Shown here piece by piece: positions 1 through 64,000 of a stretch of DNA of 64,000 nucleotides. Position numbers and translations under genes: made by a program. A model generated the notes under the pieces. The model saw only the letters and a program-made list of their open reading frames with translations. It was not told the DNA's origin and made no database searches. Source of the stretch: Rhodobacter sp. GTDB lineage: Bacteria > Pseudomonadota > Alphaproteobacteria > Rhodobacterales > Rhodobacteraceae. The stretch spans positions 1 to 64,000 of the forward strand of contig JAIYAE010000011.1 in NCBI GenBank assembly GCA_027489175.1, read 5' to 3'. The number at the start of each line of letters is the position of its first letter. Positions within the stretch are counted from its first letter, which is position 1.

Positions 1-3000
1 ACGCTGGTCGACAGCACCTGGCACCGGATCGACGAGATCCGCTTTGAGAACGGCACGGTCTGGAACCTGGTCCAGATCATCGACGAGATGGTGCGCGATC
101 AGGCCACCAGCGGCAATGACGTCGTCTCGGCCAGCGACGCCGCCGACACGCTTTACGGCAACCTCGGCAACGACACGCTGCATGGCGGCGACGGTGCCGA
201 CACCTATGTCTTCAACCGCGGCGATGGTGAGGATGTCATCGACGACAACGGCTACACCGACACCGATGTCCTGTTGCTCAAGGGCTTTACGCCCGCCGAG
301 GTGATCCTGCGGCCATCGGCCGACGGAAAGGACCTGATTGTAAGCTTCCTTACCTCGACCGACCGCATTGTCATCCGCGAGACGCTGGTCGACAGCACTT
401 GGCATCGGATTGAGGAAATCCGCTTCGACGACGGAACGGTGTGGAACAGCACCTTCATCAACCAGCGGCTTTTCACCGGATCGACCGCCAACGACTACAT
501 CCAAGGGACGAGTGGGATCGACAACATGTCCGGCTTGGCTGGCGACGATACGCTTCTTGGTCTTGGGAGCGCCGACACGCTTAGCGGCGGCGACGGGAAT
601 GACAGCCTTGATGGCGGCACGGGCACGGATTCGCTTACGGGCGGCGCTGGCAACGACATCTATGTGGTCGATAGCGCGGCGGATGTGATCGTCGAAGTGG
701 CAGGCGGCGGTGTCGACACGGTCCAAAGCTCGGTAACGCTGACACTTGGCGCGGAAGTTGAGCATCTAACCCTGCTTGGAACGGCTGCCATCAATGGCAC
801 GGGCAATGCCGTGGCCAATACGCTGACCGGAAACTCTGGCGCCAACGTTCTGACCGGCCTTGGCGGCAACGACCGGCTGGTTGGTGATGCGGGGAACGAC
901 ACGCTGGATGGTGGTGTCGGAACCGATACCTTGATCGGCGGTCTGGGTGACGACACCTACATCATCGGCGAAACCGGTGATGTGATCACCGAGCTTGCTG
1001 GGGGCGGTTTCGATACGGTGCAAAGCACGGTGACGCTGACGCTGGTGGCGGAAGTCGAAAACCTAACCTTGCTGGGCGCTGTCGCTATCGACGGCACCGG
1101 CAACACCGCCGCCAACACGCTGACCGGCAACTCTGCCGCCAATAGCCTGTCCGGCCTTGCGGGCAATGATGTGCTTGTGGGCGGCGACGGGAATGACACG
1201 CTGCTTGGTGGCGACGGCGATGACACGCTGGATGGCGGCCTTGGGACGGATTCGCTCGTGGGCGGCGCGGGCAACGACGTCTACTTGGTCGATGCGACGC
1301 CAGATGCGATTGTGGAAGCGGCCGGGGGCGGTGTTGACCTTGTGCAAAGCTCGGTCACCCTGACCCTTGGCGCAGAGCTGGAGAACCTTACCCTGCTTGG
1401 AACCGCTGCAATCAATGGCACGGGCACCGCGGCGGCCAATATCCTGACCGGCAACTCAGCCGCCAACAACCTGTCTGGCCTTGCTGGCAATGACAGTCTT
1501 GCCGGTGCAGCGGGGAACGACACCCTTCTGGGCGGCGACGGTGACGACACGCTGGACGGCGGGGCCGGCGTGGATTCGCTGACGGGGGGGCTTGGCAACG
1601 ACGTTTACGTCGTTGATGCGACCACGGATGTGATCGTCGAACTGGCGGCGCAGGGCACCGACACGGTGCAAACGAGCGTCACGCTGACGCTTGGGGCCGA
1701 GTTGGAGAATCTGACCCTGATCGGTGCGGCAGCGATCGGTGGCACCGGCAACGCGGCGGCCAACATCCTGACCGGCAACGCAGCGGCAAACAGCCTGTCT
1801 GGCCTTGCCGGAAACGATACGCTGTTTGGCGGCGACGGAAATGACGTTCTGGACGGTGGGATCGGGAACGACTCGCTGGTGGGTGGTGCCGGAAATGATA
1901 CCTATTTGGTCGACGCCACAACGGATGTGATCGTTGAGGCAGCTGGCGGCGGGACCGACACGGTTCAGACGACGGTGACGCTGACGCTGGGGGCCGAGCT
2001 TGAGAACCTTACGCTTCTTGGCACGACGGCGATCAACGGCACCGGCAACGCGCTGGCAAACACGCTGACTGGCAACTCAGCCGCCAACAGCCTGTCTGGC
2101 CTTGCCGGCAATGACAGTCTGGCTGGCCTTGGCGGGAACGACAGCCTTCTGGGCGGTGACGGCGATGATATGCTGGACGGTGGGGCCGGAAATGACACAC
2201 TGACCGGTGGCGCAGGCAATGACACCTATGTCGTTGATGCAACGACGGATGTCATCGTCGAGGCGGCAAGCGGCGGTATGGACACCGTGCAGAGTACTGT
2301 GACGCTGACGCTTGGGACCGAGTTGGAGAACCTTACCCTTCTTGGATCGGGCGCGATCAATGGCACCGGCAACGCGGTGGCAAATACGCTGACCGGCAAC
2401 TCTGGGGCAAACCTGCTGTCAGGGCTTGCGGGCAACGATGTGCTGAACGGCGGCGCTGGCAACGACACTCTGGACGGCGGAGCGGGGACAGATACGCTTG
2501 TGGGTGGCGTCGGCGATGACACCTACACGGTTGACGCGACCGGTGATGTGGCGACCGAGCTTGTCGGTGGCGGGAACGATCTGGTCAACAGCACGGTCAC
2601 TTATAGCCTTTCGTCGGAAGTTGAGCGGCTTACGCTGCTTGGCACAACAGCGATCAACGGCACGGGCACCACCCTTGCCAATACGTTGACCGGCAATTCG
2701 GCTGCCAACAACTTGTCCGGGCTTGAGGGCAGCGATGGTCTTTTCGGCCTTGCCGGGAACGACACCCTCATTGGTGGAGATGGGGACGACACACTTGACG
2801 GCGGGGCCGGGACTGACTCGCTCACGGGCGGCGCGGGCAACGACACCTACGTCATCGACGCAACAACGGATGTGATCGTGGAAGTGGCCGACGGCGGGAT
2901 CGACACGGTGCAAAGCACTGTGACGCATACGCTTGGCGCGGCGTTCGAGAACCTGACCCTTCTTGGGTCAGCGGCGATCAATGGGACGGGCACGGGTTCG

Positions 3001-5607
3001 GCCAACATCTTGATCGGGAACGCAGGGGCTAACAGCCTGTCCGGGCTTGCTGGCAATGACAGCCTTTCCGGGGACAATGGAAACGACACGCTGTTGGGAG
3101 GTGATGGCGATGACACGTTGGACGGCGGCGCCGGGACGGATTCGCTGACAGGTGGACTTGGCAACGATACCTACGTTGTCGACGCGACCACCGATGTGAT
3201 CGTGGAAGTCGCAGGGGGTGGGATTGACACTGTCCAAAGCCTGGTGACGCGGACGCTTGGGGCCGAACAGGAGAACCTTACCCTTCTTGGCACGACTGCG
3301 ATCAACGGAACGGGCAACGCTGTTGCCAATATCCTGATCGGCAACTCTGCGGCGAACAGCCTGTCTGGCTTGGCTGGCAATGACGTGCTTGATGGCGGCG
3401 CTGGCAATGACACGCTTTTGGGCGGTGACGGCGATGATACGCTGGACGGTGGCGCCGGAAATGACTCACTGACCGGTGGCGCGGGCAATGACACCTATGT
3501 CGTTGATGCAACGACAGATGTGATCATCGAGGCGGCAGGTGGCGGTATCGACACCGTGCAAAGCCAGGTCACGCTGACTTTGGGGTCCGAGCTTGAGAAC
3601 CTGACCTTGCTTGGGGCCCTGGCGATCAACGGCACCGGCAACGCCCTTGCCAACAGGCTCATCGGGAACGAGGCCGCCAATACCCTTTCCGGTCTTGTCG
3701 GCCATGACCTCCTGGAGGGCGCCGCCGGCAATGACAGCCTGGATGGCGGGGACGGCAATGACACGCTTGACGGCGGGGCTGGAACAGACTCGCTGGTCGG
3801 GGGCGCGGGCAACGACACTTATGTTGTGGACACCCTTTCGGACCTGATCGTTGAAGCGGCAGGCGGTGGCACGGACAGCGTGCACAGCTCGGTCAGCCTG
3901 ACCCTTGGCCTTGAGCTTGAGAACCTGACCCTCCTTGGAACTGTGGCAATCAATGGAACCGGCAACGCAGTCGCCAATACCCTGGTTGGCAACACGGCCG
4001 CCAACAGCCTTTCCGGCCTCGTCGGGGACGACACGCTGCTTGGCGGTGACGGCGATGACACGCTTGACGGTGGGGTTGGCAATGACTCGCTGGTCGGCGG
4101 GGCTGGCAACGACACCTACGTCGTTGACGGCCTGACGGACGTGATCGTCGAAGCCGCTGGCGGCGGCACTGACAGCGTTCGGAGTTCGGTGACGCTGACC
4201 CTTGGCGCCGAACTGGAAAACCTGACCCTTTCGGGGACAGCAGCGATCAATGGGACAGGCAATGCCGCAGCCAATATCCTGACCGGGAATTTTGCTGCAA
4301 ACGTCCTGTCCGGTCTAGACGGCAATGACACCCTCTTTGGCGGTGACGGGAACGATACCCTGGACGGAGGCGCAGGATCTGACCTTCTGAGCGGTGGTCT
4401 TGGCAACGACCTTTACCTTGTCGACGCGACGACGGATGTGATCGACGAACAGGTCGGTGGCGGGATCGACACGGTGCACAGCCTGGTGACCCTGACCCTT
4501 GGCGCAGAGGTTGAAAACCTTACCCTGATCGGCACAGGCGCCATCAGCGGAACGGGCAATACGGTTGCGAACGTTCTGGTCGGCAACTCTGCAGCCAACA
4601 GTCTGGCCGGGCGCGGCGGCAATGACATGCTGTCGGGCGCGGCGGGCAACGACAGCCTTGATGGCGGTATTGGCGCCGACACGTTGGATGGCGGCGACGG
4701 CGCAGATGCGATGATCGGCGGAACCGGCAATGATACCTTTATTGTCGACAACGCCGCGGACACGACGATCGAACAGCTGGGCGGAGGGGTTGATCTGGTC
4801 CAAAGCTCGATCAACTGGACGCTCTCTGACCAAACCGAAAATCTGACCCTGACGGGCACGGCGCTGAACGGGACTGGAAACTCTGCCGCGAACTTCCTGA
4901 CCGGCAATGCGGCCGCCAACACCTTGTCCGGCCTTGCCGGCAATGACGTGCTGGACGGCGGGGTCGGCAACGACACGCTGCTTGGCGGCGATGGGGATGA
5001 CACCCTCATCGGCGGTGAAGGGACGGATTCGTTGACCGGTGGCCTTGGCAACGACACCTATGTCATCGACGTCAGCACCGATGTGATCGTGGAGGCAGCA
5101 GGCGGCGGGATCGACACCGTTCAAAGCACCTTGACGCGGACTCTTGCGGCGCAACTGGAGAACCTTAGACTTCTGGGCACGGCAGCGATCAATGGAACCG
5201 GGAACGCGGCTGCAAACGTGTTGACCGGCAACGGGGCGGCCAACTCCCTCTCGGGCCTAGCGGGCAATGACGTGCTGGATGGCGGGGCGGGCAATGACAC
5301 GCTGTCGGGCGGAGACGGCAACGATCTCCTCATCGGCGGCAGCGGGAATGATTTCCTGTCGGGAGGTGCGGGTGCGGACATGTTCCTCTTTGATGCGTCC
5401 TTCGGGGTCGATCAGATTGACGCACTGACCACAGGAGACCAGATTAACCTTGCTGCGATTGATGCGATTACCTCGTTTGCAGACTTGGTGAGTGCGCACA
5501 TGACGCAGCAAGGGGCGGACGTCTTGATTGCCGATGGTTTGGGGAACACCATCCTGATCAAGACAACCTCCCTTGGATCGCTGACCGCGGATCAGTTCAT
5601 CTTCTAA
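1..5607 (+). CDS. Giant RTX calcium-binding secreted protein (5' end outside window)
   Basis: Large exported protein of the hemolysin-type calcium-binding family; 1868 residues are visible and the reading frame is already open at base 1, so the true start lies upstream. The first ~30 codons (TLVDSTWHRIDEIRF) match the end of a second copy encoded near 220-447, so at least two HCBP-related domains lie at the N-terminal side. From about base 480 to 5300 there are about 15 copies of a ~105-125-residue module combining GGxGxDxLx nonapeptides with a conserved VDTVQSSVTLTLGAE / ENLTLLG / INGTGN segment. The last ~80 residues lack glycine repeats and end in hydrophobic DQFIF, as expected of an uncleaved type I secretion signal. 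No type I secretion genes are adjacent here. Role (adhesin, surface layer, matrix) cannot be read from sequence. A perfect hairpin terminator follows. Confidence 0.93.
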   Translation, partial: TLVDSTWHRIDEIRFENGTVWNLVQIIDEMVRDQATSGNDVVSASDAADTLYGNLGNDTLHGGDGADTYVFNRGDGEDVIDDNGYTDTDVLLLKGFTPAEVILRPSADGKDLIVSFLTSTDRIVIRETLVDSTWHRIEEIRFDDGTVWNSTFINQRLFTGSTANDYIQGTSGIDNMSGLAGDDTLLGLGSADTLSGGDGNDSLDGGTGTDSLTGGAGNDIYVVDSAADVIVEVAGGGVDTVQSSVTLTLGAEVEHLTLLGTAAINGTGNAVANTLTGNSGANVLTGLGGNDRLVGDAGNDTLDGGVGTDTLIGGLGDDTYIIGETGDVITELAGGGFDTVQSTVTLTLVAEVENLTLLGAVAIDGTGNTAANTLTGNSAANSLSGLAGNDVLVGGDGNDTLLGGDGDDTLDGGLGTDSLVGGAGNDVYLVDATPDAIVEAAGGGVDLVQSSVTLTLGAELENLTLLGTAAINGTGTAAANILTGNSAANNLSGLAGNDSLAGAAGNDTLLGGDGDDTLDGGAGVDSLTGGLGNDVYVVDATTDVIVELAAQGTDTVQTSVTLTLGAELENLTLIGAAAIGGTGNAAANILTGNAAANSLSGLAGNDTLFGGDGNDVLDGGIGNDSLVGGAGNDTYLVDATTDVIVEAAGGGTDTVQTTVTLTLGAELENLTLLGTTAINGTGNALANTLTGNSAANSLSGLAGNDSLAGLGGNDSLLGGDGDDMLDGGAGNDTLTGGAGNDTYVVDATTDVIVEAASGGMDTVQSTVTLTLGTELENLTLLGSGAINGTGNAVANTLTGNSGANLLSGLAGNDVLNGGAGNDTLDGGAGTDTLVGGVGDDTYTVDATGDVATELVGGGNDLVNSTVTYSLSSEVERLTLLGTTAINGTGTTLANTLTGNSAANNLSGLEGSDGLFGLAGNDTLIGGDGDDTLDGGAGTDSLTGGAGNDTYVIDATTDVIVEVADGGIDTVQSTVTHTLGAAFENLTLLGSAAINGTGTGSANILIGNAGANSLSGLAGNDSLSGDNGNDTLLGGDGDDTLDGGAGTDSLTGGLGNDTYVVDATTDVIVEVAGGGIDTVQSLVTRTLGAEQENLTLLGTTAINGTGNAVANILIGNSAANSLSGLAGNDVLDGGAGNDTLLGGDGDDTLDGGAGNDSLTGGAGNDTYVVDATTDVIIEAAGGGIDTVQSQVTLTLGSELENLTLLGALAINGTGNALANRLIGNEAANTLSGLVGHDLLEGAAGNDSLDGGDGNDTLDGGAGTDSLVGGAGNDTYVVDTLSDLIVEAAGGGTDSVHSSVSLTLGLELENLTLLGTVAINGTGNAVANTLVGNTAANSLSGLVGDDTLLGGDGDDTLDGGVGNDSLVGGAGNDTYVVDGLTDVIVEAAGGGTDSVRSSVTLTLGAELENLTLSGTAAINGTGNAAANILTGNFAANVLSGLDGNDTLFGGDGNDTLDGGAGSDLLSGGLGNDLYLVDATTDVIDEQVGGGIDTVHSLVTLTLGAEVENLTLIGTGAISGTGNTVANVLVGNSAANSLAGRGGNDMLSGAAGNDSLDGGIGADTLDGGDGADAMIGGTGNDTFIVDNAADTTIEQLGGGVDLVQSSINWTLSDQTENLTLTGTALNGTGNSAANFLTGNAAANTLSGLAGNDVLDGGVGNDTLLGGDGDDTLIGGEGTDSLTGGLGNDTYVIDVSTDVIVEAAGGGIDTVQSTLTRTLAAQLENLRLLGTAAINGTGNAAANVLTGNGAANSLSGLAGNDVLDGGAGNDTLSGGDGNDLLIGGSGNDFLSGGAGADMFLFDASFGVDQIDALTTGDQINLAAIDAITSFADLVSAHMTQQGADVLIADGLGNTILIKTTSLGSLTADQFIF
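480..5300 (+). repeat. About 15 tandem RTX modules, ~315-370 bp each
   Basis: Tandem, in-frame, DNA-level repeats inside the RTX gene. Each module carries a D-A-T-T-D-V-I-V-E box, the VDTVQS strand, ENLTLLG, INGTGN, an AAN-L-GN box and three to five calcium-binding nonapeptides. I counted 15 VDTVQS-type boxes by eye. Some copies are nearly identical while copies 7 and 14 have diverged most, which suggests recent expansion by unequal recombination. Confidence 0.9.
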
Positions 5608-5610
5608 CAC

Positions 5611-5653
5611 AGGTTTGGCCTGTCGCCTTGGAAACGGCGACAGGCCAAAACCT
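5611..5653 (+). terminator. Strong intrinsic terminator after the RTX gene
   Basis: Inverted repeat AGGTTTGGCCTGTCGCC with its complement on the other side of an ~8-nt loop (one extra A in the right arm). It begins 3 bases after the RTX stop codon. There is no clear U-tract, but the stem is long and G+C-rich. Confidence 0.85.
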
Positions 5654-6237
5654 AAAGATCAGCCCTAGCAGTCCTTTTGGGGTGCCTTGAGAGCACTCGC
5701 CACTCTGGTTTTGCGTTAGCCAGGAGAGGAGCCGTTCTCTCCGCCACCAACCCCTTGATATCCGGCCTCTGGTCGTCCCGTCGGGAGTTTTCACCGTGTT
5801 TTCGGGGGTTGCGTCGGCTTGTATAGGAAAAAGACGTCTTCAATTGATGGTCAAGGCCGGAACCGGACGGTTGCTGTGGGGGTGTTGGTGCAGGTGCGGG
5901 CGGGTCCGAAGGTGTTAGGCCACAGGCGCGGTGCTGCGTGGCGGGGTCGTAAGCCTTGCCACGCCCTGGCGGGTGACCCTGACGACCTTGCAAAGCGATG
6001 CTCCACACTTGTTGGCATGGGGCTGGCGGGGCCGGACGCCTTTGGCTTGGCCGGCGCGGGGCCCTATTGGCGACGGGGCTGACCCCGGCTGTTTCTTGCC
6101 GGACTTCGGTCGGCTGGTAGGGCTGCACCACTTCGCGGCTGCAGAAAGACAAAAAAGTATCACAAACCGTGCGGCGGAGTGGTAGTCCCGATGGGAAGCG
6201 GCTGTTACCTTTGCAATTGCGGAGGGGAGGACGCGCC
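5654..6237. other. Gene-free stretch of ~580 bp upstream of the AraC gene
   Basis: Open frames run through on both strands, but none has a convincing ribosome-binding site, conserved motif or natural composition. It contains a short hairpin (GGAGAG/CTCTCC near 5722) followed by CCGCCACCA that superficially resembles a tRNA 3' end, without the other arms. It presumably carries the promoter of the downstream regulator. Confidence 0.5.
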
Positions 6238-7122
6238 ATGAAACCTGATCTTGAGCTGGTCCAGATCGCCGAGGGTGAATCCTTCAAGGCCTGGGAACAC
6301 GGCTATCCCTACCACACCGTGCGCTGGCATTTTCACCCGGAGTTCGAGCTGCATCAGGTCCACGCGACGTCGGGGCGGTATTTTGTCGGGGACTTCATCG
6401 GGCATTTCCAGCCGGGCAATCTGGTACTGGTCGGGCCAAACCTGCCGCACAACTGGGTGAGCGATCTGCCTGAAGGGACAACGATCCCATTGCGCAGCCG
6501 GGTGATGCAGTTTTCGGAACCGGTCGTGGACGGTCTGATCGACGCTTTCCCAGAAACCGGTGATGCCCGCGATCTTTTTGCGCGGAGCAGGGCGGGTGTC
6601 GTGTTCTCGCCCGCGGCCGAGCGCGCGGTGGCCCCGCTTTTTGCCGCTGTCGTGGGCGCGCGCGGTGTGGCGCGGATCGCCCTTTTCCTGCAGATCATTG
6701 CCGCCCTGGCAAGTGACGCCGGCGCGCAGACCCTGACCACGCCGGCCTATCTGCCGGACCCGTCCGGCTACATGTCGCACGGGCTGAACGCCGTTCTGGC
6801 GCATATCAATGCCAATCTGACCGAGGTCCTGTCAGAGGGAGAGCTTGCCGCGATTGCGGACATGACGCCCGCCACGCTGTCGCGCAACTTTCGCCGACAT
6901 ACCGGCCAGCCTTTGACCAAATATGTGAACCGGCTGCGGGTCAATCTGGCGAGCCAGCTGCTGATGGCGCCCGATTTCGTGTCGGTGGCGGATGTCTGCT
7001 TTGGCTCTGGCTTCAACAACCTGTCGAACTTCAACCGGCAGTTCCTGGCGCAGCGCGGCATGACGCCAAGCGAATTCCGTCGTCATCTGACGGGCAACAA
7101 GAGTTTTGGCGAGGCCGCATGA
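6238..7122 (+). CDS. AraC-family regulator of the ribitol operon
   Basis: Transcriptional regulator of 294 residues. The N-terminal half is a cupin-type sensing domain (HFHPEFELHQV; PHNW further on) and the last ~100 residues are an AraC/XylS double helix-turn-helix with the typical end VADVCFGSGFNNLSNFNRQF...GMTPSEFRR. ATG at 6238 is chosen because GAGGGGAGG lies just upstream; an in-frame ATG at 6169 lacks a comparable site. It lies 205 bp upstream of the transporter operon in the same direction, so it probably senses the imported polyol or its oxidation product and activates that operon. This regulatory role is inferred from position. Confidence 0.9.
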   Translation: MKPDLELVQIAEGESFKAWEHGYPYHTVRWHFHPEFELHQVHATSGRYFVGDFIGHFQPGNLVLVGPNLPHNWVSDLPEGTTIPLRSRVMQFSEPVVDGLIDAFPETGDARDLFARSRAGVVFSPAAERAVAPLFAAVVGARGVARIALFLQIIAALASDAGAQTLTTPAYLPDPSGYMSHGLNAVLAHINANLTEVLSEGELAAIADMTPATLSRNFRRHTGQPLTKYVNRLRVNLASQLLMAPDFVSVADVCFGSGFNNLSNFNRQFLAQRGMTPSEFRRHLTGNKSFGEAA

Positions 7123-7327
7123 CAGGCTTTTCCAGGACGCCACATCCATCAAGGGCCAGCCCGCCGTAAGAGCGGACACCCATTTGCCAAATCCCGCAGA
7201 CCCGTTGACCGGCAGCGCCTGTGCGTTTGCCGCAGGGGAAGGATTTTGGCCCGACGACCCGACCGGCCCAATCCAAGCCGCCGGACGGCCCAGACCACGA
7301 ACGCTACCAACCAAGGAGGAGATGACC

Positions 7328-8377
7328 ATGCGTTTTACCACCAAAGCCGCGGCAGGCAGTGCCGCGTTGTTCCTGACGGTTTCGACGGCGTCGATCGCCG
7401 CGGCCGAGACCACTGTCGCCTTCCTCATGCCGGATCAGGCCTCGACCCGTTATGAAGAGCATGACTGGCCCGGCTTTCAGGCGGCCATGGCCGAGCTGTG
7501 CGCCGACTGCACGTTGATCTACCAGAACGGCAATGCCGATGCGGCCTTGCAGCAGCAGCAGTTCAACTCGGTCATCGCGCAAGGGGCGACCATTGTTGTC
7601 CTTGACCCGGTGGACAGTGCCGCTGCAGCCGCGCTGGTGGAAATCGCCCAGTCGCAGAACGTCAAGGTCATCGCCTATGACCGCCCGATCCCCGACAAGC
7701 CGGCCGATTACTATGTCTCGTTCGACAATGAAGGCATCGGCTATGCCATCGCGCAGTCGCTGGTCGACCATCTGAAGGCCAAGGGCGTGCCCGAGGGTGC
7801 CGGTGTGCTGCAGGTCAACGGCTCGCCCACGGACGCCGCAGCCGGGCTGATCCGCGACGGGATCGACCGGGCGCTGGATGCCTCGGGTTATGTCACGCTG
7901 GCCGAATTCGATACGCCGGACTGGGCGCCGCCTGCGGCACAGGAATGGGTTGCGGGCCAGATCACCCGGTTTGGCGCCGAGATCATCGGCGTGGTTGCGG
8001 CCAATGACGGCACCGGCGGCGGCACGATCGCGGCGATGAAGGCCGCCGGGATTGATCCGGTTCCCCCGGTCACCGGCAATGACGCGACGATTGCGGCCCT
8101 GCAGCTCATCATCTCGGGCGATCAATACAACACCATTTCCAAGCCGTCGGAAATCGTGGCCCGCGCTGCTGCTGAGGTGGCCGTTGCGCTGATGAACGGC
8201 GAGGTGCCCGAGGCGACGCACACGCTTTACAACACGCCCTCGCAGCTGTTCGTCCCTGCCGTGGTGACAGCAGAAAACATCAAGGAGATCATCTTCGATG
8301 GCGGCATCCAGACCGCCGAAGAGGTCTGCACAGGCGAATATGTCGAAGGCTGCAAGGCCCTTGGCATTCTTCAGTAG
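7328..8377 (+). CDS. Periplasmic sugar/polyol-binding protein (XylF-like)
   Basis: Substrate-binding component of a ribose/xylose-type ABC importer, 349 residues. An N-terminal signal peptide ends near SIAAAE. The mature part has the periplasmic-binding-protein I fold: a TTVAFLMPD first strand, ALQQQQFNSVIAQGATIVVLDPVD, AYDRPIPDKPADYYVSFDNEGIG, and cysteine pairs near both ends. Two in-frame ATGs occur; 7328 is chosen because AAGGAGG sits 8 bp upstream, whereas 7322 is too close. First gene of the transporter set, followed by a strong hairpin before the ATPase. Linkage to rbtD and rbtK makes ribitol or a related pentitol the likely ligand, although the family is best known for xylose. Confidence 0.9.
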   Translation: MRFTTKAAAGSAALFLTVSTASIAAAETTVAFLMPDQASTRYEEHDWPGFQAAMAELCADCTLIYQNGNADAALQQQQFNSVIAQGATIVVLDPVDSAAAAALVEIAQSQNVKVIAYDRPIPDKPADYYVSFDNEGIGYAIAQSLVDHLKAKGVPEGAGVLQVNGSPTDAAAGLIRDGIDRALDASGYVTLAEFDTPDWAPPAAQEWVAGQITRFGAEIIGVVAANDGTGGGTIAAMKAAGIDPVPPVTGNDATIAALQLIISGDQYNTISKPSEIVARAAAEVAVALMNGEVPEATHTLYNTPSQLFVPAVVTAENIKEIIFDGGIQTAEEVCTGEYVEGCKALGILQ

Positions 8378-8392
8378 CCCGTAACGGGCAGA

Positions 8393-8429
8393 CCACCCGG
8401 ACCCGGCACCAGGTGCCCGGCCCGGGTGG
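8393..8429 (+). terminator. Intercistronic hairpin between binding protein and ATPase
   Basis: CCACCCGG...CACC pairs with GGTG...CCGGGTGG over ~18 positions with two mismatches and a minimal loop. Such hairpins after binding-protein genes commonly attenuate downstream transcription or stabilise the upstream mRNA, giving excess binding protein over membrane components. It could act as a partial terminator. Confidence 0.7.
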
Positions 8430-8451
8430 CTTCTTTCAGGAAAGGACCAAG

Positions 8452-9234
8452 ATGATGGCGGCCGATCCCATCCTGCGCTTGCGCGGCATCTCAAAGAACT
8501 TTGGCGCGGTGCAGGCGCTGGCTGACATCGAACTGGACATCCATCCCGGTGAGGTGGTGGCCTTGGTCGGAGACAACGGTGCAGGCAAATCCACGCTGGT
8601 GAAGATTCTGGCAGGGGTGTTCCAGCCCTCGGCCGGGACGATCGAGTTTCAGGGCAAGCCGGTCAACCTGTCCAGCCCCGGGGATGCGCTGGCCATGGGC
8701 ATTGCGACGGTGTTTCAGGACCTGGCGCTGTGCGAGAACCTCGATGTGGTCGCCAATCTGTTTCTGGGACATGAGCTGAACCCCTGGGCGCTGGACGAGG
8801 TGACGATGGAGGTCCGTGCCTGGACGCTGTTGCGGGAACTGGCGGCGCGCATCCCCTCGGTCCGGCTGCCGATTGCGTCCCTGTCTGGCGGGCAGCGCCA
8901 GACCGTGGCCATCGCGCGGTCACTGCTGCTGGACCCAAAGATCATCATGCTGGACGAACCCACTGCTGCCCTGGGCGTGGCCCAGACGGCCGAGGTGCTG
9001 AACCTGATCGAACGCGTCAAGGCGCGGGGTCTGGGCGTCATCGTCATCAGCCACAACATGGAGGATGTGCGCGCCGTGGCTGACCGGATCGTGGTGCTGC
9101 GGCTGGGCCGCAACAACGGCATCTTCACCGCTGACACCAGCCATCAGGACCTTGTCGCCGCCATCACTGGCGCTGCCGACAATTCCGTCACCCGCCGCGC
9201 CCGCGCCAAGGAGGCCGCCGATGTCCAGCCCTGA
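8452..9234 (+). CDS. Sugar ABC transporter ATPase, single-domain type
   Basis: ATP-binding subunit, 260 residues. Walker A GDNGAGKST, signature LSGGQRQ, Walker B IIMLDEP and the H-loop ISHNM are present in order. It carries one ABC domain only, unlike the ~500-residue two-domain RbsA/XylG proteins, so it presumably works as a homodimer. ATG 8452 follows AGGAAAGGA. Its end overlaps the permease start by 14 bp, indicating coupled translation. Confidence 0.92.
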   Translation: MMAADPILRLRGISKNFGAVQALADIELDIHPGEVVALVGDNGAGKSTLVKILAGVFQPSAGTIEFQGKPVNLSSPGDALAMGIATVFQDLALCENLDVVANLFLGHELNPWALDEVTMEVRAWTLLRELAARIPSVRLPIASLSGGQRQTVAIARSLLLDPKIIMLDEPTAALGVAQTAEVLNLIERVKARGLGVIVISHNMEDVRAVADRIVVLRLGRNNGIFTADTSHQDLVAAITGAADNSVTRRARAKEAADVQP

Positions 9235-10471
9235 ACCCCGCGCGCCTGAACCGCTTGACCGCGCGGACAGCCGTTTCCGCGCCGATGACACTCTGGCCGG
9301 CGCGCTGCGCGGGTTCCTCGACCGGGTCCGCGCCGGTGATCTGGGGATGCTGCCGGTGCTGGTCGGGTTGGTCTTGATCTCGGTCGTGTTCAGCATCCTG
9401 AACCCGGTGTTCCTTGCGCCGAACAACCTTGTGAACCTGTTGTTTGACTGCGCCACGACCGGGGTGATCGCGCTGGGCATCGTTTGCGTCCTGATGCTGG
9501 GCGAGATCGACCTGTCGGTCGGATCGATGAGCGGGCTTGCCTCGGCCATCATCGGGGTGGTCTGGATCAACCTTGGGCTGCCCTTGCCGCTGGCGATCCT
9601 TGCTGCCTTGCTGACGGGCGCGCTGGTCGGGTTGATCTATGCGCTGTTCTACATCCGGTTGGGGATGCCCAGTTTTGTCGCCACCCTGTCGGGGCTTCTG
9701 GCGCTTTTGGGCCTGCAGCTTTACCTTCTGGGGGCGACCGGGTCGATCAACTTGCCCTTTGCGTCTTCCTTGGTGCGGTTTGGCCAGATCCTGATCATGC
9801 CGGACTGGCTGTCCTTTGGCCTGGCCCTGGTCCCGGGGATCTTGATCGTCACCTTCGGGCTGCGCACCAGCCGCGCGCGGGCGGCCAAGGGACTGTCGCC
9901 TTTGCCGGTGCGCCTGATGTGGGCCAAGGCGCTGGGGCTGACGGCCGCGCTGGTCCTTGCGGTCTGGTATCTGTCGCTGGGGCGCGGCATCCCGTGGATG
10001 TTCGCGCTGTTCGTGTTGCTGGCCGTGGTGCTGGACTACGGCTTGCGGCGCACGCAATGGGGCCGGTCGATGTTTGCCGTCGGCGGCAACCGCGAGGCGG
10101 CGCGGCGGGCGGGGATCAAGGTCAACCAGATCTACATCTCGGCCTTCGTGCTGTGTTCGACGCTGGCGGCGGCGGGAGGCATCCTTGCGGCGTCGCGGTT
10201 GGGATCGTCAAGCCAGCAGGCCGGCACCGGCGACGTGAACCTGAACGCCATTGCGGCGGCGGTGATTGGCGGCACGTCGCTGTTCGGCGGGCGCGGGTCG
10301 GCCTGGTCTGCGGTTCTGGGGATCATCGTCATTCAAGCCATCTCTAACGGGCTGACGCTGCTGAACCTGTCATCTTCGCTGCGCTACATGATTACCGGGG
10401 CGGTGCTGGCGATTGCCGTCATCGTTGATTCCTTGGCACGCCGCAGCCGCGTGTCGCACGGGCGCGGATAG
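9221..10471 (+). CDS. Sugar ABC transporter permease (XylH/RbsC family)
   Basis: Inner-membrane permease, 416 residues with about ten hydrophobic segments. It carries family hallmarks: [10 protein letters not shown] after the third membrane segment, the cytoplasmic EAARRAGI loop and [18 protein letters not shown] near the end. A ~60-residue insert with an RxxRARAAKG-type basic loop in mid-protein resembles XylH rather than RbsC. The N-terminal ~35 residues are hydrophilic. The start is inside the ATPase gene, and 31 bp separate its end from rbtD. Confidence 0.92.
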
Positions 10472-10502
10472 GCGCGCCCGAAACGGACAGAAGGAGCCAG
10501 AC

Positions 10503-11231
10503 ATGGCACAGGAGTTGCGCGGCAAGGTTGCCGCTGTCACCGGCGCGGCGTCGGGTATCGGCTTGGCCTGCGCGCGGGCCATGCATGCGGCGGGGGCCGA
10601 GGTGGTGCTGATCGACCGCGATGCTGCCCGGCTTGACGCGCTGGTGGCGGAGATCGGGCAGGGCGCGCATGCGCTGGTGCTGGACCTGACGGACGGCCCG
10701 GCGGTGGACGCGCTTTTGCCGCGCATCCTGGGCCTTGCCGGGGGTTTGCACATCTTTCACGCCAATGCGGGGGCCTATGTGGGCGGGCCGGTGGTATCTG
10801 GCGATCCCGATGCCTGGGACCGGATGCTGAACCTCAACATCAACGCGGCCTTCCGGTCGATCCGCGCCGTGCTGCCGCATCTGGTGGCGCAGAAGTCGGG
10901 CGATATCGTGATGACATCCTCGATTGCGGGGCTGGTGCCGGTGGTGTGGGAGCCGATCTATACCGCGTCGAAATTCGCGGTGCAGGCCTTTGTCCACACG
11001 CTGCGCCGCCAGGTCGCCCCGGACGGGGTGCGGGTCGGGGCGGTGGCGCCTGGTCCGGTGGTCACGGGCCTTCTTGACGATTGGCCCAAGGCAAAGATGG
11101 ACGAAGCCTTGGCCAATGGCAGCCTGATGCAGCCGGAAGAGGTGGCGGAGTCCGTGCTCTTCATGGTCACGCGCCGCCCCGGAGTGACGGTGCGCGATCT
11201 GGTGATCTTGCCCACGACAGTGGACCTTTGA
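10503..11231 (+). CDS. rbtD: Ribitol 2-dehydrogenase
   Basis: Short-chain dehydrogenase of 242 residues that oxidises ribitol to D-ribulose with NAD+. Cofactor motif [11 protein letters not shown] ([11 protein letters not shown]), catalytic Ser (TSSIAG) and YTASK are all present. Long stretches ([58 protein letters not shown]) match my memory of the Klebsiella ribitol dehydrogenase almost word for word, which makes this a specific rather than generic assignment. AAGGAG lies upstream of ATG 10503. Its stop codon ends one base before the ribulokinase ATG. Confidence 0.93.
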
Positions 11232-11232
11232 C

Positions 11233-12837
11233 ATGGGCCGACATCTGATCGGGGTGGATGTCGGCACCGGCAGCGCACGGGCGGGGGTGTTCGATGCCTC
11301 CGGGCGCTTGCTGGGAACGAGCAAGCAGGACATCGCGGTCTGGCACGCCCCCGGGGGGGTGGTCGAGCAGTCCTCGGACGACATCTGGGCCGCGGTCTGT
11401 GTCGCAACCCGCGCCGCGATGGCCGAGGCCAGGATCAGTGCGGACAGCGTCACGGGCATCGGCTTTGACGCGACCTGTTCTCTGGTTGTGCTGGGGCAGG
11501 GCGGGGTGCCGCTGCCGGTCGGGCCCTCGGGGGACCCGGCGCGCAACATCATCGTCTGGATGGACCACCGCGCCACCGATCAGGCCGCGCGGATCAATGC
11601 GGGCGGACATGCGGTGCTGGCCTATGTCGGTGGGCGCATCTCGCCCGAGATGGAGACGCCGAAACTTCTCTGGCTGGCCGAAAACCTGCCCGAGACTTTT
11701 GCTAGCGCCTGGCAGTTCATGGATCTGGCCGATTTTCTGACCTGGCGTGCGACGGGCAGTCTGGCCCGGTCGGTTTGCACCGTCACCTGCAAATGGACCT
11801 ATCTGGCGCATGAAAGGCGTTGGGACCCGGCCTATTTCCGCGCCATCGGGTTGGGCAGCCTGGCAGAGGACGGCTTTGCCCGGATCGGCCAGGACATCGT
11901 CGCCCCAGGCACGGCCCTAGCGGCTGGGCTGACGGCACAGGCGGCGGCCGATCTGGGCCTGGCGCCGGGGACCGCCGTCGGCGCGGGCCTGATCGACGCG
12001 CATGCGGGCGGCATTGCCACGGCAGGCATCACCGGCGATGCGGCTGGCACACTGGCCTATGTGTTCGGCACGTCGTCCTGCACCATGACGACCACCGCCG
12101 AGCCGGTCTTCGTGCCGAGGGTTTGGGGGCCTTACCGCGATGCGATGGTCGCGGGCCAATGGTTGAACGAGGGCGGGCAATCGGCGGCCGGGGCGGCCAT
12201 TGCCAGGCTTTTGGAGATGCATCCCCTGGCCCCGGCCGAGGCTGCCATCGCCCAGGCACAGGGTTTGTCCTTGCCGCAGCACCTTGCCCGGATGGCCGGC
12301 GCAGGCGGGCTTTCGCAGGCCGTGGACCTGGCTGAGGGGTTGCATGTGGTGCCCGAGTTTCTGGGCAACCGCGCGCCCTTTGCCGATCCGGCGGCCCGTG
12401 CGATCATCGCAGGCCTTGGGATGGAAAAGGACCGGGCAAGCCTGGTGGCCCTTTACGTCGCGGGCCTTTGCGGCATCGGCTATGGCTTGCGCCAGATCAT
12501 CGAAACCCAGGCCAGCCATGGCGCGCCGGTGGCCCGCATTGCGATCAGCGGTGGCGCGGGTCAGGACGATCTGGTGCGCCAGATTCTGGCGGATGCGACC
12601 GGCCTGCCGGTCATCGCCCCGGAAAGCGCCGAACCTGTCCTGCTTGGCGCGGCCATGCTGGGCGCGATGGCGGGTGGGGTGCACCGCGACATGCAGACCG
12701 CGATGGCGGCGATGGCGCGGCCCGGCCATTATTTCACCGCCGCGGGCGGGGGGATTGCCGCACTCCACCACCGGCGTTACCTGGCCTTTGGCCGGTTGCA
12801 AGCCGCGCTTCAAGACGTGCGCCGGATGCCGGAGTGA
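11233..12837 (+). CDS. rbtK: D-ribulokinase (FGGY family)
   Basis: Carbohydrate kinase of 534 residues expected to phosphorylate D-ribulose to D-ribulose 5-phosphate. It begins with the FGGY phosphate-1 loop (GVDVGTGSARAG) and has WMDHRA, TCKWTY and IDAHAGG, typical of the pentulose-kinase branch that includes D-ribulokinases, then YVFGTSSC and a C-terminal ISGGAGQDDLVRQILAD adenosine loop. Full length. It follows rbtD without a gap and completes the two-step route from ribitol into the pentose phosphate pathway. Last gene of the operon. Confidence 0.9.
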   Translation: MGRHLIGVDVGTGSARAGVFDASGRLLGTSKQDIAVWHAPGGVVEQSSDDIWAAVCVATRAAMAEARISADSVTGIGFDATCSLVVLGQGGVPLPVGPSGDPARNIIVWMDHRATDQAARINAGGHAVLAYVGGRISPEMETPKLLWLAENLPETFASAWQFMDLADFLTWRATGSLARSVCTVTCKWTYLAHERRWDPAYFRAIGLGSLAEDGFARIGQDIVAPGTALAAGLTAQAAADLGLAPGTAVGAGLIDAHAGGIATAGITGDAAGTLAYVFGTSSCTMTTTAEPVFVPRVWGPYRDAMVAGQWLNEGGQSAAGAAIARLLEMHPLAPAEAAIAQAQGLSLPQHLARMAGAGGLSQAVDLAEGLHVVPEFLGNRAPFADPAARAIIAGLGMEKDRASLVALYVAGLCGIGYGLRQIIETQASHGAPVARIAISGGAGQDDLVRQILADATGLPVIAPESAEPVLLGAAMLGAMAGGVHRDMQTAMAAMARPGHYFTAAGGGIAALHHRRYLAFGRLQAALQDVRRMPE

Positions 12838-13144
12838 GCCGTGGGGCAGTTGGCCCAGTTCGTCCTTTGACGAGCCTTCAGTTAGCATGTGGCTTCTTGG
12901 CAGGGTTCGTCGTTGGGCCAAGGATGCCTGAAACCCAAGCTCGTCGAAGACCGCCTGACCCGACAACTAGGGCGGGTGGCTTGACGCAACTGTCCCGTTG
13001 AATTGACCGCAGAAGGTGGGGCTGGCCCTCTGACGCCATCGCAGTGCCGAGAGTTTGGGGCGGAAATCACATGCAGCAGTGGTCGCTACTTACCAAAAGC
13101 CTGTTGTGCCTTTCGCTGCCTATGGAGGCCCATTCCGACGACTG
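12838..13144. other. Non-coding/decayed stretch after the ribulokinase gene
   Basis: Many stop codons in all frames and no credible start. It leads into a recognisable ABC-ATPase remnant, so it is probably eroded coding sequence. No clear terminator seen. Confidence 0.4.
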
Positions 13145-13345
13145 GAAATGGGACGACCGGCTGGCGGCAAGTCCACGCTTCCGCACATGGTGGCGGGGGT
13201 GCAGCGATCACCGGCTGAAGGATCGCCATTGATGATCGCCGGGCTGACGACCTGAGCCGTGACCCTGCACCGCCGCCTGCGGTCCTTCATCCTCTACGTC
13301 ACCCATGACCAGATCAAGATCTACCAGGCTGACAGCCTGCCCTGC
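13145..13345 (+). pseudogene. Remnant of an ABC-transporter ATPase
   Basis: In one frame, the sequence around 13160 reads GGKSTLPHMVAGV followed by MIAGLTT, resembling a Walker A region and its following loop in MalK/UgpC-type ATPases. After a stop codon at 13253 the same frame continues LHRRLRSFILYVTHDQ, the helix plus H-loop just after Walker B. The ~100 residues normally between (Q-loop, signature, Walker B) are missing, so this looks like an internally deleted, dead gene. It ends just before the convergent hydrolase gene. Confidence 0.6.
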
Positions 13346-13349
13346 GGCG

Positions 13350-14273
13350 TTAGGGCGCTTCGGCGGCGTCGAAGAAGGGATCGAACGCGGCGGCGAGGAT
13401 TTCGGGCACTTCCTCGGGCAGAAGGTGGCCTGCGCCGGGGATGGTGCCGCCGGCTTCCTCACCTGGGATCGCGTCGAACTGGGCGTGGGTGACGGGCACG
13501 CCGTATTCCCCGCCCCATGCCATGACGGGGACCTGGAACCCTGCCTCGCCAATGCTGCGCATCTGGCGGGCGGTCTCAAACGTGGCGCGATACCAGCCGA
13601 CCGACCCGGTGATCCCGTTCGGCGCGCGCAAGCTGTCGGCGTAGATGCGACGATCTTCGGCAGTCACGGCATCGGGGTTCGGAGAATGCATCAGGGGCAC
13701 GATGTAATCGACGAATTCCTGTTCCTTGCCGGCGATCAAAAGCTCGGCCAATCCCGGTGCGGTATTGAAGCCGAAGTGCCAGTAGCCGCCGTAGGTTTCC
13801 TCGCGGTAGGTGGTGAATTGGTCAAGGTTGAAGCCCACCAGAGGCTCATCAAGGTAGGTCATGCTGAGGCTGGCCTCAGGGTAGGTGCCGGCAAAGACGA
13901 AGGCCACCAGCGCGCCCATGTCATGGCCGACGATATGGGCCTGTTCCACCCCGAGATGATCCAAGACGCCGCGGATGTCGGCGGAGAGTGTGGCGGCGTC
14001 ATAGCCCGTGTCGGGTTTGTCCGACGCGCCATAGCCGCGCATGTCCGGCACGATCACAAAGCGGTCGGACGCCAGCAAGGGCGCCAGTTTTCGCCAGGTG
14101 TGGGACGTGCCCATCCAGCCGTGAATCAGGACCACGGCCGGGTTTGCCGGGTCGCCCCAGGTCTGCACGTTGTAGGTGATCCCGTTGGTCGAAACGGGTG
14201 CGGCGTCCTGCGCCGCTGCCTGCATCGGCAGAAGGGCCATTAGTGAAGCGCCAAGAAACCTTGCGAAGTTCAT
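13350..14273 (-). CDS. Exported alpha/beta hydrolase, epoxide-hydrolase/dehalogenase type (1)
   Basis: 307 residues with a signal peptide ending near MQAAAQ, so probably periplasmic. Oxyanion motif HGW (51-53), nucleophile elbow GHDMGA with Asp rather than Ser (about residue 118), DMRGYGASD between them and GAGHLLPEE carrying the catalytic His near the end. An Asp nucleophile places it with epoxide hydrolases and haloalkane dehalogenases rather than esterases. A paralogue lies 89 bp upstream in the same direction. Substrate unknown. Confidence 0.88.
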   Translation of the reverse strand: MNFARFLGASLMALLPMQAAAQDAAPVSTNGITYNVQTWGDPANPAVVLIHGWMGTSHTWRKLAPLLASDRFVIVPDMRGYGASDKPDTGYDAATLSADIRGVLDHLGVEQAHIVGHDMGALVAFVFAGTYPEASLSMTYLDEPLVGFNLDQFTTYREETYGGYWHFGFNTAPGLAELLIAGKEQEFVDYIVPLMHSPNPDAVTAEDRRIYADSLRAPNGITGSVGWYRATFETARQMRSIGEAGFQVPVMAWGGEYGVPVTHAQFDAIPGEEAGGTIPGAGHLLPEEVPEILAAAFDPFFDAAEAP

Positions 14274-14362
14274 GCTGTTCTCCAGTGTCTTGTGATCGGA
14301 GGGGCTGGCCCTGGCCAGCCGGTGGCCAAGGCGGGGTTTTCGGTTTGCAGGATGCCGGGGGG

Positions 14363-15310
14363 CTAGTTCTCGGCCCGGAAAAAGTCGGCAAGCACCTGCG
14401 CAAGGGCGTTGGGGTTTTCGTCGCCCAGCCAGTGCCCGGCCCTGGGGATCACCGCTCCGGTGACGTTCGACGCGACCGGGCGGAACAGTTGTTCGATGTA
14501 GGGACCACCGCTCATTTCCCCGCCGATTGCGAGAACCGGAATGTCGAGCGGGGTTGCGGCCAGACGGGCGTTGTCTGCCGCATCCTGCCAGACGCTGGCG
14601 TAGTACAGGATGCCCGCACGCAGCGCCCCCGGTCGCTGGATTGCGCGCAGGTAGGCCTCGAAATGCTCTGCACTGACGGCTTCGCCGTCATGTGCGATAT
14701 GCCAGAAGAACCAGCTGAGGAGTTCCCGCTCCTGACCCTGGAAGGCCATCACCGCCACGTCGGGCACGGTGAACAGTCCGAGGTGCCAGTTGGACCCGTT
14801 GTTCCAATCGGGGGTCGGGACCATGAAGGATTCGTAGCCGAACCCTGCAAGCCCGAACTCCATGACCGCAAGTTGGCTGACCCGGTCACGATGCCCGGCG
14901 GCCAGCGCATAGGCGACACCGGAGCCCAGATCATAGCCGGCGACCTTGGCGGTCGGAATGTCCAGCGCGTCCATGACGGCGACAATGTCGGCAGCCATGG
15001 TCACCTTGTCGTAGCCACCCGTGGGAATCGAAGAGTTACCGGCCCCGCGCAGGTCGGGAACGATGACGCGGAAATCCTCTGCCAGCATGGGGGCAACAGT
15101 ATGCCACATCAGGCCATGTTGCGGCCAACCATGCAGAAGGATCAGCGCTTCACCCTCTCCGGCCTCTCGAACGAAAAGGTTGACGCCTGGCGCCGTCTCG
15201 ATCCGATGCGTCGTGAAGTCGTCCAGCGTTTGCGGCGCGGAACCTTGGGCGAAACCAAGGGCAGGCACCAGGGAAAGCGTAGCCGCGGCAAGGAACCGTG
15301 AGAGTGTCAT
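14363..15310 (-). CDS. Exported alpha/beta hydrolase, epoxide-hydrolase type (2)
   Basis: 315 residues with an N-terminal signal peptide (FLAAATLSLVPALGFAQ). HGWPQHG oxyanion region, nucleophile elbow GYDLGSG with Asp near residue 127, DLRGAGNSS and terminal RAGHWLGDE. It aligns by eye with the neighbouring hydrolase along its length, so the two are paralogues. It lies 13 bp downstream of the pirin gene, suggesting one minus-strand operon pirin - hydrolase 2 - hydrolase 1, probably controlled by the divergent LysR regulator. Confidence 0.88.
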   Translation of the reverse strand: MTLSRFLAAATLSLVPALGFAQGSAPQTLDDFTTHRIETAPGVNLFVREAGEGEALILLHGWPQHGLMWHTVAPMLAEDFRVIVPDLRGAGNSSIPTGGYDKVTMAADIVAVMDALDIPTAKVAGYDLGSGVAYALAAGHRDRVSQLAVMEFGLAGFGYESFMVPTPDWNNGSNWHLGLFTVPDVAVMAFQGQERELLSWFFWHIAHDGEAVSAEHFEAYLRAIQRPGALRAGILYYASVWQDAADNARLAATPLDIPVLAIGGEMSGGPYIEQLFRPVASNVTGAVIPRAGHWLGDENPNALAQVLADFFRAEN

Positions 15311-15323
15311 CCGTTTTCTCCTG

Positions 15324-16181
15324 TCAGTGGGTGAGGTCGAAGTCGCGGTCGAGGGCGGCCTGATCGAAGGCAGTAAGCCGCCCCATCCCGCCAGCTGCGA
15401 AGCGGGTGCGGAAGGCCTGGGCCTGCGCTTTGGTCGAGGCGACGAAGGGGCCGGCGGGCACCACCGGGTGGCGAAGCGGCGGGCCTGCGAACAGCGTCAG
15501 GCGGGTGGGGGTCTGTGCCGTTAGCCGCAGGGGGCAGGTGCCGGCAAAGACGGCCGTGGCGGGACCTGCGGGACCTGCGTCGGTCGTCACCCGACCCTGA
15601 CGGATCACGGCAAAGGCCGTTTCGCCCGGTGCGGTGGGTTCGTCCAGCGTGGCGCCCTCGGCCAGATCGATGTCGATCAGGCGGGCGGCAAGCGGGGCCT
15701 TGATCGGCGAGACAAGGTGACCAGAGGCCCCCAGAAGGACGCGCCGGGTCACCCCGGCATGGATTGCGGTCGGTACCGAAGGCGCAGCCAGGTGCAGCGC
15801 GGCGGGGGCGGCTTCGCGGTCGGCATCGGCGTGGTCGATCCAGATCTGCAACCCCAGAGCCGAGCGACCGCTGCGAGTGACCGTTTCTTCGTGCATCACG
15901 CCCGAGCCTGCCACAGTCAGGTGCAGGGCGCCCGGCGGGATCAGGTTGCGGTTGCCCAGCGTGTCCTGATTCCAAAAGCCGATCTCGCTTTCAGGAAAGA
16001 TGTAGGTCGCGACCGAAAAGCCGGCGTGCGGATGCGGTGGGAAGAGCGGCCCACGCATGTCAAAAAGCGAGATGACCAGAAACGGGTCGATCCGGTCACC
16101 AAGGCTGGCTGCCATCAGGTCGCGGGTCGTCAGTTCGGGGCGGTCGATGCCGGTGGGCATTTGGAGCAAGGTTGCAGGCAT
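15324..16181 (-). CDS. Pirin-family bicupin protein
   Basis: 285 residues. The N-terminal cupin has PHPHAGFSVATYIFPE and SGVMHEE, the usual pirin metal-site region with two His, a third His and Glu. Bacterial pirins include quercetinase-like enzymes and redox-responsive regulators; function here is undetermined. It heads the operon with two exported hydrolases and is transcribed away from the LysR gene. Confidence 0.85.
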   Translation of the reverse strand: MPATLLQMPTGIDRPELTTRDLMAASLGDRIDPFLVISLFDMRGPLFPPHPHAGFSVATYIFPESEIGFWNQDTLGNRNLIPPGALHLTVAGSGVMHEETVTRSGRSALGLQIWIDHADADREAAPAALHLAAPSVPTAIHAGVTRRVLLGASGHLVSPIKAPLAARLIDIDLAEGATLDEPTAPGETAFAVIRQGRVTTDAGPAGPATAVFAGTCPLRLTAQTPTRLTLFAGPPLRHPVVPAGPFVASTKAQAQAFRTRFAAGGMGRLTAFDQAALDRDFDLTH

Positions 16182-16237
16182 CGGACTTCCTTTCAGCAGA
16201 TGCCAAAATCAGTAGGATATCCGGCAGAGCGGTTGCT

Positions 16238-16250
16238 AGAATGCAATTCT
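16238..16250. promoter_or_regulatory. Candidate LysR operator between pirin and lysR genes
   Basis: AGAATGCAATTCT, 5-bp inverted arms with a 3-bp spacer, in the 92-bp divergent intergenic region. Two TATCCGG copies flank it. Position suggests autoregulation by the LysR protein; unproven. Confidence 0.4.
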
Positions 16251-16273
16251 GAAAAGACTATCCGGAAATCCGC

Positions 16274-17176
16274 ATGATCTATCGCAACTTGAATCACCTG
16301 GCCACTTTTGCAGCCCTTGCCGAAACCGGCAGTTTTGCCGGGGCGGCGCGGCGGTTGCGGCTTCCGACCTCAACCGTCAGCGAACATGTTGCCGCGCTGG
16401 AGAAGAACCTGGGGCTGCAACTGGTGATCCGCACGACCCGGAACAGCCGCCTGACCGAAGCGGGACAGTTGCTGGCGCAGGGTGCTGCGCGAATGGTGAC
16501 GGAGGTCGCCGAGACGCTGGCGGGCGTCGAGGCGCTGGTCGAACGGCCGACCGGCACGCTGCGCCTAAGCTTGCCCTTCGCCTTTGCCGCCGAGATTGTG
16601 GGGCCGGCGGTTGCCCGCTTTGCGGCGCTTTACCCCGGCATCCGGCTGGACATACAGGTGTCGAACCAGGTTGAGGACCTGATCGCCGGGGGCTTTGATC
16701 TGGCCGTGCGGATCGGCCCGTTGGAGGACAGCAGCCTGATCCGCCGCAGCCTTGGCACCATGCCGCAGGATTTCGTGGCCAGCCCGGGCTATCTGGCGCA
16801 GCGCGGTCGCCCTGACAGTCTGGCAGCCCTGGTCGGGCACTGCATCGTGGGGACCCGGCCAAGCGTGACAGTTTCTGCCCGCGGTCCCATGGGCCCCGAG
16901 ACGCTGGTTCTTGACGCTCAGGTGGCCGTCAATGATCCGAAGACCGTGCTTGCGGTGATCCGCGGCGGGACAGGGATCGGCATCGTTCCCCGCTTTCTGA
17001 CCCAGCCAGGATTGGAGGATGGCAGCCTTGAGATCCTGCTGCCGGACCACCGGCTGCCACCGGCGGAAATGTCGATCGTTCACTTTGGCCCCGGATCGGC
17101 CAACCCCCGCGCCGACCTTTTTTCGACCTTTCTGCAAGCTGAACTGCAGGGGTGGCGTGACAGGTTGCGTGGCTGA
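16274..17176 (+). CDS. LysR-family transcriptional regulator
   Basis: 300 residues. N-terminal winged helix-turn-helix (FAALAETGSFAGAARRLRLPTSTVSEHVAALE) and C-terminal periplasmic-binding-like effector domain of the CrgA/DmlR type (LRLSLPFAFAAEIVGPAVARFAALYPGIRLDI; FDLAVRIG). Divergent from the pirin operon, its likely target. Confidence 0.9.
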   Translation: MIYRNLNHLATFAALAETGSFAGAARRLRLPTSTVSEHVAALEKNLGLQLVIRTTRNSRLTEAGQLLAQGAARMVTEVAETLAGVEALVERPTGTLRLSLPFAFAAEIVGPAVARFAALYPGIRLDIQVSNQVEDLIAGGFDLAVRIGPLEDSSLIRRSLGTMPQDFVASPGYLAQRGRPDSLAALVGHCIVGTRPSVTVSARGPMGPETLVLDAQVAVNDPKTVLAVIRGGTGIGIVPRFLTQPGLEDGSLEILLPDHRLPPAEMSIVHFGPGSANPRADLFSTFLQAELQGWRDRLRG

Positions 17177-17217
17177 GCCAAAGGCTGGACGCGGCCAGTG
17201 GGGCGAGGGGGGAAAGC

Positions 17218-18030
17218 TTAGCGGTCCATCGCTTGCCGAAGCGCCCTTTCCCAGGCCTTGCGTGCCAGCTGGCGGGTTGCGATACTTGACCCAGGTCCGG
17301 CCAGCTCAGTGCTGTCGGTCGGGAACACCTTGCTGCCGCCGAGCGCCGCCATGACCATGGCGGCAGCCCGGAAGGCCCCGACTTCCTCAATCCGTGAGGC
17401 GCGCGCGGGACAGCCTGCGAGATCGGCCTGCAGTTGCATCAGGAAGCGATTGCCGGAAGCTCCGCCGGCGGCCTGAATGGCCTGAAACACATCCGCGACC
17501 TGATGGGCGATGGCCTCAAAGTTTGCCCGGGCAAGATGCGCAGGGGTGGTGGCATGGGTCATGCCGGTGATCGTGCCCCGCGCCACGTCATTCCAATCCT
17601 GGGAGCCAAGGCCTGCAAGCGTCGGTACGAAGGTCACGCCACCCGCATCCGGGACGGTCTGGGCAAGGGCGCTGAGGGCGGCGGCGCCCGGCACTCCCAG
17701 CAGCCCGGCCATAAAGGCTGCGGCCTGGGCCGAGACGGTGATGTTGCCTTCAAGCGCATCGGCGGTGCCGCTGCGGTCGGTCCAGGCGATGGTGCCCGAG
17801 AGGCCGTGGCGCGAAGCGGTGCGCGCCGACGTCAGCGTCATCAGGCTGGAGCCGGTGCCCTAGGTGGCCTTGACTGCGCCGGGCGCGCGGATGCCGTGGC
17901 CGTAAAGCGCGGCATGGCTGTGGCCCAGGCAGTGGAAGTGCCAAGGCGGCTGTCTGAAGACAGGGGCGCCGGCAGACAATCGACCGGAGCGCCAAAGATC
18001 GCACCAAGCTCAGGCGAGACCCTGATGCTG
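17218..18030 (-). pseudogene. FGGY carbohydrate kinase, truncated and frameshifted
   Basis: Reading on the minus strand, VSPELGAIFGA, LSSDS, HAALYGHG, KAT-stop-GTGSSLMTLT and TFVPTLAGLGSQDWND give the C-terminal part of an FGGY kinase. Three lesions are seen. The N-terminal half is missing beyond ~18030. A 32-bp insertion at 17917-17948, bounded by ACAGCC direct repeats, breaks the frame between LSSDS and HAALYGHG. A TAG at 17860-17862 stands where Tyr is expected in KATYGTGSSLM. The last 207 codons remain open from the ATG at 17841, but an isolated C-terminal domain would be inactive. Confidence 0.8.
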
Positions 18031-18071
18031 CGTGGCGCGCGAATCAAAAACCGCGAGGTGCTGTTCGCTTT

Positions 18072-18404
18072 TTTGTAGCCTTGATTGCAGGACGGTCTCT
18101 GCGGGATTGGCCGGCGCGTTGCGACGCCACGGGCCTCCCCGCTGGTCCGGTCAACGAACTGGTGCAAGTGTTTAACAGCCCGCAAGTTGCGGAACGGGTG
18201 AGGCTGCCGCTGGCTTTAGGTCAGATAGCCGATCTGATTGGCAACCCATTGAAGCTTTCGGGAACCCCTGTCACCAATGCCAAAGCGCCGCCGAACCTTG
18301 GCGCGGATACAGCCGCTGTGCTGGCGCGCCGTCTGGGCCAGACGCGGGCTGGGCTTGCCACGCTGGCGTCGGCAGTCGTGATATCTGGGGGCTTTAACAT
18401 ATGA
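18072..18404 (+). pseudogene. C-terminal fragment of a CaiB/BaiF-type CoA-transferase
   Basis: About 110 codons encode the conserved C-terminal end of class III CoA-transferases: RCDATGLPAGPVNELVQVFNSPQVAER, NPLKLSGTPV and PPNLGADTAAVL. The N-terminal ~300 residues, including the catalytic Asp region, are absent; sequence before ~18070 belongs to the oppositely oriented kinase remnant. Its TGA overlaps the ATG of the next gene (ATGA), so the intact gene was once translationally coupled to that thiamine-diphosphate enzyme. An intact open frame starts at TTG 18081, but no activity is expected. Confidence 0.75.
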
Positions 18405-20002
18405 AGACCGGCGCGGACATCATCGGCAAAGCCCTGGTGCAGGCTGGGGCGACCCATGCCTTCGGCATTCCGGGGGGCGAGGTTCTGGCACTGATGCAGG
18501 GTCTTGACGCGAACGGGCTGCGCTTCGTGCTGGTCAAGCATGAAAACGGCGGCGGGTTCATGGCCGAAGGGTTGTGGCACATGACGGGCGCGCTGCCTGT
18601 GCTGGTGGCGACATTGGGGCCGGGGGTGGCAAATGCGGTGAACGTGGTCGCCAATGCCATGCAGGACCGGGTGCCGCTGATCTTTCTGACCGGCTGTGTC
18701 GACGCGGCAGAGTCGGAAACTTATACCCATCAGGTCTTTGACCATCAGGCGATGCTGCGGCCGGTGGTCAAGGGCAGCTTCCGTCTGGCAGCAGGGGCGG
18801 TGGGAGCGGGCATGGCCCGCGCGATTGCGCTTGCAACCTCCGGCCAGCCGGGGCCAGTGCATGTGGACGTGCCGATCGGCGTGGCTGAGGGGGAGGCCGA
18901 TGACACCCCGGTGTCGCCCTGGTCGGCCTTGCCTGGGCTGCCACCGCCTGCCGCTATGGCCAAGGCACTGACCGCGCTGACCTCTGCCAAACGTCCGCTG
19001 GCAATTGCCGGGGTTGATGCGGTGAACGAAGCTGCGGGGCCCGCGATAGCCGGTTTTTGTCGGGAGCATGGTATACCGCTGATCACCACTTACAAGGCCA
19101 AAGGCCTGATGCCCGAGGCTGACCCCCTTTGCCTTGGCGGGGCGGGCCTGTCGCCAAAGGCTGACCGTATCCTTTTGCCGCTGATCGCGGAGGCGGATAC
19201 GATCTTGCTGCTTGGCTATGATCCTATAGAAATGCGCATCGGTTGGCGCAACGTCTTTGGCAAAGGCCAGACCGTGATCGACATCGCCCCCACATGTCGC
19301 GACCATGGGATGCACCGCGCCGATGTTCCTTTGATTGGCGACCTTGCACTTACCCTTGCGGCGCTTCGGCACGTTGCTTTGCCCCGATGGACCGACGGCC
19401 AGCCTATTGCCGCCCGTGCCGCGCTGAAGGCGGCGTTTTCCGGCCCCGAGACCTGGGGACCGCATGCCGTCTTTTCCACCCTTCGCGCCGTGCTGCCGCC
19501 GGAGACGGTGGTCACTGCAGATTCCGGCGCGCACCGCATTCTGGTGAGCCAGATGTGGGACTGCCCAGCCCCGCGATTGATGCTGCAATCTTCGGGTCTT
19601 TGCACAATGGCCTGCGCTGTCCCGCTTGCCGCCGGGGCCAAGCTGGGCCGACCGGATGTGCCGGTCCTGGCTTTTGTCGGCGATGCGGGGCTGGAGATGG
19701 GGGCAGGGGAGCTTGCCACCCTGGCTGCTCAAAAGCTGCCGATCATCGTCTGCGTCTTGGTCGATCACAGCCTGACCTTGATCGAGATGAAGCAGCGCGC
19801 GGGCCAACGCCGCAACCTTGGTGTTGATTTCGGCGCGCCGGGCACGGATTTTGCCGCCCTAGCCCGTGCTTTTGGCGGGCACGGGGTGGATGTGTCGGAC
19901 AGTGCCGCACTGGCACTTGCGGCGAAGGCCGCTCTTGTGAGTGACCGCTTCACGCTGATCGCCGCACATATCCCTAGGCGCGCTTATGACGGAGCGTTTT
20001 AG
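18401..20002 (+). CDS. Thiamine-diphosphate enzyme, acetolactate-synthase-like
   Basis: 533 residues with the three-domain architecture of the acetolactate synthase/benzoylformate decarboxylase family. Activating Glu in KHENGGG (residue 48), central domain starting AAMAKALTAL, and C-terminal ThDP motif GDAGLEMG. The usual Asn Mg2+ ligand at the end of the ThDP motif (NN) is replaced by DH in VDHSLTLIEMKQR, as in some uncharacterised members. Coupled to the remnant of a CoA-transferase; such pairs occur in oxalate (frc-oxc) and other acyl-CoA pathways, but I do not see enough to call it oxalyl-CoA decarboxylase. Reaction unknown. Confidence 0.8.
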   Translation: MKTGADIIGKALVQAGATHAFGIPGGEVLALMQGLDANGLRFVLVKHENGGGFMAEGLWHMTGALPVLVATLGPGVANAVNVVANAMQDRVPLIFLTGCVDAAESETYTHQVFDHQAMLRPVVKGSFRLAAGAVGAGMARAIALATSGQPGPVHVDVPIGVAEGEADDTPVSPWSALPGLPPPAAMAKALTALTSAKRPLAIAGVDAVNEAAGPAIAGFCREHGIPLITTYKAKGLMPEADPLCLGGAGLSPKADRILLPLIAEADTILLLGYDPIEMRIGWRNVFGKGQTVIDIAPTCRDHGMHRADVPLIGDLALTLAALRHVALPRWTDGQPIAARAALKAAFSGPETWGPHAVFSTLRAVLPPETVVTADSGAHRILVSQMWDCPAPRLMLQSSGLCTMACAVPLAAGAKLGRPDVPVLAFVGDAGLEMGAGELATLAAQKLPIIVCVLVDHSLTLIEMKQRAGQRRNLGVDFGAPGTDFAALARAFGGHGVDVSDSAALALAAKAALVSDRFTLIAAHIPRRAYDGAF

Positions 20003-20283
20003 GCCCTGGCCGAAGCGCCTTCGTAAGGCAGGCGTCACAATCGCCTCACCCGGTACCGAACCACGATCTAACCCTAAGGCGCACGCGGCCAGCGCCTGTG
20101 GCGCCCCTTATTGCGCCGACCTGCACTGCTTGCTGGTCTTGTGTAGCGGCTGCATCCAGTTGACTGCGCCGGGCCACTGAGCCTGCTGCCTTCCCGTGGC
20201 AAGGCGGTCCAGACCGTTCCATTGACCGGGCGAAAGATCATGGGCGCAGATGGCGGTCGCCTGGTTCGAGATGCGCTAAGCGG
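20003..20283. other. Intergenic region, nothing recognised
   Basis: About 280 bp between convergent genes. Short open frames only, with no motif or convincing hairpin. Confidence 0.5.
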
Positions 20284-20919
20284 CTACCAGCGCAGGCTGC
20301 GTGCGCCGACAATGGTAGACACCAGCGTGACCCCCGCGATTGCCAGCCCATACCAGGTGACATAGAAGAGCGGACTGTCTTCGGTGCAGTGCAGGGCATA
20401 GATCGCCGCAGAAAAACCCGAGCCTGAGAGGCCGGCGACAAATCCTGCCCGCAGCGGCGCGGTCACCGCCCCCTGCCGCAAGGTGTAGTGCAACGCTGCG
20501 ACCGGAAGGATCGACAGAAGCGGGATCGTCACCAAGCAGGTGGTCATCGTCTTTCCCACCATCGCCATCTGACGCGCCCCTTCAGGAGTGGTCAGATACG
20601 CCCAGGCCAAAAGCCCAAGCGCCGCCGCAGCGACAGCCGCAAGGGGCCAAAGGCGGGCGGTCTGCCGCCCTTCGGGCCGTGCCAGAAGGAGAGCAAGACG
20701 GCTGGCGGCAATCCCGAGGACGCCCGTCAAAAGAATTCGGGCGACCGAGACCGGCGTAAGCATGGCCGCGCCAAGGTCTGCGCGAAAACCCAGGACCAAC
20801 CAGACCGCGACGGCCGCAAGACCAAGCGCAGGCAACAAGCGAGCCAGCAGCAGGCTGCGCAGATCCGGCCCCGGTTGCGTGTCGGCGGCCAAAGCCCGGA
20901 TAAGATCGTCGGTCTTCAT
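20284..20919 (-). CDS. nrsF: NrsF-type (DUF1109) membrane anti-sigma factor
   Basis: 211 residues with six hydrophobic segments after a short cytoplasmic start MKTDDLIRALAAD, the pattern of the NrsF/DUF1109 family that holds a cognate ECF sigma factor inactive at the membrane. A conserved-looking Cys (LHCTEDSPLFYVTWYGLA) near the end fits the family. Its ATG overlaps the stop of the sigma gene (ATGA), the usual arrangement. In Caulobacter such systems respond to heavy-metal or oxidant stress; the signal here is unknown. Confidence 0.85.
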   Translation of the reverse strand: MKTDDLIRALAADTQPGPDLRSLLLARLLPALGLAAVAVWLVLGFRADLGAAMLTPVSVARILLTGVLGIAASRLALLLARPEGRQTARLWPLAAVAAAALGLLAWAYLTTPEGARQMAMVGKTMTTCLVTIPLLSILPVAALHYTLRQGAVTAPLRAGFVAGLSGSGFSAAIYALHCTEDSPLFYVTWYGLAIAGVTLVSTIVGARSLRW

Positions 20920-21461
20920 TTCACATGCCTTTCCCGCAGGATGGCCAAGGTTTTCAATGCCCGGTGCAGGGCAACTCGTACGGCACCTTCGCTCATCGTC
21001 AGGGCCTGGCCGGTTTCGGCCACGCTGACGCCCTCCAGTCCGATCTTGCGGACGATCTCGGCTGACCGTCCGTCAAGCATGTCGATCATCTTGGCCATAT
21101 CGGCAGCTTCGGTCGGATCGGGCCCGGCTTCGGCGGCAAGGACTTCGGCAAAGTCCTCGATCGGCAGATCAATCTTTCGTCCGCGCGCCCGAAAGGCGTC
21201 GACGACCTTGTAGCGCGTTATGGCATAAAGCCAGGGCCGGACTGGGGCTCCCTGGTCCCAGGTGTGCCGCTTGAGGTGGACTGCAAGCAGCACCTCTTGC
21301 AGCACATCTTCACACCCGGCCTCACCTAGACCACCGCCCTTTGCCCGCACAATCCCGCGTAGCACCGGTGTTACCGACTGCAAGAACCGCGCATAGGCCC
21401 GAGCGTCGCCGGCATTCGCCGCTGTCAGAAGCTGACCCCACGCATCGACGTCCTCTGCCAT
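20916..21461 (-). CDS. ECF-type RNA polymerase sigma factor (SigF-like)
   Basis: 181 residues from the ATG at 21461, preceded by GGAAGGG; an in-frame ATG at 21491 would add 10 residues but lacks a good site. Sigma region 2 (CEDVLQEVLLAVHLKRHTWDQGAPVRPWLYAITRYKVVDAFR) and region 4 (LEGVSVAETGQALTMSEGAVRVALHRALKTL) are clear. Translationally coupled to nrsF, its probable inhibitor. Confidence 0.9.
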   Translation of the reverse strand: MAEDVDAWGQLLTAANAGDARAYARFLQSVTPVLRGIVRAKGGGLGEAGCEDVLQEVLLAVHLKRHTWDQGAPVRPWLYAITRYKVVDAFRARGRKIDLPIEDFAEVLAAEAGPDPTEAADMAKMIDMLDGRSAEIVRKIGLEGVSVAETGQALTMSEGAVRVALHRALKTLAILRERHVK

Positions 21462-21474
21462 CACACCCTTCCAG

Positions 21475-21499
21475 TTCGCGCCTTGGACCAAGTTGTTAC
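21475..21499 (-). promoter_or_regulatory. Candidate autoregulated ECF promoter
   Basis: On the minus strand GTAACA, 15 nt, then CGAA, close to the GTAACC-N16-CGAA I recall for Caulobacter SigF. The spacing puts the transcript start almost at the sigma-gene ATG, giving a very short leader. Weak evidence. Confidence 0.3.
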
Positions 21500-21807
21500 A
21501 TCGCCTTGGGCAATCAATCTTCGCGCACCGTTCAAGGACACAAGATCGTGACGGCGTGCGCCGATGGCATGGGCTGCTGGGATGAGCCTGTCAATCGTTG
21601 CCCTTGGCTTCGGTGTCACAGCGCTTGGACCAGCACATGGGCTGGTTGCGGGCAGCGTGGCGCAAGCTGCGGCGTTGGTGATGGTTGGCTTTGGGGTCCT
21701 GCACTGATCTAACAAGCACCGGCCGCACAAAGATGCAAAACCCACAATGGTCAAACCGCCCTGGAATGCCGCAGTGCATGCCCGAGGTCAGGGACAGGCG
21801 GCCAAAC
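21500..21807. other. Intergenic region with one possible 41-residue hydrophobic ORF
   Basis: About 300 bp between the sigma gene and tauC. The only candidate is 21582-21707 (+), ATG to TGA, encoding a 41-residue Ala/Val/Gly-rich hydrophobic peptide (MSLSIVALGFGVTALGPAHG...). It has no clear ribosome-binding site and could be a decayed membrane-protein end. Not called as a gene. Confidence 0.3.
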
Positions 21808-22680
21808 TCACATGCGGCCCTTCCATGGCACGACCTTTCGTTCGATCCAGCGCATGAGCATATCGAAGGCATAGGCGATGACCGCGATGACGATGATGCC
21901 CATGATGACCGTCGAGGTTTGCAGAAACTGGCTGGCGGTCAGCACCATGTAGCCAAGGCCTTTGGTCGCGGCCACCATTTCGGCCGCGACAAGCGTGGTC
22001 CAGCCGAAGCCGATCCCGATCCGCATCGCAGTCAGAATCTCGGGGAGGGCCGATGGCAGGATCACGTGTCGCATCACCTGCCAGCGCGACGCACCAAAGG
22101 AATAGGCGGCGTGGATCTGTTCGATTGCCGCCGATTTGACACCCGAACGCGCGCCCAAGGCAACCGGGGCCAAGACCGACAGAAAGATCAGCAAGACCTT
22201 GGATGTCTCGCCAATGCCGAACCAGATGATGATCAGCGGCAGGTAGGCGAGCGGTGGGATAGGCCGGTAGAACTCGATCGGTGGGTCGAAGATGCCGCGG
22301 ACAACGGGGCTCATCCCCATTGCGATTCCCAAGGGAATGCCGACAAGGCAGGCAAGGATGAAGGCCCCAAAAACCCGAGCGGCCGAAATGGCGACATGTT
22401 CGTGCAAGGGTGTGTTGGTGAAGCCTTCATTCCAGACCTGAATGAACTTGGCCAGCACGGCCTGGGGTGACGGCAGGAACAGCGGTTTCACCCAACCCAT
22501 GAAGGTGAAGAGCCACCAGACGAAAATGATGCCAAATATGGACAGGACCGAAAGCCAAAGCGTGTCTCCCTGTCCAGGAACGCCATAGGTTTCGCCCGGC
22601 TTGGTGGCCCGCGCCTTCGAGAGAAGGGAAGCATTGCCGGTCTTTGGTGTTCGCGGGTCGGGATGGGACTGTTCGGTCAC
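21808..22680 (-). CDS. tauC: Taurine-type ABC transporter permease
   Basis: 290 residues with a ~45-residue hydrophilic N-terminus and six hydrophobic segments of the TauC/SsuC family. The cytoplasmic loop QIHAAYSFGASRWQVMRHVILPSALPEILTAMRIGIGFGWTTLVAAEM contains the EAA-type ATPase-contact motif. It overlaps tauB by 4 bp. Taurine specificity is inferred from the whole set resembling tauABC; a related sulfonate or amine is possible. Confidence 0.88.
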   Translation of the reverse strand: MTEQSHPDPRTPKTGNASLLSKARATKPGETYGVPGQGDTLWLSVLSIFGIIFVWWLFTFMGWVKPLFLPSPQAVLAKFIQVWNEGFTNTPLHEHVAISAARVFGAFILACLVGIPLGIAMGMSPVVRGIFDPPIEFYRPIPPLAYLPLIIIWFGIGETSKVLLIFLSVLAPVALGARSGVKSAAIEQIHAAYSFGASRWQVMRHVILPSALPEILTAMRIGIGFGWTTLVAAEMVAATKGLGYMVLTASQFLQTSTVIMGIIVIAVIAYAFDMLMRWIERKVVPWKGRM

Positions 22681-23465
22681 GCCGCTGCCTCCTCATCCGC
22701 AAAGATGATCTTCAGAACCTCTTCTCGCAGCGCGATGAACTCTCGACTGGCTTTCACTTCGCGTGCCGGTGTCCCAGTCAGGAACTGCCGGGAGAAAGGC
22801 AAGTCAAACCGGTGCCTGATCCGGCCCGGACGCGGTGACATCACGATCAGCTTTGTGCCCATGAAAAGGGCTTCTTCGACCGAATGGGTGATGAATAAGA
22901 CCGATTTTGACGTCCTGTGCCAGATGTTGAGGATCAACTCTTGCGCCTTTTCGCGGGTCAAGGCGTCCAGCGCTCCCAACGGTTCGTCCATCAGAAGGAT
23001 CTTGGGGTCACAGGTCAGGGCTCGCGCGATGCCGACACGCTGCTGCATGCCGCCCGACAGGTTGTAGACACGGCTGTTTTCGAAGTCCGCCAGACCCAGG
23101 AGATTGATGAAATTCCGAGCCACTTCATAGCGTTTGGCTTCGGCCACGCCCTGGAGCTTGAGCCCGAAGGCCACGTTGTCGAGAACGTTCAGCCACGGCA
23201 TCAGTGCATGCTTCTGAAAGACGACCGCCCGGTCAGCCCCTGGCCCGCGGACGATGGCACCATCCAGACAGATCTCGCCCGAAGTTGGCGCCAGGAAACC
23301 CGCAATCAGCGACAGAAGGGTGGACTTGCCGCAGCCTGATGCCCCAAGGGCTACAACAAAATCATCCTGCAGGATTTCCAGATTGATCTCGCGAAGGGCC
23401 TCAACCGGCGGTCTTGCGTCGGCGCTCGGATAGATGACCGATGCCTCCTTGATGTTCAGCCCCAT
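22677..23465 (-). CDS. tauB: Taurine-type ABC transporter ATPase
   Basis: 262 residues. Walker A GASGCGKST, Q-loop VFQKHALMPWLNVLDNVAFG, signature LSGGMQQRVGIARAL, Walker B ILLMDEPLGALD and H-loop ITHSVEEA. VFQKHALMPWLNV is typical of TauB. It sits between tauA, from which a perfect hairpin separates it, and tauC. Confidence 0.9.
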   Translation of the reverse strand: MGLNIKEASVIYPSADARPPVEALREINLEILQDDFVVALGASGCGKSTLLSLIAGFLAPTSGEICLDGAIVRGPGADRAVVFQKHALMPWLNVLDNVAFGLKLQGVAEAKRYEVARNFINLLGLADFENSRVYNLSGGMQQRVGIARALTCDPKILLMDEPLGALDALTREKAQELILNIWHRTSKSVLFITHSVEEALFMGTKLIVMSPRPGRIRHRFDLPFSRQFLTGTPAREVKASREFIALREEVLKIIFADEEAAA

Positions 23466-23491
23466 CTTGCCCCTCGTCTGGTCCGTGGCGT

Positions 23492-23521
23492 CGCCGGAAG
23501 CGGATCCTGCCGCTTCCGGCG
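23492..23521 (-). terminator. Perfect 12-bp hairpin between tauA and tauB
   Basis: CGCCGGAAGCGG and CCGCTTCCGGCG with a 6-nt loop ATCCTG, starting 9 bases after the tauA stop codon. Likely a processing or partial-termination signal that keeps binding-protein mRNA in excess, the same layout as in the ribitol importer. Confidence 0.75.
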
Positions 23522-23530
23522 TGCTGTGCC

Positions 23531-24517
23531 TTACTTCGCGGCGTCGGCGATCGCGGTGGTCACGAAACCGGAGTAGTCTTCTGCCGCGGCGTCGATACGG
23601 CCTGCCTTGACCAGAAAATCAGCGGTGGTTTTCATGTTCGCAGCAGCGCCGCCAAGCCAGGTATCGTTCAACTGGTCGGCCAGCGGGATGAAGGTAAAGC
23701 CCTTCAGGATGTTCGGCACCTGAGCGGGATCAGCACCAGTCATCTCGGCGATCTTCTTCACCGGGTCGCTATCGGCAGTCCAGGCGGCGGGGTCAGCCAG
23801 ATAGGCCATGTTCGCCTCGTTCATGGTCTTGGCGAAGGCGACCATCGCATCCGCGTTGGCGGCAGCAAAGTCAGTGTTGACCACCCAGCCGTCAAACGTT
23901 GGGTAACCCCAAGCTGCCGTCTGGTCTGCCCCAACGATAAAGGTGCCCGTCTGTAGAATCTGGTTCTGCACGGGTTCCCAAATGAAGGCCGCATCCACCT
24001 GTCCAGAGTCCCAGGCCGCTGCGATCTGGTCGGCCGGAAGGTTCATGATCGTGACATCGGATTCGGCGATGCCGGCATGGGCCAGCGCTCCCATCAACGA
24101 GTAGTGGGCGGTTGAGCCGACGGGAACCGCGATGCGTTTGCCGGTCAGGTCTTCAACTTTGGTGATTCCGCTGTCGGCCTTGGCGATCAGGCTTTCGGCA
24201 GTGCCCAAGCCCTGGGCGATCATGAAGAGCTGGATTTCAAGGCCTTGACTGGTGCCGATTGAGAGGGGAGACGAGCCGAGTTCGGCCACCTGGACATCGC
24301 CGGACGCCATGGCTGCGATCACTTCGGTACCCGAGCCGAACTGGCGCCATTCGATTGTCCAGCCGGTTGCGGCGTCGAATTTGCCTTCTGCACGCGCCAC
24401 TTGCATCGGGGTCGGGCTGCCGAAATGGCCAATGATGACGTTCTCGGCCCAGGCGCCACTTGCGGTCAAGGCCAGCGCGGCTACGCCAATCATCAAGGTT
24501 CTAATGTTTCTGGTCAT
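23531..24517 (-). CDS. tauA: Taurine-type periplasmic binding protein
   Basis: 328 residues from ATG 24517 (GGAG upstream), signal peptide ending near SGAWAE. Typical TauA/SsuA features: NVIIGHFGSPTPMQVARAEGKF, GSGTEVIAAMASGDVQVAELGSSPL, GKRIAVPVGSTAHYSL, and WEPVQNQIL with a conserved WEP. First gene of the tau set. No taurine dioxygenase, taurine:pyruvate aminotransferase or xsc gene is in the window, so downstream metabolism would lie elsewhere. Confidence 0.88.
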   Translation of the reverse strand: MTRNIRTLMIGVAALALTASGAWAENVIIGHFGSPTPMQVARAEGKFDAATGWTIEWRQFGSGTEVIAAMASGDVQVAELGSSPLSIGTSQGLEIQLFMIAQGLGTAESLIAKADSGITKVEDLTGKRIAVPVGSTAHYSLMGALAHAGIAESDVTIMNLPADQIAAAWDSGQVDAAFIWEPVQNQILQTGTFIVGADQTAAWGYPTFDGWVVNTDFAAANADAMVAFAKTMNEANMAYLADPAAWTADSDPVKKIAEMTGADPAQVPNILKGFTFIPLADQLNDTWLGGAAANMKTTADFLVKAGRIDAAAEDYSGFVTTAIADAAK

Positions 24518-24669
24518 GGTATCGTCTCCGGGTTGGGTCGCGATTGTGAAGTGACTTCGCTTTTGGTCAGCGATTTTTGTAAGCCATGTAATGACCTGCT
24601 TTGGCTGCAGTGGCAAAGACTATGATCTTGCTGATGGCGTGGTCCAGGCCAACCATCTGCAAGGCGCAG

Positions 24670-25761
24670 TCACGTGCGCTTCACTCCGACACTTTCTTGC
24701 GCCACCGAGACGGCCTTCAGCACGGTAAAGACCGGCTTGCCTGGGGCCAATGCCAGCGCTTCAGCCGAGCGGCGGGTGATCCTGGCGAGGATCGTTTCGC
24801 CATGGGCGTCAAGCCGAACGAGCGTGCCGGGACCCGTGCCATGGCGGATGTCGCGCACGGTGGTTGACAGGATGTTCAGGGCGGAAATGCCCTCCGGGCG
24901 CGTCGTGGCCAACATCACGTCCTGCGCCAGGATCCTGATGCGCAGGTCGGTGCCGAGGGGGGCCGCAATCCGGGGCAACCAAAGCGGGCCGGCGGCGCAG
25001 TCGAGGCGCGTAAGGCCGTCTTCGTCTTGAGCGGCGACTGTGGCCGTCAAAAGCGCACCTGCTTCGCGCAAGCCAAGGCCGGGGGCAGCATCAGGGTCTG
25101 ACAGGATGTCGGCCGTCGGGCCTGCCGCCGCGACACGTCCCGCCTCCATCAGGACAACGGTGTTTGCGAGGCGCGCGACTTCGGCCATTGCGTGGCTTAC
25201 ATACAGGATGGGCAGGTGCAATTCGTCGCGCAGCCGTTCGAGGTAGGGCAGAATTTCAGCCTTCCGCGCCTCGTCCAAGGCGGCAAGTGGCTCATCCAAC
25301 GCAAGCAGGCGGGGATTGGACAAGATCGCGCGGCCGATGGCGACGCGTTGCTTTTCCCCGCCGGACAAGGCGCCTGGGCGGCGGGACAGAAGCGGGGCAA
25401 TCCCCAAAAGTTCGACAATCCTGTCAAGGCTGACGCCTGGTTCCTTTGGGGCGAACCACCGTCCGTACAGGAGGTTCTGGCGGACCGTCAAATGCGGGAA
25501 AAGGCGGGAGTCCTGGAAAACATAGCCGACGCGGCGCTGGTGCGGGGGAAGTTCTATGCCGCGTGATCTATCCAAAAGGGTGATGCCGTTGGACGTCACA
25601 AGGCCATGGTCTGGCCGCAACAGGCCAGCGACGGCGTTGATGACGGTGGTCTTGCCGGACCCTGAGCGGCCGAAAAGCGCGGTAACGCCAGACGGGGCCT
25701 CAAACGCCACATCCAGATCGAAGCCAGCAAAGCGGTGCTTGAGAGAGACCTGCAGGCTCAT
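24670..25761 (-). CDS. modC: Molybdate ABC transporter ATPase
   Basis: 363 residues. Walker A GRSGSGKTT, Q-loop VFQDSRLFPHLTVRQNL, signature LSGGEKQRVAIGRA, Walker B LLALDEPLAALD and H-loop VSHAMAEVARL. The C-terminal ~65 residues carry a molybdate-binding TOBE/Mop segment (ISALNILSTTVRDIRHGTGPGTLVRLD). ATG 25761 overlaps the modB stop (ATGA). Confidence 0.93.
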   Translation of the reverse strand: MSLQVSLKHRFAGFDLDVAFEAPSGVTALFGRSGSGKTTVINAVAGLLRPDHGLVTSNGITLLDRSRGIELPPHQRRVGYVFQDSRLFPHLTVRQNLLYGRWFAPKEPGVSLDRIVELLGIAPLLSRRPGALSGGEKQRVAIGRAILSNPRLLALDEPLAALDEARKAEILPYLERLRDELHLPILYVSHAMAEVARLANTVVLMEAGRVAAAGPTADILSDPDAAPGLGLREAGALLTATVAAQDEDGLTRLDCAAGPLWLPRIAAPLGTDLRIRILAQDVMLATTRPEGISALNILSTTVRDIRHGTGPGTLVRLDAHGETILARITRRSAEALALAPGKPVFTVLKAVSVAQESVGVKRT

Positions 25762-26456
25762 TGGCCGGATATCCTTCGCGCGATAGCCTTTGCCACCCAT
25801 TCAGACAGCAACAGGGCTGCCATGGCGATGACGATCGCGATCCAGACCAGTCTGGCCGCGCTGCCTTCACCGCCCGGGACCTGAAGAAAGGCATAGATCG
25901 CCGAGGGGAGGGTCTGGGTTTGGCCCGGAATGTTTGACACAAAGGTAATTGTGGCTCCGAACTCACCCATGGCTTTGGCGAAGGCCAGGATCGCGCCAGC
26001 AATTATGCCGGGCAGGATCAGGGGCAGGGTGACGGTCAGGAACACCCAGGGCTTTGACGCCCCGAGTGTGCCAGCCGCCTGTTCCAGCTTGGGGTCCACC
26101 GCCTCGATGGCAAGGCGCATCGCCCGCACCATCAGCGGAAAGGCCATGACGGCGGCGGCAAGCGCGGCCCCGGTCCAGCGGAAGGCGAAGACGAGGCCGA
26201 ACCATTCGTCAAGGTATTGGCCGACGGTGCCCTTCCGACCAAAGGTGAGGAGTAGCAGATACCCTGTGACCACCGGTGGCAGGATCAGCGGCAGATGCAC
26301 AAGGCCGTTCAGAAGCTGCTTGCCCCAGAAATTCCAGCGCGCCAGCGCGTAGGCAACCAGCAGGCCAATGGGCAGGCTTACAACCGTAGCCCAAAACGAA
26401 ACGCGCAGCGACAGGGCCACTGCGCGCCATTCGTTCGGTGTCAGCCAATCCGTCAT
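25758..26456 (-). CDS. modB: Molybdate ABC transporter permease
   Basis: 232 residues, five to six hydrophobic segments, with HLPLILPPVVTGYLLL and the ATPase-contact loop EQAAGTLGASKPWVFLTVTLPLILPGIIAGAILAFAKAMGEFGATITF, hallmarks of ModB. Overlaps modC; 28 bp after modA. Confidence 0.94.
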   Translation of the reverse strand: MTDWLTPNEWRAVALSLRVSFWATVVSLPIGLLVAYALARWNFWGKQLLNGLVHLPLILPPVVTGYLLLLTFGRKGTVGQYLDEWFGLVFAFRWTGAALAAAVMAFPLMVRAMRLAIEAVDPKLEQAAGTLGASKPWVFLTVTLPLILPGIIAGAILAFAKAMGEFGATITFVSNIPGQTQTLPSAIYAFLQVPGGEGSAARLVWIAIVIAMAALLLSEWVAKAIARRISGQ

Positions 26457-26484
26457 TTGCCCCCGATCAGACCCGCAATGCCGT

Positions 26485-27243
26485 TCAGTTCAGGACTAGG
26501 AACCCCTGTTCGATGAACTTTGCATCCGCCGCATCTGCCGACAAGGCCTCGAAGAAAGCTGCATCGGCCGGGTCCACGGCCCCGGTCAGCAGCGCGCCGG
26601 GATAGACGATCGGTTTGTGGCTGTCTGCAGGGAAGGTGCCCACGACCGTGACATTGTCTTCTGCCACCGCATCGGTTGCATAGACGATGCCGAAGGGGGC
26701 CTCACCGGTGGAGACCAGCGTCAGGGCGGCTCGCACGTTCTCAGACTGCGCGACGGAGGCCTCGACCGTTTCCCAGACCCCAAGGCTTTCCAGCGATGCC
26801 TTGCCATATTGCCCGGCGGGAACGGCATCGACCATCGCCATCGACAGCATTCCGTCACCCAGAAGCCCGGCAAGGTCAAAGCCCGGCCCGATCACAACCG
26901 GGGATGCATTCTTGCCATGCGCGATCAACACAAGCGAGTTGCCGAGAAGATCAGAGCGTGTGCCGTCTACGACGAGGCCTGCCTTCTCCACCTCGTCCAT
27001 CCAGTTGACGGCTGCAGACAGGAAGATATCGGCCGGCGCGCCCTCGATAATCTGCTTGGCCAGCGCGTTTGAACCGGCATAGCTGATCGTCACAGTATGG
27101 CCCGTGGACGCCTGAAACTCCGCGGCCACGGCGTCCAATGCATTTTTCAGCGAGGCGGCGGCGAAGACAACCACCTCCTCCGCGAAGGTTGGCGTGGGAA
27201 CACTGAGGGCAAAAGCTGCGGCAAGGGCGATAGGGCGGTGCAT
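26485..27243 (-). CDS. modA: Molybdate-binding periplasmic protein
   Basis: 252 residues with a signal peptide (AAAFALSVPTPTFAEE). VVFAAASLKNALDAVAAEF and ISYAGSNALAKQIIEGAPADIFLSA are the ModA ligand-loop signatures (SL and GSN serines). Head of modABC, directly downstream of a palindromic site and the ModE-like gene. Confidence 0.94.
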   Translation of the reverse strand: MHRPIALAAAFALSVPTPTFAEEVVVFAAASLKNALDAVAAEFQASTGHTVTISYAGSNALAKQIIEGAPADIFLSAAVNWMDEVEKAGLVVDGTRSDLLGNSLVLIAHGKNASPVVIGPGFDLAGLLGDGMLSMAMVDAVPAGQYGKASLESLGVWETVEASVAQSENVRAALTLVSTGEAPFGIVYATDAVAEDNVTVVGTFPADSHKPIVYPGALLTGAVDPADAAFFEALSADAADAKFIEQGFLVLN

Positions 27244-27256
27244 GGTTCCTCGTAGC

Positions 27257-27278
27257 GATATGGTTCGCCGAACATATC
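27257..27278. promoter_or_regulatory. Candidate Mo-responsive operator upstream of modA
   Basis: GATATGGTTCG-C-CGAACATATC, an inverted repeat with one bulged G, 14 bp upstream of the modA ATG. Placement and A/T-rich ends recall ModE/Mop boxes, though it is not the canonical ATCGNTATATA form. Probably bound by the adjacent ModE-like protein. Confidence 0.5.
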
Positions 27279-27305
27279 AGGCGGAACGCCCCCTATGGGC
27301 AAGCG

Positions 27306-27671
27306 TTATTTTCCTTCGGGAATATCCCTGTCTGTCGTTGGCCGCAGCATCGCTTCCAGCGCCTCGATCTTCGCCGATGCGGCATTCTGAGCGGTCTCCA
27401 CGATCTCGTGGTACAGATCGAGGACGCGCAGCCCGGCCCCGGTCAAATGCGCGCCACCGCCGCCCGGACCACCCCGCATGCTGGTAACAAGCGGTTCCTG
27501 AAATGCCGCATTCATTTCTTCGACAAGCATCCAAGCGCGCTTGTAACTCATGTCCATCTGCCGTCCTGCAGCGGCGATGGAGCCGGTATCCCGGATGCGG
27601 CCTAGCAGTTCAGCCTTGCCTGGCCCCAACATCGCGCCACTGAAGAGAATACGCAGCCGAAGCGTTGTCAT
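27306..27671 (-). CDS. ModE-like regulator, DNA-binding domain only
   Basis: 121 residues from ATG 27671. The winged helix-turn-helix of ModE/LysR-like type is clear (KAELLGRIRDTGSIAAAGRQMDMSYKRAWMLVEEMNAAF, then a glycine-rich wing GGPGGGGAHLTGAG). The C-terminal molybdate-binding domains of full ModE are missing, as in several alphaproteobacterial relatives. Upstream of and co-directional with modABC. Confidence 0.85.
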   Translation of the reverse strand: MTTLRLRILFSGAMLGPGKAELLGRIRDTGSIAAAGRQMDMSYKRAWMLVEEMNAAFQEPLVTSMRGGPGGGGAHLTGAGLRVLDLYHEIVETAQNAASAKIEALEAMLRPTTDRDIPEGK

Positions 27672-27817
27672 TGCGGGGCCCCCAGGAGAACCCGACGATA
27701 CTTTCGCAGTCGCCCATAAGTCGCAAGGTTCGACTTGAAGCAATCACCGAATGCGGCTGGGCCACACCTTCCGGGCGAAAGTGAAATCTTGAGAATTTTC
27801 AGCGGCAAGACTTAACG

Positions 27818-28486
27818 TCAGGCGCTTTCCCCGAAATGGCGTGGATAAAGCGCCCTGGCCCCCAATAGAACGGTTTCCAGCGCTTCGGTCACTGAATAGG
27901 GCACCGCAAGGGTCATCAGATCCAGCCAGACGCCTTCGGTCATGATGCGGATCAGACGGGCGGTCCGTTCCGGGTCATGGGCATAGCCGTAAGCAGTGTT
28001 CATCGCGGCGCATAGATCGACAAGGGTTGAATTATAGAGCGCATCATTGGCGCCGCAGCGCGACTGATAGAGCGGGCGGCTTTGACTTTCGCCCCAGAAG
28101 GCGCACCACGCTGACAGCCGGGCCGGGGTGCAGATCGTCTCGGCAAAATCTGCCTTGATCATCGCCAGGATCCGGTTCTCGGGCGCGTCGCCGGCCGAGG
28201 CCAAGGCTGCCTGCCAGTTGATGCGATACTCCTCGGCCAGATAGTCCAAGGTCTCGGCCAGCAGGTTTTCCTTCGACTGAAAGTGGAAAAGCACCAGCCC
28301 ATGGCTGATTCCTGCGCGGGCCGCCACATCGGTGACGGTGGTCCGGGAAAACCCACGCTCGGCCAAAGCGTCGATCGTGGCTTCGATAAGCTGAGTGCGG
28401 CGGGCGTCACGGCTTTGCGTGCGCGGCAAACCTGGAAGGGGCGTTGCGGTCACAGAAGTTTCCGTCCTTGTAGGGGCTGCATTCAC
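27818..28486 (-). CDS. BetI-like TetR repressor (1)
   Basis: 222 residues. Helix-turn-helix TVTDVAARAGISHGLVLFHFQSKENLL after a ~20-residue disordered N-terminus. The effector domain has ARLSAWCAFWGES, which corresponds to SVWFAFW in BetI-type repressors of choline/betaine genes. Divergent from the aminotransferase operon with a palindrome in the 130-bp gap, so it probably represses that operon and itself. Paralogous to the TetR gene at 48822. Confidence 0.88.
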   Translation of the reverse strand: MNAAPTRTETSVTATPLPGLPRTQSRDARRTQLIEATIDALAERGFSRTTVTDVAARAGISHGLVLFHFQSKENLLAETLDYLAEEYRINWQAALASAGDAPENRILAMIKADFAETICTPARLSAWCAFWGESQSRPLYQSRCGANDALYNSTLVDLCAAMNTAYGYAHDPERTARLIRIMTEGVWLDLMTLAVPYSVTEALETVLLGARALYPRHFGESA

Positions 28487-28557
28487 GGGCCTCTTCGCTT
28501 CAGTCGCACTCTACTTCTTTATCGCGCATCTCGGTTCTCACAACCACAAAAGTCTGA

Positions 28558-28573
28558 TTGACAGTCCAGTCAG
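28558..28573. promoter_or_regulatory. Candidate TetR operator, aminotransferase operon
   Basis: TTGACAGTCCAGTCAG fits the TetR-family pattern TGACnGnnCnGTCA exactly. It lies in the divergent region, 43 bp before the aminotransferase ATG. Confidence 0.6.
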
Positions 28574-28616
28574 TCGCGTGACAGGCTGTCGCATCCCCCT
28601 TTGAACGGACCCTGCC

Positions 28617-29963
28617 ATGCCTCCCTTGCCGCACCGCACGCTGACAAAATCCAACGCTCAGTTTCAGCGCGCCGTGAAACGCTTGCCCTTGGGGGTGTCC
28701 TCCACCTTCCGCTACTGGGGAGACACGCGCACCGTCTATGTCAGCCATGGCAAGGGGGGGCGGACCTGGGACATCGACGGCAACGCCTATGTCGATTACC
28801 GGCTGGGCTACGGTCCGGCAATCCTTGGCTATGCCGACGACCGGGTTGATGCTGCTGCCCGGAAAGGCATGGAGGTGGGCGGGGTCTTTGCCTTGTCGAC
28901 CGAGCGGGAGCTGGTTGTCGCGGACCGCATTGCAAAGATGGTGCCGGCAGCCGAGCTTGTCCGTTTTTCCAATTCCGGGACCGAAGCGGTCATGGCCGCC
29001 TTGCGCCTTGCGCGGGCCTTTACCGGGCGCGAGCAATATCTGCTGGTCGAAGGCGGGTATCACGGTCTTTTCGATGCGGCGATGTGGATGGCCAACATGG
29101 ATGACTGGGACCTTGGGTCAAACACTGACCCGGAACTGGTGCCCTATGGCAAAGGCATTCCGCCCACGGTCAAGCAACTGGCCCACATTACCCCGATGAA
29201 CGATTTCCAACGGCTTGAGGACATGTTCAAGCGCCATGGCGACCACTTGGCCGCCATGCTGATCGAACCGATCCAAGGCAATTGCTGTTCCATTATGGCG
29301 CGGGTGGAATACGTGCAGCTGGCGCGCGAGCTGTGCACGAAATACGGCGTGATGCTGATCATTGACGAGGTGAAGTCCGGTTTCCGTGTCGGAAAATCCG
29401 GGATCCAGGGCATCATGGGCGTGGTTCCCGACATCACCACGTTCGCCAAGGCGGTTGCCAACGGCTATCCGATCAGCGTCGTTGCCGGGCGAGAGGATGT
29501 CATGCGCACCTTCCGCTACGGCGGAGCCAGCCATGGCGGCACCTACACCGCCCATTCCGTAAGCCTGGCTGCGGCTGAAGAGACGCTACGCATCCTGGAT
29601 GAAACCCCCGCGCTCGAAACTTTGGCAAGCTATGGTGAGCGATTGAAATCGGGGATTTCGCAGATCCTTGATGCCCGAAAGATCGTGCATTCTTACACTG
29701 GTCATCCGTCGATGTTCGGCCTCTTCTTTGCAGAGGTTCCCCCCGACAATTACCGTGCCTGGAAGACCAGCGACTACAGCTTCTACGACGCGATGGCTTA
29801 CCATCTGCATGACCTTGGCATCATTGTCGAACCCGACAGCCGCGAGCCTTGGTTCATGTGCGAAGCGCATGGACTGGACGAAACCTGCCTGACCGATACG
29901 CTGAAGGCGGTGGAAACAGCGGTTGATCTGGTGCTTGAACACGGTGTGCAGGCCGCGGAATGA
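28617..29963 (+). CDS. Class III PLP aminotransferase, glutamate-1-semialdehyde aminomutase-like
   Basis: 448 residues. Fold-type I PLP enzyme: FSNSGTEAVMAALRLARAFTGR (phosphate site), YHGLFDAA, LIEPIQGN, LIIDEVKSGFR and the PLP lysine in TTFAKAVANGYP (about Lys278). The sequence is closest in style to glutamate-1-semialdehyde aminomutases and beta-amino-acid aminotransferases, but the cluster context argues for a catabolic transamination of an amine or amino acid. First gene of a long operon; its TGA overlaps the next ATG. True substrate unknown. Confidence 0.85.
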   Translation: MPPLPHRTLTKSNAQFQRAVKRLPLGVSSTFRYWGDTRTVYVSHGKGGRTWDIDGNAYVDYRLGYGPAILGYADDRVDAAARKGMEVGGVFALSTERELVVADRIAKMVPAAELVRFSNSGTEAVMAALRLARAFTGREQYLLVEGGYHGLFDAAMWMANMDDWDLGSNTDPELVPYGKGIPPTVKQLAHITPMNDFQRLEDMFKRHGDHLAAMLIEPIQGNCCSIMARVEYVQLARELCTKYGVMLIIDEVKSGFRVGKSGIQGIMGVVPDITTFAKAVANGYPISVVAGREDVMRTFRYGGASHGGTYTAHSVSLAAAEETLRILDETPALETLASYGERLKSGISQILDARKIVHSYTGHPSMFGLFFAEVPPDNYRAWKTSDYSFYDAMAYHLHDLGIIVEPDSREPWFMCEAHGLDETCLTDTLKAVETAVDLVLEHGVQAAE

Positions 29964-31576
29964 CCCATGACGCCTTGGTCATCGGGGCAGGGCACAACGG
30001 GCTGGTGACGGCCTGCTATCTGGCGCGGGCTGGGTTGAAGGTCTTGGTCATCGAGAAGAATGACTGGATTGGCGGGGCTGCCGTCAGCCGCGAGCTTTAC
30101 CCCGGCTTCACCTACTCCAACTGCTCTTATGTGAGCAGTCTTTTCCGGCCCGAGATCATGCGCGATCTGGAATTGCCCCGCCATGGGCTGCAGATCCTGC
30201 CCTATGAGGGCGGCGCCCTCTTCACCGAAAATGGTGGCTATCTGGGCATGTTCCGCGACCATGACGCGAACCGTCGCGAGTTTGCCCGGCATTCAAAACG
30301 CGATGCCGAGGCTTATGACCGCTATTCCCGGGATATCCTGCGCAATTGCCGATTGATCCGGCCAATGCTTATGCGCCGCCCGCCGGACCTGGCCAGCTTT
30401 CGCCCGCGCGATCTGATGGAGCTTGCCTGGCTTGGAAAGCAGATCACAGGCCAGTCTGAGGCGCAGATCTACGACATGCTGCGGTTCTGGACGATGTCGA
30501 TCTCGGACTTTCTGGACGGCTACTTCGAGAACCCGGCGATGAAGGCCTACCAGGCGGTAGGGTCGATCATCGGCACCGCGCTTGGGCCAATGTCGCCGGG
30601 CACGGCCTATGTCCTGCTTCACCACGCTATGGGGGACGTGGATGGCAACGTCGGCTCATGGGGCTATTCGCGCGGTGGGATGGGCGGCATCACCAAGGCG
30701 CTGACCGCCAGCCTGCAAGCCTCGGGGGGCGAGGTGCGGACAGGGTCTGGCGTAGCACAGGTGCTGGTGCAAAACGGGCGCGCGGTCGGGGTCGTGCTCG
30801 ACAATGGCGACGAGTTTCGTGCGCGGCGGGTGATCTCGAATATGGACGTGCGGCGGACCTTTCTGAAACACGTCGAGGCGAAAGAGCTGCCTGATGAATT
30901 CCTGAAGCGCGTGCAGCGGTTCAAGACCCGCGGGTCCTCTGGCAAGCTGAACATCGCGCTTGACGGCGTGCCGCGCTTTACAGCGTTGCCGGAAGGCGCG
31001 CCGAACCTGCGGGGCGACCTCCATTTCACCGACACGATCGAGAAGATGGAAATGGCCTATGACGACTGGAAGGCCGGTCACTACAGCCGTCAGCCGTTCC
31101 AGGACGTGATGATCCCCACCCTTATCGACCCAACGATGACGCCGCCCGGCAAGCATTTCATGTCTTGCTTCGTGCAATACGCTCCACCCAAGATCGAAGG
31201 CCGCGACTGGACGGATGCCGACCGCGACGGGTTCCGCGATGCCTGTCTTAACCAGATCGAAGCCTATGCCCCTGGCTTCAAGTCGTTGATCCTGCATGCC
31301 GAAGTGCGCACCCCGCGTGAGCTGGAGGCAGAAGTGGGCCTGACAGAGGGCAACATCTTTCAAGGTGAACTGACCTTCGACCAGATGTTCTTCAACCGTC
31401 CCGTGCCGGGCTATGCCAATTACCGCAGTCCGATCAAGAACCTCTGGATTTGCGGGTCGTCCACCCACCCCGGTGGTGGGGTGATGGGCGCACCGGGGCG
31501 AAATGCTGCAGCGGAAATCCTGCGCGACCTGAAGGTGCCCGCTAAGGACCTGAGTGATGCCTATGCCATCGTATGA
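29960..31576 (+). CDS. Phytoene-dehydrogenase-like FAD oxidoreductase (1)
   Basis: 538 residues. N-terminal dinucleotide-binding motif VIGAGHNGLVTACYLARAGLKVLVIEK, mid-protein GGMGGITKALTASLQASGG, and a C-terminal FAD segment NLWICGSSTHPGGGVMGAPGRNAA. This is the CrtI/PYROXD2-like branch, which includes carotenoid desaturases and many uncharacterised bacterial flavoproteins. No other carotenoid gene is present, so a C-N or C-C dehydrogenation of the cluster substrate is more likely. Overlaps its homologue at the 3' end. Confidence 0.85.
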   Translation: MTHDALVIGAGHNGLVTACYLARAGLKVLVIEKNDWIGGAAVSRELYPGFTYSNCSYVSSLFRPEIMRDLELPRHGLQILPYEGGALFTENGGYLGMFRDHDANRREFARHSKRDAEAYDRYSRDILRNCRLIRPMLMRRPPDLASFRPRDLMELAWLGKQITGQSEAQIYDMLRFWTMSISDFLDGYFENPAMKAYQAVGSIIGTALGPMSPGTAYVLLHHAMGDVDGNVGSWGYSRGGMGGITKALTASLQASGGEVRTGSGVAQVLVQNGRAVGVVLDNGDEFRARRVISNMDVRRTFLKHVEAKELPDEFLKRVQRFKTRGSSGKLNIALDGVPRFTALPEGAPNLRGDLHFTDTIEKMEMAYDDWKAGHYSRQPFQDVMIPTLIDPTMTPPGKHFMSCFVQYAPPKIEGRDWTDADRDGFRDACLNQIEAYAPGFKSLILHAEVRTPRELEAEVGLTEGNIFQGELTFDQMFFNRPVPGYANYRSPIKNLWICGSSTHPGGGVMGAPGRNAAAEILRDLKVPAKDLSDAYAIV

Positions 31577-33065
31577 TGTGATCGTCATCGGCGCGGGGCC
31601 GAATGGTCTGGCAGCGGCACATCGACTGGCATCACGGGGTGCCAAGGTGCTGGTGCTTGAAGGTGCAAATACCCCTGGTGGCGGGGCAGGCCTTGCACAT
31701 TTGTCCTACAACCTCGACGCGCGGGTCGAGGCGGCGATGAACTTGCGCGACCATGGACTGCGTTGGATGTCCACCAATCTTGCAACCACGGCACTGTCGG
31801 CCGATGGCATGCACTTGCGACTGGAAGGTGCCTTGGGCGACAGGTTGACGGGCAACTGCTCTGACGCTGACCATATCGCTTGGGCCCAGCTGCGCCGCCG
31901 TCTTTTGCGTTTTGCCGCCGTGCTTTCGCCCTTGAACCAGATGACCCCGCCACGCATCGCGCGCAAGGCGGGAAACCACTTGCTTCAGTTGGCCAAGGTC
32001 GGCCTGCGCGCCCGAATGCTGGGTGCGTCCGAGTTTCGCGAGCTGGGGCGCATCCTGCTGACGAATGTCCATGACCTGCTGGATGACGAACTCACCTCAC
32101 CTTTGCTGAAAGGCGTATTGGCTTTTGATGCAACTTTGGGTGGGTGGCTTGGTCCACGATCCCCCAATACGGTGCTGCCTTGGCTGGTGCGTCTGTCCGG
32201 GCAGACGGCGGGGGTGCAGGGGGTACTTGGCCTGCCGAAGGGCGGCATGCCGGCACTTGCCGCCGCTCTGGCGCGGTCGGTTGAGGCCGCAGGCGTGACC
32301 TTGAGGTGCAATGCCCGTGTGATCCGTATCATGATCGAGGCAGAGCGGGCGGTCGGCGTTACACTCACCTCAGGCGAAGAGGTGCGTGCGCCGCGTATCC
32401 TTTCGGCGATAGCGCCCGCTGTCACATTGCTTGACCTCGTGGGTCCGCGGCACCTCGATACCGGTCTGACCACCCGTGCAAGGCAGCTTAAGGCGAGGGG
32501 TGGGACAGCGAAACTTGACCTGACCTTGCGCGCCCTGCCGGATTTCCGGGGGGCAAACCTCAAGGATCGACTGGTGATCGCCGGGTCAGAACACGCTGTC
32601 GAGACCGCATTCAACCCGGTCAAATATGGCCGCACCCCTGACCGTCCCGTGATGGAGATCGTGCTTCCATCTGCCCATGATCCCGAGGCCCCGCATCATT
32701 TGTCCGCCATCGTTCAGTTCGCGCCCCATGCCCCGGCAGACCGCGACGCGGCCCGACAGGCCATGCTGGCTGCCTGCATGGCACAACTGGAAACTCAGGC
32801 CCCCGGCATCGGTGCACTGGTTCAGCGCGCCGAGATCTTGATGCCCTTCGATATTGAAGACCGGTATGGCCTTCCGGGCGGGCAATGGCATGCCGGCGAA
32901 CTCAGCGTCGAGCAGATGCTGTTCTTGCGCCCCTTGCCGGGCGTCGCGCAGTACCGTGGTCCGATTCCGGGCCTTTGGCTGGCATCCGCTGGGTGTCACC
33001 CCGGTGGTGGGGTCTCTGGCACCCCGGGATGGAACGCGGCCCTTGCAATGGAGGCCGCCGAATGA
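31557..33065 (+). CDS. Phytoene-dehydrogenase-like FAD oxidoreductase (2)
   Basis: 502 residues from ATG 31557 (AAGGA upstream). Same architecture as the preceding protein: VIVIGAGPNGLAAAHRLASRGAKVLVLEG, GVLGLPKGGMPALAAALARSVEAAG, and GLWLASAGCHPGGGVSGTPGWNAA. The two are diverged paralogues and, being encoded side by side with overlap, may form a heteromer or act on successive intermediates. Followed by a 4-bp overlap with the GcvT-like gene. Confidence 0.85.
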   Translation: MPMPSYDVIVIGAGPNGLAAAHRLASRGAKVLVLEGANTPGGGAGLAHLSYNLDARVEAAMNLRDHGLRWMSTNLATTALSADGMHLRLEGALGDRLTGNCSDADHIAWAQLRRRLLRFAAVLSPLNQMTPPRIARKAGNHLLQLAKVGLRARMLGASEFRELGRILLTNVHDLLDDELTSPLLKGVLAFDATLGGWLGPRSPNTVLPWLVRLSGQTAGVQGVLGLPKGGMPALAAALARSVEAAGVTLRCNARVIRIMIEAERAVGVTLTSGEEVRAPRILSAIAPAVTLLDLVGPRHLDTGLTTRARQLKARGGTAKLDLTLRALPDFRGANLKDRLVIAGSEHAVETAFNPVKYGRTPDRPVMEIVLPSAHDPEAPHHLSAIVQFAPHAPADRDAARQAMLAACMAQLETQAPGIGALVQRAEILMPFDIEDRYGLPGGQWHAGELSVEQMLFLRPLPGVAQYRGPIPGLWLASAGCHPGGGVSGTPGWNAALAMEAAE

Positions 33066-34246
33066 CCGCCCTGCGCCACTATGAAACGCCGTTGCAGACC
33101 ACAGCGTTTCACCCGAGGACTGAGGCCGCCAACAAACTGTGGTCTTGGGGAAACTGGGCCGGATATGCCACCGTCCTGACCTATGAAGACCTTGCGATGG
33201 AACATTCGGCCATCCGCAACACGGCAACGGTCTACGATCTTTGCCCGATGGTGAAGTACCGCATCGAAGGACCGGAAGCAGCCGTCTATCTGAACCGCCT
33301 GACGCTGCGCGATGCGGCCAAGCTTTCCGTTTCCGGCGTGCATTACACCGCTTGGGTCACTGACCAAGGGCACTTGCTGGACGATGGAACGCTCTTCCGG
33401 CTTGCCCCCGATCAGTATCGGCTTTGTTGTCAGGAACGGCATTTGCCTTGGCTGCTCGACTCGGCCCACGGCTTTGACGTGACGGTGACAGATGAGACCG
33501 AAGAGATCGCCGCCCTGTCCCTGCAAGGCCCCACCTCAGCCGAGATTTTGCGGTTGGCCGGGTTTGATGTGGACCAGTTGAAACCCTTCCGGATGATGGA
33601 CCTTCCGTTTGGAACCGGTCGCCTGATGATCTCACGCACCGGGTTCACGGGCGATCTGGGGTATGAGCTTTGGACCACGCCCGATCAGGCACTTGCGCTG
33701 TGGGACGCCCTCTTTCAGGCAGGCGCGCTGCATGGGTTGCGCCCCATCGGGTCGGCCGCTGTAAACATTGCGCGGCTTGAAGCGGGGTTCATCATCACCG
33801 GCTATGACTTCACCCCAGCCGATATCTGCTTGCGCGAAGATCGGCTGCGGTCTCCCTTGGAAATGGGCCTTGGGTGGCTGATCGACTGGGACAAGGGCCA
33901 TTTCACCGGAAAAGCTGCCTTGGCCAGGCAACGTGACCACGGTCCGAAATGGGCCTTCGTCGGACTTGAGATCGAGGGCAACATTCCGGCTGACGGTGCC
34001 ATCCTTTACCACGCGCAGAAGCGGGAGGTCGGGGTCATCACCGGGGCCTGCTGGTCGCCGGTTCTGAAGAAGAACATAGCGCTGGCGCAGATTCTGGCGG
34101 AACATGCAGCTGGCAGCAACATCTGGGCCGAAATTTACGCGTTGCGTGAGTTGCACTATGAAAAGCTGATGATGCGCGCCCGCGTGGTGGAGCGACCCTT
34201 CTTTGCCCCCGCGCGCCGCCGCGCCACGCCCCCGGGGAGGTTTTGA
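33062..34246 (+). CDS. GcvT-like aminomethyltransferase-family protein
   Basis: 394 residues. Folate-dependent fold of glycine-cleavage T proteins and DMSP demethylase DmdA: YDLCPMVKYRIEGPEAAVYLNRL, HYTAWVTDQGHLLDDGTLFRL, LQGPTSAEIL, ISRTGFTGDLGYELW, ARLEAGF and a C-terminal beta-barrel. No other glycine-cleavage genes are nearby. In a cluster of demethylating oxidoreductases it probably transfers a methyl or formaldehyde-level carbon from the substrate to tetrahydrofolate. Starts inside the end of the flavoprotein gene. Confidence 0.88.
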   Translation: MTALRHYETPLQTTAFHPRTEAANKLWSWGNWAGYATVLTYEDLAMEHSAIRNTATVYDLCPMVKYRIEGPEAAVYLNRLTLRDAAKLSVSGVHYTAWVTDQGHLLDDGTLFRLAPDQYRLCCQERHLPWLLDSAHGFDVTVTDETEEIAALSLQGPTSAEILRLAGFDVDQLKPFRMMDLPFGTGRLMISRTGFTGDLGYELWTTPDQALALWDALFQAGALHGLRPIGSAAVNIARLEAGFIITGYDFTPADICLREDRLRSPLEMGLGWLIDWDKGHFTGKAALARQRDHGPKWAFVGLEIEGNIPADGAILYHAQKREVGVITGACWSPVLKKNIALAQILAEHAAGSNIWAEIYALRELHYEKLMMRARVVERPFFAPARRRATPPGRF

Positions 34247-35388
34247 TGGGACAGACCGACCGCCATCCCCTGTCGCCTAGGCTTGACCATTGTCCGGCAG
34301 GTCTGCCGCGCGCCGCCTACATGGACCGGGATTGGTATGACCGCGAAATGGCGACGGTGTTCGCCCGCCAATGGATCATGGTCGGGCGGGCGGCCGATCT
34401 TCCGGCAGGGACGATGCGGCGCGTCTCGCTGGGCGATGCGCAGGTCATCATTCTGCGCGACCGTGACGGCCATCTGGCCGCCTATCACAATTTCTGCCCC
34501 CATCGCGGTTCTGAACTGTGCAGCGCGGCAGAAGTGTCTATCGGCAAGCTGATCCGCTGCCCGTATCACGCTTTCGCCTTCGCGGCCGAGGACGGGCGAC
34601 TTGTGGCGACCGGTCACGCCGTACCGACACCCGATTTTGATCCCGCCGCGCATGGCCTGCGGCGGGTGGCGATCCGGCTCTGGAACGGTTTTCTGTTCCT
34701 CAACCGCTCGGAAGGGACAGGTCCAATCTTGGCTGACGTCGGATTGAACTCGCTGGACAACTGGCCAATGGAAGGCCTTGTGACCGGCAACCGCTGGGAA
34801 ACAGACATTGCCTGTAACTGGAAGGCGTTCTGGGAGAATTACTCCGAATGCCTGCACTGTCCCGGAATACATCCCGAACTTTGCGACATGGTTCCGATTT
34901 ATGGCCAAGGCATCATGGGCGCGTCCGAGGCGCTGGGCTGGACACCAGATGACCCGGCGGCGCCCAACCTGAGACCCGGGGCGCAAAGCTGGACGCCGGA
35001 TGGTGCCGCTTGCGGACCGCAGTTTCCCGGGCTGACCCCAGCCGAGCGGCAGGCTGGCTACAGCTTTGTCACGCTTTGGCCATCGGCCTACGTGGTTGCG
35101 CATGTGGATTATGTCCGGTCAGTGCGGATCGTTCCCATCGGTCCAGAAACCACCAGACTGATCGCCGAATGGCACTTCTCAAAAGACACGCTGGCACAAC
35201 CAGGCTTTGACGCCGCCGGCGTCGCCGCCTTTGCCAAGACGGTAATGGCGCAGGACGGTGCGGCATCCGAAATGAACCAGCGCGGCATGCGCTCACCGGC
35301 GTTTTCGGCAGCGCGGCTGATGCCCGAGGAATACGAGATCCACCGCTTCCAACAGTGGGTTCTGCAGCAGATGGAGGGGTCATCGTGA
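34246..35388 (+). CDS. Rieske non-heme iron oxygenase alpha subunit (1), betaine-demethylase-like
   Basis: 380 residues. Rieske cluster ligands CPH (84-86) and CPYH (105-108); mononuclear iron site in NWKAFWENYSECLHCPGIHPEL. The ENYxECxHCxxxHP form is the one I associate with glycine betaine, carnitine and stachydrine monooxygenases (GbcA, CntA, Stc2). ATG overlaps the preceding stop (TGATG), with GGGGAGG 5 bp upstream. No ferredoxin/reductase partner gene is in the window. Confidence 0.9.
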   Translation: MGQTDRHPLSPRLDHCPAGLPRAAYMDRDWYDREMATVFARQWIMVGRAADLPAGTMRRVSLGDAQVIILRDRDGHLAAYHNFCPHRGSELCSAAEVSIGKLIRCPYHAFAFAAEDGRLVATGHAVPTPDFDPAAHGLRRVAIRLWNGFLFLNRSEGTGPILADVGLNSLDNWPMEGLVTGNRWETDIACNWKAFWENYSECLHCPGIHPELCDMVPIYGQGIMGASEALGWTPDDPAAPNLRPGAQSWTPDGAACGPQFPGLTPAERQAGYSFVTLWPSAYVVAHVDYVRSVRIVPIGPETTRLIAEWHFSKDTLAQPGFDAAGVAAFAKTVMAQDGAASEMNQRGMRSPAFSAARLMPEEYEIHRFQQWVLQQMEGSS

Positions 35389-36608
35389 CTCAGCTTCCCT
35401 ACCAGACAGTCCCCGTTCCCAATGAATGGGACCGGCGCGGCCTTCCTGCGTGGACCTATCGTTCAAAGGCGCTTTTTGCATTGGAACGCGAAAAGGTCTT
35501 TCTGTCGCATTGGCAGGTCGTGGGCCATGTCAGCGACGTCCCGAACGCTGGTGACTGGCTGACCTTCGACTTGCTGGGTGAGCGGGCGGTGGTCATGCGG
35601 GGGCAGGACGGGGTGGTCCGCGCCTTTCACAACCTGTGCCGCCACCGGGGCGCGCGGGTCGTGGACGGACCTGCGGGTCAGTGCAAGGGCGCTATCGTCT
35701 GCCCGTTTCACGGCTGGGTCTACAATCTGGACGGCAGCCTGCGTGGCGCCGCCCAGCCCAAATCCTTTGGCGAATTGCAGCGCGAGGAGTTCGGCCTCAA
35801 ACCGATCGAAATCGAGACCTTCTTCGGCTTCATCTTTCTGCGTTTCGCGCCCGGCCCACAGCCGCCCGTGGCCACGCTTCTCGCCCCGTTTGCGGCCGAC
35901 TTCGCTTCTTATGGGCTTCAGGGAATAGAGCCTGTTCCGACAGCCGGCTGGGCCAGCGTTCTGCCCGTAAACTGGAAGTCGGTCCGCGATGTCGACAACG
36001 AAGGCTACCATGTGGCCATGGCCCATCCCGGCCTGCAGGATCTTTATGGCCGCACCTACCGGGACATGTATCTCGACAACGGCCTTTCCATCTCGATCGG
36101 CTGGTACGGTGATGCGCCGGGCAAGCTGTGGTCGGTGCGCAATTATGCCAAGCTGTCGCCCCCCCGGACGGACCTGCCGCCCCATCTGCAGCGGGCCTGG
36201 ACATATTACGGGCTATTTCCCAATCAGGTCTTCTCCGTCACTCCGGAAGGGGTGCAGTTCTACCATGACATTCCGCTGGACGAAGGGTCTACGCGCCTGA
36301 CTGGCCGCTCTTACCGCTGGCCGAACGAAACGCGAGCACAGCGGGTGGGGCGGTATCTGGCTTACCGGATTGACCGCGATACCTCAGTTGAGGATCGGCA
36401 ACTGTCGATCTGGTCCAACGAGTCGATGAAGTCGGACGCGTTTGAAGGTTTTCACCTGTCGGACCTCGAATATGGCCTGCGTCGCCATCATGACGCGCTG
36501 CGCCGCATCTTGCCGGTGATGGAACTGGCAACGGCCCCGCCTGAAGATCAGATGGCGGCATTGAACACCGAAAAAAGATTGCCAGACCAGTTGCCAGGCG
36601 TAAGCTGA
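35385..36608 (+). CDS. Rieske non-heme iron oxygenase alpha subunit (2)
   Basis: 407 residues from a GTG at 35385 that overlaps the upstream stop codon. Rieske ligands CRH (85-87) and CPFH (106-109); catalytic iron region NWKSVRDVDNEGYHVAMAHPGL. The site differs from the neighbour (DNEGYH in place of ENYSECLH), so it likely attacks a different molecule or a later intermediate. Last gene before the ABC importer, 51 bp away. Confidence 0.88.
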   Translation: MTQLPYQTVPVPNEWDRRGLPAWTYRSKALFALEREKVFLSHWQVVGHVSDVPNAGDWLTFDLLGERAVVMRGQDGVVRAFHNLCRHRGARVVDGPAGQCKGAIVCPFHGWVYNLDGSLRGAAQPKSFGELQREEFGLKPIEIETFFGFIFLRFAPGPQPPVATLLAPFAADFASYGLQGIEPVPTAGWASVLPVNWKSVRDVDNEGYHVAMAHPGLQDLYGRTYRDMYLDNGLSISIGWYGDAPGKLWSVRNYAKLSPPRTDLPPHLQRAWTYYGLFPNQVFSVTPEGVQFYHDIPLDEGSTRLTGRSYRWPNETRAQRVGRYLAYRIDRDTSVEDRQLSIWSNESMKSDAFEGFHLSDLEYGLRRHHDALRRILPVMELATAPPEDQMAALNTEKRLPDQLPGVS

Positions 36609-36659
36609 CTGAAAAATCAACCAGCCAACCAAGGCCAAGTTGCACCAGGGGAGACTGCT

Positions 36660-37763
36660 ATGAGACTGAACCGTCGCCAGGCCCTCATCGGGGCTACCGC
36701 TACTCTTGCAACCCCATGGGTGCGCCCGTCTTGGGCGCAAGGTGGTGTGGTCAATGTCTACAACTGGGCAGATTACATCGGCGAGACGACACTTGCCGAC
36801 TTTTCCTCTGAGACCGGGATCGAGGTGGTCTACGATCTTTATGCAAGCTCTGAGGAAATGCAGGCCAAACTTCTGGCAGGCTCAACCGGGTATGACGTGG
36901 TGCTGCACAGCGGCCTTGGGCTGCCAAGGTCGATCGAGGCCGGTGTGCTGCAGAAGATTGACCGGTCCAAGCTGTCCGGCTGGAACAACCTTGATCCCGA
37001 GTTGATGAAGGTGGTCGAAGGCTATGACCCGGGGCACCTTTATACGGTGCCTTACATGTGGGGGTCCGTAGGAATGACCTACAACCTCGACATGGTGAAG
37101 GAACGGCTGCCAAATGCGGACCTCAACTCGCTCGACGTCCTCCTGAACCCCGAGAACGCCGCCCTCCTTGCCGATTGCGGGATCTCCCTTTTGGATAGCC
37201 CGAACGACATCGGCTTCATGATCCTAAGCTATCTTGGGATTGATCCGAATACCGCCGGTCCTGCCGAATGGGCCAAGATGGTCGAAGCCGTGCGCCCGGT
37301 GCGCGACTACATCGCCACCTTCGACAACGCCAATTACCTGACGGCCCTGCCGAATGGCGAACTTTGCGCCGTGAACAACTGGTCGGGCGACTATGGCGTG
37401 GCCAAAGCCCGCGCCGCAGAGGCCGGCATCGAGATCAACCTTGGCTACTTCATCCCCAAGACCGGCGCCCCGGCGTGGTTTGACCTTTGGTCGCTTCCAG
37501 TAGATGCGCGCAACGTCGAGAATGCGCATATCTTTCTAGACTATCTCCTGCGCCCCGAAGTGATCGCCGCGTGCACGAATTTTACCGGCTACGCCAACCT
37601 CAACAAGGCGGCGATGCCCTTTGTCGACCCGGCCATTGCCGCTGATCCTGCAGTCTACCCTGATGCCGAGGCACTAGCGCGGATGTACACGCCCTTGCCC
37701 CAGACGATCGAACAGGAAACCGACATGAACCGGGCTTGGACCGAGATCAAGACTGGCGGTTGA
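36660..37763 (+). CDS. PotD/PotF-like binding protein (importer 1)
   Basis: 367 residues with an N-terminal RRQALIG stretch and hydrophobic run ending PSWAQ, a possible Tat or Sec signal. VNVYNWADYIGETTLADFSSETGIEVVYD and YDVVLHSG are typical of spermidine/putrescine-binding proteins; YTVPYMWGSVGMTYN follows. Ligand probably a di- or polyamine or another cationic compound processed by the preceding enzymes. Confidence 0.9.
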   Translation: MRLNRRQALIGATATLATPWVRPSWAQGGVVNVYNWADYIGETTLADFSSETGIEVVYDLYASSEEMQAKLLAGSTGYDVVLHSGLGLPRSIEAGVLQKIDRSKLSGWNNLDPELMKVVEGYDPGHLYTVPYMWGSVGMTYNLDMVKERLPNADLNSLDVLLNPENAALLADCGISLLDSPNDIGFMILSYLGIDPNTAGPAEWAKMVEAVRPVRDYIATFDNANYLTALPNGELCAVNNWSGDYGVAKARAAEAGIEINLGYFIPKTGAPAWFDLWSLPVDARNVENAHIFLDYLLRPEVIAACTNFTGYANLNKAAMPFVDPAIAADPAVYPDAEALARMYTPLPQTIEQETDMNRAWTEIKTGG

Positions 37764-37767
37764 TAGC

Positions 37768-38874
37768 ATGGCCGCCCAGGACGACGCACCGTTCCTGCGG
37801 ATCGAGGGTGTATCGAAAAGCTTTGGTACCTTTGAAGCCGTCAAGAACGTCAGCCTGACCGTCGGCAAAGGCGAGATCTTCTCGCTACTGGGGGGCTCGG
37901 GGTGCGGCAAGACCACGCTCTTGCGAATGCTGGCCGGGTTCGAGACGCCAACCAAGGGCCGCATCTTCCTGGATGGGCGCGACATGGCCGCTGTCCCGCC
38001 CTGGGAACGACCGGTCCACATGATGTTCCAGTCCTATGCGATTTTCCCCCACATGACGGTCGAGGCGAATGTCGGCTATGGGCTGAAGCATGAGGTGGGC
38101 CTGTCCAAGGCCGATCGCGCCGCCCGGGTGGCCGCAATGCTGGATCTGGTTCAGCTTAGCCCTTTCGCAAAGCGCAAACCCCATCAGATATCCGGTGGTC
38201 AGCGGCAGCGGGTGGCCTTGGCGCGGGCCTTGGCCCGCCAGCCGAAACTTCTGTTGCTGGATGAACCGCTGGCGGCACTGGACAAAAAGCTGCGCGAACA
38301 CACCCAGTTTGAGCTGATGAGCATTCAGGAACGCACTGGCGTCACGTTCATCGTCGTCACCCATGACCAGGAAGAGGCGATGACCCTCTCGGACCGCATC
38401 GCCGTCATGGAGAAGGGCGAGGTCCGCCAGGTTGGCACCCCAACCGAGGTGTACGAGTCCCCGGCCAGCCGCTTTGTTGCAGGTTTCATCGGGTCGGTGA
38501 ACAGTTTTGACGCGACCGTCATCGGGCATGAAGTGCCGCACCTCCGGCTGGATGTGCCAGCCTTGGGTAGTGAAATTCTGACACGCGACATGCCGGGATT
38601 GGTGGCGGGCCAGCACGTGTCTCTGGCGGTACGACCGGAAAAGCTGCGGATCACCAAAGACCGCCCGGACGGGCCCAATTGCATGGCCGGCCATGTCAAG
38701 GACCTTGCGTGTTTCGGGAAAGACAGCCTTTACCGGATCGCGCTTCCGGGTGCGCTGGTGCAGGCCCATGCGGTGAATGCCCGGCGAGGCGACGAAGGGG
38801 CGCGGATCGCTGATTGGGATGATGCGGTCTGGGTCAGTTTCGACCCGTCCTCCGCCATCGTGCTGGTGGATTAG
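37768..38874 (+). CDS. PotA/PotG-like ABC ATPase (importer 1)
   Basis: 368 residues. Walker A GGSGCGKTT, Q-loop MFQSYAIFPHMTVEANV, signature ISGGQRQRVALARAL, Walker B LLLLDEPLAALD, H-loop VTHDQEEA, then a C-terminal TOBE regulatory domain. Encoded 4 bp after the binding protein. Confidence 0.93.
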   Translation: MAAQDDAPFLRIEGVSKSFGTFEAVKNVSLTVGKGEIFSLLGGSGCGKTTLLRMLAGFETPTKGRIFLDGRDMAAVPPWERPVHMMFQSYAIFPHMTVEANVGYGLKHEVGLSKADRAARVAAMLDLVQLSPFAKRKPHQISGGQRQRVALARALARQPKLLLLDEPLAALDKKLREHTQFELMSIQERTGVTFIVVTHDQEEAMTLSDRIAVMEKGEVRQVGTPTEVYESPASRFVAGFIGSVNSFDATVIGHEVPHLRLDVPALGSEILTRDMPGLVAGQHVSLAVRPEKLRITKDRPDGPNCMAGHVKDLACFGKDSLYRIALPGALVQAHAVNARRGDEGARIADWDDAVWVSFDPSSAIVLVD

Positions 38875-38877
38875 GCG

Positions 38878-39792
38878 ATGGCGAGGGGCAGGTTCGCGCG
38901 CTGGTTCGACAATCGGGGGTGGACCCTCCTCCTGATCGGCGCGCCCTATGTCTGGTTGGTGATCCTCTTCCTTTTGCCCTTCCTGATCGTGGTCGCGATG
39001 AGCGTGGCGACCAACACCCCAACCGCCCCGCCTTTTTCCTTTGGCGGTGATCATCCCTGGATCAATCTGGAGCCCTTTACCCGGGTCCTGACGGATGGTC
39101 TCTATCTGCGGGCCTTCCTGACATCGATCCTGAACGCCTTTGTGGCGATGGTCCTGTGCCTGCTGATTGGCTATCCCATGGCGCTTGGACTGACGCGCGT
39201 GTCGAAAAGCTGGCGGACCATTCTTCTGATGCTGGTCATCCTGCCGTTCTGGACCTCATTCTTGTTGCGGGTCTATGCGTGGATGGGCCTGATGGGGAAG
39301 AACTCCTGGTTCAACGGTCTTCTGACCGATTTCTGGAATGTCCTCGTGCCGCTTGACTGGGCGATCCGTTCGGTCCCGATGATGCACACGAACTTCGCGG
39401 TCGTTCTGGTGATGGTCTATACCTACCTGCCGTTCATGATCCTGCCGCTCTACGCCAGCCTTGAACGGCTTGATCCCACTCTGGACGAAGCCGCGATGGA
39501 TCTTGGCAGCCGGCCCTACCAGGTCTTTCTTGACGTGACCCTGCCGCAATCGATCCCGGGGATCATCGCGGGTGGCATGCTCGTCTTCATCCCGGCGGCC
39601 GGGGAACTGGTCATTCCGTCGCTGGTGGGCAATGCCTCGCAGCCGATGATCGGAAAGATCATCCAGGACGAATTCGGCCAAGCGCGCGACTGGCCCATGG
39701 CCTCGGCCGTGGCGGTGGCCCTTCTGGTGCTGATGGTGGTCCCGACGATGATCTACAGCCGCTATCAGGCAAAGGCGGAGGGCGCGAAGTGA
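38878..39792 (+). CDS. PotB/PotH-like ABC permease (importer 1)
   Basis: 304 residues with six hydrophobic segments and the ATPase-contact loop LDEAAMDLGSRPYQVFLDVTLPQSIPGI. FWTSFLLRVYAWMGLMGKNSWFN is characteristic of PotB/PotH. Overlaps the next permease gene by 4 bp. Confidence 0.93.
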   Translation: MARGRFARWFDNRGWTLLLIGAPYVWLVILFLLPFLIVVAMSVATNTPTAPPFSFGGDHPWINLEPFTRVLTDGLYLRAFLTSILNAFVAMVLCLLIGYPMALGLTRVSKSWRTILLMLVILPFWTSFLLRVYAWMGLMGKNSWFNGLLTDFWNVLVPLDWAIRSVPMMHTNFAVVLVMVYTYLPFMILPLYASLERLDPTLDEAAMDLGSRPYQVFLDVTLPQSIPGIIAGGMLVFIPAAGELVIPSLVGNASQPMIGKIIQDEFGQARDWPMASAVAVALLVLMVVPTMIYSRYQAKAEGAK

Positions 39793-40628
39793 AGCGTAGC
39801 CCGGTCTTTCTGGTCAGCATCCTCTGCTTCGGCTTTGCGTTCCTGTATATTCCGATCCTGTCGATGATCGTTTACAGCTTCAACGCTTCGCGCCTTGCAA
39901 CGGTCTGGGGCGGGTTCTCGACAAAATGGTATGTGTCGCTGTTGTCGAATGAGGCCGTGATCAACGCTTTGGTCCTGTCTTTGCAGATTGCGGTGGTGTC
40001 GGCCACCATCGCAACCATTCTAGGGACCATGGCCGGGATCGCCCTTGCCCGGTTCACCAAGTTCCGCGGTCGGACGCTGTTTTCCGGGCTCGTCACCGCG
40101 CCCCTGATCATGCCTGAAGTGATTACAGGCATTTCGATGCTGATCTTCTTCATCCTGATGGCCGACTGGATTGGCTGGCCCGGCCAGCGCGGCTTTACCA
40201 CCATCACATTGGCCCATATCACCTTTTGCATGGTCTTTGTGACCACGGTTGTCAGTGCGCGCATGGTGCAGACCGACCGTGCCATCGAAGAAGCTGCGAT
40301 GGATCTGGGCAGTCGGCCCTGGCAAGTGATGTTTGACATCACCCTTCCGGTGATCTCACCTGCAATCGTCTCTGGCTGGTTGTTGGCCTTTACCATCAGC
40401 CTTGATGATGTGGTCATCAGTTCGTTTGTCACGGGCCCCGGTTCCACCACATTGCCGCTTCTGGTCTGGTCCAAGGTAAAGCTTGGCGTAACACCGGACA
40501 TCAACGCGCTTGCGACGCTGATGATCGTCACCGTTGGGATCGGTGTGGCCGCGGCGGGGATCATCCTGCATCGCAGCGAAAAGCGCCGTCTGGCCGAAGA
40601 GCGGCTGGCCTTCCGCAACAATGACTGA
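39789..40628 (+). CDS. PotC/PotI-like ABC permease (importer 1)
   Basis: 279 residues from GTG 39789. Six hydrophobic segments; FLYIPILSMIVYSFN start and contact loop IEEAAMDLGSRPWQVMFDITLPVISPAIVSG are PotC-type. Overlaps the cupin gene by 8 bp, which ties that enzyme to the transporter operon. Confidence 0.93.
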   Translation: MKRSPVFLVSILCFGFAFLYIPILSMIVYSFNASRLATVWGGFSTKWYVSLLSNEAVINALVLSLQIAVVSATIATILGTMAGIALARFTKFRGRTLFSGLVTAPLIMPEVITGISMLIFFILMADWIGWPGQRGFTTITLAHITFCMVFVTTVVSARMVQTDRAIEEAAMDLGSRPWQVMFDITLPVISPAIVSGWLLAFTISLDDVVISSFVTGPGSTTLPLLVWSKVKLGVTPDINALATLMIVTVGIGVAAAGIILHRSEKRRLAEERLAFRNND

Positions 40629-41475
40629 TCCGTCGCTGTTCCTCTATGCGCCTTTGGGGCAAGCGGGATCGGGCCGGGTCCGCTATGGTGCGGCGATGGC
40701 CCTTTGGCGTGACGGCAAGATCAGCGCCGAGGTGCTGGAAGTCTACCGCATCGCTGCCGCCCATGATGCTCGGGACCCTTTGGCGGACCTGCGCGAACGC
40801 GGCCTTCCAGTGCCGGACCTGGCCACCACTCATGATCCTGTAGGAAGGCTTTACAATGCTGCACGCCAGTATCTGCTGACGCTCGACCACCCTGGCGCTG
40901 CCGAGGTGCGGGCCGGGCTGCCGGCTGATCCGGGTCTACAGCAACCTGTGCAGCCCTTGGGCCAGAATCTGGTGGCTGACCGTTGGCTTGGCCCGGCACT
41001 CGCGGCAGTCGGGCCGGATCATGCCGATCTTGTTGCTGCAATCGCTTCAGCAGCGGACCGGCTAAGCTGGGTCACCTATGACGCCTATCCGCGGGATGAG
41101 ATTGGGGACGCCTTCGCCACCGGCCATGCCTTCGCCTCTCTCCTTGGTGAGGCCGCGCCCTTTGCGGCGCGGGATTTCGATCTTGGCCTATTCTTGATCG
41201 CGCCGAACATCCTTTACCGCGATCATTGCCACGCCGCGCCGGAGCTTTATGCCCCACTTACCGGGCCGCATGGCTGGCGCTTTGGCCTGGGGGCGCCCCT
41301 GACCGTCAAGCCTGCCCATATCCCGATCTGGAACCCACCTCACCAGCCGCATCTGACCAAGGTGGGTCCGGTGCCGTTCCTGTGCCTTTTTGTGTGGACG
41401 CGCGACGTCAACCTTACGGCCCGCGTGTTGCCCGCCGATGATTGGCCGGTGCTGGAGGGTGCGCGTCTTGGGTGA
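40621..41475 (+). CDS. DMSP-lyase-family cupin (DddL/DddQ-like)
   Basis: 284 residues: helical N-terminal half and a C-terminal cupin with metal motif HCHAAPELY (His, His, Glu, Tyr) and a second His pair in NPPHQPHLTKVG. The HxHxxxxExY arrangement and flanking LIAPNILYRDH recall dimethylsulfoniopropionate lyases, whose Tyr is the catalytic base. Embedded between importer and amidohydrolase in an amine-catabolic operon, so a beta-elimination on a different betaine-like substrate is as likely as DMSP cleavage. Family assignment is from memory. Confidence 0.7.
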   Translation: MTDPSLFLYAPLGQAGSGRVRYGAAMALWRDGKISAEVLEVYRIAAAHDARDPLADLRERGLPVPDLATTHDPVGRLYNAARQYLLTLDHPGAAEVRAGLPADPGLQQPVQPLGQNLVADRWLGPALAAVGPDHADLVAAIASAADRLSWVTYDAYPRDEIGDAFATGHAFASLLGEAAPFAARDFDLGLFLIAPNILYRDHCHAAPELYAPLTGPHGWRFGLGAPLTVKPAHIPIWNPPHQPHLTKVGPVPFLCLFVWTRDVNLTARVLPADDWPVLEGARLG

Positions 41476-43069
41476 CCTTCTGATCCACAATGCCCAGGTC
41501 CGCACGATGGACCCCACGGCGCCTTTCGCCACCTGGGTCTTGCTGCGTGGCGACCGGATCATGGCACTGGGGCAGGGCCCTGCGCCCGAGGCCGGGCAAT
41601 CGCTTGATGCCCGTGGGCGACTGGTCCTGCCTGGCTTTCAGGACGCGCATGTCCATCTTCTGTCCGGCGGGCTTGATTTGGCGACAGCCGCCCAGCTTTA
41701 CGATGCGGTGACCGAGGCCGGGCTTCTTGCCACCTTGGCTGCCCATGCCCGCGCCAAACGAAACATGCCGATCGTGCTGGGGTCGGGCTGGCAGCCCGGT
41801 CTCTTCGGCGATCACAACCTTACCGCCGCTGTCCTTGACCGCGCCGTAAGCGACCGGCCGGTCGTGGTCTATGACAGCTCATTCCACAATGCCTGCCTGA
41901 ACAGCCGCGCGCTTGCGATGGCGGGTGTGCAGGAAATGCCCGACCCGCCAAACGGGCATATCGTGCGGGACCGCAATGGCCGCGCGACGGGCATGCTGCA
42001 TGAAGAGGTGATTCCGCTGGTCGTGGCCCGACTGCCTGAATTGACCGACGCGGACTGGCAGGCTGGTCTCCGTGCAGCCATGGACCATGCCAACCGCCTT
42101 GGGATCACTGGTGTCCTTGACCCAAGGGTTACCGAAACGGAAGCGCGGATTTATGGTCAGGCGGCGGCAGAAGGCACATTGACCCTGCGTGTGGCGGGTG
42201 CCGCTCTCGTGACCGAGGCTGATACCCCCGAGACCGCCGTTGCCCGGTTGACCGCCCTACGCAAGGCGCACCCCGGTCCGGATTTTCACGTGCAGTCAGC
42301 CAAGATCTTCATGGACGGCGTCTTTGAAAACCGCACGGCGTCGACGCTGCGGCCTTATGCGGATGCCATCGGTGGGACGGCCCCCTGCATGTTCGGTGCC
42401 AGTCAGACTTCGGCGCTTTACACCGCGCTTGATGCCGCCCGCTTTGCCATCCACACCCATGTAATCGGTGATGCCGCCGCGCGCCGCGCGCTTGAGGGGC
42501 TGGAAGCGGCCCGCGCTGCCAATGGCCCTTGGCCGGCCCAGCATCAGCTGGCGCATCTGCAGCTTCTGGACCCTGGCGACTTTTCGCGACTGCAGGGCCT
42601 TGCCACTGCGAATATCCAACCCCTCTGGGCGCGGTTTGATCCGGTTGTGCCGGATATCGCCCTCGACATGATTGGCGAGCCGCGCTGGCCAGACGTCTAT
42701 GCCTTCCGTCGCATGCTGGATGCAGGGGCGGAGTGGTGCCTGTCTTCAGACTGGGCGGTCAGCACGCTGAATCCGTTCGAGATCATCGAAACCGCGATCA
42801 CCCGTCAGGCCCGACGCGCCGACGGCCCAAGGCCTCCGTTCTTTGCGGATCAGGCGCTGACGATTGCGGAATGCGTGCAAAGCTACACGGTCAACGCCGC
42901 CCGCGCCTGTTGGCGTGACCATTACACCGGCATGCTTCGGCCCGGCTTTTCCGCCGATCTCGTGGTTCTGGATCGCGATATCTTCCAATGCCCGCCGAAT
43001 GAGATTTCGGACACGCGCGTTCTTTCCACTTACTTCAAAGGCCGTGCCGTCTGGCAAGCCGAGAACTAA
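41468..43069 (+). CDS. YtcJ-type metal-dependent amidohydrolase
   Basis: 533 residues from TTG 41468, chosen because GGAGGG lies 8 bp upstream; GTG 41459 would overlap that site. Amidohydrolase-3 layout: AHVHLLSGG metal site, carboxylate/Lys region SAKIFMDGVFE, HTHVIGDAAARRAL, HQLAHLQLL, and SSDWAVSTLNPF with the final Asp. YtcJ-like enzymes hydrolyse N-acyl or amide bonds in small molecules. Overlaps the cupin gene by 8 bp. Confidence 0.85.
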   Translation: MGDLLIHNAQVRTMDPTAPFATWVLLRGDRIMALGQGPAPEAGQSLDARGRLVLPGFQDAHVHLLSGGLDLATAAQLYDAVTEAGLLATLAAHARAKRNMPIVLGSGWQPGLFGDHNLTAAVLDRAVSDRPVVVYDSSFHNACLNSRALAMAGVQEMPDPPNGHIVRDRNGRATGMLHEEVIPLVVARLPELTDADWQAGLRAAMDHANRLGITGVLDPRVTETEARIYGQAAAEGTLTLRVAGAALVTEADTPETAVARLTALRKAHPGPDFHVQSAKIFMDGVFENRTASTLRPYADAIGGTAPCMFGASQTSALYTALDAARFAIHTHVIGDAAARRALEGLEAARAANGPWPAQHQLAHLQLLDPGDFSRLQGLATANIQPLWARFDPVVPDIALDMIGEPRWPDVYAFRRMLDAGAEWCLSSDWAVSTLNPFEIIETAITRQARRADGPRPPFFADQALTIAECVQSYTVNAARACWRDHYTGMLRPGFSADLVVLDRDIFQCPPNEISDTRVLSTYFKGRAVWQAEN

Positions 43070-43118
43070 GCCACCAGTCCCCGGCGTCGGGGGCTGACAA
43101 AGAAACGGAGGCCGCAAG

Positions 43119-43892
43119 ATGAGTGAAGATCACTATCCGCCCCGCATGATCACAATGCTTGAAGCCGTTTGGGGTGAGGGGTTCCTTTCCCCCGGTGGAC
43201 CGGAAGAAGTGGCGCGGATCATCGGAAGTCATGACATTTCCGGCAAAGCGGTGCTGGACATCGGCTGCGGGGCAGGGGGCATCGACATCACCCTGGTGCG
43301 GGACCATGGCGCGGGCCATGTCTGCGGGATCGACGTCGAAGATCCGGTCCTTATCCATGCGCGCGCCTTGGTTGACCGCGCAGGTCTGGCGCACCGGATT
43401 GGCCTCGTCAAAGTGGCTCCGGGGCCGTTGCCCTTTCCGCCCGGAACCTTTGACGTTGTCTTTTCCAAAGACTCCATCGTCCATATTCCCGATAAGCACG
43501 CCCTCATGGCCGAGGTCTTTCGCGTGCTGAAGCCTGGCGGCCGATTTCTGGCATCTGATTGGCTGATCGGCACGGAAACCGTGAGCCCCTTGATGGCAGA
43601 ATACATTGCGGCCGAGGGGCTTGATTTCGGCATGGCCACGCCGCAGCGCTATATGCAGGCAATGACGGCGGCCGGCTTTGTGGACTGCAAGACCACGTCG
43701 CGCAACGAATGGTACCGCAGTCGCGCGCGTGAGGAGTTGGAGCGCCTGAAAGGCGCCGCCGGCGCCGCTGCCGCCAAAGTGGTGGGGCAGCCGTTTGTTG
43801 ACCAGAACATCGCCATCTGGTCCCGGATGATCCCTGTGCTGGACAGTGGGGAACATTGTCCGACGCATCTGACAGCGCGCCGCCCGGCGTGA
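43119..43892 (+). CDS. SAM-dependent methyltransferase, phosphoethanolamine/glycine N-methyltransferase-like
   Basis: 257 residues. Class I Rossmann motif VLDIGCGAGGIDITL, acidic loop CGIDVEDP and the FSKDSIVHIPDK post-motif. The start AVWGEGFLSPGGPEEVARI strongly resembles phosphoethanolamine and sarcosine/dimethylglycine N-methyltransferases (compare YGEGFISTGG). Clear site ACGGAGG before ATG. Last gene of the first operon, otherwise devoted to demethylation. Confidence 0.85.
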   Translation: MSEDHYPPRMITMLEAVWGEGFLSPGGPEEVARIIGSHDISGKAVLDIGCGAGGIDITLVRDHGAGHVCGIDVEDPVLIHARALVDRAGLAHRIGLVKVAPGPLPFPPGTFDVVFSKDSIVHIPDKHALMAEVFRVLKPGGRFLASDWLIGTETVSPLMAEYIAAEGLDFGMATPQRYMQAMTAAGFVDCKTTSRNEWYRSRAREELERLKGAAGAAAAKVVGQPFVDQNIAIWSRMIPVLDSGEHCPTHLTARRPA

Positions 43893-43972
43893 CTGTCCAG
43901 TTCATGACGCTGGCCTCCTGACTGGTGCGACGTTTTCTCTTGACGTGCTCGGTTTTCGGCGATTACGCTGAA

Positions 43973-43986
43973 TGAATACTCAGTCA
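43973..43986. promoter_or_regulatory. Candidate TetR operator, second operon
   Basis: TGAATACTCAGTCA, which reads TGACTGAGTATTCA on the other strand, keeps one full TGACnG half of the palindrome seen at 28558 and a degenerate second half. It lies 91 bp upstream of the TorF-like gene. Confidence 0.45.
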
Positions 43987-44077
43987 AAAATGGGCTCTCG
44001 CAACACAAGAACGGCAGCTCGTCCCAAAACGCGTCGGATGAGAGGTCAGGCAGTCAACAGAAGAAGGGAAAAGTGGA

Positions 44078-44770
44078 ATGCATCGACACGTGGTCCCTCG
44101 GGTTCTGGCCCTTGCCATCCCAAGCCTTTTGCCCGCTGCCGCCCAAGCGGCTGAGCCAAGCCTTTCCTTCGGCGTTACCATTGCCTCTGAATATGTCTCC
44201 TCCGGCATCCGGTATTCCGATGGCGCGACGGTACAGCCCTATGTCGAGCTTGGCTTCGGCGGGATCTACGCAGGGGCATATATCTCGAACCTTGATGCCG
44301 ACCTGACCGGAGCAAACCGCGAAAGCGGCCTTTCCCTTGGCTACCGCGCCGAGGCGGGAAGTTTCTCTTATGACGTCTCGGTGAATTACTACCTTTACGA
44401 CGAGGCCTTTGAAGACTTTCCGGTCGAAGACTACGCAGAAGCGGTTGCCAGCGGCACCCTAGCCGTGTCCGAAGCGCTGTACGTCACGGGCGAAGTCGGT
44501 GTGGCGCCAGAGTTTGACCAAACCAACCTCGCTCTCCGCCTTGACTATTACACTGCAGTTGAGGGGCTGGCACTGGATGCGACCCTTGGGCGGCTAGAGG
44601 CAGACTATGGCGCATGGAGCTATTGGTCGGTTGGGGCGACCTACCAGTTGAATGACTCGATTGGCCTAGGACTGGCGTACCACGATTCCAACGTCGATCC
44701 TGATCTTGGCCTCTTGAACACAGACGGCCTTTTCGTCGCATCCTTGACCTTTGACCTTGGGCTTCCCTAA
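44078..44770 (+). CDS. TorF-family outer-membrane putative porin
   Basis: 230 residues; signal peptide ending AAAQAAE. LSFGVTIASEYVSSGIRYSDGATVQPYVELGF and alternating aromatic beta-strands through to the terminal VASLTFDLGLP fit the TorF (Gcw_chp) family of small outer-membrane barrels. First gene of the second operon, directly before a complete importer, so it may admit the transported amine through the outer membrane. Confidence 0.8.
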   Translation: MHRHVVPRVLALAIPSLLPAAAQAAEPSLSFGVTIASEYVSSGIRYSDGATVQPYVELGFGGIYAGAYISNLDADLTGANRESGLSLGYRAEAGSFSYDVSVNYYLYDEAFEDFPVEDYAEAVASGTLAVSEALYVTGEVGVAPEFDQTNLALRLDYYTAVEGLALDATLGRLEADYGAWSYWSVGATYQLNDSIGLGLAYHDSNVDPDLGLLNTDGLFVASLTFDLGLP

Positions 44771-44838
44771 GCCTCTGACTTGCATTGCCTTTTGACCTTC
44801 CTGACCGCTGTTTTCCCTCAAGAAATGGAGCGACAGAA

Positions 44839-45960
44839 ATGGACGTCATCGACCAGCTTCACGCCGTCAAAAGCGGCAAGCTTGACCGCAGGGCCTTCAA
44901 CAGGTCGCTGCTGGCGCTTGGGATCAGTACCGCGGTGGTGCCGCTTGCCCCGCGCCGCGCCCTGGCCGCCCCTGAAGACCACGCGACCTATTTCACCTGG
45001 GGTGGCTTCGACATTCCCGACTATTTTGACGAGTATGTCGCCAAACGGGGTGAGTTGCCAAACTTCGCCACCTTCGGCTCGGTTGAAGAGGCGTTCAATA
45101 AGCTGTCCTCAGGGTTTGTGGCCGACATTGCCCATCCGTGTTTGTCGGATGTTCCGCGCTGGTCAAGCACGGGTATGTTCCAGCCAATCGATACCACGCG
45201 CCTGTCGAATTGGGCCGACATGATCCCTGAACTTTGGGACGTGCCTTACAACGTCAAGGACGGAAAACCCTGGCTGGTCCCTTTCGAATGGGGCCAGACC
45301 TCGATCGCCTACCGGACAGATCTTTTTGATCTGCAAGGTGACGAAAGTTGGGACATGCTGTGGGACGCACGCCATTCCGGGCGGCTGGGCTGCCTTGGGG
45401 CGGGGGGCGATGTTTGGTGGTGCGCCGCCATCAAGGCGGGCGTGCCATTTGACCAGATCCACACCGACGAAGCCTTTGACAAAATCAGCGCCGTGCTGCG
45501 GGAACAGCGGCCCCTGATCCGGATGTACACCGACGACACCACTTCGCTTGATACCGCGTTGGCGGCGGGCGAAATCGTGGCCTCGATGGCCTGGAACAGC
45601 TCGGTCGTCACGCTGTCGGCGCAGGGTGTCCCTGTCAAGTTCGCCCGACCGAAAGAGGGCGCATTGACTTGGGTCTGCGGGATGATGCTGCATGCCGAAG
45701 CCCCCAAACTGGACAGCGCCTATGACGTGCTGGATTCCCTGATCAGTGAAAAGGCTGCGATCTTCAACATGCGCGACTACGGCTATGGTGGGGTGAACCG
45801 CAAAGCCTTTGCCCAAATCACGGATGATGAGCTGGCCGTCCTCGGCCTGTCGCGCAACCCGGTCGAAGTGCTGCAGGCCGGTCATTTCGGCATTCCCCAG
45901 ACACCGGAATGGGATCAGCGGATGACCCAGACCTGGGAACAGATCAAGCTGGGGTTCTAG
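44839..45960 (+). CDS. PotD-like binding protein (importer 2)
   Basis: 373 residues from ATG 44839 (GGAG upstream). DRRAFNRSLLALGISTAVVPLAPRRALAAPE is a long Tat-like or Sec signal. YFTWGGFDIPDYFDEYV and WLVPFEWGQTSIAYRTDLFD are PotD-type. It is clearly different from importer 1's binding protein, suggesting a different ligand. Confidence 0.87.
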   Translation: MDVIDQLHAVKSGKLDRRAFNRSLLALGISTAVVPLAPRRALAAPEDHATYFTWGGFDIPDYFDEYVAKRGELPNFATFGSVEEAFNKLSSGFVADIAHPCLSDVPRWSSTGMFQPIDTTRLSNWADMIPELWDVPYNVKDGKPWLVPFEWGQTSIAYRTDLFDLQGDESWDMLWDARHSGRLGCLGAGGDVWWCAAIKAGVPFDQIHTDEAFDKISAVLREQRPLIRMYTDDTTSLDTALAAGEIVASMAWNSSVVTLSAQGVPVKFARPKEGALTWVCGMMLHAEAPKLDSAYDVLDSLISEKAAIFNMRDYGYGGVNRKAFAQITDDELAVLGLSRNPVEVLQAGHFGIPQTPEWDQRMTQTWEQIKLGF

Positions 45961-45994
45961 GCACCATGGACGGCGACCAGAACGGCCCAATCGA

Positions 45995-46894
45995 ATGACG
46001 GCCATGGCCCTGACACAGCGGCCCGCCTCGGTCCTGTCGCGCCTGCTGCACCGGCATGAGGCCTGTCGCGGCTGGCTGCTTCTGGCCCCGGCACTTTGCC
46101 TCATGTTGGTGGCGATCCTGTTTCCGCTTGGGTCTACCCTCGTGATGAGCACCTGGTCGCTGGATGGGTATTCGGTGGACCGGACGCCCACCCTTGGGAA
46201 CTACTCTGCGATGCTGGGCCAACCGATGTTCGGCGCGCTGATCGGTCGGTCGCTGGTCGTGGCCACCATCGCAACGGTCGTCACCGTCGCACTGTGCTAT
46301 CCCATGGCCTATTTCGTGGCCTTTCATGTCCATCGCCACAAGGCGCTATGGCTGATCCTGCTGACGCTGCCGTTCTGGACCAGCTACCTTTTGCGCGTCT
46401 TCGCCTGGAAGGTGGTCTTGGGCTACGAAGGCGTGCTGAACACGGCCTTGATCGGCCTCGGCATCGTGCAAGAACCGCTTGCGGCGCTCTTGTACAGCCA
46501 GACCGCGGTGACGCTGGTCCTGGCCCATTCCTGGGCAGCCTTCGCGATCCTGCCGATTTATGTCAGCCTGGAAAAGATAGACCGCAGCTACATTGAGGCC
46601 GCCGCAGACCTGGGTGACGGCCTGACGCGCCGGTTTTGGCGGATCACTTTTCCCCTGTCGCTTCCCGGGGTGGTGGCAGCTTTCTTCATGATGTTCGTGC
46701 CAACCGTCGGCGATTACATCACTCCGGCAATGGTCGGGGGCCCTGACGGGATGATGGTGGGCAACCTGATCCAGGCGATGTTCGGACCGATGAACAACTG
46801 GCCCGCCGGTGCGGCGCTTTCGGTGGTGATGATGCTCACAATTGGGCTTGCCGGTCTGGCTTTCCTTGCCGTCGGTCGGCTGGTGGGGCGATAA
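45995..46894 (+). CDS. PotB-like ABC permease (importer 2)
   Basis: 299 residues, six hydrophobic segments, LPFWTSYLLRVFAWKVVLG and contact loop IEAAADLGDGLTRRFWRITFPLSLPGVV. The ribosome-binding site is weak, and a tiny 10-codon frame at 45966-45998 precedes and overlaps it, possibly coupling translation. Confidence 0.9.
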   Translation: MTAMALTQRPASVLSRLLHRHEACRGWLLLAPALCLMLVAILFPLGSTLVMSTWSLDGYSVDRTPTLGNYSAMLGQPMFGALIGRSLVVATIATVVTVALCYPMAYFVAFHVHRHKALWLILLTLPFWTSYLLRVFAWKVVLGYEGVLNTALIGLGIVQEPLAALLYSQTAVTLVLAHSWAAFAILPIYVSLEKIDRSYIEAAADLGDGLTRRFWRITFPLSLPGVVAAFFMMFVPTVGDYITPAMVGGPDGMMVGNLIQAMFGPMNNWPAGAALSVVMMLTIGLAGLAFLAVGRLVGR

Positions 46895-46898
46895 GGCC

Positions 46899-47714
46899 AT
46901 GGCGCGGTACATCGGGTTTCATCGACCGAACCGTCCCCTGGCGCTTTACGCTGGCGCCTTCGCGGTCTTTCTTTACCTGCCCATCCTGTTTATCCCGCTC
47001 TTTTCCTTCAACGCCGGCGTCTATGTGAAATTCCCGCTCGAGGGCTTCACCCTTGCCTGGTATGCCGACCTTTTCCAGCGTGAGCCTTTGCAACGCGCGT
47101 TCTGGAACAGCGTGCAGGTTGCCGCCGTCGTCAGCCTTTCCTCCACCGTCCTTGCCGTGCCGGCCGCCATGGCCATTGCCCGCTACCGGATGCCTGGCAA
47201 ACGCGCGGCGGTCAGCTTCATCATGCTGCCGTTGGTCTTGCCCGGGCTGATCCTCGGCGTCGCGCTTTTGACGGTTCTGAACGGCCTGGGCGTGCGTCTG
47301 TCGCTTGTCACGGTCGCACTGGGGCATATGGTGATCTGCCTGCCTTACGCGATCAGCGTCCTCTTGCCGCGCTTCATCGGCTTCAGCCGGTCGCTGGAAG
47401 AAGCCTCGGCCGATCTTGGCGAAAGCCCTTGGTGGACGTTCCTGCGCGTGACCTTGCCTTGCAACATGCCGGGCGTGCTTGCCTGCCTCTTGATGACCTT
47501 CACCATCTCGTTCGACGAGTTTTTCATGGCCTTCTTCCTAAGTGGGACCGAGCCGACCTTGCCGATGTACATCTGGAGCCAGCTGCGGTTTCCACAGGAC
47601 TTCCCTTCGCTCTTGGCACTGTCGACGCTGATCCTGGTGGCAAGTTTTGCCATGGTCTTCGCCAGCCTCAAGCTGGGGCGCGTCGGGCTGGCTCCGGCTG
47701 GGGAGCGGCGATGA
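46899..47714 (+). CDS. PotC-like ABC permease (importer 2)
   Basis: 271 residues from ATG 46899, 5 bp after the PotB-like stop. Six hydrophobic segments; LYLPILFIPLFSFNAG start and LEEASADLGESPWWTFLRVTLPCNMPGVLA contact loop. Overlaps the ATPase gene by 4 bp. Confidence 0.9.
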   Translation: MARYIGFHRPNRPLALYAGAFAVFLYLPILFIPLFSFNAGVYVKFPLEGFTLAWYADLFQREPLQRAFWNSVQVAAVVSLSSTVLAVPAAMAIARYRMPGKRAAVSFIMLPLVLPGLILGVALLTVLNGLGVRLSLVTVALGHMVICLPYAISVLLPRFIGFSRSLEEASADLGESPWWTFLRVTLPCNMPGVLACLLMTFTISFDEFFMAFFLSGTEPTLPMYIWSQLRFPQDFPSLLALSTLILVASFAMVFASLKLGRVGLAPAGERR

Positions 47715-48793
47715 TCAGTCTGCGCAATGTTTGCAAAAGCTTTGGTCGCATGCAGGTGGTCAACGATGTCTCGCTCGAGATTGCGGCAGGCGAGTTCTTT
47801 TCGCTGTTGGGGGCCTCGGGGTCTGGAAAGACAACGCTGTTGCGGATGATTGCAGGTTTTGAAGCGGTGACCTCAGGCCAGATCCTGATCGACGGCCAGC
47901 CGATGCAAGACACACCGCCGCATCTGCGCCCCATCAACATGGTGTTTCAGAACTACGCCATCTTCCCGCATCTGACCGTGCGCGACAACATCGCGTACGG
48001 TTTGCGACGGCTTGGCACGCCAAAGGCCGAACAGGCCCGGATGGTGGACGCCATGCTGGAGCTGATCGCCTTGCCTGGGTATGGCGACCGGCGAGCGCAT
48101 CAGCTTTCGGGCGGGCAGATGCAGCGGGTGGCCCTTGCGCGGGCGTTGATCCTGAAGCCGAAGCTCCTTTTGCTGGACGAACCACTCGGGGCGCTGGACA
48201 AACAACTGCGCGAGCAGATGCAGATAGAGCTGCGCAGCTTGCAGCGGCAACTCGGCATCACCTTTGTTCTGGTCACCCACGACCAGGAAGAAGCGCTGAC
48301 CCTGTCGGACCGGGTCGCGGTCATGGCCAATGGCCAGGTGATCCAGGTCGACACGCCGTCGGGCCTGTATGACCGGCCAAAAACCCGGCAGGTTGCAGCC
48401 TTTGTTGGCACGATGAACTTCTTTGACGCAACGGTGCGCACAGATGGTTCTGCGCGGATCGCCGATGTTGCAGGCCTTGGCGTCATGACGCTGAACGGGT
48501 CCGGCCAGGGCCGCACCGATGGCGAGCGGGTGCTGGTCGCGCTTCGGCCCGAAGGGCTGGGCCTGTCGCGGACAAAACCGGAAGGGCCTGCCTATGCCGT
48601 TGCCGGGCAGCTTCAGGCACGCCAGTATCTCGGCGGGCGTCAACTCCTCCATGTTCAGGTGGCGGGGCGCGCGGCGCCGGTCACGGTTGCCGCCGGAGCC
48701 GCCCGCGGGGAAGATCCATGGTCCGGGGATGAGGGCAGCCCGGTCTGGCTGACCTGGGCCCCTGACGCCGTTACCATCCTGGACCCGACTTGA
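47711..48793 (+). CDS. PotA-like ABC ATPase (importer 2)
   Basis: 360 residues. GASGSGKTT, VFQNYAIFPHLTVRDNIAYG, LSGGQMQRVALARAL, LLLLDEPLGALD, VTHDQEEALTLSDR, then a TOBE domain (RTDGERVLVALRPEGLGLS). The gene order here (binding protein - B - C - ATPase) differs from importer 1 (binding protein - ATPase - B - C). Confidence 0.93.
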   Translation: MISLRNVCKSFGRMQVVNDVSLEIAAGEFFSLLGASGSGKTTLLRMIAGFEAVTSGQILIDGQPMQDTPPHLRPINMVFQNYAIFPHLTVRDNIAYGLRRLGTPKAEQARMVDAMLELIALPGYGDRRAHQLSGGQMQRVALARALILKPKLLLLDEPLGALDKQLREQMQIELRSLQRQLGITFVLVTHDQEEALTLSDRVAVMANGQVIQVDTPSGLYDRPKTRQVAAFVGTMNFFDATVRTDGSARIADVAGLGVMTLNGSGQGRTDGERVLVALRPEGLGLSRTKPEGPAYAVAGQLQARQYLGGRQLLHVQVAGRAAPVTVAAGAARGEDPWSGDEGSPVWLTWAPDAVTILDPT

Positions 48794-48821
48794 CTTGCGA
48801 CTGCCTCCTTAAGGACTGACC

Positions 48822-49514
48822 ATGAAAGCTGATGATCTTGCGCAACTCGGCCCTCGACCAACCCGCCGCGCCCTGGCCAAGGCCGAACGGCGGCTAGCGC
48901 TGATTGACGCGACGATCACGTCGATCGCCACTTACGGTCTGTCTGGCACCACCATCGCAAAGGTCACCGAAATCGCCGGAACCTCGATCGGGCTGGCAAA
49001 TTTTCACTTTGCGAACAAGGAGCTTCTTTTGGAAGGCGTCCTGCAGCACCTTGCTGAGGCTGAACGCAAGCTGTGGCAAGACCGCATTGCCGATGTCACC
49101 CAAAGCCCGGCCGAGCGCTTGGTCGCCCTTTTGGATGCCCGCTTTGATCCCCGCAGCTGCAACCCCCGCACCCTTTCCGTCTGGTTCGCCTTTTGGGGTG
49201 ATGCCAGCGCCCGCGCGATCTATCGCCGCGTGGTCGAGGCAACGGACGATGCCCGCCTTGCCGTCACGGTCGCCTTGATCGAAGAGATCGGGCGGGGAGG
49301 GGACACTCCGTCGCGCGATGCCATGCAAACCGCCCTTGGGCTTGAAGCCTTCTATGATGGGCTTTGGCTGAACCATCTGCTTTATCCCGAAGATTTCCGG
49401 CGGCTGGCCTGTCGCCAGCGGGCCATCGAACATCTTGCCGCCCTGTTCCCCACCCATTTTTCAGGCGTGCAGACCGTTGCCCCGCGCGCCCCGGGCAACC
49501 CTGAAAGGACCTGA
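48822..49514 (+). CDS. BetI-like TetR repressor (2)
   Basis: 230 residues. Helix-turn-helix TIAKVTEIAGTSIGLANFHFANKELLL and effector-domain SVWFAFWGDASARAIYRRV, the BetI hallmark. Clear AAGGACTGACC before ATG. It lies inside the second operon between importer 2 and the flavoprotein gene, so the operon probably regulates itself. Paralogous to the repressor at 27818. Confidence 0.88.
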   Translation: MKADDLAQLGPRPTRRALAKAERRLALIDATITSIATYGLSGTTIAKVTEIAGTSIGLANFHFANKELLLEGVLQHLAEAERKLWQDRIADVTQSPAERLVALLDARFDPRSCNPRTLSVWFAFWGDASARAIYRRVVEATDDARLAVTVALIEEIGRGGDTPSRDAMQTALGLEAFYDGLWLNHLLYPEDFRRLACRQRAIEHLAALFPTHFSGVQTVAPRAPGNPERT

Positions 49515-49517
49515 CCC

Positions 49518-51620
49518 ATGGCTCTGATCCAGACCCGCGATCCGCGCTATGACATTCTGTTCGAACCCGTTCGTCTTGGCCCGGTCACGACGAAGAACCG
49601 CTTCTATCAGGTTCCACATTGCACCGGCATGGGCTGGGTCCGCCCCCGCACCGTTGCCGAAATGCGTGGGGTCAAGGCCGAGGGCGGATGGGGCGTCGTC
49701 AACACCGAATACTGTTCGATCCATCCGGCATCGGATGACCAGATGCATATCTCGGCCACGATCTGGGATGACACGGATGTGCGCAATCACCGGCTTATGA
49801 CCGACAAGGTCCATGCCCATGGCGCCTTGGCGGGGTGCGAGTTGTGGTTTTCCGGATCGCGCAGCGCCAATCTCGCGTCGCGTCTGGTGTCGATGGACGT
49901 GGCAAGCCGTCCGAATGGCGTCGGCCACCCGTTCCAGTCCCGTGCGATGGAGAGGGAAGACATCCGCACCTTCCGCCGCTGGCACCGAAATGCGGCCATC
50001 CGTGCCAGGGATGCGGGCTTTGACATCGTCTATGTCTACGCGACCCACGGCTATCTTCTGTCGCATTTCCTTGACCCGGACACCAATACTCGGACGGATG
50101 AATACGGCGGGTCGCTGGAGAACCGCACCCGTCTGGTCCGCGAGCTTATCGCCGAGACGAAAGACGCTGTCGGGGATCGTTGCGCCGTCGCCGTCCGCTT
50201 TGCCGCAGACGCCGAGGTGGGAGAAGACGGCCAACCCATCCTCGGTGAACGTCAGGACATGTTCGCCTCCATGGCAGACATGCCCGACCTTTGGGATATC
50301 AACATTGCCGACTATTCACTGGAAATGGGCGCATCGCGTTTTGTCCGGGAAGCAGCTCTGAAGCCCTATATGCATTGGGTCAAGTCAGTGACAACGAAGC
50401 CCGTGGTGACCGTCGGGCGCTTCACGTCTCCCGACACGATGGCGGCTTGGGTAAAGTCAGGCCTGACCGATCTGATCGGGGCCGCGCGACCGTCGATCGC
50501 CGATCCGTTCATTCCGAAGAAAATCGAAGACGGCCGCATTGAAGACATCCGCGAATGCATCGGCTGCAATGTCTGCTACTCGGGCGACAGCCTCGCCCTT
50601 CCGATCCGCTGCACGCAGAACCCCACCATGGGTGAGGAGTGGCGCAAGGGCTGGCACCCCGAACGCATCGCCGCACGGGGCACGGATACGCAAGTGCTGG
50701 TCGTTGGGGCCGGGCCGGCCGGTCTTGAAGCGGCCCGTGCCCTTGGCGCACGAGGCTACCGTGTGGCACTGGCCGAGGCGTCTCGCGTTCTGGGCGGGCG
50801 GGCGGTGCGCGAGGCAGCGCTTCCCGGAATGCGCGAATACATCCGGGTGCGCGACTGGCGCGAAGGTCAGATTGCCAAACTTCCCAATGTCGAGGTTTTC
50901 CGCGAAAGCCGCCTGACGGCCGAGGATATCCGTGAGTTTGGCGCCGATCATGTGGTGATCGCGACCGGAGCGCGCTGGCGGCGTGACCTCTTCACCGGCA
51001 AGCGGTTTGAACCGGTGGCCGCTGACGCCACCCCGATCTTTACGCCTGATGACATCATGGACGGTCGCCTGCCGGATGGCCCAACGGTCGTCTATGATGC
51101 CGATGGCTATTACATGGGCGGCGTGATTGCCGAACGACTGCGCGGCGCCGGGCTTGAGGTTACTTTGGTCACGCCCGACGACCGTGTTTCGCCCTGGACG
51201 CTGAACACTGGGGAAGGCTGGCGCGTGCCTGGGCATCTGATCGCGCTTGGGATTACGCTGTGCACCGCCCAGGAACTGACCTGGTTTGATGGGGTCAGCG
51301 TCACTCTGGCCTGTGCCCATAGCGGCCGCCAAAGCCAGCTGCCCGCCTCAAGCCTTGTGTTGGTGGGCCAGCGCGCACCGGTGGATGACCTTTACACCGC
51401 CTTGCGTTACGCCCCTGACGGCAGCCATACCAACCTGCCCTTTACCCTGGCCCGGATCGGTGATTGCGAGGCCCCCGCGATCATCGCAGCCGCAACCTAT
51501 GCCGGTCACCGCTATGCCCAAGAGTTGGACAACGCGGTAGACGTCGATCTGCCACTGAAGCATGACAAGGTAGATGTGGGGTTGGTGACCCCGTCCCAAT
51601 TGCAGCAGGCAGCGGAATGA
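49518..51620 (+). CDS. Trimethylamine-dehydrogenase-like FMN/[4Fe-4S] amine dehydrogenase
   Basis: 700 residues: N-terminal old-yellow-enzyme barrel, [4Fe-4S] ligands Cys347, 350, 353 and 365 (CIGCNVC...RC), then a nucleotide-binding half (VLVVGAGPAGLEAARAL; VVIATGARW). NRFYQVPHC keeps the Cys (about Cys35) that binds FMN covalently in trimethylamine dehydrogenase; TEYCSI keeps Tyr60, and YATH keeps the Tyr169/His172 pair. However Trp264 and Trp355 of the trimethylammonium-binding bowl are absent: SLEMGASRF replaces the first region and CYSGD the CISRW region. A different secondary or tertiary amine is therefore likely. Numbering is recalled from Methylophilus TMADH. Overlaps the next small gene by 4 bp. 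Confidence 0.88.
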   Translation: MALIQTRDPRYDILFEPVRLGPVTTKNRFYQVPHCTGMGWVRPRTVAEMRGVKAEGGWGVVNTEYCSIHPASDDQMHISATIWDDTDVRNHRLMTDKVHAHGALAGCELWFSGSRSANLASRLVSMDVASRPNGVGHPFQSRAMEREDIRTFRRWHRNAAIRARDAGFDIVYVYATHGYLLSHFLDPDTNTRTDEYGGSLENRTRLVRELIAETKDAVGDRCAVAVRFAADAEVGEDGQPILGERQDMFASMADMPDLWDINIADYSLEMGASRFVREAALKPYMHWVKSVTTKPVVTVGRFTSPDTMAAWVKSGLTDLIGAARPSIADPFIPKKIEDGRIEDIRECIGCNVCYSGDSLALPIRCTQNPTMGEEWRKGWHPERIAARGTDTQVLVVGAGPAGLEAARALGARGYRVALAEASRVLGGRAVREAALPGMREYIRVRDWREGQIAKLPNVEVFRESRLTAEDIREFGADHVVIATGARWRRDLFTGKRFEPVAADATPIFTPDDIMDGRLPDGPTVVYDADGYYMGGVIAERLRGAGLEVTLVTPDDRVSPWTLNTGEGWRVPGHLIALGITLCTAQELTWFDGVSVTLACAHSGRQSQLPASSLVLVGQRAPVDDLYTALRYAPDGSHTNLPFTLARIGDCEAPAIIAAATYAGHRYAQELDNAVDVDLPLKHDKVDVGLVTPSQLQQAAE

Positions 51621-51808
51621 CCTCGCTTCGTTCCGCGCGCGCCGGTGGGTTGGCCCTTGGCGGTGCCGCCGTGGCCATCTCGGCATTGCTGGTCTTTGGT
51701 CGGGGTGCCAGCGAACCACGGATCAGCGCGCCAGATTGCAGCAGTTGCGACGCCCGGCATGCGCGGCTGACGCAGCTGCGCGCCGCTGGAACGGACGCGA
51801 CAGAATGA
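51617..51808 (+). CDS. Small 63-residue predicted membrane protein with CxxC
   Basis: One hydrophobic segment (GGLALGGAAVAISALLVFG) followed by a short periplasmic-like tail containing DCSSCD. Both ends overlap neighbours by ATGA: the flavoprotein stop at the start and the MOSC start at the end. Such double coupling argues that it is a real gene. No family recognised; could anchor or deliver electrons for the dehydrogenase, or bind a metal through the two Cys. Confidence 0.6.
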   Translation: MTSLRSARAGGLALGGAAVAISALLVFGRGASEPRISAPDCSSCDARHARLTQLRAAGTDATE

Positions 51809-52371
51809 GCAAAAGCCCCGATAATCCCGTGACAATGGCCGAGCTCGACGCCGCCCTTCCGGCAATCCTTGCTGCCCCGAGTGATCGGGGGACCATTCAT
51901 CTCCTCTGCGCCCGGCCCAAACCCAATGCCCGCACCTTCCCGCAAAGCCTGACCCTGACCCGCGCCGCGGGCGTGGTTGGTGATTTCGAAATGGCGCGCC
52001 CCTGGCTGGAGCTGCCCGACGGCAGCCCTGATCCGCGGATTCAGGTCTCGATCATGCCCTGGCAGGTGCTGCATCTGGCCTGGCGCGACCGCGACCGCGT
52101 GCCCCATCCGGGCGACAACATCGCCGTCGACATGAACCTGACCGAGGCGAACCTGCCCGCAGGTACGCTCCTTTCCCTCGGCACGGCGGTGCTGCGGGTC
52201 AGCGACGTGCCGAATGATGGCTGTGTGAAATGGAAAGTGCGCTGCGGTCGTGCAGCCTATGACTGGATCACGGCACCCGCCCATCTGCCATTGCGCCTGC
52301 GCGGGCTCTTCTGCTCGGTCGAGCATGATGGCGTGGTAGACCTTGGCGGCACCCTGTCCGTTATTACGTGA
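51805..52371 (+). CDS. MOSC-domain protein
   Basis: 188 residues. HPGDNIAVDMNLTEANLPAGTLLSLGTAVLRVSDVPNDGCVKWKVRCG then LRLRGLFCSVEHDGVV follows the MOSC beta-barrel with its conserved Cys in DGC. MOSC domains bind molybdenum cofactor or act as sulfur carriers in Moco enzymes. Its place in a flavin-based amine operon is unexplained. Coupled to the small gene upstream and immediately followed by the dehydrogenase below. Confidence 0.8.
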   Translation: MSKSPDNPVTMAELDAALPAILAAPSDRGTIHLLCARPKPNARTFPQSLTLTRAAGVVGDFEMARPWLELPDGSPDPRIQVSIMPWQVLHLAWRDRDRVPHPGDNIAVDMNLTEANLPAGTLLSLGTAVLRVSDVPNDGCVKWKVRCGRAAYDWITAPAHLPLRLRGLFCSVEHDGVVDLGGTLSVIT

Positions 52372-52385
52372 AGAGAAGCCGACCG

Positions 52386-54854
52386 ATGTCGATCAACCCG
52401 ACCCTGCCCAGCCACGCCCGCGTCGTCATCATCGGCGGCGGCGTCATCGGCACCTCGATCGCCTACCACCTTGGCAAGCTCGGGGTCAGCGATGTTGTCC
52501 TTTTGGAGCGGGACAAGCTGACCTCAGGCACGACATGGCACGCAGCAGGGCTGATCGCGTCCGGAGGCATGTCCACCGAAACGCCGATCTGGATCGAGCA
52601 GTATACTCGCGACCTCTACCAGCACGTCCTGCCCGCCGAAACCGGCCTGTCCACCGGCTTTCGCCAATGCGGGCACATCCATCTGGCGTGCGACGCCACC
52701 CGGCGTGAAGTTCTGAAGCGCGATGCGAACTTCGTGCGGACCCAAGGGGTTGACCGGTTTGAGCTTTCTCCAGCTGAAATCAAGGCAAAGTTCCCGCTGA
52801 TCGAGACGGCAGGAATAGTGTCGGGTTTCTGGACCCCGACCGACGGACGTGCCAACCCAGTGGACGTGACCATGGCGCTGGCCGCCGGGGCCAGGGCAGG
52901 CGGCGCGCGGATTTTTGAAGGGACACCCGTCAACGATTTTATCGTGACTGGCGGACGCGTCACGGCGGTTGTCACTCCGCATGGCACCGTCAAGGCCGAC
53001 CATGTGGTGTTGGCCGCAGGCATGTGGTCGCGCCAACTTGGGGCCAAGATCGGCGTATCGGTGCCCCTGCAAGCGGCTGAGCATTACTATCTGCTGACCG
53101 AGCCATTGGCGGGCATGCACCCCGACCTGCCAGTGGTCGAGGACCCAAGCACCTTCACCTACGTGCGTGAAGAAGGCGGCGGCATGCTCTTTGGTCTCTT
53201 TGAGCCCGAAGGCGCCACCTGGAACCTGAACGGCATCCCGAAAGAGGCAAGCTTTTCGACCCTGCCGCCCGACTGGGACCGGATGACCCCGTTCCTTGAG
53301 GCCGCCTTCGAACGCTATCCGGTGATGAAGACGGCCGGCATCAAGACCTTCTTCTGCGGGCCGGAAAGCTTTACCCCCGATGGGTCATACCTCCTCGGCC
53401 AAAGCCCCGAGGTTGACGGACTGTTTCTGGCCACCGGTCTGAATTCCTTGGGGATTCTGTCCGCGGGTGGGGTAGGGCACATCCTGGCCGAGCTTTTGGT
53501 CACTGGCGCCTCGTCACAAGATGTCACCGGCCTCGACATCGCTCGTACGCGGCCGCATCAGGCGACGCGGGCCTTCCTTGGTGCACGGATCCCGAAGTCG
53601 CTCGGCTATACCTTCACCTACGGCCCCCTGCCGCACTGGCACCACACAACGGCACGGGGCATGCGCCGCCTAGCCCTGCATGACCGTTATGCGGCGATGG
53701 GCGCCTACTTCCATGATCTTTCGGGCTGGGAAATGCCCTACTGGTTCTCGCCCGACGCGCCGCCCCCAAAGGTGGACTACTCCTACGGCCGCCAACCTTG
53801 GCATGACCTTGCCGCCCGCGAACATCATGCGACGCGCACGGCGGTTGGCCTGTTCGACAAGTCCTTCATGGGCAAGTTCCTTGTCCAGGGCCACGATGCG
53901 CTGAAGGTGTTGAACCGGGTCAGTGCCAACCAGATCGACGTAGCCATCGGCCAGAACGTCTATACCCAATGGCTGAACGACCAGGGCGGCATCCTGTCGG
54001 ACCTGACGATCACCCGGACGGGCCCGGAAGACTTTCTGTTGGTGACGGGCGACATCCTGCAATCCTTCACACCGGCCTGGCTGCGCCGACATATCCTGGC
54101 GGATGAGGCCTGCACACTGACCGACGTCACCAGCGCCTATACGATCCTGTCGCTGCAGGGCCCCAGATCGCGTGACGTTCTGATCGGGATGACGGGGGAA
54201 GACCTCTCATCGGTGGCCCTGCCTTTCCGCGCCAGCCGGATGCTGGACATCGGGCCGGTCCCGGTCCGCGTGGTCCGGGTGACCTATATGGGCGAACTCG
54301 GGTATGAGCTTTACGTCCCCACCGAATACTCGCACGCGGCACACGACGCATTGATCGCAGGGATCCGCGCCGCAGGGGTAGACCCGGTCCACTGCGGGCT
54401 ATTGGCGCTTGAATCCCTGCGGCTGGAAAAGGGCTACCGCGACTTTGCCGTGGACATCGACAATACCGATACGCCTTTGCAAGCGGGCCTGGGCTTCGCA
54501 GTGGATTTCACCAAACCCCATTTCATTGGCCGCGACGCGCTTTTGCGCCAGAAGGCCTCCGGCCCGCTGACCCGGCGGATCGTGCAGTTCCTGCTGCAGG
54601 ACGCGGGTCCCCTTCTGCACGGGAATGAGCCGATCCTCTGTGACGGCCGCGACGTCGGCTATATCCGCGCAGGCGCGTTTGGGCCAACGCTTGGTGCCTC
54701 GGTTGGCCTTGGGGTGGTGGACTACCCCGATGGGATCACGGCTGACATGCTCCACCGCCACCGCTGGGAGGTCGAGGTTTGCGATGCCCGCATTCCCGCC
54801 ACCCCGTCGCTTGCCCCACTTTACGACCCAAAGGGCGACCGTGTCCGCCAGTAA
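52386..54854 (+). CDS. Dimethylglycine/sarcosine-dehydrogenase-like FAD-GcvT fusion
   Basis: 822 residues: DAO-type FAD domain (VVIIGGGVIGTSIAYHLGKLG), FAD-linked central domain, and a C-terminal GcvT folate domain (LSLQGPRSRDVL; VTYMGELGYELYVPTEY; LESLRLEKGYRDF). SGTTWHAAG carries the His (about His52) that binds FAD covalently in dimethylglycine and sarcosine dehydrogenases. Expected to remove an N-methyl group and pass formaldehyde to tetrahydrofolate. ATG 52386 follows AGAGAAG; a GTG at 52368 is an alternative. Overlaps the next gene by 14 bp. Confidence 0.92.
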   Translation: MSINPTLPSHARVVIIGGGVIGTSIAYHLGKLGVSDVVLLERDKLTSGTTWHAAGLIASGGMSTETPIWIEQYTRDLYQHVLPAETGLSTGFRQCGHIHLACDATRREVLKRDANFVRTQGVDRFELSPAEIKAKFPLIETAGIVSGFWTPTDGRANPVDVTMALAAGARAGGARIFEGTPVNDFIVTGGRVTAVVTPHGTVKADHVVLAAGMWSRQLGAKIGVSVPLQAAEHYYLLTEPLAGMHPDLPVVEDPSTFTYVREEGGGMLFGLFEPEGATWNLNGIPKEASFSTLPPDWDRMTPFLEAAFERYPVMKTAGIKTFFCGPESFTPDGSYLLGQSPEVDGLFLATGLNSLGILSAGGVGHILAELLVTGASSQDVTGLDIARTRPHQATRAFLGARIPKSLGYTFTYGPLPHWHHTTARGMRRLALHDRYAAMGAYFHDLSGWEMPYWFSPDAPPPKVDYSYGRQPWHDLAAREHHATRTAVGLFDKSFMGKFLVQGHDALKVLNRVSANQIDVAIGQNVYTQWLNDQGGILSDLTITRTGPEDFLLVTGDILQSFTPAWLRRHILADEACTLTDVTSAYTILSLQGPRSRDVLIGMTGEDLSSVALPFRASRMLDIGPVPVRVVRVTYMGELGYELYVPTEYSHAAHDALIAGIRAAGVDPVHCGLLALESLRLEKGYRDFAVDIDNTDTPLQAGLGFAVDFTKPHFIGRDALLRQKASGPLTRRIVQFLLQDAGPLLHGNEPILCDGRDVGYIRAGAFGPTLGASVGLGVVDYPDGITADMLHRHRWEVEVCDARIPATPSLAPLYDPKGDRVRQ

Positions 54855-56145
54855 ACCTCATGTCCTGGTGCTGGGGGCCGGGATGGCTGGCCTTGGGGCC
54901 GCCCGCCTTTTGCAAGACGCCGGGGCCCGCGTCACCGTGATCGAGGCGCGTGACCGCATCGGTGGGCGCAGCCATACCAGCCATCTCTGGCCCGATCTGC
55001 CGGTCGACATGGGGGCAAGCTGGATACACGGCACCAAGGGCAACCCGATGACGACGTTGGCTAAGGCCGTGGGAGTGAGCCTGACGCCAACCAGCTACAA
55101 ACGCGCGGGCACGTTCGACCCTCATGGGAATGAAGTTGAGTTTCAAAAGGCCACAAAGCGGGCGCTGAAGCTGGTCAAGCATGCCCGCGCGCGCGCGGAT
55201 CATGCCGATGCCGACCAGTCGTTGCAGGCGGCAATTGAACGGTCAAGGGCCTGGCGCGGCCTTTCGGACTTTGACCGTCGCGTCGCCCGGCTGGCGATCA
55301 ACACCCGGATCGAGCATGAGTATTCCGGCGACTGGAGCCGCCTTTCCGCCTGGCATTTCGATGACGGCAGGGATTTTCCGGGCGATGAGGCCGTGCTGAC
55401 ACCCGGCTTTGGCCCCATCATTCACCACCTCGCCCAGGGGCTTGATTTGCGGCTGGGCTCGCCTGTCACCCGACTTGCGCCAGCCACGCTAGGGGTTGAA
55501 GTGACAACAGCGCAAGGCATCCACCGGGCTGACTGTGCCATTGTCACCTTGCCGCTTGGGGTGCTGAAATCCGGCTCTGTCCAGTTTGCCGAACCCTTGA
55601 GCAGCAACCGCCAGCGCGCCATTGACGGGCTTGAGATGGGTTTGCTGAACAAATGCATCCTGCGCTTTGACCGGGTTTTCTGGCCCGCGGACCTGGACTG
55701 GATTGATTTTCTTGGGCCCCAGGAAACGCTTTGGGCCGACTGGACCAGCTATCTTCCGGCGACCGGCCAGCCTTTGATCGTAGGGTTCAACGCCGCTGCC
55801 ATGGCGGAAGCGGTGGAAGGCTGGGGTGACCGGGAAACCGCAGCCTCGGCGCTGGATGCGTTGCGCGCAATGTTTGGCACCTCGGTGCCTGATCCCGTCG
55901 GCAGCCAGATCAGCCGCTGGCGCCAAGACCCTTTCGCGCAAGGCGCTTATTCCTTCCTGCCGGTTGGCACCAGGGCCAAGGACCGCAAGGCCCTCTTTGG
56001 TGCGGACTGGGAGGGGCGGCTGCTCTTTGCCGGTGAGGCGACCTCACATCATCACGCGGCGACGGTTCACGGTGCGCTGATGACCGGGCGAAAGGCGGCC
56101 AAGGTGGTCCTGCGGGGTCTGCCGGGCGCTCCGTTCACCGGCTAG
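54841..56145 (+). CDS. Flavin amine oxidase, polyamine-oxidase-like
   Basis: 434 residues from GTG 54841 (AAAGGG upstream). FAD-binding VLVLGAGMAGLGAARLLQDAGARVTVIEARDRIGGR, GASWIHG, then LPLGVLKSG and C-terminal FAGEATSHHHAATVHGALMTGRKAA. Typical of the polyamine/monoamine oxidase family. Last gene of the second operon; converges on and overlaps the aldolase gene by 4 bp, with no terminator between. Confidence 0.9.
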   Translation: MSASKPHVLVLGAGMAGLGAARLLQDAGARVTVIEARDRIGGRSHTSHLWPDLPVDMGASWIHGTKGNPMTTLAKAVGVSLTPTSYKRAGTFDPHGNEVEFQKATKRALKLVKHARARADHADADQSLQAAIERSRAWRGLSDFDRRVARLAINTRIEHEYSGDWSRLSAWHFDDGRDFPGDEAVLTPGFGPIIHHLAQGLDLRLGSPVTRLAPATLGVEVTTAQGIHRADCAIVTLPLGVLKSGSVQFAEPLSSNRQRAIDGLEMGLLNKCILRFDRVFWPADLDWIDFLGPQETLWADWTSYLPATGQPLIVGFNAAAMAEAVEGWGDRETAASALDALRAMFGTSVPDPVGSQISRWRQDPFAQGAYSFLPVGTRAKDRKALFGADWEGRLLFAGEATSHHHAATVHGALMTGRKAAKVVLRGLPGAPFTG

Positions 56146-56987
56146 GCCTGTCCCCGGCCTGACGCCCCAAGACCCCGGATCGCGGACCTGGCGGCTTCGG
56201 TCACCGGGATTTCCGTTTCCTGCAGAAGGTCGATCCGGTCAAAGCGGGCCGGGTCGCGGGCCAGGGCTGCGCGCAGGGCCGTGCCAAAGGCCATCCGCAA
56301 TTCGGTGCCAATGTTGAACTTCGCGATCCTGCTGGTCGTAGCCAGTTGCAGGCGTTGGGCAGCGGGCACGCCCGATCCGCCGTGAATGACCAGCGGCACG
56401 TTCGTCAGCGCCTCAATTGCGGCCAGGCGGGCAAGGTCCAAACCCTGACCTTGGTCTTGCTGCAGATGCAGATTGCCAACTGAAACGGCCATCGCATCCA
56501 CGCCAGTCTCAGCCGCAAAGCGCGCGGCTTCCGCTGGGTCGGTGCCATGCGATTCTGCCCCGCCGGCATAGCCGACAAAGCCGATCTCACCTTCACAACT
56601 CGCGCCCGCCTTGTGCGCCATCGCGGCGACGGCAGCGGTCAGGTCAATGTTTTGCTGCAAGGGCAGGGCAGAGCCGTCGAACATCACCGAAGTAAACCCC
56701 TCCTCCAACGCGATGCGGCAGTCGTCCAGACTGCGGCCATGGTCAAGATGGGCCACGACGGGCACGTTGGCCGCTTCGGCCAGATGGCGGAACATCTTTC
56801 CAAGGATCGGTACTGGCGTGTGCTGCCGGCAGCCGGGGCCGGCTTGCAGGATGATGGGCGCGCGTTCCGCCTCGGCCGCCGCCACATAGGCGCGCATGTC
56901 CTCCCACCCAAGGCAGACAAGGCCCGGCACCGCATAGCCAATCGCATTAGCAGGCTGCAGGACCTGGGCCAGCGTGACCAGCGTCAT
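56142..56987 (-). CDS. Class II ketose-bisphosphate aldolase of the inositol cluster
   Basis: 281 residues. Zn-site motifs HLDHGRS, GEIGFVGYAGG, SVGNLH and HGGSGVP place it in the class II fructose-/tagatose-bisphosphate aldolase family. In iol clusters this position is filled by the aldolase that splits 6-phospho-5-dehydro-2-deoxygluconate into dihydroxyacetone phosphate and malonate semialdehyde (IolJ role). Its ATG overlaps the iolB stop (ATGA). Confidence 0.85.
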   Translation of the reverse strand: MTLVTLAQVLQPANAIGYAVPGLVCLGWEDMRAYVAAAEAERAPIILQAGPGCRQHTPVPILGKMFRHLAEAANVPVVAHLDHGRSLDDCRIALEEGFTSVMFDGSALPLQQNIDLTAAVAAMAHKAGASCEGEIGFVGYAGGAESHGTDPAEAARFAAETGVDAMAVSVGNLHLQQDQGQGLDLARLAAIEALTNVPLVIHGGSGVPAAQRLQLATTSRIAKFNIGTELRMAFGTALRAALARDPARFDRIDLLQETEIPVTEAARSAIRGLGASGRGQA

Positions 56988-57823
56988 TTGAACTTGGCCA
57001 CCATGTCCATGATGCCGGGGATGGTCTGCAGTTGGGCGGCATGGGTCGGCTGGAAATGCTGCTTCAGGCTGCGCTGGGACTGGCCGCCAAGGATGGTGAA
57101 GTAATACATCTCATACCCCGGCAGCACGCAGCAGGGATGATAGCCATTGTCGATCAGCACGGTCGAGCGGTTCATGATGTGATAGGCGTCGCCCGGTTCA
57201 TTATCCACCCGCTGCAGCATCTGCAGGCCTGATCCGTGGTCGGGCCGGAAGCGGAAGTTGTAGCATTCGTCGTGCCGCGTCTCATCCGGCAGGCGGTCGG
57301 TGTCGTGCTTGTGGCTGGGAAAGCCCGACCAGCCGCCTGCGCCGACAGTGTAAAGCTCACTCACCAACAGGCGCCCCACGCGATCATGGTAGGCAGCCCC
57401 CAGGATGTGCTTGATCTTGCGATGGGTTTTCGTGTCGTCCGACCCGTATTGCACCTTGTCGATATCGGCTGCGCGCACGGCGAAAGGGCGCAGGGTTTCA
57501 GCGAATTGCGCACCGGCAATGAAGGTTTCCGTATCGGTCAAGGCGGTGACCCGGCAGCCGCTGTCGGTGGGGACATAAACCCCTTCCGGCTCACCATCCC
57601 AGACATCGACGCCGCGCTGTCCGATCGCGGCAAAGGTTTCGCCCATCGTCTCGACCGTCACCGTGCCAGTGGCGGGGACAACGCAGGTCTCATAGCCTGG
57701 GGTGCGGTAATCGAAGGTCTCACCTGCCTTCAGCCGAAGGATGTTGAAATAGACCAATGGAACGACCGGGTCATTCACATCGACGATGGCGCGGTTCTGG
57801 TTGTCGTGCGGGGCGATGTGCAT
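56984..57823 (-). CDS. iolB: 5-deoxy-glucuronate isomerase
   Basis: 279-residue bicupin. GSDDTKTHRKIKHILG, WSGFPSHKHDTDRLPDETRHDECYNFRF and YHPCCVLPGYEMYYFTILGG are IolB signatures with the metal-binding His/Glu/His set. Converts 5-deoxy-glucuronate to 5-dehydro-2-deoxygluconate. Nine bp after iolC. Confidence 0.93.
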   Translation of the reverse strand: MHIAPHDNQNRAIVDVNDPVVPLVYFNILRLKAGETFDYRTPGYETCVVPATGTVTVETMGETFAAIGQRGVDVWDGEPEGVYVPTDSGCRVTALTDTETFIAGAQFAETLRPFAVRAADIDKVQYGSDDTKTHRKIKHILGAAYHDRVGRLLVSELYTVGAGGWSGFPSHKHDTDRLPDETRHDECYNFRFRPDHGSGLQMLQRVDNEPGDAYHIMNRSTVLIDNGYHPCCVLPGYEMYYFTILGGQSQRSLKQHFQPTHAAQLQTIPGIMDMVAKFK

Positions 57824-57832
57824 GGCGGTCCT

Positions 57833-58810
57833 TCAGGCGCTGGGGCCAGTGTGGGTGGCAAGGAAGACGTCAAGCTCTGCGCTTGTCGGCATGGCGGGGG
57901 CACAAGCCACACGGGCCACAACCATCGCCGCAGCAGCGGATCCCCGCAGAACGGCGGTCCTGACAGGCTGACCAGAAGCCAAAGCCGCGGTGAACGCGCC
58001 CAGAAAACTGTCGCCCGCGCCCGTGGGCTTGAGGGCACGGGTGGGATAGATCCCGGTGGCAAATTCAGCATCCCGGGTAAAGGTGACCGCACCTTTTTCG
58101 CCCCGCTTGTAGACGACGATCTGCGCACCTTCGCTGATCAGACTGCGAGCCTTGGCTAGGCCCTGGTCGAACGCTCCGGCCATGAAGCCGAACTCCACAT
58201 CATTGCCGACGATGATGTCACACAAAGCCGCCGCGCGAGAGTAGACCTCCGCCGCCTCCGCTGCCGAGGGCCAGGAATAAGGCCTGTAATCCACATCAAA
58301 AATCAGCGGCAGACCGGCAGCTCGGGCAAGGTCAAAAGCCCGAAAGGCGGCAGAGCGGGAAGGTTCCGCTGCCAGCACCGTACCCGTGGTGATAAGGGCG
58401 GAACGGGCGGTGTAATCCACCTGTTCCACATCCTGAACCGTCATCGCAAAGTCAGCGGCGTTGTTGCGGTAGATAACGGATTGGCAGTCCACTGCCCGCG
58501 TTTCCACCACAGCGAGCGAATTGCGCGCCTCACCTCCAACGGGGCGAACATGGGCGCGGTCGATACCGTAGGCGTCAAGCTGTGCCAGGCAAAACCGCCC
58601 CACAGCATCGTCCGAAACGCAAGTGACCAGCGCCGCCCGGCAGCCCTGCCGTGTCAGCGCCACTGCAATGTTAGCCGAGGACCCGCCAAGCGCCGTGACA
58701 AAGCGCGTCGCCTCTTCAATCCTTGTGCCAGGGGGATCGGCGTAAATGTCCATCCCCGCCCGGCCGATGACCAGAAAGTTCCGCCCGGCAAGGCGTGCGA
58801 GGTCAGCCAT
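57833..58810 (-). CDS. iolC: 5-dehydro-2-deoxygluconokinase
   Basis: 325-residue PfkB-family kinase. NFLVIGRAGMDIYADPPGTRIEEATRF is the IolC-specific start; ATP/substrate motif GAGDSFLGAFTAAL with the catalytic Asp near the end. Start codon overlaps the iolD stop by one base. Confidence 0.92.
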   Translation of the reverse strand: MADLARLAGRNFLVIGRAGMDIYADPPGTRIEEATRFVTALGGSSANIAVALTRQGCRAALVTCVSDDAVGRFCLAQLDAYGIDRAHVRPVGGEARNSLAVVETRAVDCQSVIYRNNAADFAMTVQDVEQVDYTARSALITTGTVLAAEPSRSAAFRAFDLARAAGLPLIFDVDYRPYSWPSAAEAAEVYSRAAALCDIIVGNDVEFGFMAGAFDQGLAKARSLISEGAQIVVYKRGEKGAVTFTRDAEFATGIYPTRALKPTGAGDSFLGAFTAALASGQPVRTAVLRGSAAAAMVVARVACAPAMPTSAELDVFLATHTGPSA

Positions 58811-60672
58811 CAGACGCCCGGCCTTTGGGCGGCGCGCCCGGCCTCAACCTCGGCATGTTTGGCCTGCACGTCGGCACTGTCCGAGACCTCAGCCGTGCCG
58901 ATCTCCCACCAGGCATGGCCTTGGGTCGTCCAACCCTCATAGGGATCAACCTGCATCACGATGACGCTGGTCTTGCTGGCCGCCTTTGCGCGTTGGAAGG
59001 CGTGGGCGAGTTCGGCGGGATTGGCGACGGTTTCGGCATTGGCCCCCATGGCGCGGGCGTGGGCTTCGAAATCCACGACAAAAGGGGCATCGACCGTCGG
59101 ACAATCCTTGATCAGGTTGTTGAAGCTGGCCTGCCCGGTGTTGTTCTGCAACTTGTTAATGACGGCAAACCCGCCATTGTCCAGGACCAGAACGATCAGC
59201 TTTTTCCCTGTCAGGACAGAGGAGTAGATGTCAGAGTTCATCAAGAGATAACTGCCGTCGCCGACGAAGACGATCGTATCGCGGTCGCCCTCACCTTCGG
59301 CCTGCGCGATCCGCGCGCCCCAGCCGCCGGCAATCTCATACCCCATGCAAGAAAAGCCGAATTCGACATCCACCGTGCCGATCCCGCGGGTGCGCCAGTT
59401 GGCCGTCACCTCGGCCGGAAGCCCTCCGGCCGCCGTCACGATCCGGTCGCGCGGGTGGCAGAGCGCGTTCACCACGCCGATGGCTTGGGCGTAAGAGTTC
59501 GGGCGGTTGCCGTGCGCGACACTGCTGGCGACATAGGCATCCCACGTCTTGCGCTCGGCCCGGGCCTTGGAGATCCAGCTTTCTGCAGCCTTGTGGCCGG
59601 TCAAGGCCGCACTCAAGGCTTGCAGCCCCAGTTTGGCGTCGCCGACGACTGCCAGAGACTGATGCTTGGCGGCGTCGTGCCGCCCGGCATTCAGGCCGAT
59701 CAGTCGTGCGTCATGGGCAAATACCGTCCATGAACCTGTGGTGAAATCCTGCAGCCGGGTGCCCACGGCCAGCACCACATCCGCCGCGCCCGCAATGGTA
59801 TTCGCGCTGTCTGACCCGGTCACGCCCAAGGGGCCGATATTCAACGGATGGTCCGCCAGAAGGTTCGCCCGGCCCGCGATGGTTTCCACCACCGGAATGC
59901 CATGCGTCTCGGCAAAGTCGGTCAGTTCGGCCACGGCGCCGGAGTACTGCACACCTCCACCCGCCACGATCACCGGGCGTTTGGCGCCCTTCAGCAAGGC
60001 CGCTGCTTCGGCAATCTCCAAGCGGTCGGGGGTTTGGCGGCGGATGCGGTGAATGCGCCGCGCAAAGAACGCCTCGGGGTAATCATGGGCCCAGCCTTGC
60101 AGGTCTTGCGGCAGGCCAATGAAAGCGGGGCCGCAATCGGCGGGGTCCAGCATCGTGGCAAGGGCGGCCGGCAGGGACTGCAAGATCTGCGCGGGGTGGG
60201 TGATGCGGTCCCAATAACGGCTGACGGATTTGAAGGCGTCGTTCAGACCCAGCGACGGGTTCCCGAAGTGTTCAAGTTGCTGCAAGACCGGGTCGGGCAG
60301 GCGGGTCAGGAAGGTATCGCCGCACAGCATCAGCATGGGAAGGCGGTTGGCATGGGCGAGGGCAGCAGCGGTCAAGAGGTTCGCCGTACCCGGCCCCGCA
60401 CTGGCCGTGCAGAACATGAAGCGCCGGCGCAGGTGATACTTGGCATAGGCCGCGGCGGCAAAGCCCATGCTCTGCTCGTTCTGCCCTCGGTAAAGCGGCA
60501 ATTCCTGATGAACCGGATAGAGCGCCTCACCCAGGCAGGGCACGTTGCCATGGCCGAAGATGCCGAAGCCCCCGCCACAGATGCGGGTCTCGACCCCGTT
60601 GATCTCGATGTACTGGTTCATCAGCCAGCGCACGATGGCCTGGGCCACAGTCAGCCTGATTGTCTCGCGCAT
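58810..60672 (-). CDS. iolD: 3D-(3,5/4)-trihydroxycyclohexane-1,2-dione hydrolase
   Basis: 620-residue thiamine-diphosphate enzyme that opens the inositol-derived ring. LTVAQAIVRWLMNQYIEINGVETRICGGGFGIFGHGN is typical of IolD; catalytic Glu in GQNEQSMGFAAAAYAK; ThDP motif GDGSYLLMNSDIYSS. First gene of the minus-strand arm. Confidence 0.94.
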   Translation of the reverse strand: MRETIRLTVAQAIVRWLMNQYIEINGVETRICGGGFGIFGHGNVPCLGEALYPVHQELPLYRGQNEQSMGFAAAAYAKYHLRRRFMFCTASAGPGTANLLTAAALAHANRLPMLMLCGDTFLTRLPDPVLQQLEHFGNPSLGLNDAFKSVSRYWDRITHPAQILQSLPAALATMLDPADCGPAFIGLPQDLQGWAHDYPEAFFARRIHRIRRQTPDRLEIAEAAALLKGAKRPVIVAGGGVQYSGAVAELTDFAETHGIPVVETIAGRANLLADHPLNIGPLGVTGSDSANTIAGAADVVLAVGTRLQDFTTGSWTVFAHDARLIGLNAGRHDAAKHQSLAVVGDAKLGLQALSAALTGHKAAESWISKARAERKTWDAYVASSVAHGNRPNSYAQAIGVVNALCHPRDRIVTAAGGLPAEVTANWRTRGIGTVDVEFGFSCMGYEIAGGWGARIAQAEGEGDRDTIVFVGDGSYLLMNSDIYSSVLTGKKLIVLVLDNGGFAVINKLQNNTGQASFNNLIKDCPTVDAPFVVDFEAHARAMGANAETVANPAELAHAFQRAKAASKTSVIVMQVDPYEGWTTQGHAWWEIGTAEVSDSADVQAKHAEVEAGRAAQRPGV

Positions 60673-60748
60673 GCCTTGCCCTTTTCCAAGCCGTCCGGCA
60701 GCCTTCTGAAACGGGGCTTGCGCGGTATGCAGACGAAGGATACAGCTT

Positions 60749-60764
60749 TTGCAACCGGTTGCAA
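60749..60764. promoter_or_regulatory. LacI-family operator between the inositol arms
   Basis: Perfect 16-bp palindrome TTGCAACCGGTTGCAA with a central CG, the classical LacI/GalR operator form. It lies in the 115-bp divergent gap, 23 bp before the plus-arm ATG, so one regulator could control both arms. No LacI gene in the window. Confidence 0.75.
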
Positions 60765-60787
60765 TACTGGTGCACGGAGGGTCGGCA

Positions 60788-61915
60788 ATGGCAGAGATCG
60801 GGATCGGGCTGGTCGGCGGCGGCTATATGGGCAAGGCCCATGCGGTCGCCCTGTCGGCGGTCGGCACCGTGTTCGACACGGCCCTGCGCCCACGGCTTGA
60901 GGTGATCGCCGCGACCAGCGAAGCCTCGGCTGCGCGATACGCCAAGGCCTACGGCTTTGCCCGCGCCGCACGCGACTGGCAGGACCTTGTCGCCGATCCG
61001 AAGGTGCAAGCGGTGGTCATCGCCTCACCGCAATCCACCCACCGCGCGATTGCCGAAGCCGCCTTTGCCGCCGGCAAGCCGGTCTTCTGCGAAAAACCGC
61101 TGGGCGCCTCGCTGTCGGATGCCAAAGCCATGGTCGCGGCGGCCGAGACGTCGGGCCTGCCGAACATGATCGGTTTCAACTACGTCCGGACCCCGGCCAC
61201 CCAGTTCGTCCGCAAACTCCTCGCGGATGGGGCGATCGGGACGGTCACGTGGTTTCGCGGGGAACATACCGAGGATTTTCTGGCCGACCCCTCGCTGCCC
61301 GCAACCTGGCGGACGGAGGGCCGCGCGAATGGCTGCATGGGTGACCTTGCCCCGCATCCGGTCAACTGCATGCTGGCACTGATGGGGCGGGTTGCAGAGT
61401 TGACGGCGCGGATCGAGACGGTTCATGCCACACGGTCCGGCCCGCAAGGCCCGGTGGCAGTGACGAACGACGACCATGCCCAGATCATGCTGCGCTTTGC
61501 CTCGGGCGCCATGGGGCATCTTTACATAAGCCGCACCGCCACAGGGCGGAAGATGGGCTACGCCTATGAAATCCATGGCACAAAGGGCTCCATCCGGTTC
61601 GATCAGGAAGACCAGAACGCTGTCCACCTCTACCGGGCCGAAGGGCCTGAGGCGACGCGCGGCTTCACCCGCATCCTGACCGGGCCGTCGCATCCGGACT
61701 ACCTAGCCTTCTGTCAGGGCCCCGGCCACGGCACCGGCTATCAGGACCAGATCATCATCGAGGCGAAGGACTTCCTGCACGCCATCCACTCAGGCCAGCC
61801 GGTCTGGCCCACCTTCCGCGATGGCCTTGCTGTAAGCCAGCTGATCGACACCGCCTTTCAGGCGTCCGACAGCGGCCGCTGGCACGCCGTTCCCGACGAC
61901 ATTCCCCTGGCATGA
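60788..61915 (+). CDS. Gfo/Idh/MocA oxidoreductase, inositol-dehydrogenase-like (1)
   Basis: 375 residues from ATG 60788 (GGAGG upstream). Rossmann GLVGGGYMGKAHAVAL, EKPLGAS with the conserved Lys, GDLAPHPVNCMLALMG. Family members oxidise inositols or sugars with NAD(P)+. Position opposite iolD suggests myo- or another inositol, but the exact isomer is uncertain. Confidence 0.88.
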   Translation: MAEIGIGLVGGGYMGKAHAVALSAVGTVFDTALRPRLEVIAATSEASAARYAKAYGFARAARDWQDLVADPKVQAVVIASPQSTHRAIAEAAFAAGKPVFCEKPLGASLSDAKAMVAAAETSGLPNMIGFNYVRTPATQFVRKLLADGAIGTVTWFRGEHTEDFLADPSLPATWRTEGRANGCMGDLAPHPVNCMLALMGRVAELTARIETVHATRSGPQGPVAVTNDDHAQIMLRFASGAMGHLYISRTATGRKMGYAYEIHGTKGSIRFDQEDQNAVHLYRAEGPEATRGFTRILTGPSHPDYLAFCQGPGHGTGYQDQIIIEAKDFLHAIHSGQPVWPTFRDGLAVSQLIDTAFQASDSGRWHAVPDDIPLA

Positions 61916-61922
61916 GGACCCC

Positions 61923-62813
61923 ATGACCATTCGTATCGGCAACGCGCCCTGCTCCTGGGGTGTGGAATTTGCAGACGACCCGCGCAATCCGCCTTGGCGG
62001 CAGGTCCTGAAGGACTGCGCCGCCGCTGGCTACAAGGGGATCGAGCTTGGCCCCATCGGCTTCATGCCCGAAGATCCTGAGGTTCTGGGTGAGGCTTTGG
62101 CCGATACCGGCCTGACCCTGATCGGCGGCGTGGTCTTCCGCCCCTTCCACGATCCGGCAAAGTGGGATGAGGTGATGGACGCCGCGACCCGCACCTGCAA
62201 GGCGCTGGTTGCCCATGGCGCCCGGCATCTTGTGCTGATCGACAGCATCTCCCCCCGCCGCGCACCAACAGCGGGACGGGCCGAGGCGGCAGAGCAGATG
62301 GGCCCTGCCGAATGGTCCGCCTTCCGCGACCGCATCGCCACCGTGGCGAAGATGGGGACCGAGGAATATGGCCTGACCGTGGGTATCCACGCCCACGCCG
62401 CCGGGTTCATCGACTTTGAACCGGAGCTGGAGCGCTTGCTGGAGGAGGTTGACGACAGCATCCTGAAAATCTGCTTCGACACCGGCCACCATTCCTATGC
62501 GGGCTTTGATCCGGTCGCCTTCATGCGCAGGCATATCGACCGCATTTCCTACATGCATTTCAAGGACATCGACCCGGCTGTTAAAGCGGACGCCATCGCG
62601 AAATCCACCGGGTTCTATGAGGCCTGCGGGCAGGGCATCTTCTGCAACCTTGGGCAAGGCGACGTGGACTTTCCCGCCGTGCGGCAGATCCTGCTGGACG
62701 CCGGTTTCGAAGGCTGGTGCACGGTCGAGCAGGACTGCGATCCGACGCTGGATGTCAGCCCGATCGACGACGCGCGGAAAAACCGCACCTATCTGCAATC
62801 CATCGGCTTCTGA
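61923..62813 (+). CDS. iolE: Inosose dehydratase
   Basis: 296-residue xylose-isomerase-like TIM barrel. IGNAPCSWGVEFADDP, GYKGIELGPIGFMPEDP, HAHAAGFIDFE, CFDTGHHSYAGFDP and MHFKDID carry the metal ligands. Dehydrates scyllo-inosose to the diketone used by IolD. Seven bp after the preceding gene. Confidence 0.94.
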   Translation: MTIRIGNAPCSWGVEFADDPRNPPWRQVLKDCAAAGYKGIELGPIGFMPEDPEVLGEALADTGLTLIGGVVFRPFHDPAKWDEVMDAATRTCKALVAHGARHLVLIDSISPRRAPTAGRAEAAEQMGPAEWSAFRDRIATVAKMGTEEYGLTVGIHAHAAGFIDFEPELERLLEEVDDSILKICFDTGHHSYAGFDPVAFMRRHIDRISYMHFKDIDPAVKADAIAKSTGFYEACGQGIFCNLGQGDVDFPAVRQILLDAGFEGWCTVEQDCDPTLDVSPIDDARKNRTYLQSIGF

Positions 62814-62821
62814 GGGGCATC

Positions 62822-63955
62822 ATGGCACGACTGAACTGGGGCATGATCGGCGGAGGTGAAGGCAGCCAGATCGGCCCGGCCCACCGCCTGGGCGCTTTGG
62901 CCGACGGCCATTTCAACCTGGTCGCGGGCGCGCTTGACCACCGGGCCGAGGTCGGGCGCGACTATGCCCAGCGTCTTGGCGTCGCCCCCGACCGCGCCTA
63001 TGGCGACTGGCAGGAAATGCTGGCAGGCGAACGCAATCGCCCCGACCGCTGTGATCTGGTGACCGTGGCCACCCCGAATTCGACCCATTTTCAGATCACC
63101 AAGGCCTTCCTTGAGGCCGGGTTCAACGTCTTGTGCGAAAAGCCGATGACGGTGACAGTGGAAGAGGGCGAAGAGATCGTCCGCATCGCCGCGAAGACGG
63201 GGAAAATCTGCGCGGTGAACTACTGCTATTCCGCCTACCCGATGGTCCGTCAGGCACGAGCGATGGTCAGGAACGGGGACATCGGCAAGGTGAGGCTGGT
63301 CGTGACCAACTTCAGCCACGGCCACCACGGCGACGCGACCGACGCGGATAACCCCCGCGTCCGCTGGCGCTATGACCCGGCCATGGCGGGCGTCTCGGGC
63401 CAGTTCGCCGATTGCGGCATCCACGCCCTGCACATGGCCAGCTTCATCTGTGATGACGAGGTGGAAAAGCTGTCCGCCGACTTCGCCTCGACCATCCCGT
63501 CGCGGTTGCTGGAGGATGACGCCATGGTCAACTTCCGCATGTCCAAGGGCACGGTCGGGCGGCTTTGGACCTCTTCGGTCGCGATTGGTCGGCAGCATGG
63601 GTTCGACATTCAGGTGTTTGGCGAAACGGGCGGCTTCCGCTGGGCATCCGAACAGCCGAACCAACTGATCTACACCCCGGTCGGTGGCCGGACACAGATC
63701 ATGGAGAAGGGCGAAGGCGGGCTTTACGACGATGCCAAGCGCCTAAGCCGCGTGGCGATTGCGCATCCCGAAGGCTTCCCGCTGGCTGTGGCCAACATCT
63801 ACTGCGATTTGGCAGATGCGATCCGCGGCACCGCGCGGGATGGGTTGCCGACGGCGGCGGCAGGCGTGCGGTCGATGGCGGCGGTGCATACCGCGGTTGC
63901 CTCGGCCAAGGCGGGCGGCCAATGGTTGGACGCGCGCCCGCCCATGTTCCGCTGA
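62822..63955 (+). CDS. Gfo/Idh/MocA oxidoreductase, inositol-dehydrogenase-like (2)
   Basis: 377 residues from ATG 62822. GMIGGGEGSQIGPAHRLGAL nucleotide site, EKPMTVTVEEGEE, NYCYSAYPMVRQAR, and FADCGIHALHMASF with the catalytic Asp/His. A second dehydrogenase with a different substrate pocket, typical of clusters that handle several inositol isomers. Last gene seen; followed by two hairpins. Confidence 0.9.
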   Translation: MARLNWGMIGGGEGSQIGPAHRLGALADGHFNLVAGALDHRAEVGRDYAQRLGVAPDRAYGDWQEMLAGERNRPDRCDLVTVATPNSTHFQITKAFLEAGFNVLCEKPMTVTVEEGEEIVRIAAKTGKICAVNYCYSAYPMVRQARAMVRNGDIGKVRLVVTNFSHGHHGDATDADNPRVRWRYDPAMAGVSGQFADCGIHALHMASFICDDEVEKLSADFASTIPSRLLEDDAMVNFRMSKGTVGRLWTSSVAIGRQHGFDIQVFGETGGFRWASEQPNQLIYTPVGGRTQIMEKGEGGLYDDAKRLSRVAIAHPEGFPLAVANIYCDLADAIRGTARDGLPTAAAGVRSMAAVHTAVASAKAGGQWLDARPPMFR

Positions 63956-63956
63956 T

Positions 63957-63978
63957 CCGATTTCTTTGAAGAAATCGG
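63957..63978 (+). terminator. Terminator-like hairpin at the end of the inositol arm
   Basis: CCGATTTCTT and AAGAAATCGG, a perfect 10-bp stem with a 2-nt formal loop, starting one base after the stop codon. This A/T-rich core form is frequent downstream of genes in Rhodobacteraceae. Confidence 0.7.
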
Positions 63979-63980
63979 GC

Positions 63981-64000
63981 CGGAGCCTTCAAAAGCTCCG
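63981..64000 (+). terminator. Second short hairpin at window end
   Basis: CGGAGC, 8-nt loop, GCTCCG at the last 20 bases. Together with the previous hairpin it forms a tandem terminator. The next bases are outside the window, so a poly-U tail cannot be judged. Confidence 0.55.

Follow-up and report, generated by a model that had tools for sequence, protein, structure and literature searches.

A candidate catabolic island for N-methylated cationic amines, built on a conserved alphaproteobacterial gene core, in Rhodobacter sp.

In a 64,000-nucleotide stretch of Rhodobacter sp. DNA (contig JAIYAE010000011.1 of assembly GCA_027489175.1, positions 1 to 64,000; hereafter the window), we identified two plus-strand operons whose gene set is real, conserved and apparently undescribed, and from which a mechanism can be proposed. 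The term operon is used here for same-strand adjacent genes with short or overlapping junctions. In the reading that we favor, at a probability of about 45%, both operons would serve the catabolism of an N-methylated cationic amine. This island would be founded on a conserved alphaproteobacterial core and would include a demethylase split into FadA, FadB and GcvT.

Hits were classified using Pfam and NCBIfam profiles with curated cut-offs, relatives in the PDB, and Foldseek (Table 1). All of the genes named in an earlier, sequence-only reading proved to be open reading frames, and profile scans returned the families that it had stated. For transport there are two ABC importers of the polyamine type and a TorF-type porin, and for regulation two TetR proteins whose C-terminus is of the BetI type. 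The remaining products are two Rieske oxygenases, two CrtI/CrtO-like flavoproteins, TMADH-like and DMGDH-like enzymes, a PF01593 amine oxidase (AmOx), a GcvT-like protein that stands alone, a class III aminotransferase, an Amidohydro_3 protein and a PF16867 cupin. Both of the BetI-like repressors that it had placed in the interval 28558-56145 exist, but TetR1 falls outside this interval. Absent from its list were a class I SAM methyltransferase (MT) and a weak MOSC-like protein. MT has no assigned step in the proposed pathway. A scan of the whole window with Rfam at gathering thresholds gave no matches, and thus no riboswitch clue.

Table 1. Genes of the two operons and of the divergently encoded regulator, with the evidence for each assignment.
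Feature	Position	Strand	Evidence
TetR1, BetI-type repressor, divergent from operon 1	27818-28486	-	PF00440, PF13977
AT1, class III aminotransferase, GntE/HemL-like	28617-29963	+	PF00202; NCBIfam GntE 429 bits, cut-off 525
FadA, CrtO/CrtI-fold flavoprotein, amine-oxidase-like Lys329	29960-31576	+	PF01593; ortholog alignment; predicted structure
FadB, second flavoprotein of the pair	31563-33065	+	PF01593; start picked by homologs
GcvT-like protein, stand-alone	33062-34246	+	PF01571, PF08669
RieA, Rieske oxygenase	34246-35388	+	PF00355, PF00848; nearest 3vca/4qup
RieB, Rieske oxygenase	35385-36608	+	PF00355, PF00848; nearest carnitine monooxygenase
SBP1, PotF-like binding protein with polyamine-pocket acids	36660-37763	+	Alignment to PotF
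ABC ATPase 1	37768-38874	+	TIGR01187 potA 373 bits, cut-off 355.6
Permease A1	38878-39792	+	PF00528
Permease B1	39789-40628	+	PF00528
DddQ-fold cupin with additional N-terminal domain	40621-41475	+	PF16867 66 bits, cut-off 27
Amidohydro_3 protein	41468-43069	+	PF07969 285 bits
MT, class I SAM methyltransferase	43119-43892	+	PF13649
TorF-type outer-membrane porin	44078-44770	+	TIGR02001 73.5 bits, cut-off 47.15
SBP2, PotD/PotF-like, Trp box without acids	44839-45960	+	Profile match and alignment
Permease A2	45995-46894	+	PF00528; start estimated
Permease B2	46899-47714	+	PF00528; start estimated
ATPase 2	about 47711-48793	+	PF00005; start estimated
TetR2, BetI-type repressor	48822-49514	+	PF13977 72.9 bits
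TMADH/histamine dehydrogenase family enzyme	49518-51620	+	PF00724; 3k30 672 bits
MOSC-like protein, weak match	51805-52371	+	PF03473 18.3 bits, below cut-off 22.7
DMGDH-like demethylase	52368-54854	+	DAO, FAO_M, GCV_T, GCV_T_C
AmOx, LSD/polyamine-oxidase-like amine oxidase	54841-56145	+	PF01593 234 bits; start estimated

The core comprises TetR, FadA, FadB and GcvT together with a Rieske oxygenase, a class III aminotransferase and an ABC importer, and it recurs in Rhodobacterales and Hyphomicrobiales. Based on tblastn placements, FadB directly follows FadA in 72/72 testable loci and GcvT is contiguous with the pair in 68/68. Thus, the gene order goes beyond chance. This contiguity bears out the co-conservation for which a neighborhood comparison had been proposed as a check. 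A TetR match occurs in 43 of the 44 long-flank loci, MT is present in 25 and RieB was detected in only 28. A class III aminotransferase is kept even though the gene differs (AT1 in 17 of the 44, another class III enzyme in 22). Operon 1 is also syntenic on a Fuscovulum plasmid, and the Amidohydro_3 gene occurs in three of seven distinct extended Rhodobacter-type relatives (L009, L109 and L113). The conserved, multi-step gene set agrees with the initial proposal, made from the genes, of methylated cationic amine catabolism via N-demethylation and transamination.

A conserved active-site lysine is a hallmark of flavin amine oxidases. Lys329 of FadA sits in the amine-oxidase column, shared with AmOx; lysine occupies this column in 35/35 aligned FadA sequences and in 99/99 FadA orthologs. 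FadB has Lys in 79, Arg in 12 and Ser in one of 92 sequences. Three of five distant single FadA relatives have Lys and two have Arg, indicating that the lysine marks a wider family. The carotenoid proteins encoded in the same genome have Leu (CrtI) and Ala (CrtD) at this position, a contrast that covers CrtI and CrtD. The search for CrtO for this comparison matched none of 398 genomes at E 1e-100, and 14 control genomes were likewise silent. From the FadA lysine we infer that FadA and FadB are probably amine-oxidising flavoproteins rather than carotenoid enzymes; the FadB substitutions and the spread of the residue through a wider family count against this reading.

Carotenoid desaturase or ketolase function was rejected for both proteins based on scores below the curated cut-offs of the CrtI-family model TIGR02734 (FadA 110.7 and FadB 91.9 bits; cut-off 238.1) and the CrtO model NF045689 (303.7 and 162.1 bits; cut-off 1000). 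Other proteins of the same genome exceed the CrtI cut-off. In a Foldseek search with the predicted structure of FadA (pLDDT 75.9), carotene desaturases ranked first (4rep, TMt 0.83) and amine oxidases next, and the fold is thus not decisive. The hhalign alignment of FadA to AmOx spans residues 3-280 only, and stops short of the lysine.

The cupin has a DddQ fold (Foldseek E 1.6e-12 to 4b29) and the motif H-x-H-x4-E, features that it shares with DddQ-type DMSP lyases, and it scores above the cut-off of the PF16867 profile. DMSP cleavage, or the beta-elimination raised in the earlier reading, would be a putative activity. Unlike DddQ-type enzymes, to which it is 20-23% identical, it carries an additional N-terminal domain, for which the other form of the core has a free-standing counterpart of about 85 aa. 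A DddQ-fold cupin would suit a scheme in which FadA and FadB act as carotenoid-type C-C desaturases on a cyclic or unsaturated compound that is degraded with cupin elimination, as would the top Foldseek match and the choice of CrtO as best NCBIfam model for FadA. We consider such a scheme improbable, given that CrtI and CrtD of this genome lack the FadA lysine and that the core is free of the cupin in the 25 long-flank loci of L049-L093.

The GcvT motifs DD, TGD and YE are kept in 89/89 sequences. Among PDB profiles, the lone GcvT comes closest to the folate domain of TMAO demethylase (217.5 bits). This part of Tdm, the enzyme of Methylocella silvestris, is also matched in NCBIfam (264.8 bits), but the lone GcvT aligns with the C-terminal part only, far under the model cut-off of 1100 bits. 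Assignments as the glycine cleavage T-protein (TIGR00528, 177.2 bits; cut-off 235.85) and as the DMSP demethylase DmdA (NF009133, 123.6 bits; cut-off 410) were rejected. DMGDH and heterotetrameric sarcosine oxidase likewise combine a flavoprotein part with a GcvT-type folate part, and the DMGDH of the window has both in one chain, whereas here the flavoprotein part consists of two CrtO/CrtI-like PF01593 proteins and the GcvT is encoded separately.

The Rieske ligands and the glutamate are conserved in RieB (45/45) and RieA (34/34), except for one unaligned Cys-His pair. Both proteins resemble the Rieske oxygenases CntA, Stc2-type demethylase and GbcA; the best PDB match of RieB is carnitine monooxygenase CntA (122 bits), and the nearest solved relatives of RieA are 3vca and 4qup. 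Glycine betaine monooxygenase GbcA was rejected as an identity for either (NF058607, RieA 162.2 and RieB 125.8 bits; cut-off 670). The scan of the window genes turned up no Rieske reductase, the partner that a CntAB system would have alongside its CntA-like oxygenase. Searches of the genome as a whole showed no clear candidate: they gave a single FAD_binding_6 place and three for NAD_binding_1, one of which was followed up.

PMC8666671 describes polyamine-pocket roles for the PotF carboxylates D39, D247, D278 and E185 and for an aromatic box, with the acids binding both putrescine amines. SBP1 aligns to PotF over its length and retains W37, D39, W244, D247 and D278, with Asp for E185 and Trp for F276. 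Its score against the PotF equivalog model is below the cut-off (330 bits; cut-off 636). Across 36 SBP1 rows, position 39 is D or E (33/3), position 247 is D or E (35/1), D278 and Asp at position 185 occur in all 36, and the Trp box is also kept. SBP2 (10 rows) and SBP3 (62 rows) retain the Trp box only, with G, S/T/A and C at positions 39, 247 and 278. These pockets suggest a polyamine-like (di)cation as the ligand of importer 1 and, for importer 2, a quaternary or tertiary amine with one positive charge.

Betaines with a terminal trimethylammonium group are present in algae and plants. Were the substrate such a zwitterion (GABA betaine, beta-alanine betaine, 5-aminovalerate betaine or trimethyllysine), full demethylation would lead to omega-transamination, and the importer would be polyamine-specific in appearance only. 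The relationship of RieB to carnitine monooxygenase, the acid-free tryptophan box of SBP2 and SBP3, and the class III aminotransferases in both forms of the core are consistent with this, but SBP1 retains the acids that bind both putrescine amines in PotF and operon 1 showed no importer of the betaine type. We regard a betaine substrate as quite unlikely.

Among solved structures, the TMADH-like enzyme of operon 2 is nearest to histamine dehydrogenase (672 bits; TMADH itself 554), and AmOx is nearest to LSD2 (180 bits) and LSD1 (170), with plant polyamine oxidase at 126. A relative of the MOSC-like protein adjoins TMADH in L133. A EutQ-like cupin is encoded near operon-2 relatives, but not among the window genes scanned.

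The earlier description of the two operons as one island held in part. Operon-2 genes adjoin the core in L094, L099, L100, L101, L102, L137 and L138, and among 16 Roseobacter-type genomes, 11 carry a TMADH relative no more than 10 kb from FadA, with importer 2 alongside in six of the loci read. Of 13 Rhodobacter-type genomes (FadA at least 71% identical; some assemblies fragmented), by contrast, only the window has FadA and a TMADH relative less than 20 kb apart. Both operons are present in 10 of 295 genomes, versus about two expected. In the genome G175 the two operons lie 569 kb apart, and 9 of 19 genomes with a TMADH ortholog lack FadA at 58% identity or above. These distances and absences, and the different pockets of SBP1 and SBP2, would be expected if operon 1 acts on one compound and operon 2 (importer 2, TMADH, DMGDH and AmOx) on another, as neighboring pathways joined by gene gain. 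The Roseobacter-type arrangement speaks against this separation, which we consider somewhat unlikely.

The claim that no described pathway has this gene set agrees with the literature searched (preprints excluded, few subscription papers), where no matching description was found. A conserved homarine pathway, published in 2026 and mentioned in PMC13390433, is the example that would make the system a known one. Homarine is likewise an N-methylated marine compound, but the mention in PMC13390433 does not link it to Rieske, GcvT or aminotransferase genes, and we consider it highly improbable that the pathway has already been described.

Returning to the catabolism of one N-methylated cationic amine class, we infer the reactions, their order and the joint use of both operons from the observed gene content, synteny and conserved motifs. 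Importer 1 would take up the polyamine-like (di)cation, and importer 2 the mono-cationic quaternary or tertiary amine. RieB and RieA may remove methyl groups from the quaternary nitrogen as the first step, after which FadA and FadB would oxidize those N-methyl groups that are left, and GcvT, a protein of its own, would transfer that carbon to tetrahydrofolate. FadA, FadB and GcvT would thus constitute one demethylase distributed over three polypeptides and doing the same job as single-chain DMGDH. The freed primary amine could then be transaminated by the class III aminotransferase, and TMADH, DMGDH and AmOx may act on additional N-methyl or C-N bonds, either in this compound or in a related one.

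Methylated polyamines are found in diatom silica. A bolder and, in our view, unlikely version is a pathway specifically for N-methylated di- or polyamines, with a new folate-coupled demethylase (two CrtO-like amine oxidases and a free GcvT) and a helper domain of 85 residues, maintained in both Rhodobacterales and Hyphomicrobiales.

If the favored reading is true, many alphaproteobacteria of water, sediment and plant roots would share a so far unnamed way of using a methylated nitrogen compound, together with a demethylase of new architecture. A function would also be provided for a protein family currently named after carotenoid enzymes. Finally, a pocket rule, the presence or absence of acids around three tryptophans, would separate polyamine importers from quaternary-amine importers.

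The FadA-FadB-GcvT core, in which two CrtI-like flavoproteins (named FadA and FadB here) are followed by a lone GcvT, recurs well outside this genome. Searching GTDB genomes with an alignment of FadA yielded at least 595 pattern matches; at least 557 of them code for a FadA relative (E <= 1e-3), distant relatives included. The best 80 of these (L014-L093) are labelled chiefly with genera of Rhodobacterales and Hyphomicrobiales; several are assigned only to higher groups, and one Inquilinus and one Exiguobacterium are among them. FadB directly follows FadA in 72/72 loci with sufficient flank, and GcvT comes next in 68/68. Operon 1 is conserved in identical order from the TetR gene to the methyltransferase gene on Fuscovulum ytuae plasmid NZ_CP124537 (64-86% identity), and it lies on a 169,107-base contig in another genome of the family (G104).

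The window, contig C12, is part of a 3.77 Mb genome; the two gene runs within it have short or overlapping junctions. The sequence-only reading had placed a possible undescribed catabolic island for a methylated or cationic amine at 28558-56145. Pfam and NCBIfam scans bore out the identity of every gene listed, and the set is present there, although one BetI-type repressor lies just outside. The scans added a methyltransferase; a MOSC-like protein, with a weak match, is also additional.

Features of the window and of compared loci
Feature	Location	Strand	Content
RTX protein	88-5607	plus	1839 aa, mostly RTX calcium-binding repeats (PF00353, 39 stretches)
Uptake genes	6169-12837	plus	AraC-type regulator, sugar-type periplasmic binding protein, BPD_transp_2 permease, short-chain dehydrogenase, FGGY kinase; suggestive of an operon importing a sugar or sugar alcohol
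Two ABC-type import sets	21808-27243	minus	NMT1/OpuAC-like binding protein with permease; SBP_bac_11 binding protein with permease
BetI-type repressor	27818-28486	minus
Two gene runs	28617-56145	plus	operons 1 and 2
Conserved domain, cupin-fused	40621 to about 40800		~85 residues
Class I SAM methyltransferase	43119-43892		Pfam/NCBIfam scans
Gap between gene runs	43893-44077		185 bases
Aldolase row	56142-58810	minus	class II aldolase, KduI/IolB and PfkB genes, convergent with operon 2; resembles an inositol (iol) operon
Conserved domain, stand-alone	L011 17789-18034		also in other loci
Ferredoxin gene sets	L013 5636-9130 and L010 11216-15681		MocE-type ferredoxin, desaturase and reductase; near the FadA core (Rhizobium sp. 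SL42) and a lone cupin (Mesorhizobium sp. 131-2-1)

Gene content was counted in 44 loci flanked by 9 kb or more on each side; these were the closest matches in a larger set and are not independent of one another. TetR was found in 43, the ABC ATPase in 42 and the permeases in 40 and 40. The class III aminotransferase is that of the window (named AT1 here) in 17 and another in 22, and the importer's binding protein is SBP1-like in 18 and of the SBP2/SBP3 type in 24. The Rieske oxygenases RieB and RieA occur in 28 and 19, the cupin in 17, an 85-aa protein in 27, the methyltransferase in 25, a relative of the polyamine-oxidase-like AmOx in 15 and DMGDH in one. TMADH and the amidohydrolase were found in 0/44, with the 10-kb flanks of Rhodobacter-type loci stopping before the amidohydrolase and methyltransferase; in seven distinct extended loci of this type (L009, L109-L113, L128), these genes are present in 3/7 and 5/7, respectively.

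The core takes two forms. Among 19 long-flank loci of L014-L048, AT1 is present in 17, RieA in 19, SBP1 in 18 and the cupin in 17. The 25 of L049-L093 have a different class III aminotransferase (22), SBP2/SBP3-like proteins (24) and the 85-aa protein (25), and RieA and the cupin in 0/25; exceptions outside the 44 are L051, with RieA and cupin, and L055, with AT1 and SBP1. Three proteins of the second aminotransferase were scanned, and all score above the PRK07036 cut-off. As both forms have an aminotransferase, encoded by different genes, the aminotransferase step is therefore kept. Homology links the 85-aa protein, whose gene follows GcvT, to the N-terminal part of the window's cupin; among members scanned, two lacked an NCBIfam match and one a Pfam match. 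This conserved domain (RYAAAM..LEVYR..S..D..DP) stands alone in one core form and is cupin-fused in the other.

FadA and FadB score far under carotenoid cut-offs; two further proteins of this genome, which we label CrtI and CrtD, exceed the CrtI-family cut-off. A free alignment puts FadA Lys329 in the column of the lysine that is invariant in AmOx; CrtI has Leu there and CrtD Ala. Lysine at this column is the catalytic lysine of LSD and polyamine oxidases. FadA has Lys here in 99/99 orthologs, and FadB (n=92) has Lys in 79, Arg in 12 and Ser in one. Five distant single FadA relatives (37-41%, L104-L108) have Lys in three and Arg in two, and the lysine is therefore a mark of the wider family. 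The fold of the FadA AlphaFold model (pLDDT 75.9) does not discriminate between carotenoid-type enzyme and amine oxidase.

Cys/His ligands and the conserved glutamate are kept in 45/45 RieB and, except for one unaligned Cys-His pair, in 34/34 RieA. The closest solved structures are carnitine monooxygenase for RieB and 3vca/4qup for RieA; 3vca is the proline betaine demethylase Stc2. Scanning the window genes revealed no Rieske reductase. Searches of the genome gave one FAD_binding_6 place, in a PNPOx-fused protein for which no Fer2 domain is listed, and three NAD_binding_1 places (one examined further). The DD, TGD and YE motifs of GcvT, which serve catalysis and folate binding, are present in 89/89. 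AmOx is closest to LSD2, LSD1 and polyamine oxidase, and the TMADH-like enzyme to histamine dehydrogenase.

The PotF study (PMC8666671) gives W37, W244 and F276 as the aromatic box, S38, D39 and D247 as the proximal site, and E185 and D278 among distal residues. In SBP1 (36 rows, PotF numbering), Trp occupies positions 37, 244 and 276; 39 is D/E (33/3), 247 is D/E (35/1), and 185 and 278 are Asp. In SBP2 (10 rows) and the similar SBP3 of other loci (45 loci, 62 rows), the three Trp are all retained, and positions 39, 247 and 278 hold G, S/T/A and C. From the residues in these alignments, we infer that importer 1 takes up a polyamine-like cation and importer 2 a mono-cationic amine that aromatic rings would hold in place.

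Among the family's 295 genomes, FadA is matched at E <= 1e-50 in 39. FadA at >=58% identity occurs in 29, the TMADH-like protein at >=60% in 19 and both in 10 (hypergeometric P about 9e-7, or about 5e-6 without this genome, relatedness being ignored). Operon-2 genes adjoin the core in seven loci: importer 2, TetR2 and TMADH in L094, L099, L100, L102, L137 and L138, and TetR2 and TMADH in L101, some also with DMGDH, methyltransferase or AmOx relatives. In 11/16 genomes with FadA 58-62% identical, FadA has a TMADH relative (>=54%) no more than 10 kb away. Against a single island, the operons are 569 kb apart in G175, and among 13 genomes with FadA >=71% identical, several of them fragmented assemblies, TMADH is within 20 kb only in the window. 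Some Rhodobacteraceae without a FadA match (L129-L132, L135, L140) have two or three tandem TMADH-like genes, several with a polyamine-type importer and two (L130, L140) with a PRK07036-like aminotransferase. An EutQ-like cupin, about 250 aa long (one member scanned, Cupin_3; others assigned by eye from N-termini) adjoins operon-2 relatives in L130, L131, L133, L136 and L140.

In the pathway that we propose, the substrate would be taken up and its quaternary nitrogen demethylated by the Rieske oxygenases. FadA/FadB would oxidise the remaining N-methyl, with the carbon passing to folate on GcvT; the primary amine would then be transaminated, and operon-2 enzymes could carry out more C-N cleavage. 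The cupin, modelled with a DddQ fold (pLDDT 89.4), may catalyse elimination of an amine or sulfide. This scheme assigns the methyltransferase no role. Literature searches, which covered mainly open-access journal papers and not a 2026 homarine paper, found no description of the gene set. The enzyme families are already known; as far as searched, neither their combination nor the proposed split demethylase has been described.
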